From positions 1-33,347 of the forward strand of contig CAJYQC010000102.1 of the NCBI GenBank assembly GCA_913776885.1: a DNA stretch of 33,347 nt, written 5' to 3'. Position 1 is the first letter of the stretch. Every line of letters starts with the position of its first letter. The DNA comes from an uncultured Variovorax sp. Its GTDB lineage: Bacteria > Pseudomonadota > Gammaproteobacteria > Burkholderiales > Burkholderiaceae_C. Of this stretch, positions 1-33,347 are shown piece by piece. The notes beneath the pieces are model-generated. The model saw only the letters and a program-made list of their open reading frames with translations. It was not told the DNA's origin and did no database searches. A program made the position numbers and the translations under genes.

Positions 1-2370
1 CCCGCCCTCCCCCAGGGGGGGAGGGAGCGAACCCCGGTTCAATTCGGCCAGCACCGTCTCCGGCGTGAAAGGCGGCGAGCGGAACCGCACGCCCGTCGCA
101 TCGAAGATCGCATTCGCGATCGCCGCCGTGCCCGGCACCGAAGACGACTCGCCCGCGCCCAGCGAAGGCTCGCCGGGCCGCGGCATGTGCATCACCTCGA
201 TCACCGGCACTTCGCGGAAGTTGATGATCGGGTAGCTGCCCCACTCGCGGCTCGCGACCACGCCGGAAGGCAGCACGCCGGGCAGCTGCGCACCCGTCGC
301 CGCGCCTTGCTGTTGCTGCTGCTTCTGCGGCGCGAACTCCACGCGCTCCTTCAGCGCACGGCTCGTCGTCTGGATCACGTTGCCGTGCACCTGATGCTCG
401 ACCCCCGCGGGGTTGATCATCAGGCCGGCGTCGTGCCCCACCACCACGCGGCGCACGTGCACCTCACCGGTCTTGCGGTTGACCTCCACATCGGCCACCC
501 ACGCAGCCCACGCAGCGCCGAAGCCCGGCCACTTGCTGTGGACGTAGCGCGCATAGGCGAAGCCCTGGCCGAAGAGGATGTCGCCGCCCTCGCCCAGTCC
601 ACCGTCGGCGTTCTCCTGCGGCCCGGTGCGCATGCGCCAGCCGGCCTTCTGCGCGGTGGCCTGAACGAGCTCGACGGCGCGCGGGTCCTGCAGGTGCCGC
701 AGCCTGAACTGCACCGGGTCGACGCCCGCCGCCGTCGCCAGTTCGTCGATGTACGACTCGTGCGCGAACGAGCTCGGCAGCGCCGACACGCCGCGCAGCC
801 AGGAGGCGCGAACGATCGGCGCCATGTCGTTGACCTTCACGCGCAGGTTGTCGTAGCTGTAGGGCGGACGCGCGGTGCGGTCGCCCATCTCGAAGGCCTG
901 CGCGACCGGCTCGATGGTGCGCGTGAGCAGCAGCGCGAGCGTTGGCGCGCCATTCGACGGATAGGAGGTCTCGAAGTCGTAGGCGGCGACGCTGCCGTCG
1001 GCCATGAGGCCGCCGTCGATCTCCATCAGCTGCGCGGCGCCCTTGGGCTCCCAGGCATGCTCCTGCTCGCGCGTGAGCTGCACGCGCACCGGTGCGCCCA
1101 CCGCGCGCGCGAGCAGCGCCGCGTCGGCGGCCACGTCGTCGGCGCCGTTGCGGCCGTAGCAGCCCGCGGCCTCCATGCGAACCACGTCGACCTGCACGTC
1201 CTCCACGCCCATGAGCCTGGCGAGATCGGCGCGCAGAACGTGCGGGTTCTGCGAGCCGGCCCAGCAGCGCAGCTGCATGCCGCTGCCGTCGGCGGGCTGC
1301 CATTCGGCCAGCGCGCACGACGGGCCGATCGACGCATGCATCTGGTAGGGCCACACATAGGTGCGGTGCATGGGCTGCGCGGCCGCTTCGATGGCGCCGT
1401 CGACGTCGCCTTCGTCGACCAGCAGCCGCTGTGTCGAGGGGTTGTCGCGCAGGGCCTGCGCGAGATCGCCGAGGTCGGGCATGCCGGGCCATGGCTTCCA
1501 CTTCACGCGCAGCTCGCGCAACGCCTGCTCGGCGTGCTCCTCGCGCTCGACCACGATGCCGACGAAGTCGCGGATGACCACCACCGCGCGGATGCCGGGG
1601 ATGTGTGCGATCGACGACTCGTCGACCGATTCCAGCGTGTTGCCGATGAAGTCGCCATGGTCCGCACCCGCGTACGGCGGGCGCACCACGCGGCCGTGGA
1701 GCATGCCGGGCACGCGCATGTCGTGCACGAAGACGAGTTCGCCCGCGAGCTTGGCCGGGATGTCGACGCGCGCCTGCCGCGTGCCGACCACGCGATAGTC
1801 GGCCGGGTCCTTGGGCCTGGCGTGCGGATCGAGCTTGAGCACGGTGCGCTGGCCCGCGACGAGGTCGGCGTAGCTGACATGCCGGTCAGGCGCCTCCGCA
1901 ACGCGCACCACGCCGCTGCGCACCTGCAGCGCGTCCTCGGTCACACCCAGGCGCTCGGCCGCACGCGCCAGCAGCCATGCGCGCGCCTGCGCCGCCGCAA
2001 GCCGCAGCGGCTGCGCATGGATCTGGATCGACGCGCTGGCGATCGTCGCGCCCTGGTTGGGCGCGCGCGCGGTGTCGCCGAGCATCACGCGCACGCAGGG
2101 CATGCCGAGATCGAGCTCCTCGGCCACGATCTGGCCGAGCGCCGTCTGGATGCCGGTGCCCAGGTCGACGTGCCCGTTGAGCGCGGATGCGCTGCCGTCG
2201 TCCCACACGGCGAGCAGCACCTCGTCGCCTTCGGCGGGGTTGCTGGCGATGAAGGCAGGCTGGCCCTTGGCCGGCGGCGGCGGTTTCGGCGCCTCGCGCA
2301 GCACCAGCAGCACGCCGGTGGCTGCAAGGAACTCGGCGCGCGTTCGAGGCAGGTCTGCGCGGCGCGTCAT
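1..2370 (-). CDS. Molybdopterin-binding large subunit of a nicotinate dehydrogenase-like hydroxylase (3' end outside window)
   Basis: This is the large Mo-cofactor subunit of a xanthine dehydrogenase-family hydroxylase, of the type that pairs with a small [2Fe-2S] subunit and has no FAD subunit, as in nicotinate dehydrogenase NicAB. The frame stays open for 790 codons from ATG 2370 to the window edge. Visible family features are the ELGTG-like stretch near residue 70 (HVDLGTGIQTALGQ), the GCYGRNGADD substrate/Mo loop, and a GAGES motif whose Glu741 matches the catalytic glutamate, followed by AAIANAIFDATG. No CxxCH haem motif is visible, unlike P. putida NicB, so a separate cytochrome or another acceptor is needed. 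The [2Fe-2S] partner lies upstream. Nicotinate as substrate is inferred from the downstream-pathway genes nearby; isoquinoline or aldehyde oxidation is the alternative. The C-terminal codons run through a GC-rich palindrome at 5-25. Confidence 0.85.
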   Translation of the reverse strand, partial: MTRRADLPRTRAEFLAATGVLLVLREAPKPPPPAKGQPAFIASNPAEGDEVLLAVWDDGSASALNGHVDLGTGIQTALGQIVAEELDLGMPCVRVMLGDTARAPNQGATIASASIQIHAQPLRLAAAQARAWLLARAAERLGVTEDALQVRSGVVRVAEAPDRHVSYADLVAGQRTVLKLDPHARPKDPADYRVVGTRQARVDIPAKLAGELVFVHDMRVPGMLHGRVVRPPYAGADHGDFIGNTLESVDESSIAHIPGIRAVVVIRDFVGIVVEREEHAEQALRELRVKWKPWPGMPDLGDLAQALRDNPSTQRLLVDEGDVDGAIEAAAQPMHRTYVWPYQMHASIGPSCALAEWQPADGSGMQLRCWAGSQNPHVLRADLARLMGVEDVQVDVVRMEAAGCYGRNGADDVAADAALLARAVGAPVRVQLTREQEHAWEPKGAAQLMEIDGGLMADGSVAAYDFETSYPSNGAPTLALLLTRTIEPVAQAFEMGDRTARPPYSYDNLRVKVNDMAPIVRASWLRGVSALPSSFAHESYIDELATAAGVDPVQFRLRHLQDPRAVELVQATAQKAGWRMRTGPQENADGGLGEGGDILFGQGFAYARYVHSKWPGFGAAWAAWVADVEVNRKTGEVHVRRVVVGHDAGLMINPAGVEHQVHGNVIQTTSRALKERVEFAPQKQQQQQGAATGAQLPGVLPSGVVASREWGSYPIINFREVPVIEVMHMPRPGEPSLGAGESSSVPGTAAIANAIFDATGVRFRSPPFTPETVLAELNRGSLPPPLGEGG
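5..25. repeat. Perfect 9-bp-stem palindrome inside the 3' end of the Mo-subunit gene
   Basis: CCCTCCCCC (5-13) is separated by three bases from GGGGGAGGG (17-25). The dyad lies past the conserved core of the Mo-subunit frame and encodes a Pro/Gly-rich tail. It looks like an intergenic hairpin that the reading frame has run into, but the stop codon is outside the window. Confidence 0.6.
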
Positions 2371-2377
2371 GTAATTC

Positions 2378-2500
2378 GCCCCCTCTCCCGCTTGCAGGAG
2401 AGGGTTGGGGTGAGGGCCGGCGGCGATGGTTGGAGCCGTGCTCCTGCGAGGGCCGACGCCCTCACCCTGGCCCTTTCCCGGAGGGAGTGGGGAGAAGACC
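2378..2500. repeat. REP/BIME-like composite palindrome between the two hydroxylase subunit genes
   Basis: The 136-bp gap between the [2Fe-2S] gene and the Mo-subunit gene is almost filled by dyads. CCCTCTCC (2381-2388) pairs with GGAGAGGG (2397-2404). TTGGGGTGAGGGC (2405-2417) is mirrored by GCCCTCACCC (2458-2467). A second, imperfect CCCTTTCCC/GGGAGTGGG hairpin follows at 2471-2490. This outward-inward arrangement is typical of extragenic palindromic elements in GC-rich proteobacteria. It may tune the ratio of the two subunits through mRNA stability. Confidence 0.6.
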
Positions 2501-2506
2501 GGAGAC

Positions 2507-3007
2507 TCATGCGCTCGTCTCCTCGCGCATGCGCACCGCCGCGCGCTGCACCGCGTCGAGGATCTCGATGTGCGTGCCGCAGCGGCACAGGTTGCCCGAC
2601 AGCTCGCTGCGGATGCGCGCCTCGCTCGCATGCGGATCGCGTGCGAGCAGCGCAGCCGCCTGCATGACCATGCCGTTGAGGCAATAGCCGCACTGCGCGG
2701 CCTGCGCTTCTTCGAAGGCCGCCTGCACCGGATGCCAGCTGCCGCGCGAGCCCAGGCCTTCGAGCGTGGTGATGGCGCGCCCCGCCACGCCGTGCGCCGG
2801 AATCACGCAGGAGCGCGCGGCCACGCCGTCGACGTGCACGGTGCACGCGCCGCACTGCCCCAGCCCGCAGCCGTACTTGGGACCGTTCAGCCCCAGGTCG
2901 TTGCGCAGCAGGTGCAGCAGCGTCGCTTCGCGCGACACGCCCGCTATCGATTGCGCCCGGCCGTTGACCAGCAGGCGCAGCGGCTCAGCGCCGCAACTGG
3001 CCGTCAC
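2507..3007 (-). CDS. [2Fe-2S] small subunit of the nicotinate dehydrogenase-like hydroxylase
   Basis: This 166-aa protein passes electrons from the Mo centre through two [2Fe-2S] clusters. The plant-type N-terminal cluster ligands are C47, C52, C55 (in YGCGLGQCGAC) and C67. The C-terminal four-helix domain supplies C106, C109 (CGYC), C141 and C143 (CRC). Length and cysteine pattern match NicA/IorA/CoxS-type small subunits. The ATG at 3007 lies 23 bp inside the end of the upstream binding-protein gene, which suggests translational coupling. The partner Mo subunit starts 136 bp downstream beyond a palindromic element. No FAD subunit is present in the window, in keeping with the two-subunit class that donates to a cytochrome or quinone-linked acceptor. 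The substrate assignment is contextual. Confidence 0.9.
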   Translation of the reverse strand: MTASCGAEPLRLLVNGRAQSIAGVSREATLLHLLRNDLGLNGPKYGCGLGQCGACTVHVDGVAARSCVIPAHGVAGRAITTLEGLGSRGSWHPVQAAFEEAQAAQCGYCLNGMVMQAAALLARDPHASEARIRSELSGNLCRCGTHIEILDAVQRAAVRMREETSA

Positions 3008-4166
3008 GGGTGTACATCTCCAGATCGACGAAGTTTGAACCGTTGTGGTTCTTCGCGCTGTACTCGATGGGGAAGTCGCCGAAGCGCGTGCTGCCGATGC
3101 TCTCCAGGCCCGCGATGAAGCCGTCGCGCGTGAGCGACCTGCCCGCGCGGCGCAGTCCCTCGACCATGACGCGCGCGACGATGTAGCCCTCCAGCGCGGT
3201 GTAGCTGTCGATCTTCTCGCCGAACTCGGCGCGGTCGCGCTGGTAGTCGGCCACGATGGGCACGCGCTGCGCCTGCGGCGGCGGCACGATGCTGGCCGTG
3301 ACCAGGCCCGCGAGCTTTCCGTCGAGCCGCTTGGCAGACCCTGCCGCGTCGGTGATGCCGACCGACAGCGTATACAGCGGCGAGCCCACGGCGCTGGCGC
3401 GATAGTCGCGCATGAACACTTCCACCATGCGCCCGGCCATGATCATCACGACCGCGCCCGGCTTGGCGTCTGCGAGGCCCGAGACCACCTGCTTCGCGTC
3501 CTCGGCCGCGATGGCCAGCGGGAAGGTCTTCACCACCTTCACCTTGTAGTCGGCCGCCAGCTCCTCGCAGGTGGCGAGGTTCGACTTGCCGAAGGCGCTG
3601 TCCTGGTAGACCACCGCGATCGACTGGATGCCGATGGTCGAGAGGTGGCTGATGATCTTGCGCAGCTCCAGGTCGTAGCCCGCGCGCACGTGGAACAGGT
3701 AGCGGTTGACCTTGGTGCGGAACGACGTGGTGCCCACCAGCGGCGCGAACATCGGCACGCCGGCCTTCTCCGCGAGCGGCATCGCGGCAGCGAGATTGCC
3801 GGTGGCCACGTAGCCGGTGAGCGCGAAGACCTTGTCCTCGTCGATCAGCTTGGCGGTGTTGACGGCCGTCTTCGCGGGGTCGTAGGCGTCGTCGTAGGTG
3901 ACCAGCTCGATCTTGCGGCCGTTCACGCCACCCGCCTTGTTGACACGGTCGAAGTAGAGCTTGATGCCCGCGCGGTAGTCGATGCCGAAGTCCTTGGCCG
4001 GCCCGCTGAACACGGCCGACTGGCCGATGCGGATGGTGGTGTCGGTCACGCCGGCGGTGGCGTTGTCCGCGCGTGCCGGCCGCAGCAGGCCGGGAAACAG
4101 GCCGGGGCCGAGCGCCAGGGCGGCGGCGCTCGCCACCAGGGCACGCCTTGAGATCGAGGGCTTCAT
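2985..4166 (-). CDS. Liv-type ABC transporter periplasmic substrate-binding protein (second copy)
   Basis: This 393-aa protein belongs to the LivJ/Peripla_BP_6 family, which binds branched-chain amino acids, amides or small aromatic acids in the periplasm. The N-terminus is a cleavable export signal with a twin arginine (SRRALVAS) and a hydrophobic run ending near ARA-D. The mature start TIRIGQSAVFSGPAKDFG and the later NKAGGVNGRKIELVTYDD are family hallmarks. It has no permease of its own here and probably shares the LivHMGF complex encoded at 5119-8712. Its 3' end overlaps the [2Fe-2S] subunit gene by 23 bp, and nicotinamidase lies 55 bp upstream. That placement among nicotinate genes suggests a pyridine carboxylate or its amide as ligand, which is an inference. 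Confidence 0.9.
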   Translation of the reverse strand: MKPSISRRALVASAAALALGPGLFPGLLRPARADNATAGVTDTTIRIGQSAVFSGPAKDFGIDYRAGIKLYFDRVNKAGGVNGRKIELVTYDDAYDPAKTAVNTAKLIDEDKVFALTGYVATGNLAAAMPLAEKAGVPMFAPLVGTTSFRTKVNRYLFHVRAGYDLELRKIISHLSTIGIQSIAVVYQDSAFGKSNLATCEELAADYKVKVVKTFPLAIAAEDAKQVVSGLADAKPGAVVMIMAGRMVEVFMRDYRASAVGSPLYTLSVGITDAAGSAKRLDGKLAGLVTASIVPPPQAQRVPIVADYQRDRAEFGEKIDSYTALEGYIVARVMVEGLRRAGRSLTRDGFIAGLESIGSTRFGDFPIEYSAKNHNGSNFVDLEMYTRDGQLRR

Positions 4167-4221
4167 GCGTCGTGGGTCCCGTGTTCCTGTTGCTCTTTCG
4201 GAGTCTTGAGGCGATGCGCGC

Positions 4222-4947
4222 TCAGGCGGTCTGGATGTCTGCCGACTGGATGCGCTTGACGCCCTTGGCCGTCATCTGCTTCCAGGCCGCGGCCAGCGAG
4301 CCGTTGAGGTCGATGCCGCGCGTGGCGTCCTCGATCACGTAGGCCTCGAAGCCGGCCTTGCGCGCATCCATCGCGGTCCAGGCCACGCAGAAGTCGGTGG
4401 CCAGGCCGGTGACGAACACGGTCTTGATGCCGCGCGCCTTCAGGTAGCCGGCCAGGCCCGTGGCCGTCTTGTGGTCGGCTTCCTCGAAGGCCGAGTAGCT
4501 GTCCATGTCCTTGTGGAAGCCCTTTCGGATGACGAGCTGCGCGGTGGGCACCTTCAGGTCCTTGCCAAGCGCGGCGTCGTCGGTGCCCTGCACGCAGTGG
4601 TCGGGCCACAGCACCTGCGTGCCGTAGCTGAGCTTGGTGGTCTCGAAGGGCTTCTTGCCGCTGTAGGTGCTGGCGAAAGATGAATGGCCCGCCGTGTGCC
4701 AGTCCTGCGTGACCACGATGTTCTCGAAGGCCGGCGCGAGCGCATTGATCACCGGGATCACTTCGTTGCCGCCCTTCACCGCGAGCGTGCCGCCGTCGAG
4801 AAAACAGTTCTGCACGTCGACCACGATCAGCGCCGCCCTGGCGCCGGGCTTGATCTTGCCGGCCGCGAAGGCGCTGAAGCCGAGACTGCCGAGGCCACCG
4901 GCCAGCCCGAGGGCAGCGGCGGATTTCACGAGGGTTCTGCGATGCAT
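4222..4947 (-). CDS. pncA: Exported nicotinamidase (isochorismatase-fold hydrolase)
   Basis: This enzyme hydrolyses nicotinamide to nicotinate and ammonia. The chosen start is ATG 4947 (MHRRTLVKSA...), which has AGGAG 8 bp upstream; the frame can be read further 5', but that extension is repeat-derived. Residues 1-30 form a Tat-like signal (RRTLVK followed by a hydrophobic stretch ending AFAAG), so the enzyme is probably periplasmic, whereas typical PncA is cytoplasmic. The catalytic triad is visible as D44 (VVDVQ), K142 (RKGFHKD) and C187 (TDFCV). The metal-site pattern DWHTAGH supplies D82, H84 and H88. It is 241 aa, slightly longer than cytoplasmic PncA because of the signal. It is separated from livF by a hairpin repeat and lies 55 bp before the second binding-protein gene. 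It supplies the entry step for nicotinamide. Confidence 0.88.
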   Translation of the reverse strand: MHRRTLVKSAAALGLAGGLGSLGFSAFAAGKIKPGARAALIVVDVQNCFLDGGTLAVKGGNEVIPVINALAPAFENIVVTQDWHTAGHSSFASTYSGKKPFETTKLSYGTQVLWPDHCVQGTDDAALGKDLKVPTAQLVIRKGFHKDMDSYSAFEEADHKTATGLAGYLKARGIKTVFVTGLATDFCVAWTAMDARKAGFEAYVIEDATRGIDLNGSLAAAWKQMTAKGVKRIQSADIQTA

Positions 4948-5006
4948 GGCGTGGACTCCTGGTAGGACTGGAAGGGGAACTTGAATCAGGACACGAGAAA
5001 CTTTCC

Positions 5007-5111
5007 AGGAACACCGCGGAACCGGCTTTGCCGGCCCGTCGGTGTCGCCCCCGGCACGAGGGTCGGCGAAGCGGCACGGCATGCGCAAAGTGCGCGATGA
5101 CCGGGGGCGTG
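5007..5111. repeat. ~100-bp hairpin repeat, copy A (after livF)
   Basis: This is a diverged copy of the repeat at 28102-28200. It has AGGAACACCGCGGAACCGG, the CCGGCTTTGCCGG hairpin, CCCCCGG, and the GCGAAGCGGCAC...GTGCGCGA segment, ending next to the livF stop codon at 5119. It separates livF from the nicotinamidase gene. Confidence 0.75.
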
Positions 5112-5118
5112 CTTCATG

Positions 5119-5853
5119 CTAGACGCTGAGGTAGGCGCGGCGAACTTCGTCGTTGGCCGCGAGCTCGGCCATCGTGGCGTGGTAGCGGATCTGCCCCTTC
5201 TCGAGCACGTACGCGCGGTCGGACACCAGTTCGGCGAAGTGCATGTTCTGCTCCGACAGCAGGATGCTCACGCCCTGCGCCTTGAGCTCCAGGATCATGT
5301 TGGCCATCTGTTCGACGATCACCGGCGCCACGCCTTCGGAAGGTTCGTCGAGCAGCACGAGGTAGGGGTTGCCCATGAGCGTGCGCGCGACCGTGAGCAT
5401 CTGCTGCTCGCCGCCGCTCATGCGCCCGCCTGGGCGGTTCGGCATCTCGCCGAGGTTGGGGAAGAGCTTGAACAGGCGCTCCGGCGTCCACAGCGGCGCG
5501 TCGCTGCCGTCGGCCCAGCGGCGCGGAGCCTGCTTGCCGACTTCGAGGTTCTCCATCACCGTGAGGTCGGTGAACACCCGGCGGTCTTCGGGCACGAAGC
5601 CCAGGCCCAGGCGCGCCGCGTGGTGCGGCTCGCTCTTCGAGATGTCATGGCCGAGGAAGCGCACGGCGCCGCGGCGCTTGGTGAGCATGCCGATCAGCGC
5701 CTTGAGCGTGGTCGACTTGCCGGCGCCGTTGCGGCCCATGAGCGCGACCACTTCGCCGCGGCGCACTTCGAGATCGACGTCGTAGAGGATCTGCGCGGCG
5801 CCGTACCAGGCGCACAGGGCCTTGGCCTGCAGGAGGGGTTCTTGGGTGTTCAT
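5119..5853 (-). CDS. livF: Liv-type ABC transporter ATP-binding protein LivF
   Basis: This is one of the two cytoplasmic ATPases that power the Liv-type importer. The 244-aa sequence shows Walker A (GRNGAGKST), the ABC signature (MSGGEQQM), Walker B (LVLLDEPSEG) and the LivF-typical SEQNMHFA switch region. The start ATG 5853 opens MNTQEPLLQAKALCAWYGAAQ with only a weak upstream purine tract. It follows livG after a 142-bp gap that contains a large palindrome (5878-5986), unlike the tight livHM-livG junction, so its expression may be uncoupled. The gene ends at TAG 5119 next to a hairpin repeat. The substrate cannot be read from an ATPase; context favours nicotinate, nicotinamide or related compounds. 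Confidence 0.93.
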   Translation of the reverse strand: MNTQEPLLQAKALCAWYGAAQILYDVDLEVRRGEVVALMGRNGAGKSTTLKALIGMLTKRRGAVRFLGHDISKSEPHHAARLGLGFVPEDRRVFTDLTVMENLEVGKQAPRRWADGSDAPLWTPERLFKLFPNLGEMPNRPGGRMSGGEQQMLTVARTLMGNPYLVLLDEPSEGVAPVIVEQMANMILELKAQGVSILLSEQNMHFAELVSDRAYVLEKGQIRYHATMAELAANDEVRRAYLSV

Positions 5854-5877
5854 GGGTTTGGGATCGGGTGCGGGCTG

Positions 5878-5986
5878 CCGGACGCGGAGGACGCGAAGTT
5901 TTCGCAGAGGAAGCGAAAGGGACGTTGGAAGGTTTTCCAGTTTCCTTTCGCGGCTTTCGCGAAACCTTCGCGCCCTCTGCGTCCGG
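5878..5986. repeat. 109-bp imperfect palindrome between livG and livF
   Basis: The left arm from 5878 (CCGGACGCGGAGGACGCGAA...) is the approximate reverse complement of the right arm ending at 5986 (...CTTCGCGCCCTCTGCGTCCGG), about 45 bp per arm and roughly 80% matched by eye. The centre is itself a small hairpin, TGGAA-GGTT-TTCCA (5926-5939). It fills most of the livG-livF gap and resembles a MITE- or REP-type mobile palindrome. Confidence 0.7.
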
Positions 5987-5995
5987 TCTCCATAT

Positions 5996-6775
5996 TCATT
6001 CGACCTCCGCAGTCTTCTTCTCGAAGGTCTTGCCGGTGCCGAAGTACACCTCCTGCACCTTCGGATGGTCGCGGATCTCGAGAGGCTTGCCCTGCGCGAT
6101 GAGGCGTCCGCGCGCGAGCACGATCATGCGGTCGGCGTACGCGAACACCACGTCCATGCTGTGCTCGGTGAAGAGCACGGCCATGCCGCGCTGGATGACG
6201 AGCTCCTTGGTCAGCGCCATGAGCGAGTTGCGCTCCTTGGGCGCCATGCCGGCGGTCGGCTCGTCCATCAGCAGCAGCTTGGGCGAGTTGGCCATCGCGA
6301 TGGCGAGCTCGACGCGCTTCACGTCGCCGTAGGCCAGCACGCTGCAGGGCCGGTCGGCCTGCGGCTTCATGCCGACCTGGTCGAGCAGGGCCAGCGCCTC
6401 GTCGCGCTTGTGGTCGGCGGCGCGGCGCCAGGTGGAGAAGAGCTTGCGGTCATGCGACAGCAGCGCCATCTGCACGTTCTCGACCACGGTGAGCGAGGCG
6501 AAGGTTTCGGCGATCTGGAAGGTGCGGCCCACGCCCATGCGCCAGATCTCGCGCGGCCTGCGGCCCACGAGTTCCTGGCCGTCGAGCGTGATGGAGCCCT
6601 GGTCCGCCTTCAACTGGCCGTTGACCATGTTGAAGGTGGTGGACTTGCCGGCGCCGTTGGGGCCGATGAGCGCGAGCAGTTCGCCGGGCGGCAGCTCGAA
6701 GCTGATGCCGTCCACGGCCTTTACGCCGCCGAAGGACTTGCCGAGGTTCTCTACCTTGAGGAGCGTTCCGGTCAT
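5996..6775 (-). CDS. livG: Liv-type ABC transporter ATP-binding protein LivG
   Basis: This is the second ATPase of the importer, 259 aa from ATG 6775 (MTGTLLKVENLGKSFGG). Visible motifs are Walker A (GPNGAGKST), a LivG-style signature LAYGDVKR in place of the canonical LSGGQ, Walker B (LLLMDEPTAGM) and the H-loop region FTEHSMDVVFAYADR. Longer upstream readings of this frame are antisense-like translation of livHM and are rejected. The start overlaps the livHM stop in an ATGA junction (6772-6775), so the two are translationally coupled. The C-terminal extension (GTGKTFEKKTAEVE) is common in Burkholderiales LivG proteins. Confidence 0.93.
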   Translation of the reverse strand: MTGTLLKVENLGKSFGGVKAVDGISFELPPGELLALIGPNGAGKSTTFNMVNGQLKADQGSITLDGQELVGRRPREIWRMGVGRTFQIAETFASLTVVENVQMALLSHDRKLFSTWRRAADHKRDEALALLDQVGMKPQADRPCSVLAYGDVKRVELAIAMANSPKLLLMDEPTAGMAPKERNSLMALTKELVIQRGMAVLFTEHSMDVVFAYADRMIVLARGRLIAQGKPLEIRDHPKVQEVYFGTGKTFEKKTAEVE

Positions 6776-8712
6776 GCCTTCACCTCCTCGAGCTTGGCCT
6801 TGGCTTCGGTCTTCTCGGCTTCGCCTTCCTTCGGCGCACGCCAGCGGTCTGCGAGCTGCTTGATGGAGCCCGCGATGCCCTGCGGGAACAGCAGCACCAG
6901 GATCAGGATGATGGCGCCGAGCATCGCGCGCCAGTAGTCGGTGTTGCGCGCCACGGTGTCGTGCAGCCAGGTGAAGGTAACGGCACCTACCACCGGGCCC
7001 GCGAGCGTCTGTATGCCGCCGAGCAGCACCATCACGAGGCCGTCTACCGACTTGCCGACCGACAGCGTCTCGGGCGAGATGCTGCCCTTGGAGAACGCGA
7101 AGAGCGCACCCGCCAGGCCCGCCACGGTGCCGGCGATGGTGAACGCCACCCACTGCATGCGCTTGACGTCGATGCCGATGGCGTCGGCGCGCAGCACCGA
7201 ATCGCGGCCCGCGCGCATCGCGTAGCCGAAGGGCGAGAACAGCACGCGCCGCAGCCACCACACGCCCGCGCCCACGAGCACCAGCGTGAGCCAGTAGTAG
7301 GCCCGCTTGTCGGAAAGCCACTCTGAAGGCCACACGCCGGTCAGGCCGTTGCTGCCCCCGGTGAAGCTGTCCCACTGGTAGGTGATGGCCCATGTGATCT
7401 GCGCGAAGGCCAGCGTGAGCATCGCCAGGTACACGCCCGACAGCCGCACCGCGAACCAGCCGTAGACGAAGGCGCCGAGCGCGGCCACCAGCGGCGCGAC
7501 GATCAGCGCCAGTTCCATGGGCAGGTGCAGCGCACGCACCAGCAGCGCCGCACCGTACGCGCCGAGGCCGAAGTACGCGGCGTGGCCGAAGGAATGCATG
7601 CCGGCCGGCCCCATGATGAAGTGCAGGCTGGTGGCGAACAGGGCCGCGATCATCAGGTCGATCATCAGCACCGTGGTGTAGGGCGAGTTCACCGTGAGGA
7701 AAGGCACCACGGCCAGCAGCAGCGCGAACGCGGCGGCCGCCACCATGTAGGCGTTGCCCGGGCGGCGCAGCGGTTCTTCCTGCATGCCCACGTAGCGGCT
7801 CGGCGCCTGCGGACGGCCGAACAGGCCCCAGGGGCGCCACACCAGCACGATGGCCATCACGAGGAAGTCGACCATCAGCGTGAGCTTGGAGAACGAGACG
7901 TCGATGCCGAAGATCTGCACCACGCCGAGCCAGATACACACCGCCTTGATCTCGGCGATGAGCAGCGCGGCCATGTAGGCGCCGGGCAGCGAGCCCATGC
8001 CGCCCACCACCACCACCACGAAGGCCGCGCCGATGGTGTTCAGGTCCATCTCCAGCGTGGCGGGTTCGCGCGGCAGCTGCAGCGCGCCGCCGAGGCCCGC
8101 GAGCAGTGCACCGAGCGCGAACACCGCCGTGAAGAGCCAGGCCTGGTTGACGCCGAGTGCACTGACCATTTCACGGTCTTGCGTGGCGGCGCGCACCAGC
8201 GTGCCGAAGCGCGTGCGGGTGAGCAGCAGCCACACGAGGCCCAGCACGACCGGGCCGACGACGATCAGGAACAGGTCATAGGAAGGAAACTGACGCCCGA
8301 GGATCTCGACCGAGCCCTTGAGGCCGGGCGCGCGCGGGCCGAGCAGTTCGTCGGGCCCCCACAGCCAGAGCACCGCGTCCTTGATGACGAGCACCAGCGC
8401 GAAGGTGGCCAGCAGCTGGAACAGCTCCGGCGCCTTGTAGATGCGGCGCAGCAGCACCACCTCGATGATGGCGCCGAGCACGCCCACCGCCAGCGCGGCG
8501 ATCAGCAGCGCGGGCCAGAAGCCCAGGCTCGAGCCCAGCTTGTCGACGAGCGTGTACGCGACATAGATGCCCACCATGAAGAACGAACCATGGGCGAAGT
8601 TGACGATGCGCGTCACGCCGAAGATCAACGAGAGACCGGCCGCCACGAAGAAGAGCGAGGACGCGCCGGCCAACCCGTTGAGCAACTGAACGACAAAACC
8701 TGAAAAACTCAT
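6772..8712 (-). CDS. Fused LivH-LivM permease of the ABC importer
   Basis: This 646-aa membrane protein joins the two permease halves that are separate genes in the canonical Liv system. Residues 1 to about 290 are LivH-like (LSLIFGVTRIVNFAHGSFFM near the N-terminus; GAAFVVVVVGGMGSLPGA is the EAA-type loop). Residues from about 320 onward are LivM-like (MHSFGHAAYFGLGAYGAALL; DGLVMVLLGGIQTLAGPVVG as the second cytoplasmic loop). The linker around residue 300 is short and charged (RPQAPSRYVGMQEEPLRR). The protein is predicted to span the inner membrane many times. The C-terminus is a Glu/Lys-rich tail ending in the ATGA overlap with livG. The binding-protein gene lies upstream across a hairpin repeat. 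Fused LivHM proteins are known, so the fusion looks genuine and not an assembly join. Confidence 0.93.
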   Translation of the reverse strand: MSFSGFVVQLLNGLAGASSLFFVAAGLSLIFGVTRIVNFAHGSFFMVGIYVAYTLVDKLGSSLGFWPALLIAALAVGVLGAIIEVVLLRRIYKAPELFQLLATFALVLVIKDAVLWLWGPDELLGPRAPGLKGSVEILGRQFPSYDLFLIVVGPVVLGLVWLLLTRTRFGTLVRAATQDREMVSALGVNQAWLFTAVFALGALLAGLGGALQLPREPATLEMDLNTIGAAFVVVVVGGMGSLPGAYMAALLIAEIKAVCIWLGVVQIFGIDVSFSKLTLMVDFLVMAIVLVWRPWGLFGRPQAPSRYVGMQEEPLRRPGNAYMVAAAAFALLLAVVPFLTVNSPYTTVLMIDLMIAALFATSLHFIMGPAGMHSFGHAAYFGLGAYGAALLVRALHLPMELALIVAPLVAALGAFVYGWFAVRLSGVYLAMLTLAFAQITWAITYQWDSFTGGSNGLTGVWPSEWLSDKRAYYWLTLVLVGAGVWWLRRVLFSPFGYAMRAGRDSVLRADAIGIDVKRMQWVAFTIAGTVAGLAGALFAFSKGSISPETLSVGKSVDGLVMVLLGGIQTLAGPVVGAVTFTWLHDTVARNTDYWRAMLGAIILILVLLFPQGIAGSIKQLADRWRAPKEGEAEKTEAKAKLEEVKA

Positions 8713-8770
8713 TAAGGATCCTTGGGGACGCGGTATTCAATCGCGACGGCCGCCGCGCACGGCCGCCCGA

Positions 8771-8834
8771 AGCGGCCGGCCCGCCCCCGGCAGGGGGTTG
8801 GCGAAGCGACACGCAGTGCGCGCAGCCTGGGGAC
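8771..8834. repeat. Hairpin repeat, copy B (after the first binding-protein gene)
   Basis: A partial copy of the ~100-bp repeat. It retains GCGGCCGGCC, CCCCCGGCAGGGGG, TTGGCGAAGCGACACGCAG and GCGCGCAGCCTGGGG but has lost the AGGAACACCGCGG part. It ends 9 bp before the binding-protein stop codon (8844), in the same orientation as the other copies. Confidence 0.7.
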
Positions 8835-8843
8835 GAGCAACAA

Positions 8844-10049
8844 TCAGTCCGCAGGGCGCATCTTCTTCACTTCGTCGTCGGATGGCTGGAACTTCGCGCC
8901 GTCGAGGTAGACGTAGTCGACCATCACGCCCTTGCCGCCGTCGTTCTTGGTCTTGCCCACGTACGCGCCCATGGTGGACTGGTTGTCCTGCGCGCGGTAG
9001 CTGATCTTGCCGAAGGGCGTGTCGACCTGCAGGCCCTTGAAGGCGGCCACGAGCTTCTCGGTGTCGGTGCCGCCGGCCTTCTTGATGCCGGCCGCGATCG
9101 AGTGGATGGCGCTGTAGCCGACCACCGAGCCCAGGCGCGGGTAGTCCTTGAACTTGGCCTGATAGGCATCGAGGAAGGCCTTGTGCTCGGGCGTCTTCAC
9201 GCCGTTCCAGGGATAGCCGGTGACGATCCAGCCGTTGGGCGCCTCGTCCTTCAGCGGGTCGAGGTACTCGGGCTCGCCGGTCAGCACGCTCACCACCTCG
9301 CGGTCCTTGAAGAGGCCGCGCGTGTTGCCTTCGCGCACGAACTTGGAGAGGTCGGCGCCGAAGAGCACGTTGAAGATGGCGTCGGGCTTGGCATCGGCCA
9401 GGGCCTGCACCACGCTGCCCGAATCGACCTTGCCCAGCGGCGGCGCCTGCTCGGCGACGAACTCGACGTCGGGCTGCGCAGCCTTCAGCAGCGTCTTGAA
9501 GGTGGCGACCGACGACTGGCCGTATTCGTAGTTGGGGTACACGAGCGCCCAGCGCTTCTTCTTGAGCTTGGCGGCCTCGGGCACCAGCATCGCGACCTGC
9601 ATGTAAGTAGAGGGGCGCAGGCGGTAGGTGTATTTGTTGCCGTTGCTCCAGACGATCTTGTCGGTGAGCGGCTCGGCGGCGAGATAGAAGAACTTCTTCT
9701 GCTTGGCGAAGTCGGTCAGCGCCAAGCCGGTGTTCGACAGGAAGGCGCCGGCCAGCACGTCGATCTTCTCGCGCGAGATGAGCTCCTCGGCCACGCGCAC
9801 CGCGTCGCCGGGGTTGGCGTTGTCGTCGCGGCTGATGAGCTCGATCTTCTTGCCGTTGACGCCGCCCTTGGCGTTGATCTCGTCGACCGCGAGCTCCATG
9901 CCCTTCTTGTAGGGCTCGAGGAAGGCGGGCTGCGCCTTGTAGCTGTTGATTTCACCGATCTTGATCACGCCCTGCGCGTGCGCGGGAACGAGGGCCGAAG
10001 CCAGCGTGACGACGGAGGCGGCGCAGAAGACATGGCGCAGTGGATTCAT
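8844..10049 (-). CDS. Liv-type ABC transporter periplasmic substrate-binding protein (first copy)
   Basis: This 401-aa LivJ-like solute-binding protein begins with a Sec-type signal (MNPLRHVFCAASVVTLASALVPAHA-Q). The mature protein starts GVIKIGEINSYKAQPAF and includes NAKGGVNGKKIELISRDDN, the usual type I periplasmic-binding-protein hinge region. ATG 10049 has AGGAG 9 bp upstream. It is the cognate receptor of the fused LivHM permease encoded immediately downstream. It is only distantly like the second binding protein at 2985-4166, so the transporter may accept two ligands. The ligand is unknown; position between the reductive nicotinate genes and the importer favours a pyridine compound. 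Confidence 0.92.
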   Translation of the reverse strand: MNPLRHVFCAASVVTLASALVPAHAQGVIKIGEINSYKAQPAFLEPYKKGMELAVDEINAKGGVNGKKIELISRDDNANPGDAVRVAEELISREKIDVLAGAFLSNTGLALTDFAKQKKFFYLAAEPLTDKIVWSNGNKYTYRLRPSTYMQVAMLVPEAAKLKKKRWALVYPNYEYGQSSVATFKTLLKAAQPDVEFVAEQAPPLGKVDSGSVVQALADAKPDAIFNVLFGADLSKFVREGNTRGLFKDREVVSVLTGEPEYLDPLKDEAPNGWIVTGYPWNGVKTPEHKAFLDAYQAKFKDYPRLGSVVGYSAIHSIAAGIKKAGGTDTEKLVAAFKGLQVDTPFGKISYRAQDNQSTMGAYVGKTKNDGGKGVMVDYVYLDGAKFQPSDDEVKKMRPAD

Positions 10050-10091
10050 CGAGAAGCTCCTGGAAGGGACAAGAAAAACGGGGTCTTTGCG

Positions 10092-10187
10092 GGAAACACC
10101 GCGGAACCGGCTTTGCCGGGCCGCTGGTGTTGCCCCCCCGGCGAGGGGGTTGGCGAAGCGACACGCAGTGCGCGAAGACTGGGGGTG
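10092..10187. repeat. Hairpin repeat, copy C (after the first DUF1185 gene)
   Basis: A near-complete copy: AACACCGCGGAACCGGCTTT, the CCGGCTTTGCCGG hairpin, a C-rich/G-rich pair around GGCGA, TTGGCGAAGCGACACGCAG and GCGCGAAGACTGGGGG. It ends 3 bp before the stop codon of the DUF1185 gene at 10191. Confidence 0.78.
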
Positions 10188-10190
10188 TAC

Positions 10191-10775
10191 TCATCTGAGG
10201 CCGTCCTCGCCCTTGATCTCGGAGACCTGCAGGCCGCCGATGCGCGGCAGCGGACGGCCGCTGTCGGTGACGGCCACGGCCACCACGATCTCGTTGGCGC
10301 GCGGCGCGTCGCTCACGCGGGCTTCCACCGCGTCGAAATGGCTGCGCACGAAGGCGGCGTCCTTGTGGCCGAGCGGCACGTCGATGGCGGTGCCCAGCGT
10401 GCCCTGCTTCTTGGCCGAGGGCACGAGCGCCGCGCCCTTCTCCACCGCCACGCGCAGCGGCGCGCCCAGCTTGGGATGCAGGATCGCGGCAGCATGCTCG
10501 AGCTCGCCGCGCTCGCCCACGATGGCGGCCTTGCCGTAGCTCTGTGCCTGGCCGGGCTCGATGCCCAGCGCCTTCACGGCCTTCTGGCCCAGCAGCGCAC
10601 CGAGTTCCTCGCCGATGGCGATGAGCTCGTCGAGGTTCTCGCTGTAGCGGCCCGCATAAGGGTTCTCGATCACGGCGATGGCGACGGCGCGGCGCGTGGG
10701 TGGCGTGATGTCCTTGCCCATTTCGCGGCGGGTTTCATCGACCTGTACTACGAGCTTGCGGATGTTGGCGGTCAT
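10191..10775 (-). CDS. DUF1185 / 'amino acid synthesis' family protein, paralogue 1
   Basis: This 194-aa soluble protein belongs to PF06684, a family named for amino acid synthesis without firm biochemical support. It shares with the neighbouring 213-aa gene the blocks NPYAGRY, YGKAAIVGERGELEH, a VPSAKKQG..GTAIDVPL stretch and RSHFDAVEARV...ANEIVVAVAV. There is no signal peptide or membrane segment. AAGGAAC lies before ATG 10775. It is 36 bp downstream of its paralogue, so the two are probably cotranscribed and may form a hetero-oligomer. A hairpin repeat follows the stop codon. Its role in the pathway is unknown; an isomerase, lyase or hydrolase acting on a ring-opened intermediate would fit the context, but the sequence does not show it. 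Confidence 0.82.
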   Translation of the reverse strand: MTANIRKLVVQVDETRREMGKDITPPTRRAVAIAVIENPYAGRYSENLDELIAIGEELGALLGQKAVKALGIEPGQAQSYGKAAIVGERGELEHAAAILHPKLGAPLRVAVEKGAALVPSAKKQGTLGTAIDVPLGHKDAAFVRSHFDAVEARVSDAPRANEIVVAVAVTDSGRPLPRIGGLQVSEIKGEDGLR

Positions 10776-10811
10776 GTTCTGTGTTCCTTGTCTCTGTATG
10801 GATGCTGCGGC

Positions 10812-11453
10812 TCAGCGCAGGCCATCCCATTTGCTGATGTCTTTGGCGAGCAGGCCACCGACGCGTGCGTGGACGCGATACCCGGTGCTCATCGCGAGGA
10901 TGAAGACGATCTCGTCGGCCGCCGGCGCGCCGGGCACGCGCACCTCGATGGCGTCGAACTGGCCGCGCACGTAGCTGGCGTTGATGTTGGTCAGCGGCAC
11001 GTCGAGAGCCGCGCCGGGCGGGCCGACCTTCTTGGTGGAAGGCACGATCGAGAGCGCATTGCCGGGCTGGCCGGTCTTCTCTTCGGCCTTGCCCGCGGTG
11101 TAGGCGGCGCGGCTGCCTTTCCAGCCGAGCAGTTCGCGCATTGCGTAGCCGCCGGGCACGTGCCACAACGCGCCGTGCTCGAGCTCGCCGTCGGCGCCGA
11201 CGATAGCGCCCTTGCCGTAGGTGGCGATCTGCTCGAGCGGCACGTCCATGGCGGCATGCAGGCGGTGCGCCATGTCGACACCCACCGGGTCGAGCAGCGC
11301 CATCATCGGCAGGATGTCGGGCTCGTAGCGGCCGGCGAACGGATTGGTCAGCACCGCGCCGATGGCACCACGCACCAGCGGGGTGTCGGCACGCGGTCCG
11401 AACTCGTGGTGAATGTGCTCGACCTGGGTGAAGACGCGGCGTATTTCGATCAT
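10812..11453 (-). CDS. DUF1185 / 'amino acid synthesis' family protein, paralogue 2
   Basis: This 213-aa protein is the second PF06684 member. Conserved blocks shared with paralogue 1 are NPFAGRY (about residue 37), YGKGAIVGADGELEHGA, VPSTKKVGPPGAALDVPL and RGQFDAIEVRV..APAADEIVF. It differs by an insertion around residues 100-125 (MRELLGWKGSRAAYTAGK). No signal or membrane segment is seen. It lies 21 bp after the UPF0280 gene and 36 bp before paralogue 1, in an operon headed by 6-hydroxynicotinate reductase. Function is not established. Confidence 0.82.
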   Translation of the reverse strand: MIEIRRVFTQVEHIHHEFGPRADTPLVRGAIGAVLTNPFAGRYEPDILPMMALLDPVGVDMAHRLHAAMDVPLEQIATYGKGAIVGADGELEHGALWHVPGGYAMRELLGWKGSRAAYTAGKAEEKTGQPGNALSIVPSTKKVGPPGAALDVPLTNINASYVRGQFDAIEVRVPGAPAADEIVFILAMSTGYRVHARVGGLLAKDISKWDGLR

Positions 11454-11474
11454 GAAAAAGAACCTTGCTTTTCG

Positions 11475-12392
11475 TTAAGCAAATACTGAACCAACTGATT
11501 TCGGCAGCTCTGTGTCGAGCGCCTTCGAGCATAAGGGCTCGACGAGTTTCCACTGCCCCTGGCAAACGAGTAGAGCAGCCCAGACGAGCCCTCCTTTTTG
11601 CAGGACCTTGGCGCACACCACGCCCGTATCGAGTGCGCTGCGCACCTGCGCGGGGGCCAGCTCGGGCACGTCGACGGTGACGAGCGTGTCGCCCAGGTCG
11701 CTGTCGTCCTTGCACTCGTTCGCTCGGCGGCGCGCGATGGCCTCGTCGTCCACGTCGACGGCGTTGGCGATCACTGTCGCGGCGGCATCGGCCTGCGCTG
11801 CGGTGGCGGCCAGCACCGTCACGCTGTCGGCGATGCCCAGCGAGAAGCTGCGCCCGCGCCAGCCGCTGGTGGCGACGCCGCGCACGGGCTGGTCGGCGCG
11901 CAGCTCGAACTGGCCGTCGGTGGTGAGGATGCCGCCTTCGCCGGCAAGATGGCCGCGCAGGTCGAAGCGCGCGATGTCGGCGAACACGCCCACGCGCGCG
12001 GACTGCCCGGGCGCGAGATGCAGCGCGATGTCGCCGCCGTTGTTGATCCACGCGCGTTCGATGCCGGGGCGTTCGTAGAAGGCGATGAGCTCCTGCGCCA
12101 CCGAGCCGGCCACTGCCGCCATCGGCGTGATGAACATCGGCGAGAACGCGGCGCAGGCGTCCCACATGCGGCGCGCCACCACGTTGCGCGGGCGCATCCT
12201 GTCGGTGACGGGCAGGCGCAGCAGCGGCAGCTCGCGCACCAGTTCGTCGAGTACGTGGACGAACCGTGCCCAGGCCGCGTCGTGCGCGGCGGCCACGGCG
12301 TAAGGGTCGCCATGCGCCTCGGCAACGATGTCGATCGGGCCGTGGTTGAAGTGCCAGCGGCTCTTGTCGAGCGCACTGCGTTGGGCGGACAT
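11475..12392 (-). CDS. UPF0280 / ApbE-like protein next to 6-hydroxynicotinate reductase
   Basis: This 305-aa protein starts at ATG 12392, two bases after the reductase stop codon; the frame reads farther upstream only as a shadow of the reductase. Three blocks resemble the FMN transferase ApbE: NNGGD (117-121), ATSG (174-177) and ADSVTV followed by AADAAAT-type sequence (188-206). ApbE attaches FMN covalently to target proteins in flavin redox complexes; UPF0280 proteins share its general fold but lack an assigned activity, as far as I know. The E. barkeri 6-hydroxynicotinate reductase is reported to carry covalently bound flavin, so a maturation role here is attractive. No export signal is present, so it would act in the cytoplasm. 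The identity is clear at family level; the function is an inference. Confidence 0.82.
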   Translation of the reverse strand: MSAQRSALDKSRWHFNHGPIDIVAEAHGDPYAVAAAHDAAWARFVHVLDELVRELPLLRLPVTDRMRPRNVVARRMWDACAAFSPMFITPMAAVAGSVAQELIAFYERPGIERAWINNGGDIALHLAPGQSARVGVFADIARFDLRGHLAGEGGILTTDGQFELRADQPVRGVATSGWRGRSFSLGIADSVTVLAATAAQADAAATVIANAVDVDDEAIARRRANECKDDSDLGDTLVTVDVPELAPAQVRSALDTGVVCAKVLQKGGLVWAALLVCQGQWKLVEPLCSKALDTELPKSVGSVFA

Positions 12393-12394
12393 GA

Positions 12395-14008
12395 TCAGCC
12401 CAGCATCGGGGCGTGGCCGAGCGGCCACGGATTGGCGTCGTCCACCGCGAGCCATTGGCGCGCGAGCGGTGCGCCGTCTTCCTGCCATGCACCACGCGCG
12501 AGCGCCTGTTCGAGCGGGAAGATGTGTTCGACGTGGCCGCCGAGCGCCTCGTAGTCGTCGCGCCGCATGCTGAACTCGATGGGTGCGACGATGGCAGGCG
12601 TGGGCACGGTGCCGAAGCTGTTGTCGGGCATGCGCATGACGTCGGCCATCACGGTGATGCCGCCGCCTGGCCACACATAGGCCGGCGCGCCGCCGCAGGT
12701 GACGTTGACCAGCGCGCGCTTGATGGCGCGCGTGAGCAGCACCGGGTTCTCGGTGACGCCCGCGCGCAGGCTGCCGCCCGCACCGCCGAGGAACAGCACG
12801 GTGCACAGCGAAGGCTCGCAGTTCTCGCCGATGCGATCGACGATGCGCTTCACCTCGGGCGGCATCGGCTGCTCGACGGGCTTGAGCGCGTCGTCGAGCA
12901 CGTACCACTGCGCATGCTCGCCGGTGGTCGACGTCATGAGCAGGCGCAGGCCGGGGCGCGCGACGCCCTCTTCCCAGCCTTCGATGATCGCGAGCGGATC
13001 GGCGATGTCGGTGCCGCCCCAGCCGTTGCCCGGGTTCGCCACCTGGAAGTAGCGCCCCGGCGTGGACTTGCGCCCCAGCATCTGGATGCCCGAGGGCGCC
13101 ATGTCGAGGCAGCGGCCGGCCTGGTGCTCGGTGAGCACGCCGGTGATGTGGTCGTCGACCACCACCACCTCGTCGGCCACGCCGGCGAACTGCCGCGCGA
13201 AGATGCCGACCGCGGCCGAGCCGCAGCCCACGCGCATGCGCTGCTCTTCCACGCCGTTGACGATGGGCGCCTTGCCGGCCTGGATGACGAGGGTGGAGCC
13301 GCCGTCGATGGTGCACTCCACCGCCTTCTTGTTGCCCAGCAGCTGCATCAGCTCGGCCGTCATGCGGCCTTCCTTCTTGCTGCCGCCGGTGAGGTGGTGC
13401 ACGCCGCCGAGCGAGAGCATCTGCGAGCCGTACTCCGCCGTGGTCACGTGGCCCACGACCTCGCCGCGGTAGCGCACGTTGGCCTGCTCGGGGCCGAGGA
13501 AGCGGTCGGTGTCGATCTTCACCTTGAAGCTGCAGTAGCTGAAGATGCCTTCGGTGACGACGGTGACCATGTCCACGCCCTGGGCCTTGGAGGCCACGAT
13601 GAAGGGGGCGGGCTTGTAGTCGGGGTAGGTGGTGGAGGAGCCCACGCCGGTGACGAAGACTTCGTCGGCATGAAGCAGGTCGCCATTCCAGTCGGGGGCG
13701 GCATCGGCAGCTTCGGCGCCAGGGCGGTCGAAGGGCACCAGCGCTGGCTTCTCGCTCTCCACCGTGCGGCGCAGCAGCACCACGGGATCGACGCGCACCA
13801 GCACGCCCTCCTTGTTGGCGTAGCGGTCGCACGCGCCGGTGCGGCCGTCGGATATCTGGCACAGCACGGGGCAGGCGTTGCATTCGACCTTGGCCGAGCT
13901 CATGCGCTCGTTGCGAAGCGGCGCCTTGCCGAAGGCGCTGCTGCCGGCCTCGGCCACGACGGGCATGTCCATGCCGGGGAGGCCGTCTGTCTTGGTGTGT
14001 TCTGTCAT
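12395..14008 (-). CDS. hnr: 6-hydroxynicotinate reductase
   Basis: This enzyme reduces 6-hydroxynicotinate to 1,4,5,6-tetrahydro-6-oxonicotinate, the dearomatising step of reductive nicotinate breakdown. The 537-aa protein begins at ATG 14008 (MTEHTKTDGLPG); an upstream in-frame start at 14143 would add a Cys/Arg-rich leader that overlaps the operator-like region and is unlikely. An N-terminal Fe-S motif gives C43, C46, C50 and C60 (VECNACPVLC...GAC). Further cysteines occur in GENCEPSLC and NVTCGGAP. Gly-rich segments (GGAGGSLRAG, WPGGGITVM) are compatible with flavin binding. The E. barkeri enzyme is reported to contain covalent flavin plus one [2Fe-2S] and two [4Fe-4S] clusters. It heads a minus-strand operon with the ApbE-like and DUF1185 genes, opposite fpr, whose product could help supply reduced ferredoxin. 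Confidence 0.88.
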   Translation of the reverse strand: MTEHTKTDGLPGMDMPVVAEAGSSAFGKAPLRNERMSSAKVECNACPVLCQISDGRTGACDRYANKEGVLVRVDPVVLLRRTVESEKPALVPFDRPGAEAADAAPDWNGDLLHADEVFVTGVGSSTTYPDYKPAPFIVASKAQGVDMVTVVTEGIFSYCSFKVKIDTDRFLGPEQANVRYRGEVVGHVTTAEYGSQMLSLGGVHHLTGGSKKEGRMTAELMQLLGNKKAVECTIDGGSTLVIQAGKAPIVNGVEEQRMRVGCGSAAVGIFARQFAGVADEVVVVDDHITGVLTEHQAGRCLDMAPSGIQMLGRKSTPGRYFQVANPGNGWGGTDIADPLAIIEGWEEGVARPGLRLLMTSTTGEHAQWYVLDDALKPVEQPMPPEVKRIVDRIGENCEPSLCTVLFLGGAGGSLRAGVTENPVLLTRAIKRALVNVTCGGAPAYVWPGGGITVMADVMRMPDNSFGTVPTPAIVAPIEFSMRRDDYEALGGHVEHIFPLEQALARGAWQEDGAPLARQWLAVDDANPWPLGHAPMLG

Positions 14009-14112
14009 CGGGGCGATCTCGTGGGCGTTCGGTGGTGAGCGAAGTGCAATTCCAGGATGCCGGGGTTTGCAACAAGCGTGCCGTCCGCCCGCTTGTGCAC
14101 CGACTGCCGTTT

Positions 14113-14152
14113 GTGTAGCATTCCCTACACTTTCATGTTGCATTCACTACAT
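14113..14152. promoter_or_regulatory. Two tandem operator-like dyads in the hnr-fpr divergent region
   Basis: Site 1 is GTGTAG-CATTCC-CTACAC (14113-14130), a perfect 6-bp inverted repeat with a 6-bp spacer. Site 2 is ATGTTG-CATTCA-CTACAT (14135-14152), matching 5 of 6 positions. The centres are 22 bp apart, about two helical turns, and a half-site ATGTAG follows at 14162-14167. The dyads lie 105-144 bp before the reductase start and 180-219 bp before fpr. On the minus strand TTGACC (14163-14158) could be a -35 element just upstream of the dyads. The TetR protein encoded at 15206-15955 is the obvious candidate ligand. The rest of 14009-14331 shows no gene that I can support. Confidence 0.6.
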
Positions 14153-14331
14153 CAAAGGTCAATGTAGCAAACGGGCCCGATGCTTGCAATGGTGTTTTCT
14201 CGCGGTGTTCACCGGGGTTTCTCCGACAAACGACAATGGAGGGTTCGGAGCCGGCCGGCGGCTTGCGCCCCAAAGGCGTGCACGCAGGCTCAGCCAATCT
14301 CTCCTGTTACCAACCAACTCTTGAGTTTCGT

Positions 14332-15105
14332 ATGAGTGCATTCAGCGAAGAACGCGTCCTGAGCGTCCACCACTGGACCGATCGCCTGTTCACCTTCACC
14401 ACCACGCGCGACCCGGCGCTGCGCTTCTCGAACGGTCATTTCACGATGATCGGCCTGAAGGTCAACAACAAGCCGCTGCTGCGCGCCTACAGCATCGTGA
14501 GCCCGAACTACGAGGAGCATCTCGAGTTCCTGAGCATCAAGGTGGAAGACGGCCCGCTGACCTCGAAGCTGCAGCACATCCAGGTGGGCGACACCATCAT
14601 CGTGGGCCGCAAGCCCACCGGCACGCTGCTGATCGACTACACGCTGCCGGGCAAGCGCCTGTACCTGTTCGGCACCGGCACCGGCCTCGCACCGTTCATG
14701 AGCATCATCCGCGACCCGGAGACCTACGAGAAGTACGAACAGGTCATCCTGGTGCACGGCGTGCGCCAGGTCGACGAGCTGGCCTACCACGACCTCGTGA
14801 CCGACCACCTGCCCAAGCACGAATTCCTCGGCGAGATGATCGAGAAGCAGCTGCTGTACTACCCCACGGTCACGCGCGAGGAGTTCCGCAACCAGGGCCG
14901 CATCACCGACCTGATCGAGAGCAACAAGCTCACCGACGACCTGGGCCTGCCGCCGCTGAACGTCGAGGAAGACCGCGTCATGCTGTGCGGCAGCCCCGGC
15001 CTGCTGGTGGACCTGAAGCACATCCTGGAAAAGCGCGGCTTCAAGGAAGGCAACACCAGCACGCCCGGCGACTACGTGGTCGAGCGCGCCTTCGCAGAGA
15101 AGTGA
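14332..15105 (+). CDS. fpr: Ferredoxin--NADP(+) reductase
   Basis: This 257-aa flavoprotein exchanges electrons between NADPH and ferredoxin or flavodoxin in the cytoplasm. The start is ATG 14332 (MSAFSEERVLSVHHWTDRLF); a 32-codon upstream extension is low-complexity and lacks family similarity. The FAD-binding motif RAYSIVSP and the NADP-binding motif GTGTGLAPF are present, and the C-terminus is the bacterial-type VERAFAEK. Length is typical of subclass I bacterial Fpr. It is transcribed away from 6-hydroxynicotinate reductase and shares its upstream region. fpr is often a housekeeping or oxidative-stress gene, so the neighbour relation may be old synteny, but the reductase needs a low-potential donor and Fpr plus ferredoxin could provide it. 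Confidence 0.95.
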   Translation: MSAFSEERVLSVHHWTDRLFTFTTTRDPALRFSNGHFTMIGLKVNNKPLLRAYSIVSPNYEEHLEFLSIKVEDGPLTSKLQHIQVGDTIIVGRKPTGTLLIDYTLPGKRLYLFGTGTGLAPFMSIIRDPETYEKYEQVILVHGVRQVDELAYHDLVTDHLPKHEFLGEMIEKQLLYYPTVTREEFRNQGRITDLIESNKLTDDLGLPPLNVEEDRVMLCGSPGLLVDLKHILEKRGFKEGNTSTPGDYVVERAFAEK

Positions 15106-15150
15106 TGTCGGCTCCCCGGCTTTTCACGCACGTTGCGCGCGTAGCTCCAG

Positions 15151-15199
15151 CCCCCGTACGGGAGGCGCGCTCCGCCTTGGGGCGGTCCGGCGGCGACCG
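15151..15199. repeat. GC-rich palindromes between fpr and the TetR gene
   Basis: The 100-bp gap holds CCCGTACGGG (15153-15162), CCGCC-TTGG-GGCGG (15172-15185) and CGGTC-N7-GACCG just before the TetR start. They may be an fpr terminator or a small extragenic repeat; no T-tract follows. A clear ribosome-binding site for the TetR gene is not seen. Confidence 0.4.
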
Positions 15200-15205
15200 C
15201 CTGTA

Positions 15206-15955
15206 ATGGAACGCAAGGCTGCCGTCACCAAGCCGCAGCGCCGCACGGGCGTACGCGAGGCGGCCGCCCAGGCCACGCGCGACAGCATCCTGAAGGCCGC
15301 GACCAAGGTGTTCGCCAAGTACGGCTACGACGGCGGCAGCGTGGAGAAGATCTCCAAGGCCGCCAAGTCGTACGACCGGATGATCTACTACTACTTCGGC
15401 AGCAAGGAAGGCCTCTTCATCGCGGTGCTCGAAGGCATCTACCATCGCATGGACGACGCCGAGGCGGCCATCGCACTCGACACCTCGCGGCCGGTGGACG
15501 CGCTCACCGAAGTCATCCGCTTCGTGCTGGGCTACTACCGCAAGAACCCCGAGTTCGTCACGCTGCTCAATACCGAGAACCTGCACAAGGGCCGGCACAT
15601 TTCGAAGTCGCTGCGCGCGCGCGAGTACTCGTCGCGCGCGGTGGCGATCATCGCGGAGATCCTGGCGAGCGGCGCCGCGCAAGGCCTGTTCCGCAGCGAT
15701 CTGGTGGCGCGCGACATCTATCTGCTGATCGCCTCCACCGGCTACTTCTACACCTCCAACCGGCACACGCTCACCGCCTTCCTCGGCGAACCGCTGGAGT
15801 CGCCCGAGGCGATCGCGCACTGGGAAGACTTCGTGATCGAGACCGTGCTGCGCACCGTGCGCGCGGACGAAGTGCAGGACAACACACCACCCCACGAGGA
15901 AAGAACGAAATGGCAGAAATCGCAAGCGGCGGCAAGTCGGGCAAGGTCGTCATAA
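15206..15955 (+). CDS. TetR-family transcriptional regulator of the nicotinate island
   Basis: This 249-aa protein has an N-terminal TetR helix-turn-helix at about residues 25-70 (DSILKAATKVFAKYGYDGGSV...SYDRMIYYYFGSKEGLF) and a ligand-binding C-terminal half. The ATG at 15206 has no strong Shine-Dalgarno sequence. The last 46 bp overlap the enamidase start region, so the two genes are probably cotranscribed and translationally linked, which implies local regulation. The likely targets are the dyads at 14113-14152, a suggestion from proximity and symmetry. The C-terminal tail (about 20 residues, Lys/Arg/Ser/Ala-rich) lies in the overlap and is probably dispensable. A pathway intermediate such as 6-hydroxynicotinate is the likely effector, but this cannot be read from the sequence. 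Confidence 0.92.
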   Translation: MERKAAVTKPQRRTGVREAAAQATRDSILKAATKVFAKYGYDGGSVEKISKAAKSYDRMIYYYFGSKEGLFIAVLEGIYHRMDDAEAAIALDTSRPVDALTEVIRFVLGYYRKNPEFVTLLNTENLHKGRHISKSLRAREYSSRAVAIIAEILASGAAQGLFRSDLVARDIYLLIASTGYFYTSNRHTLTAFLGEPLESPEAIAHWEDFVIETVLRTVRADEVQDNTPPHEERTKWQKSQAAASRARSS

Positions 15956-17109
15956 AGAACATCGGGCTGCTGCTCTCGGGCGACATTGACAAGCCCATCC
16001 TAGATGCCGACACCATCGTCGTGAACGACGGGCTGATCGTCGCGGTCGGCAAGGAGAAAGACTGCGACCTCGAAGGCGCCGTCACCGTCATCGACGCGAA
16101 GAAGACCTGCGTTGCGCCCGGCCTGATCGACAGCCACGTGCACCCGGTGTTCGGCGACTGGACGCCGCGCCAGGGACAGCTCGGCTGGATCGACTCCACC
16201 ATGCACGGCGGCGTGACCACCATGATCTCCGCCGGCGAGGTGCACCTGCCCGGCCGCCCCAAGGACATCGTGGGCCTGAAGGCGCTGGCCATCACCGCGC
16301 AGCGCGCATTCGACAACTTCCGCCCCGGCGGCGTGAAAGTGCTGGCGGGCGCGCCCGTCATCGAGAAGGGCATGGTCGAGAGCGATTTCAAGGAGCTCGC
16401 AGAGGCCGGCGTGGGCCTGCTCGGCGAGGTGGGCCTGGGCTCGGTCAAGGCCGGCTACGAGGCCAAGGAGATGGTGGCCTGGGCGCGCAAGTACGGCATC
16501 CAGAGCACCATCCACACGGGCGGCCCCTCGATCCCGGGCTCGGGCCTGATCGACAAGGACGTGGTGCTCGAGGCCGACGCCGACGTCATCGGCCACATCA
16601 ACGGCGGCCACACATCTCTGCCCGAGGCCCACGTGTGCGAGCTGTGCGAGAAGAGCTCCCGCGCCATCGAGATCGTGCACAACGGCAACGAGAAGGTCGC
16701 CATCGCCGCGGCGAAGGCCGCGTTGGAGCTCAAGTGCCCGCACCGCGTGATCCTCGGCACCGACGGCCCCGCGGGCTCGGGCGTTCAGCCGCTGGGCATC
16801 CTGCGCATGGTGGCGATGCTGTCGTCCATCGCGAACATCCCGCCCGAGCTGGTGTTCTGCTTCGCGACGGGCAACACCGCGAAGATCCGCAAGCTCAACT
16901 GCGGCCTCGTCGAGGTGGGCCGCGCCGCCGACTTCGTCTTCATGGACCGCGCACAGCATTCGCCTGCACCGGGCCTGCTCGAGAGCGTGCAGCTCGGCGA
17001 CATCCCGGGCGTGGGCATGGTGATGATTGACGGCATCGTGCGCTGCGGCCGCAGCCGCAACACGCCGCCTGCGACCGAGATCCCGGTGGTCGTCTCGGGC
17101 GCGCACTGA
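15910..17109 (+). CDS. ena: Enamidase (6-oxo-1,4,5,6-tetrahydronicotinate amidohydrolase)
   Basis: This 399-aa amidohydrolase hydrolyses 1,4,5,6-tetrahydro-6-oxonicotinate to 2-formylglutarate and ammonia. It closely resembles the E. barkeri enamidase as I recall it: shared runs include HGGVTTMISAG, PGRPKD, GEVGLG, HTGG-SIPGS, HINGG and PLGILR. Expected binuclear metal ligands are H76 and H78 (DSHVHP), E173 (GEVGLG), H202 (IHTGG), H229 (GHINGG) and D285 (GTDGPAG). ATG 15910 has AGGAAAG upstream. The gene begins inside the end of the TetR gene. Downstream lies a convergent, unrelated operon. Among generic amidohydrolases (dihydroorotase, imidazolonepropionase) none shares these runs, so the specific name is well supported. 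Confidence 0.92.
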   Translation: MAEIASGGKSGKVVIKNIGLLLSGDIDKPILDADTIVVNDGLIVAVGKEKDCDLEGAVTVIDAKKTCVAPGLIDSHVHPVFGDWTPRQGQLGWIDSTMHGGVTTMISAGEVHLPGRPKDIVGLKALAITAQRAFDNFRPGGVKVLAGAPVIEKGMVESDFKELAEAGVGLLGEVGLGSVKAGYEAKEMVAWARKYGIQSTIHTGGPSIPGSGLIDKDVVLEADADVIGHINGGHTSLPEAHVCELCEKSSRAIEIVHNGNEKVAIAAAKAALELKCPHRVILGTDGPAGSGVQPLGILRMVAMLSSIANIPPELVFCFATGNTAKIRKLNCGLVEVGRAADFVFMDRAQHSPAPGLLESVQLGDIPGVGMVMIDGIVRCGRSRNTPPATEIPVVVSGAH

Positions 17110-17138
17110 GCGAACGCCCTCGCCGCCGCCGGCTGGCT

Positions 17139-17549
17139 TCAGCCGCCGCGGTGCGAGCGGAAGACGAGATAGCGCGCCGACAGGAAGTTGGCGCCCATGC
17201 CCGCAACGCTGCCGAGCGCCACGCCGAGCGCCGCGGCCCAGCGGCCCTCCACCCAGTGCAGCGTGAGCACGTAGGCGCCGTAGTTCAGCACCGCTCCGGC
17301 GGTCATGGTCGCGAGATAGCCCAGATATTCGCGCCAGACGGAACGGCCGGATGCGGCGCTGGCCGCGCTCGCAGCGAAGGTGTAGCGGCGGTTAAAGGCC
17401 CAGGTGGTCGTCGCGGCCGAGAGGAACGACAACACGCGCGCCGCATACCAGCCCAGCAGCGGCGCCAGCAGGTAGAGCACCACCACGTCGACCACGAGCC
17501 CGATCACGCCGACCACGGCGAAGGCCAGGAACTCGCGGCCGATCTTCAT
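17139..17549 (-). CDS. GtrA-family membrane protein
   Basis: This 136-aa integral membrane protein has four predicted transmembrane segments (starting FLAFAVVGVIGLVVDVVVLYLL, with later runs near ARVLSFLSAATTTWAF, YLATMTAGAVLNYGAYVL and AAALGVALGSVAGMGANF) and the family NRRYTF and YLVF motifs. GtrA proteins are thought to help move polyprenyl-phosphate-linked sugars across the inner membrane, for O-antigen or cell-wall glycosylation. The start is ATG 17549, overlapping the GT2 stop as ATGA. It is the last gene of a three-gene operon and is convergent with enamidase, 29 bp away. Confidence 0.9.
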   Translation of the reverse strand: MKIGREFLAFAVVGVIGLVVDVVVLYLLAPLLGWYAARVLSFLSAATTTWAFNRRYTFAASAASAASGRSVWREYLGYLATMTAGAVLNYGAYVLTLHWVEGRWAAALGVALGSVAGMGANFLSARYLVFRSHRGG

Positions 17550-18565
17550 CGAAGGCCGTCGGCGCCGCGGGCGGCCCGCTCGCGCACGCTCGGAATCGCG
17601 AGGTAGCTCAGCCGCTTGGCCTCGCGCCGCCCCAGGGTGATGGCCTGCATGATGACGCCGCATACGAAGGACAGCATCGCCGCCAGCATCGCGCCGGTCG
17701 ACAACACCGCCGTGGGGAGCCTGGGCACCAGGCCGGTGAGCAGGTAGGTCATGAACACCGGCACGGCCAGCGCGATCGACATCAGTGCCAGCAGCGCGCC
17801 GATGATCGAGAAGAACTGCAGCGGCCGTTCGCTCACGAACAGCTTGCAGATGGTCTTGAGGATGCGCCAGCCGTCGCGGTAGGTCGATAGCTTGCTCACC
17901 GAGCCCTCGGGGCGCGTGCTGTAGGCCGTGGCTTCCTCCGCATACGGCATGCGCAGCTCGAGCGCGTGCACGGTGAGCTCGGTCTCCGTCTCGAAGCCGC
18001 GCGACAGCGCCGGGAACGACTTGGCATAGCGCCGCGAGAACACGCGGTAGCCCGACAGCATGTCGGTGAGCCCGCCGCCGAAGAGCTGCGCCACCGCGCC
18101 CGTCAGCATGCGGTTGCCGAAGCGGTGGCCGGCGCGGTAGGTGTGCGCGTCCTGGCCGTCGTCCACGCGGCTGCCGACCACCATGTCGAGGTTGTCGCGC
18201 ACCAGGCGCTCGATGAGGCGCGGCGCGGCGCCAGCGTCGTAGGTGGCGTCGCCGTCGGCCATCACGTAAACGTCGGCATCGACGTCGGCGAACATGCGGC
18301 GCACCACGTTGCCCTTGCCGCGCAGGGCCACATGGGTGACGGTGGCGCCGGCCGCGCGCGCCACGGCAGCGGTGTTGTCGCTGGAGTTGTTGTCGAAAAC
18401 GTGGATGTCGGCTTCGGGCAGCGCGGCGCGAAAGCCCTGCACCACCTGCTCGATGGCCAGCGCCTCGTTGTAGCAGGGGATCACCACGGCGACGCGCAGG
18501 CCGCCGGCGGCATTGCCGCCATGGCCTTGCCGGATGCTGGTGGAGATGTCCGCGGCCTCGTTCAT
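17546..18565 (-). CDS. GT2 polyprenyl-phosphate glycosyltransferase
   Basis: This 339-aa family 2 glycosyltransferase resembles dolichol/undecaprenyl-phosphate sugar synthases. The catalytic domain begins VAVVIPCYNEALAIEQVV (about residue 25), with the FDNNSSDNT nucleotide-binding stretch and ADGDATYD as the DxD-type motif. The C-terminal third has two transmembrane segments (FFSIIGALLALMSIALAVP; LSTGAMLAAMLSFVCGVIM), typical of GtrB-type enzymes anchored in the inner membrane. ATG 18565 overlaps the stop of the GT-C gene, and its own stop overlaps gtrA, both as ATGA. The operon logic is: this enzyme loads a sugar on the lipid carrier, GtrA flips it and the GT-C protein transfers it. The sugar identity is unknown. 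Confidence 0.92.
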   Translation of the reverse strand: MNEAADISTSIRQGHGGNAAGGLRVAVVIPCYNEALAIEQVVQGFRAALPEADIHVFDNNSSDNTAAVARAAGATVTHVALRGKGNVVRRMFADVDADVYVMADGDATYDAGAAPRLIERLVRDNLDMVVGSRVDDGQDAHTYRAGHRFGNRMLTGAVAQLFGGGLTDMLSGYRVFSRRYAKSFPALSRGFETETELTVHALELRMPYAEEATAYSTRPEGSVSKLSTYRDGWRILKTICKLFVSERPLQFFSIIGALLALMSIALAVPVFMTYLLTGLVPRLPTAVLSTGAMLAAMLSFVCGVIMQAITLGRREAKRLSYLAIPSVRERAARGADGLR

Positions 18566-20373
18566 GGTGCGACGGGAAGGATACGGTAGACCCGGCTGCC
18601 GTCCTTCTGGTATTCGATGGCGAAGTACTTGTCGAAGTCGAGGCGCGCAGTGAACACCGGCGCTACCGAATCGGGCAGCACCACCGCGACGAAGCCCAGG
18701 CCCGAGAGCTTGCGCGCGAGGTCGCCGCCCGACAGCTTGCCGAAGTCGGTGTAGCGCCAGGGCCCGAGCGTGTCGCCCCAGATGGGGTTGGGGCCGTAGT
18801 AGATCGCCTCGTTCAGCGCGATCTGGTAGACGCGGCCCTTGGCGGTACGCCGCAGGTAGTCCATGACGGCGTAACCCGGCACATGCTTGCGCAGCACGGC
18901 TTCGCGGGCCTCGGGGGTGGTCGCGATCAGCGCGACCTTGGTGGCCGTCTGGCGCAGGGAAACCGCGGCCAGCACCGCCAACAGCAGCACGATCGCCCAA
19001 TCGCCCACGCGGGCGGGGGTGCGCGCAGTGACGGCTGCGGGAGGCACGTCGGCCGCCGAAGCCCTGGCCCCGGCCAGGCGGCCAAAGCCCGCGACGATCC
19101 AGCCGAACACCACCTGCCAGCCGACGGCCGCGATGGCCGCCAGCAGCGGGAACGAGGCCGTCAGGTAGCGCGGATAGCGCGAGGTCACGGCCCAGACGAT
19201 CACCGAGTACAGGCAGAACCAGCCGGCCGCGCGCACGGCCGCGGAGCGCTTCCACAGCGGGCTGAACGGCGCGAAGAACACCGACCACAGCAGCGCGTTG
19301 GGCAGCTCGGCATGCACGCGCACGTCGGCCACCTGCTGCACGTAGTCGGCCGGCGTCCATTCGGTGAAGCCGAACACGCGCGCGCCGATGGGGTTGAAGG
19401 GGTCGCCCGTCATGATGGCGTTGCGCGCGTACCAGTACACGCAGGGCAGCAGGAAGCAGGCGAACACCAGCGCCCAGGCCTTGAGGCTGCGCTCGTGGCG
19501 GAAGACGAAGGGCGCCACCAGCGGCAGGAAGATCAGCGCCTGGTACTTCGAGCCGGCCGCCAAGCCCAGGCAGAAGGCTGCGACACCGAGCCAGCGGATG
19601 CCGCCGTGCACCGGCTTGCCGATCTCGGATTCGCGCCACCACCACAGCGCCACGCAGGCAGAGAGCACGAAGAGGGCCACGCCCATGTCGATGAGCGCGT
19701 TGGAATAGTCGCCGAGCCCCAGCCAGATGGCCGCGCCGATGCACGCGGTGAGCCGGTCGGCATGCAGCATGCCGAGGCGATAGATCATGACCACCGACAG
19801 CGCCCCGGCCAGGCCGTTGAGGAAATGCGGCAGCACGTCGTCGCCCAGCTGCAACGCTGCGGCATACAACAGGTTGTAGTTGTACGGGAACCAGGGATAG
19901 CGCAGCCAGTCGTGGATGCCAAGCGAGCCGTGTTCCGCGACCTGCCGCGCATAGGGCAGGTGGTACATAAGCTCGTCGAATGCGATGGGCGGCGCCAGCG
20001 GTGCCGCCAGCGCGGGCAGTACGACCAGCGCCAGCGCGATCGCCGCGATGCGCTCGACGTAGCTCCAGGGCGCCGCGGGCGAGTTCGCGAGCAGGGTGCG
20101 CCGCTCGCGCAGCCAGGCAGGCAGCTGCAGCACGGCGGCTGCCACGCCCACGGCGACGATCGCCGCGGTCGCGCCCGTCTTGAAGACGCCGAAGATGGCC
20201 AGCGCCTGCAAGGCGCAGATGAAGACACCGACGCCGAGCGCCACGGCCATCGCGGCCTCGAGCCCCGCATCGCGGCGCGGCGGAGGCGCAAGACGGCCCA
20301 GCAGCGCGCGTCCATAGCCCCAGCAGCCCATCACGAAAACCGCCAGGGCCGCGTAGTGCGCGGCTGCAAACAT
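18562..20373 (-). CDS. GT-C (PMT/ArnT-like) membrane glycosyltransferase
   Basis: This 603-aa polytopic protein has about ten or more hydrophobic segments followed by a soluble C-terminal region (roughly residues 480-603). The first periplasmic loop contains PPIAFDELMYHLPYAR, whose acidic pair fits the GT-C catalytic motif. Such proteins transfer a sugar from a polyprenyl-phosphate donor to a lipid, glycan or protein outside the inner membrane. The start ATG 20373 (MFAAAHYAALAVFVMGCWGY) follows metH by 52 bp, and a hairpin-forming CGGCC/GGCCG stretch lies between them. It overlaps the GT2 gene by an ATGA junction. The acceptor is unknown; lipopolysaccharide decoration is the usual role. Confidence 0.87.
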   Translation of the reverse strand: MFAAAHYAALAVFVMGCWGYGRALLGRLAPPPRRDAGLEAAMAVALGVGVFICALQALAIFGVFKTGATAAIVAVGVAAAVLQLPAWLRERRTLLANSPAAPWSYVERIAAIALALVVLPALAAPLAPPIAFDELMYHLPYARQVAEHGSLGIHDWLRYPWFPYNYNLLYAAALQLGDDVLPHFLNGLAGALSVVMIYRLGMLHADRLTACIGAAIWLGLGDYSNALIDMGVALFVLSACVALWWWRESEIGKPVHGGIRWLGVAAFCLGLAAGSKYQALIFLPLVAPFVFRHERSLKAWALVFACFLLPCVYWYARNAIMTGDPFNPIGARVFGFTEWTPADYVQQVADVRVHAELPNALLWSVFFAPFSPLWKRSAAVRAAGWFCLYSVIVWAVTSRYPRYLTASFPLLAAIAAVGWQVVFGWIVAGFGRLAGARASAADVPPAAVTARTPARVGDWAIVLLLAVLAAVSLRQTATKVALIATTPEAREAVLRKHVPGYAVMDYLRRTAKGRVYQIALNEAIYYGPNPIWGDTLGPWRYTDFGKLSGGDLARKLSGLGFVAVVLPDSVAPVFTARLDFDKYFAIEYQKDGSRVYRILPVAP

Positions 20374-20425
20374 CAGCTTCTGAATAACGACTCCCGGTGT
20401 CGGACGGCCGCGCCGGCCGGCAGGT

Positions 20426-23164
<2,739 letters not shown>

Positions 23165-23275
23165 GGTTGGACTCGGAGGCAAAAGCGGTTATTCGTGCGC
23201 GGGTTGGGGGAGTCTATCGCCCTCCCATACGCCGCAGGCGCTGCAGGAGTAAGTCCGAATCATGAAAGGGAAAGT

Positions 23276-23289
23276 CCGGATCGATCCGG
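23276..23289. promoter_or_regulatory. 14-bp perfect palindrome in the metH-lipase divergent gap
   Basis: CCGGATCGATCCGG is a perfect dyad about 85 bp before the lipase start and 112 bp before metH. It could be an operator for either gene. No regulator next to it suggests a partner, so this is only a position of interest. Confidence 0.3.
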
Positions 23290-23373
23290 CCCGGTCGGTT
23301 TCGCAGAATGAAAAGTGCACGCTCGTTCGTTTTTGCGTGCCATCCCAACCGATCAACCCACAAGGGAGTTCCG

Positions 23374-24390
23374 ATGATTCGACCGGCCAAGAGGATTGCG
23401 GCGACGAGCACGAGGACCAGCACAAAGACCAGCACAAGGACGCCAGGCAGCAGCGACGGCTCGGTACGGCGGATGGCCGGCGCGCTCCTGGTGGGCGGCA
23501 TGCTCGCGCTCGCGCCCCTGGCTCAGAAGGCACAGGCAGCCGGCACCGGTGCGCAGACGGCCTATCCGATCGTGCTGGTGCACGGCATGCTGGGCTTCGA
23601 CACCATTGCCGGCATCGACTACTGGTACGGCATTCCGGGCGAGCTGCGCGCGCAGGGCGCGAAGGTCTTCGTCGCCGAGGTGGCGGCCACCAACAGCAGC
23701 GAGGTGCGCGGCGAGCAGCTGCTCAAGCAGGTCAAGGACGTGCTGGCGCTGACCGGCGCGAGCAAGGTCAACCTGATCGGCCATTCGCACGGCGGGCCCA
23801 CGGCACGCTACGTCTCGGGCGTGGCGCCGCAGCTGGTGGCTTCGGTCACCACGGTGGGCAGCCCGCACAAGGGCAGCAAGGTGGCCGACGTGCTCGGCAA
23901 CACCCTGCCCGACGGCAGCATCAGCCGTGCCGTGGTGGTGAGCGCGGTCAACGCGTTCTCCAGCCTCATCGGCATCTTCTCGGGCAACAACACGCCGCAG
24001 AACGGGTTGGGTGCGCTGAATTCGCTCAACACCGCGGGCTCCGCGAAGTTCAACGCCAAGTTCCCCGACGGCGTGCCCACCACCGCCTGCGGCAACGGGG
24101 CCGAGCTGGTCAACGGCGTGCGCTACTTCTCCTGGTCGGGCACGCAGCCGCTGACCAACGTCTTCGACGCCTCCGACTACCCGCTGTCGCTGCTGAGCGC
24201 GGTGCACGGCGAGCCCAACGACGGCCTCGCCTCGGCCTGCAGCTCGCACCTGGGCACCTACCTCGGCAGCTATAGGCAGAACCACCTGGACGAGGTCAAC
24301 CAGATGCTCGGGCTGCGCGACCTGTTCTCGGTGAGCCCGGTGACGCTGTACGTGAACCAGGCGGCGAAGCTGAAGCAGCTCGGCCTCTGA
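23374..24390 (+). CDS. Secreted triacylglycerol lipase (family I, foldase-dependent)
   Basis: This 338-aa enzyme is an alpha/beta-hydrolase of the Burkholderia/Pseudomonas lipase type that splits extracellular triglycerides. ATG 23374 follows AAGGGAG. The N-terminal region is long: residues 11-22 are TSTR-TSTK-TSTR, then a signal hydrophobic core (MAGALLVGGMLALAPLA) ending near AQAAG. The mature protein starts YPIVLVHGMLGFD (oxyanion loop). The nucleophile is Ser138 in GHSHGG; PNDGL and SSHLG supply the likely Ca/acid and His regions, and two cysteines (TTACG, ASACS) could form the family disulfide. Export probably proceeds by Sec and then type II secretion. A dedicated foldase gene follows 7 bp downstream, as usual for this subfamily. 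Confidence 0.92.
   Translation: MIRPAKRIAATSTRTSTKTSTRTPGSSDGSVRRMAGALLVGGMLALAPLAQKAQAAGTGAQTAYPIVLVHGMLGFDTIAGIDYWYGIPGELRAQGAKVFVAEVAATNSSEVRGEQLLKQVKDVLALTGASKVNLIGHSHGGPTARYVSGVAPQLVASVTTVGSPHKGSKVADVLGNTLPDGSISRAVVVSAVNAFSSLIGIFSGNNTPQNGLGALNSLNTAGSAKFNAKFPDGVPTTACGNGAELVNGVRYFSWSGTQPLTNVFDASDYPLSLLSAVHGEPNDGLASACSSHLGTYLGSYRQNHLDEVNQMLGLRDLFSVSPVTLYVNQAAKLKQLGL
23404..23439 (+). repeat. Three 12-bp in-frame tandem repeats in the lipase signal region
   Basis: ACGAGCACGAGG, ACCAGCACAAAG and ACCAGCACAAGG follow one another exactly and encode TSTR, TSTK and TSTR. The unit is a multiple of three, so gain or loss by slippage would alter the n-region of the signal peptide without a frameshift. 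Confidence 0.75.
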
Positions 24391-24397
24391 GGAGACG

Positions 24398-25327
24398 ATG
24401 CCCCGCAAGCTCCTGTGGCCGCTCGCGACGGCGGTGGTGCTGGCTGCGAGCGCGGCGTGGTGGCTGGCCGGCAACGAGGAGGCACCGGCTGCCGCCGTCG
24501 CATCTGCAGCCCAGCCGGCAAGCTCGTCCGCGCCGCCGGCCGCCTCCACCCCTGAGCCAGGCGCAAGCCCCCACGCCCCCGACCCGCTGCTGACGCCCGC
24601 CCTGCTGCGCACCTTCGAGCAGATGCTCGACGGCGCCCAGGCCCGCGACAGGGAAGGCCTGATGGCCGAGATGCGCGCGAAGATCGACAAATTCCTGCCG
24701 CCCGAATGGCGGGTGCGCGCGCTGGGCCTGCTGGAGCGCTACATCGACTACCGCACCGCGCTCGAGGCGCTGCCCGCGGCCAGCATCGGCGACCCTGCAG
24801 GGCTGCGCCGGATTCTCGATGCGCGTGCCGGTATCCGCTCGCGCTACTTCGCGCCAGAGGAGGTCGAGGGCCTGTTCGGTGCCGAGGAGAAATTCGACCG
24901 CTTCAGCGTCGAGAAGCTCGAGATCGAGCGCAACGCGAACCTCACGGCCGAACAGAAGCGCCAGGCGCTGGCGAAAACCGAGGAAACATGGCTCACGCCC
25001 GAGCAGCGCGCCGACCGCATCGCCTCCGTCGCGCAGCTGGCGGTGGGCGAGCAGACCGCCGCGCTCGAAGCACGCGGCGCCAGCCCGCAGGAGCGTTTCG
25101 ACGAACGCTCGAAGCGGTACGGCCACGAGGCGGCGCAGCGGCTTGCCGCGCTCGACCAGCAGGAGCAGGACTGGCAGAGCCGCCTATCGCGCTACGCCGC
25201 CGCCGACGAAGCCGCGCGGGCGCAGCTGCAGGCCGAGCTCTTCACGCCGCAGGAGGCGCTGCGCCTGCAGGCCGCGCTGGAGATGCGGGCAGCCGACGCA
25301 AAGAAAAAGGCGGTCGCGCCGCCTTGA
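24398..25327 (+). CDS. Lipase-specific foldase (Lif / lipase chaperone)
   Basis: This 309-aa protein is an inner-membrane-anchored periplasmic chaperone that folds the lipase before secretion. The N-terminus is a single anchor (LLWPLATAVVLAASAAWWLA, about residues 5-24), then an Ala/Pro-rich linker to about residue 62 and a long alpha-helical domain rich in Ala, Glu, Gln and Arg. Family hallmarks in the C-terminal half include FGAEEKFDRFSVEKLEI, LTAEQKRQAL and FTPQEALRLQ. The signature expected as RxxFDYxLSAxGE reads RTFEQMLDGAQARD from R71, so it is weakly conserved. GGAG precedes ATG 24398, 7 bp after the lipase stop. Identity rests on both sequence and gene pair. Confidence 0.87.
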   Translation: MPRKLLWPLATAVVLAASAAWWLAGNEEAPAAAVASAAQPASSSAPPAASTPEPGASPHAPDPLLTPALLRTFEQMLDGAQARDREGLMAEMRAKIDKFLPPEWRVRALGLLERYIDYRTALEALPAASIGDPAGLRRILDARAGIRSRYFAPEEVEGLFGAEEKFDRFSVEKLEIERNANLTAEQKRQALAKTEETWLTPEQRADRIASVAQLAVGEQTAALEARGASPQERFDERSKRYGHEAAQRLAALDQQEQDWQSRLSRYAAADEAARAQLQAELFTPQEALRLQAALEMRAADAKKKAVAPP

Positions 25328-25351
25328 TCCCTGCCCTTTGCCGTGAGGCGA

Positions 25352-25792
25352 TCAGGCCGCCACCGGCACCTTCGCCGCGGCCGAAGCCGGCAGGCCGAAC
25401 ACGCGGTCGAAGACCCAGTTGAAGACGAAGGTATAGACCAGGAAGAACACCACCAGCCCCAGGTCCATCACCAGCGCCTGCCATAGCGACACGCCCAGGC
25501 CCCAGGCGAACATCGGCACCAGGAACGCGATAAGGCCGCCCTCGAAGCCGATGGCATGCGCGATGCGGCGGCGCACGCTGCGTCCGCGCACGGCCTGGCG
25601 CGATTCCCAGCGCTCGAAGAGCCAGTTGAAGACCAGGTTCCAGATCACCGCGATGACCGAGGCGGCCACCGCCAGCGCGCCCGAATGGCCAAGGCCGGCG
25701 TCCGTCATCAGGGCCAGCCCGGCGCTGGCGGCCACGATGGCGATGCCTTCATAGAGGCTGATGTAGACGATGCGGCGCTGGATCCCTTGCAT
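25352..25792 (-). CDS. PACE-family multidrug/biocide efflux transporter
   Basis: This 146-aa membrane protein has two bacterial transmembrane pair domains, giving four helices. Each repeat begins with the R-I-x-x-x-x-x-x-E-type pattern: RRIVYISLYEG (Glu15) and RRIAHAIGFEG (Glu84). Each ends with an FNxxF motif: WNLVFNWLFE and FVFNWVFD. Glu15 corresponds to the essential proton-coupling acid reported in AceI. PACE pumps expel chlorhexidine, acriflavine and probably natural polyamines across the inner membrane. The gene is transcribed divergently from a LysR gene 101 bp away, the normal arrangement for PACE loci, and converges on the foldase gene 24 bp away. Confidence 0.93.
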   Translation of the reverse strand: MQGIQRRIVYISLYEGIAIVAASAGLALMTDAGLGHSGALAVAASVIAVIWNLVFNWLFERWESRQAVRGRSVRRRIAHAIGFEGGLIAFLVPMFAWGLGVSLWQALVMDLGLVVFFLVYTFVFNWVFDRVFGLPASAAAKVPVAA

Positions 25793-25856
25793 TGCTTTCT
25801 CTCTGCGTTCATTGATGTGATGGCTGGACTTTATTTGTCATCTGCTGATATAAAAA

Positions 25857-25873
25857 GTTAACTTGTTTCAGTT
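25857..25873. promoter_or_regulatory. AT-rich divergent promoter/operator between PACE and LysR genes
   Basis: The 25793-25893 gap is notably AT-rich for this DNA. It contains GTTAAC (25857-25862) and a dyad AACT-N6-AGTT (25860-25873), the size and symmetry expected of a LysR binding site. The LysR ATG lies 20 bp beyond the dyad. Confidence 0.4.
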
Positions 25874-25893
25874 TGACTGATAGATCGGGCGCC

Positions 25894-26835
25894 ATGGCTT
25901 TTTCCAGCGACAACGTCGAAGTCTTCCTGGCCGTGGTCGACCACGGCTCCTTCTCGGCCGCCGCGCGGGCGCTGCGCCGGGTGCCCTCGGCCGTGAGCAT
26001 GGCGATCGCCAACCTCGAAGCCGAGCTCGACCTGCAGCTCTTCGACCGCAGCGGCCGCGAGCCCCAGCCCACGGCCGCCGCACGATCGCTGGAGCCGCAG
26101 GCGCGGCTGCTGGCGTCGCAGCTCAGGCAGTTGCAGGCGCAGGCGCTCGCCCTCACCCAGGGGCTGGAAGACCGGCTCACCCTGGCCATCGCGCCCGAGC
26201 TGCTGGCCGCCCCGTGGACCGGCCCGCTGTCGGAGCTGGCGCGGGAGCATCCGCTGCTGCAGGTCGAGGTGCTTGCCGCGCCGCAGGCCGACGCGCTCGC
26301 TCTCCTGCACAGCGGGCGCGCACAGCTCGCGCTCGTGTTCGAGCGGCCCAGCCTCGACGGGCGCGAAGGCTTCCAGGAAGTAGGCAGCGAACTCATGGTG
26401 GCCGTGATGGCACCCGACCACCCGGTTCTCGCGGCCAACGGCGGCCGCCTGCGCGAGGACCACCTGACCAACACCCGCCAGATCGTCGTGGCAGGCCGCG
26501 ACCTCGCCACCAGCGACCCGCGCTTCGTCTTCGCGCGCCACGTCTGGCGCTCCGACAACGCGCTGGCCGCGCTGAGCCTGATCACCGCCGGACTGGGCTG
26601 GGGCTGGCTGCCGCGCAACTTCGCCCGGCCCCACGTGGCGGCCGGCGCGCTGGTGGAAATTCCTTTCGAGAATCTCAGCAACGGGCTCGACCTGTGGGTG
26701 GATGTGGTGTGGTCACGTGAGCGCCCACTCGGCCTGGGCGCCCAGTATTTCGTGAATCTGATCGCCAAGGGACGGGCCGCGGCGGGCGAATGCAGTCCGA
26801 AGGTGAGCAGCGATACGGTCGGGCCGCCGAACTAG
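25894..26835 (+). CDS. LysR-family regulator, divergent from the PACE pump
   Basis: This 313-aa protein has an N-terminal winged helix-turn-helix at about residues 5-62 (VEVFLAVVDHGSFSAAARAL; LEAELDLQLFDRSGR) and a C-terminal effector domain of the periplasmic-binding-protein fold. ATG 25894 (MAFSSDNVEVF) is preferred to a TTG seven codons upstream, which falls in the operator-like dyad. LysR proteins of this kind activate adjacent PACE genes in response to the pump substrate. A long C-terminal tail (AAAGECSPKVSSDTVGPPN) runs beyond the usual domain end. A broken oxidoreductase gene follows. Confidence 0.93.
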   Translation: MAFSSDNVEVFLAVVDHGSFSAAARALRRVPSAVSMAIANLEAELDLQLFDRSGREPQPTAAARSLEPQARLLASQLRQLQAQALALTQGLEDRLTLAIAPELLAAPWTGPLSELAREHPLLQVEVLAAPQADALALLHSGRAQLALVFERPSLDGREGFQEVGSELMVAVMAPDHPVLAANGGRLREDHLTNTRQIVVAGRDLATSDPRFVFARHVWRSDNALAALSLITAGLGWGWLPRNFARPHVAAGALVEIPFENLSNGLDLWVDVVWSRERPLGLGAQYFVNLIAKGRAAAGECSPKVSSDTVGPPN

Positions 26836-26869
26836 ACGACGGGTCTGTTGACCAAGGAGCCACGCCCTC

Positions 26870-27118
26870 CAGCGCAGCATCGTCAACTGCCGCATCGTGC
26901 TCGCGCCCGGCCGCGCGGCCTTCCCAGGCCGGAGAACTTCCGCCTTGAGGAAACCGCCACTCCCCCGGCCGGCGAAGGCCAGGCGCTGCTGCGCACGCTG
27001 CACCTGTCGCTCGATCCGTACATGCGGCAGCGGATGTCGATGGCATGCGCCGGCCGCATCATCGGCCTGCTGCGGGCCGCGGCATCGGCAAGCGCGTGAT
27101 GGGCGTCGTCGGAGATTG
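26870..27118 (+). pseudogene. Decayed NADP-dependent medium-chain oxidoreductase (N-terminal fragment)
   Basis: Two frames together recall the N-terminus of curcumin reductase-like zinc-independent MDR proteins. First QRSIVNCRIVLA (from about 26877), then after a frame change RPENFRLEE, GEGQALLR and LSLDPYMRQRMS. After that the match breaks down (AGRIIGLL...), and a stop codon comes within about 80 bp. Intact relatives are about 330-340 aa, so most of the gene is missing. It fills most of the 300-bp interval between the LysR gene and the SH3 gene; no other gene is seen there. Confidence 0.7.
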
Positions 27119-27137
27119 AGGCAGCCGGGCGGACGCC

Positions 27138-27851
27138 TCAGTGCCGGGGCCCGCCGCCGTGGCCTTCTCCATGACCGCCCCCGCGATGCCCACCGCCGCC
27201 AGGATGCGGATGCGGCATGCCCGGCGGAGGCCCCGGACGGAACCCCGGCTGCGGACGCGGCGGCCTGAAGCCCGGATCGACCGGCGGACGCACGCCAGGC
27301 GGATGCGGCGGCCGAACCCCTGGGCCGGGCGGCGGCCTGAACCCCAGAGCGGGAGGACGGAACCCGGGCCCAGGCTGCCACGGATGCGGCTGCCAGCCCG
27401 GTCTCACCGGCGGCGGCGGACGCCAGCCCGCCACGGGCGGCGGGGGCGGCCGGTTGCCCCACCAGCGCCGGTCGCCGTACCAGGGCCGGTCGCGGTAGTA
27501 GTCGGCCCAGTAGCTGCCGATCGCGAAGCCGATGATCGGCACGCCGATCAGCGCGCCGTAGGTGGCCAGCGGCACGCGCTGCTCCTGATAGGCGTAGTCG
27601 ATGCTGCGCGCCCAGACCCAGCCGCGCCCACCGTCGGGCAGCACCACGTCGCACCAGCCGTAGCCGCTCGTGCAGCCGACCACCTCGAGCGGCTGCCCCG
27701 GCCCGAGCCGCGCCACCAGCGGATAGTCGCCCGAAGGCCCCGCCCGCAGATTGACCCCGCCGCGCGTGAACGCCTGCTGCGCCTGCGCCGCGAGCGGAAG
27801 CGCCAGGGCCAGCGCGCCTGCGGCAGCCCAACGTAGTGCAAGAGATTTCAT
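27138..27851 (-). CDS. SH3-domain envelope protein with Pro/Gly/His-rich tail
   Basis: This 237-aa protein has a signal peptide (MKSLALRWAAAGALALALPLAAQAQ), then a bacterial SH3b domain at about residues 27-90 (VNLRAGPSGDYPLVARLG; GWCDVVLPDGGRGWVWARSI), a short hydrophobic stretch (YGALIGVPIIGFAIG) and a WYGDRRWWGN segment. From about residue 133 the sequence is a low-complexity Pro-rich tail with repeated GFRPP/GVRPP units, ending in a Gly/His-rich stretch. SH3b domains usually bind peptidoglycan or peptides in the periplasm. The His-rich tail might bind metal. The exact role is unknown. Tandem hairpin repeats lie upstream. Confidence 0.85.
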   Translation of the reverse strand: MKSLALRWAAAGALALALPLAAQAQQAFTRGGVNLRAGPSGDYPLVARLGPGQPLEVVGCTSGYGWCDVVLPDGGRGWVWARSIDYAYQEQRVPLATYGALIGVPIIGFAIGSYWADYYRDRPWYGDRRWWGNRPPPPPVAGWRPPPPVRPGWQPHPWQPGPGFRPPALGFRPPPGPGVRPPHPPGVRPPVDPGFRPPRPQPGFRPGPPPGMPHPHPGGGGHRGGGHGEGHGGGPRH

Positions 27852-27903
27852 CGCCCCAGCCTAGGCCGGCCCCCCCAGCCCGTCAATCAGCGCAGCCCTG
27901 ATT

Positions 27904-28000
27904 CCAGAAACACTGCGGAACCGGCTCCGCCAGGCCGCTGGCCTGGCCCCCGGAAGGGCGTCGACGAAGCGACACGAAATGCGCGAAGCCTGGGGGAGAG
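27904..28000. repeat. Hairpin repeat, tandem copy D
   Basis: First, most diverged unit of three direct tandem copies. It begins CCAGAAACACTGCGGAACC, has CCCCCGGAAGGG and GCGACACGAAATGCGCGAAG, and ends CTGGGGGAGAG. The 27852-28202 interval between the SH3 gene and metH contains no gene, only these three units and a short leader. Confidence 0.85.
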
Positions 28001-28101
28001 CCAGGAACACCGCTGAACCGGCTTTGCCGGGCCGCCGGTGCTGCCCCCCCCGGGAAGGGGGTTGGCGCAGCGACACGAAGTGCGCGCAGCCTGGGGGAGA
28101 T
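28001..28101. repeat. Hairpin repeat, tandem copy E
   Basis: Middle unit. It has CCAGGAACACCGCTGAACC, the CCGGCTTTGCCGG hairpin, a longer C run before CGGGAAGGGGG, TTGGCGCAGCGACACGAAG and GCGCGCAGCCTGGGGGAGA. Differences from copy F are a few substitutions and C-run length. Confidence 0.88.
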
Positions 28102-28200
28102 CCAGGAACACCGCGGAACCGGCTTTGCCGGGCCGCCGGTGTTGCCCCCGGAAGGGGGTTGGCGCAGCGACACGAAGTGCGCGAAGCCTGGGGGAGATCC
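28102..28200. repeat. Hairpin repeat, tandem copy F (reference copy)
   Basis: The cleanest unit. CCGGC-TTT-GCCGG (28119-28131) and CCCCC-GGAA-GGGGG (28145-28158) are perfect hairpins. TTGGCGCAGCGACACGAAG and CTGGGGGAGATCC follow. It ends 2 bp before the stop codon of the minus-strand metH fragment at 28203. In mRNA sense it is therefore a 3'-flanking hairpin cluster without a U-tract. Confidence 0.88.
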
Positions 28201-28202
28201 AG

Positions 28203-29255
28203 CTACGCCGCTTCCTTGTAGAAACCAGCCGCGTTGCCGCCCAGCGCCCGCCCGGCCATCGGCTTGACCGCCTTGCCGATCGCCGCGATGTGGTCCGGCG
28301 TGGTGCCGCAGCAGCCGCCCACGATGTTCACCAGCCCTTCCGATGCGAACTCGTGCAGCAGGCGCGAGGTGACCTCGGGCGTCTCGTCGAAGCCGGTCTC
28401 GCTCATCGGGTTCGGCAGGCCGGCGTTCGGGTAGCAGCTGATGAAGGTGTCGCCGGCCACGCGCGCCAGCTCCTGAATGTAGGGGCGCATCAGCGCCGCG
28501 CCCAGTGCGCAGTTCAGGCCGATGGCCAGCGGCTGCGCGTGGCGCACGCTGTGCCAGAAGGCGGTGACGGTCTGGCCGCTGAGGATGCGGCCCGACGCAT
28601 CGGTCACCGTGCCGCTGATGATGAGCGGCAGGCGCTGCCCGCTGTCGTGGAAGTACTCGTCGACCGCGAACAGCGCGGCCTTGGCGTTGAGCGTGTCGAA
28701 GATCGTCTCGACCAGGATCACGTCGGCGCCGCCTTCGATCAGCGCCTCGGTCTGCACGTAGTAGGCCGCACGCAGTTCCTCGAAGTTGACGTTGCGCGCG
28801 CCCGGATCGTTCACGTCGGGGCTGATGCTCGCCGTCTTGGGCGTCGGGCCGAGGGCGCCGGCCACGAAGCGGGGCTTGTCGGGCGTGCTGAACTTGTCGC
28901 AGGCCGCGCGCGCGAGCTTCGCCGATTCGAGGTTCATCTCGCGCGCCAAGTGCGCCATCTTGTAGTCCTCCTGCGCGATGGTGGTCGCGCCGAAGGTGTT
29001 GGTCTCGATGAGGTCGGCACCCGCCGCGAGGTAGCCCTCGTGGATGTCGCGGATCACGTCGGGCCGGGTGAGCGAGAGCAGCTCGTTGTTGCCCTTCACG
29101 TCGCGCTCGAAGTCCTTGAAGCGCTCGCCGCGGTACTGCTCTTCCGTCAGCTTGAAGCGCTGGATCATCGTGCCCATGGCGCCGTCGAGGATGGCGATGC
29201 GCTGCGCGAGGATGCCGGCCAGGGCCTGGCCGCGGGTGTAGGTGACGGGCTTCAT
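28203..29255 (-). CDS. metH: Methionine synthase, N-terminal part (homocysteine S-methyltransferase domain)
   Basis: This 350-aa protein is the Zn-dependent homocysteine-binding module of split MetH. The start ATG 29255 gives [20 protein letters not shown] and then [12 protein letters not shown], the usual MetH opening. Zn ligands are C249 (GLNCA) and C315/C316 (GGCCGTTP). The family motif [12 protein letters not shown] is at about residues 84-95. It must work with the folate/B12 protein encoded 5 kb away at 20426-23164. It lies 41 bp after hutG in the same direction, so part of its transcription could come from the hut operon. The upstream open frame that continues from hutG is a shadow. Tandem hairpin repeats follow the stop codon. 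Confidence 0.95.
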
Positions 29256-29296
29256 AGACCCCCGATTGTAGGAAGGGCCCCTGCCCCTGCCCGCCA

Positions 29297-30121
29297 TCAG
29301 TTCTTTGCGCGGCCTTCCACGAAAGCCAGCACCGCCTCGATCATCCGCCGCACGTGCGGCTGCACGCCCGCCGCCACCTCGGGCAGGTAGTCGAAGGGCA
29401 GCTTCTCCTGCATGTAGCTCGACTGCGTCATCTCCAGCTGCACCGCGTGCACGTTCTGCGCGGGGTTGCCGTAGTTGCGCGTGATGTAGCCGCCGGTGAA
29501 GCGGCCATTGAGCACGCCGGTGTAGCCGGTGGCGCTCTCGGCGATGCCCAGCAGCGTCTGCGCCAGCGCCGGGTCGCAGCTGACGCCCTTGCCGGTGCCC
29601 AGGTTCAGGTCGGGCAGCTTGCCCTCGAAGAAGCGCGGCAGCACCGAGCGGATCGAGTGCGCGTCCCACAGCGCGGCCACGCCGTGCTGCGCGCGGATGC
29701 GGGCGAGCTCCTCGGCCAGCTTCGCGTGGTAGGGCTGCCAGATGGCTTCGCGGCGCTCGGCGATCTCGGCCTCGCCCGGCACGTCGGCAGGCTTGGCGTA
29801 CAGCGGCGTGTCGTCGAAGGTGTCGACCGGGCACAGGCCGGTCACGCTCTGGCCGGGGTAGAGGCTCGCGCCGTCCGGCGGACGGTTCAGGTCGATCACG
29901 TAGCGCGAGTGCGTCGCCACGAGCACCGAGGCGCCCAGTTCGTCGGCGAAGTCGTAGAGCCGCTCGAGGTGCCAGTCGGTGTCGGGCACCTGGCGCGCCT
30001 CTTCGGTCAGGCGCGCGGCCAGCGCGGGCGGCACATGGGTGCCGACGTGCGGCATCGAGATCAGCAGGGGGCGGGTGCCCTGGCGGAAGCGGAAAGGAGG
30101 TTCTTGTGTGGTGAAGGCCAT
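29297..30121 (-). CDS. hutG: N-formylglutamate deformylase (N-formylglutamate amidohydrolase)
   Basis: This 274-aa enzyme hydrolyses N-formyl-L-glutamate to glutamate and formate, the last step of the five-step histidine pathway. The start ATG 30121 ([20 protein letters not shown]) is 11 bp after hutF. Visible family features are [41 protein letters not shown] and WDAHSIRS, which hold the expected metal-binding His and Asp residues. Length fits the family. It acts on the HutF product, and its gene follows hutF directly. Confidence 0.95.
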
Positions 30122-30132
30122 GTGGGGGTCGA

Positions 30133-31515
30133 TCAATCCTGGAGTAGTTGGGTGCGCGCGGCCACGAAGGCGGCGGCGGCTTCTTCGTGCAACGCGTGGC
30201 GCCCGGCCGAGACGCGCGGCCGGCCCGCCACCCAGACGCCGTCGATGGCAGAGGTGCGATGGCTCGCGAAGACGTGGGCGGAAAGCATATCGGGCGCGGA
30301 CAGGCCCTGCAGCGCGATGTGCGCAGCATCGAGCACGACGAAGTCCGCCTGCTGCCCCGCCGCGAGCCCGCCCGTTGCGCGGCCCGAGGCGCGAGCCCCG
30401 CCCTGAACAGCTTCCAGCGTGAGCGCGGTCGCCACGTGCGGCTGCGCCGCGCTCGCGCCGACGTTGCGCTGGCGCTTCGCAAGGCGCTGGCTGTACTCGA
30501 GCATCAGCAGCTCTTCCGCAGCGTTCACACTGGCGTGGCTGTCGGAGCCCACGCCCCAGGCGCCGCCGTGGCTGCGCCACTTTGCGAAGTCGAAGATGCC
30601 GTCGCCCAGGTTCGCCTCGGTGGTCGGGCACAGGCCCGCGACCGCGCCGCTGCGGGCCGCGTATTCGTACTCGGCGTCGTTCATGTGCGTGGCATGCACG
30701 AGGCACCAGCGCTCGTCCACCGGCGCGTGGTCGAGCAGCCATTCGACGGGGCGCAGGCCGCTCCAGGCCACGCAGTCGTCGACTTCCTTGGTCTGCTCGG
30801 CGATGTGGATGTGGATGGGCGCGGTGCGGTCGATGGCCTCGAGCCCCGCGACGGCCTCGCGCAAACCTTCCGGCGGAACGGCGCGCAGCGAGTGCGGCGC
30901 GAGGCCCAGTCGCGCGCCCTGCGCGTCGCACTGCGGCTTGAGCGCTTCGAGCAGGCGCAGCATCGATTCGGTGGAGCGCACGAAACGGCGCTGCCCCTCG
31001 GTGGGCGGCTGCTCGCCGAAGCCGCCGGTCTGGTAGAGCACCGGCAGCAGCGTGAAGCCGATGCCCGCCTTCTTTGCCGCGCGCAGCAGCGCCAGGCTCA
31101 GCGTGGCGTCGTCGGCGTAGGGGCGGCCGTCCACGTCGTGGTGCACGTACTGGAACTCGCACACGCCGGTGTAGCCGGCTTCGAGCATCTCGGCATAGAG
31201 CCAGGTCGCGATGGCTTCCATGTGCTGCGGGCCCAGGCGCGCGGCAAAACGGTACATCAGCGTGCGCCAGCTCCAGAAGCTGTCGTGCTGCTCGGCGCGG
31301 TGTTCGGTGAGGCCCGCGAAGGCGCGCTGGAAGGCGTGCGAATGCAGGTTGGGCATGCCGGGGATCACGGGGCCGCTGGCGGCCTGCGTGTCCACGGGGC
31401 GCTGCGCGCCGGGCTGCACCTGCGTGAGCCGGCCCGCGTCGTCCCACGTCAGCAGGACGTCTTTGGCCCAGCCCTCGGGCAGCAGCGCATCGGCCGCGAA
31501 AAGAGTTTGTGTCAT
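30133..31515 (-). CDS. hutF: Formimidoylglutamate deiminase
   Basis: This 460-aa amidohydrolase converts N-formimidoyl-L-glutamate to N-formyl-L-glutamate and ammonia. Metal-site motifs are H58/H60 ([11 protein letters not shown]), [15 protein letters not shown] and GSDSHASV, all typical of HutF in the TRZ/ATZ-like group. The start ATG 31515 overlaps the hutI stop as ATGA. Upstream extension of this frame lies inside hutI and is rejected. The presence of hutF with hutG marks the five-enzyme route, as opposed to the formiminoglutamase (four-step) route. Confidence 0.95.
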
Positions 31516-32741
31516 GCGTTGCCTCCAATGGCGATGCGCCCCTGCCGCACCACGGCGCGCACGGGCTGCTGTCCGAACCAGTAGGCAAGCTCGGCCGCTT
31601 CGCGCACGTTCCACAGCACGAAGTTGGCGGGCATGCCGGGGGCGATGGCGCCGTGCGTGTCCTGCAGGCCCAGCGCGCGCGCGGCGTGCACGGTGACGCC
31701 GTCGAGCGCCTCGGGCACCGTGAGGCGGAACAGCGTGCATGCCATGTTCACCATCAGCAGCAGGCTCAGCGCGGGCGAGGTGCCGGGGTTGTGGTCGGTG
31801 GACACCGCCATCGGCACGCCCGCGGCGCGCAGCGCGTCGATGGGCGGCAGGTGCGTGTCGCGCAGCGTGTAGTAGGCGCCCGGCAGCAGCACGGCCACGG
31901 TGCCGGCGCTGCGCATCGCCTCGATGCCCTCGGCCGACAGGTGCTCGATGTGGTCGCACGAGAGCGCGCCGTAGCGCGCGGCCAGAGCGGCGCCGCCCAT
32001 GTCCGAGAGCTGCTCGGCATGCAGCTTCACCGGCAGGCCCAGCGCCTGCGCGGCCTTGAAGACCTGCTCGGTCTCGGCCAGCGAGAAGGCGATGCGCTCG
32101 CAGAACACGTCCACCGCGTCGACCAGCCCTTCGGCCGCGAGCGCGGGCAGCATCTCGTCGCAGACGAGGTCGATGTACTCGCCGCTGCGGCCCGCGTATT
32201 CGGGGGGCAGTGCATGCGCGCCGAGGAAGGTGGTTCGCACCGTCACGCCATAGGCCTCGCCCAGGCGCCGCGCCACGCGCAGCTGCTTGCGCTCGTGCTC
32301 CAGCGAGAGGCCGTAGCCCGACTTGATCTCGATGGCGCAGACGCCGTCGGCCAGCAGCTGTTCGAGGCGCGATGCGGCCTGCGCGAAGAGCGCGGCTTCA
32401 TCGGCCTCGCGCGTGGCGCGCACCGACGAGACGATACCGCCGCCGGCCTTCGCCACTTCCTCGTACGTGGCGCCGGCCAGGCGCATCGCGAATTCGTTGG
32501 CGCGCTGGCCGCCGTAGACCAGGTGCGTGTGGCAGTCGATGAGCCCCGGCGTCACCAGTGCGCCGCCGCCGTCGTGCGGCTTCAGTCCGGTGAATTCAGC
32601 CGGCAGCGCGCTTCGGGCGCCGACCCAGCGGATGGTGCCCTGCGCCACCACGATGGCGCCTTCCACGTTCGCATCGGTGGCGAGGCGGATGCCGGTCCAG
32701 AGGCCGTCGGCCGAGGGAAATTCGTTGATGCCGGATTTCAT
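31512..32741 (-). CDS. hutI: Imidazolonepropionase
   Basis: This 409-aa enzyme hydrolyses 4-imidazolone-5-propionate to N-formimidoyl-L-glutamate. The start is ATG 32741 ([20 protein letters not shown]); the frame continues upstream only as a shadow of hutD. Zn-site motifs are H71/H73 ([10 protein letters not shown]) and STDHNPGT. The EIKSGYGL stretch is a HutI hallmark. It starts 19 bp after hutD and overlaps hutF by ATGA, so the pathway order is also the gene order. Confidence 0.96.
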
Positions 32742-32760
32742 CGTGTCGTTCCTGTTGTTG

Positions 32761-33333
32761 TTACCCCGGCAGGATGCGCACCGCGAGCAGCCGTGCGCCG
32801 GCGCCCTCGGGCCGTGCATTCCAGGCCCGCGCCGAGTCGGCCCACTGCAGGCCCTCGCCTTCGCCGAAGGCTTCGTCGTCGAGGCGCCATGCGCCGCGCA
32901 GCGCGAGCAGCACACCATGCGGCGCGGCCTCGATGGCCGTGGCGCGGTCCAGCACGCGCACGTCGGCGCGCCACTGGCCGCGCCGCGTCATCACGTTGAA
33001 GTCGTTGGAGGCGCCGCCGAGCAGCGTGCAGTCGATCGGCTCGTCGCCGCTGAAGGCGAAGGGCTGCAACGCAACGTCGAGCCGGTGGTCGATGCGCCCG
33101 TCGTGCGTGAAGAGCCGAACGCCGTCGCCTTCGAGCAGCGTGATGCTGCGGTCCACGCCCACGAACACCGAGAACGGCCCCGCCGCCGCGATGGTGGCGA
33201 TGCTCACGCGCCAGCCGAAACTGTCGAGCCCCGCGCCCTGCGGCCAGCTGGCGATCTCCTGCGTGGTGCCGCCGCCGTTCTTCCATGGCGTGGCGGGCAG
33301 CGAGGCGCGCGAGAACCGGAACACGCTGCTCAT
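32761..33333 (-). CDS. hutD: HutD-family protein
   Basis: This 190-aa cupin-like protein is associated with histidine utilisation. The hallmark [13 protein letters not shown] is at about residues 16-28, with [18 protein letters not shown] and a FNVMTRRG segment. In Pseudomonas, HutD is not an enzyme of the pathway but is thought to limit or tune hut expression, possibly by binding a pathway intermediate. The start ATG 33333 ([13 protein letters not shown]) is 15 bp from the window edge, so hutC/hutU/hutH presumably lie to the right and cannot be seen. Confidence 0.93.
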
Positions 33334-33347
33334 GAGCGCCCCTCTTG

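Follow-up and report, generated by a model that had tools for sequence, protein, structure and literature searches.

In the maleamate (nic) route of Pseudomonas putida, the first step is carried out by a NicB-like Mo subunit with haem-c domains. The nicotinate fermentation cluster of Eubacterium barkeri, described by Alhapel in 2006, reportedly encodes a selenium-dependent hydroxylase of four subunits and leads onward through 2-hydroxymethylglutarate and B12 chemistry. The chemistry of the reductive route is laid out for E. barkeri and Azorhizobium caulinodans in the accessible part of PMC9304392. In 2012, a BLAST search with the E. barkeri genes located a nicotinate cluster in A. caulinodans and in Bradyrhizobiaceae; strain SG-6C, which mineralises nicotinate and 6-hydroxynicotinate, was linked to this cluster type by genome search (PMC3511419, in its accessible part). 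The island described here shares with that cluster genes for 6-hydroxynicotinate reductase (HNR), ring opening and hydroxylation together with an ABC transporter, and we count as a further likeness the two conserved unknown genes that the same portion of PMC3511419 mentions.

The island lies in a window of 33,347 nucleotides, that is, the whole stretch of DNA analysed, which is the entire contig CAJYQC010000102.1 of an uncultured Variovorax sp. The following features were found:

1..2510, minus strand: large Mo-hydroxylase subunit, NicB-like (Pfam MoCoBD_2, MoCoBD_1)
2507..3007, minus strand: [2Fe-2S] subunit of the Mo-hydroxylase (Fer2_2 94 bits, Fer2 31 bits)
2985..4166, minus strand: extra periplasmic binding protein, BP1 (Peripla_BP_6 205 bits)
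4222..4947, minus strand: nicotinamidase, longest frame to 5088 (NF008623 181.9 bits, cut-off 174)
5119..5853, minus strand: ABC transporter ATPase, LivF type (ABC_tran 105 bits)
5996..6775, minus strand: ABC transporter ATPase, LivG type (ABC_tran 114 bits and BCA_ABC_TP_C)
6772..8712, minus strand: fused permease, LivHM type (BPD_transp_2 in two stretches, 242 bits)
8844..10049, minus strand: substrate-binding protein, BP2 (Peripla_BP_6 249 bits)
10191..10775, minus strand: PF06684 gene AA2, ELEHAAAILHP type (AA_synth 240 bits)
10812..11453, minus strand: PF06684 gene AA1, ELEHGALWH type (PF06684 match)
11475..12392, minus strand: ApbE-like UPF0280 protein (PF02424 20.9 bits, cut-off 25.6; 2O34 E=3e-4; relatives annotated UPF0280)
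12395..14008, minus strand: HNR (87% identical plasmid gene so annotated)
14147..14168, unstranded: candidate operator GCTACATT-N8-ATGTAG in the divergent promoter region
14332..15105, plus strand: ferredoxin-NADP reductase, Fpr (PRK10926 140 bits, below the cut-off of 390)
15206..15955, plus strand: TetR regulator (TetR_N and TetR_C_29)
15910..17109, plus strand: enamidase (2VUN, the E. barkeri enamidase, E=3.2e-110, residues 11-390 of 399)

Gene content, family membership, gene order and co-occurrence are direct observations. Since the enamidase matches 2VUN nearly end to end and stands beside the HNR gene, the reductive nicotinate route through HNR and enamidase is the best reading of the island, as the sequence-only reading had proposed. 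Matches to Pfam, NCBIfam and 2VUN, and for HNR an annotated relative, bore out the genes which that reading had named and placed, including the importer, the nicotinamidase and the TetR regulator; its gene list had omitted four others, namely UPF0280, both PF06684 genes and Fpr. The Variovorax-like host is upheld by an HNR 99% identical to those of V. gossypii and V. guangxiensis. Altogether, the predicted functions make it very probable that this Variovorax-type bacterium uses the island to take up nicotinamide and nicotinate and to degrade them reductively.

In the proposed pathway, the exported nicotinamidase would convert nicotinamide to nicotinate, which the Liv-type ABC importer would take into the cell. 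The Mo/[2Fe-2S] hydroxylase would then yield 6-hydroxynicotinate, and its triple haem-c tail might deliver the electrons into the respiratory chain. With NADPH as the probable electron source, acting by way of Fpr and a ferredoxin, and perhaps with UPF0280 as an assisting partner, HNR would reduce this compound to 1,4,5,6-tetrahydro-6-oxonicotinate. The latter would be opened by the enamidase to 2-formylglutarate and ammonia, and the two PF06684 proteins may work at the formyl or enamine level toward glutarate. The divergent promoter is presumably controlled by the TetR regulator. Homology points to nicotinamide hydrolysis, import, hydroxylation, reduction and ring opening; association is what suggests the roles of UPF0280, PF06684, Fpr and TetR and the electron paths.

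The island resembles the E. barkeri cluster in its enamidase (2VUN, as above) and in the HNR step, and differs from it in the haem-c tail of the hydroxylase and in that later genes of the E. barkeri type were not recognised in it. With the P. putida route it shares a NicB-like Mo subunit with haem-c domains at the first step, whereas none of nicC, nicX, nicD and nicF was noticed within the island. Compared with the A. caulinodans/SG-6C type, it adds the nicotinamidase, a second PF06684 gene, the TetR gene and the extra binding protein. Four loci from other classes of the same phylum (L157, L158, L159 and L174) carry HNR, UPF0280, PF06684, importer, enamidase, Fpr and a haem-tailed hydroxylase as a module, but in a gene order that differs from that of the Variovorax island.

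The earlier suggestion that such an island is poorly described is not supported in its strong sense, as the cluster was reported in 2012 (PMC3511419, in its accessible part) and HNR occurs in 24 of the 150 sampled genomes of the host's family. The island is less new than claimed, and the reductive route is already known in other bacteria. Among the matches listed in our search of open-licence literature, no paper dealt with the route in Variovorax or Comamonadaceae. What is new here is the pairing of HNR with UPF0280 and the association of PF06684 with HNR and enamidase.

HNR was found in 32 of the 398 genomes sampled from the host's phylum and in 15 of 212 genera; these searches scored the best first-look candidates in each genome (three for HNR, six for UPF0280 and four for enamidase), and extra copies could escape them. 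We fetched 80 named loci and used the 51 with full flanks for locus counts. Genes were placed by tblastn with identity cuts of our own choosing, because the gene caller, trained on the window, misses genes elsewhere (for example in G012). UPF0280 and AA2 accompany HNR in all 51 loci and enamidase does so in 49, a recurrence indicating that the grouping is more than chance. Gene order matches the Variovorax island in most Comamonadaceae HNR loci and differs in those of Paraburkholderia. In ten relatives that were compared, the core island genes recur and most genes beyond the island differ; a tree was built without G420, G165 and G465. On these results, the ring-reducing nicotinate route has a firm place in Burkholderiales, where it forms a compact module, found once on a plasmid. 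That plasmid carries the 87% identical relative of HNR, annotated as 6-hydroxynicotinate reductase, in the same gene order as the island.

UPF0280 was present in all 32 HNR genomes and in none of the other 366, near HNR every time, with a spacing of 794-1755 bases by lower coordinates. Probabilities calculated for such co-occurrence across the genomes take no account of kinship. The HNR of E. barkeri is said to carry a covalent flavin, and UPF0280 resembles the ApbE flavin transferases in its PF02424 match, which stays below the cut-off, and in several motifs. The stretches NNGGD, ATSG and AD.AAT, which we take to correspond to the FAD site of ApbE, are conserved across 38 UPF0280 rows, and in the 10 rows displayed ATSG is followed by the next motif after 12 residues. 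Unlike ApbE, whose catalytic-His loop presumably reads HIIDPxTG, UPF0280 has neither DPxTG nor DPTG in any of the 38 alignment rows. The role of the catalytic His257 of ApbE (PMC5655446, PMC12052999) and its target motif D-x-x-[S/T]-G-A-[S/T] (PMC12052999) are described in the accessible parts of these sources. This flavinylation target is also missing from HNR (0 of 18 rows); a looser pattern matched a single row of the 18, as DHLTGGS. In view of the sub-threshold PF02424 score, the missing loop and the missing target, we rejected the plain label of ApbE flavin transferase. We propose instead, from the association, that UPF0280 is a dedicated and perhaps flavin-related partner of HNR. The same strict pairing and proximity, together with the absence of loop and target, would also suit a subunit of HNR, structural or flavin-carrying, rather than a maturation enzyme. 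This alternative is quite possible, though it falls somewhat short of an even chance; the conserved FAD-site-like stretches speak against it, and we know of no second subunit in E. barkeri Hnr as purified and reported. The strict pairing makes both the flavin acquisition of HNR and the role of PF06684 directly testable.

Both PF06684 proteins (DUF1185, "amino acid synthesis") score far above the family cut-off of 27 bits, at 240 and 212 bits, and AA1 is modelled with a fold like that of 3BYQ. In 31 of the 32 HNR genomes, a PF06684 gene is found no more than 5 kb from HNR, and all 20 enamidase genomes carry one; two genomes that lack HNR have it directly next to enamidase-like genes. Among loci of other classes, G286 (L163) has no PF06684 gene, and the one in L162 and in L169 falls short of the identity cut. 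These associations cast doubt on the family label. According to the accessible part of PMC2954203, the label derives from a fold resembling chorismate mutase and from neighbouring transporters of the branched-chain type; we doubt a role in amino acid synthesis because a transporter of this type belongs here to the nicotinate cluster. TgnF, too, is assigned to PF06684 by PMC7913881. Structures have been solved for the family, and the literature searched yielded no proven catalytic role.

We propose, again by association, that PF06684 acts near 2-formylglutarate. It had been claimed that steps beyond this compound are not visible; indeed, no gene for them was recognised within the island, but the claim may be wrong, since the PF06684 pair is a candidate for such steps. 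Alternatively, the pair might act before rather than after ring opening, on the substrate or product of HNR, for instance by shifting its tautomer, as 13 of the 14 HNR genomes that lack an enamidase have PF06684 close to HNR. We consider this somewhat unlikely, because in L224, L246 and L247, where HNR is distant or missing, PF06684 adjoins enamidase or enamidase-like genes, and because it occurs in clusters where neither HNR nor enamidase was seen (L213, L215, L219). A bolder reading that combines action near 2-formylglutarate with the UPF0280 partnership would make UPF0280 an HNR-specific, non-canonical flavin-loading factor and have the pair turn 2-formylglutarate (or the corresponding enamine) into glutarate semialdehyde. 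PF06684 would then be a family for formyl-acid chemistry in heterocycle/aromatic catabolism, not for amino acid synthesis; this full version is speculative and, in our judgement, quite unlikely.

HNR itself, 537 amino acids from the ATG at 14008, matched nothing in Pfam or NCBIfam at E<=0.001. Its identity comes through its relatives, with the annotated plasmid protein at 87%, and its activity is a prediction. Cysteines 43, 46, 50, 60, 159, 262 and 397 are conserved in all 51 rows of one alignment and, in another of 18 rows, in 17 or 18 of them; in G165, the HNR gene appears as two overlapping frames. An enamidase was absent (E<=1e-60) from 14 of the 32 HNR genomes, which suggests that HNR serves other routes too, and for this reason we do not accept HNR alone as proof of nicotinate degradation. 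The same chemistry might serve another pyridine in this island, for instance 6-chloronicotinate or a nicotinate with substituents, nicotinate itself being a minor substrate. Some HNR clusters indeed have hydantoinase-type genes in place of enamidase (L162 by Pfam, the plasmid locus L253 by annotation) or Mo subunits built differently (L156, L164), and in SG-6C 6-chloronicotinate joins the same route through hydrolytic dechlorination (PMC3511419, in its accessible part). The nicotinamidase above its curated cut-off and the near full-length match of the enamidase to the E. barkeri enzyme make such a substrate very unlikely for this island, and we retain nicotinate.

The hydroxylase genes encode the Mo and [2Fe-2S] domains of a Mo-type nicotinate 6-hydroxylase, with nicotinate as the predicted substrate. 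The Mo subunit gene, called as 1-2370 with an unsure exact start, leaves the window at the left contig end after about 790 codons. That the island is a broken remnant, as a hydroxylase gene running past the contig end could suggest, has practically no likelihood, given that residues 785-1234 of a relative's protein match the start of contig C26 (51-1403), where the remainder lies, and that the close relative G122 has an unbroken gene for 1238 amino acids. The NicB-type tail is seen through relatives and the matching part on C26: three CxxCH motifs follow the Mo domains in all nine relatives examined, and the one relative scanned has Cytochrom_C and Cytochrome_CBB3 domains in this subunit. For the hydroxylase, the locus counts are minimum values, as placement reached no further than 10 kb from HNR.

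The nicotinamidase, placed in 24 of the 51 full-flank loci, begins with MHRRTLVKSAAALGL, by eye a leader of twin-arginine type, and is the amidase that had been described as exported. BP2 was placed in 38 of these loci and BP1 in 13; BP1 is dispensable. Fpr was placed in 33 loci. A search of this draft genome turned up no other close copy, and Fpr may therefore be a housekeeping gene rather than a dedicated island gene. Among ten widely read relatives, Fpr lies inside the island in eight (the sole copy in five, with a second elsewhere in three), and the other two have a single copy elsewhere. A TetR gene (at least 35% identity) was found in 47 of the 51 loci, and the association makes it a probable local regulator. 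The operator pattern matched once in the window and never in 100 shuffles; its exact form occurs in 32 of the 80 named loci, and an alignment of 31 sequences shows a conserved block there.

The window is the whole of contig C102 (33,347 bases) in a draft genome of 5.48 Mb, 89% complete and in 625 contigs. Two divergent gene rows occupy its left 17.1 kb:

Leftward from 14008, minus strand: 6-hydroxynicotinate reductase (HNR), the ApbE-like gene UPF0280, the PF06684 genes AA1 and AA2, binding protein BP2, a fused permease, two ATPases, nicotinamidase, binding protein BP1, and the [2Fe-2S] and Mo large subunits of the hydroxylase
Rightward from 14332, plus strand: ferredoxin-NADP reductase (Fpr), TetR regulator, enamidase

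The sequence-only reading was right about the genes it named, and its proposal that they encode a reductive nicotinate pathway is most likely right. The amidohydrolase matches the enamidase of E. barkeri across residues 11-390 of 399 (E=3.2e-110), the second-best PDB match being far weaker (9e-6), and the nicotinamidase scores above its NCBIfam cut-off. For HNR itself, searches of Pfam and NCBIfam (E<=0.001) and of the PDB (E<=10) found nothing; its relatives, including an 87% identical copy on a Comamonadaceae plasmid, are annotated as 6-hydroxynicotinate reductase. The hydroxylase large subunit is truncated at the contig end and its remainder matches the start of contig C26. All nine relatives examined carry three CxxCH motifs at the C-terminal end of this subunit, preceded by a hydrophobic stretch that is the strongest of the protein in three of the four checked. 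Because of this tail, the electrons of the first step, the hydroxylation, probably pass to the respiratory chain, as they reportedly do in Azorhizobium.

HNR occurs in 24/150 genomes of the family and 32/398 of the phylum, the host included in both. A wider scan, with one genome per species, confirmed at least 588 stretches; the 80 kept have record titles of Betaproteobacteria or "uncultured bacterium", and the closest among the matches listed is Variovorax (99%). Full flanks are available for 51 of these 80 named loci. UPF0280 and AA2 are present in all 51; enamidase, [2Fe-2S] subunit and permease in 49 each; TetR and the ATPase LivG in 47; the ATPase LivF and AA1 in 46; the Mo subunit in 45; BP2 in 38; Fpr in 33; nicotinamidase in 24; and BP1 in 13. 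Beyond the island, most genes differ among ten relatives (36-40 kb each), a few being common to pairs. The module can reside on a plasmid, and HNR relatives at E<=1e-20 lie on 26 plasmid records. CP099606.1, a 159-kb plasmid from a leaf strain of Comamonadaceae, carries the island in the same gene order without nicotinamidase and BP1.

The co-occurrence of UPF0280 and PF06684 with HNR and enamidase is new to this analysis. At E<=1e-5, UPF0280 is found in exactly the 32 HNR genomes of the 398, once per genome and always on the HNR contig, 794-1755 bases away (between lower coordinates). The E. barkeri HNR is said to carry a covalent flavin. UPF0280 is ApbE-like, yet it fails the tests for a true flavin transferase (PMC12052999, PMC5655446); we therefore propose that it is a dedicated partner of HNR. 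A role in flavin loading is one guess, rated below even.

PF06684 is present in 59/398 genomes, among them 31 of the 32 with HNR. Each of these 31 has at least one copy no more than 5 kb from HNR, and 39 of the 86 matches overall are that close. It also occurs somewhere in all 20 enamidase genomes (E<=1e-60). Two of these lack HNR; there, PF06684 directly adjoins a gene with a weaker enamidase-like match (E about 1e-108). In two further genomes (G270, G341), an AA1-AA2 pair and enamidase lie on a different contig from HNR, near which an additional PF06684 gene is found. At another locus, L215, PF06684 is clustered with an alpha/beta hydrolase, an aldehyde dehydrogenase and a flavin reductase. 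A third PF06684 gene of the host itself (contig C52, 3171-3770) lies in a probable aromatic catabolic cluster with an FAD monooxygenase (Pfam) and, from the look of the sequences, aldehyde dehydrogenases, an alpha/beta hydrolase and a VOC protein.

According to PMC7913881, the PF06684 homologue TgnF stimulates succinate-semialdehyde oxidation in Acinetobacter; its authors could not show such stimulation for the PF06684 protein they studied themselves, a result that speaks against a simple answer on the family's role. The study of TgnF itself reportedly concerned trigonelline, a methylated nicotinate. A. caulinodans processes the reduced ring via glutarate, as stated in PMC3511419. By analogy, the AA1-AA2 pair might act between 2-formylglutarate and glutarate semialdehyde, a possibility we rate below even; that it would be a decarboxylase seems unlikely.

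The range of the HNR module is wider than nicotinate, since enamidase (E<=1e-60) is absent from 14 of the 32 HNR genomes and accompanies HNR in 18, hydantoinase-type loci exist, and the enamidase label requires four changes on a tree built from 31 HNR rows. At locus L162, HNR is adjoined by genes for hydantoinase A and B (Pfam), a hydantoinase-A-like gene is seen at L169 (look of sequence), and a Pleomorphomonas plasmid (L253) bears genes whose annotation is acetophenone carboxylase subunits, a type we take to be hydantoinase-like. These loci probably represent a second heterocycle route. Their HNR, UPF0280 and PF06684-type genes, with hydantoinase-type genes replacing enamidase, span L162 7397-14888, L169 9225-19013 and L253 8983-15855. 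For the window's island, nicotinate remains the best substrate candidate because nicotinamidase and enamidase are both present.

HNR and Fpr are 323 bases apart, and between them lies an inverted repeat, GCTACATT-N8-ATGTAG (14147-14168), with a single match in the window and none in 100 shuffles. It is exact in 32 of the 80 named loci (kept of at least 588) and falls inside a conserved block of a 31-sequence alignment. It is a candidate TetR operator, binding by TetR being a guess. An additional GCTACAC copy lies nearby.

Right of the island lie apparently unrelated genes for a GtrA-like protein, methionine synthase, a lipase with its chaperone and a LysR regulator (Pfam), followed by histidine-degradation genes, judged from the look of the sequences. 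Methionine synthase is apparently in two pieces, 20426-23182 and 28203-29255 (the second judged by eye), about 5 kb apart; the genes separating them include those for the lipase, its chaperone, a BTP protein and LysR. An intergenic repeat family of about 54-58 bases (5-6 copies) occupies three spots between island genes (5004-5097, 8779-8832, 10089-10184) and, as three consecutive copies, 27903-28212.
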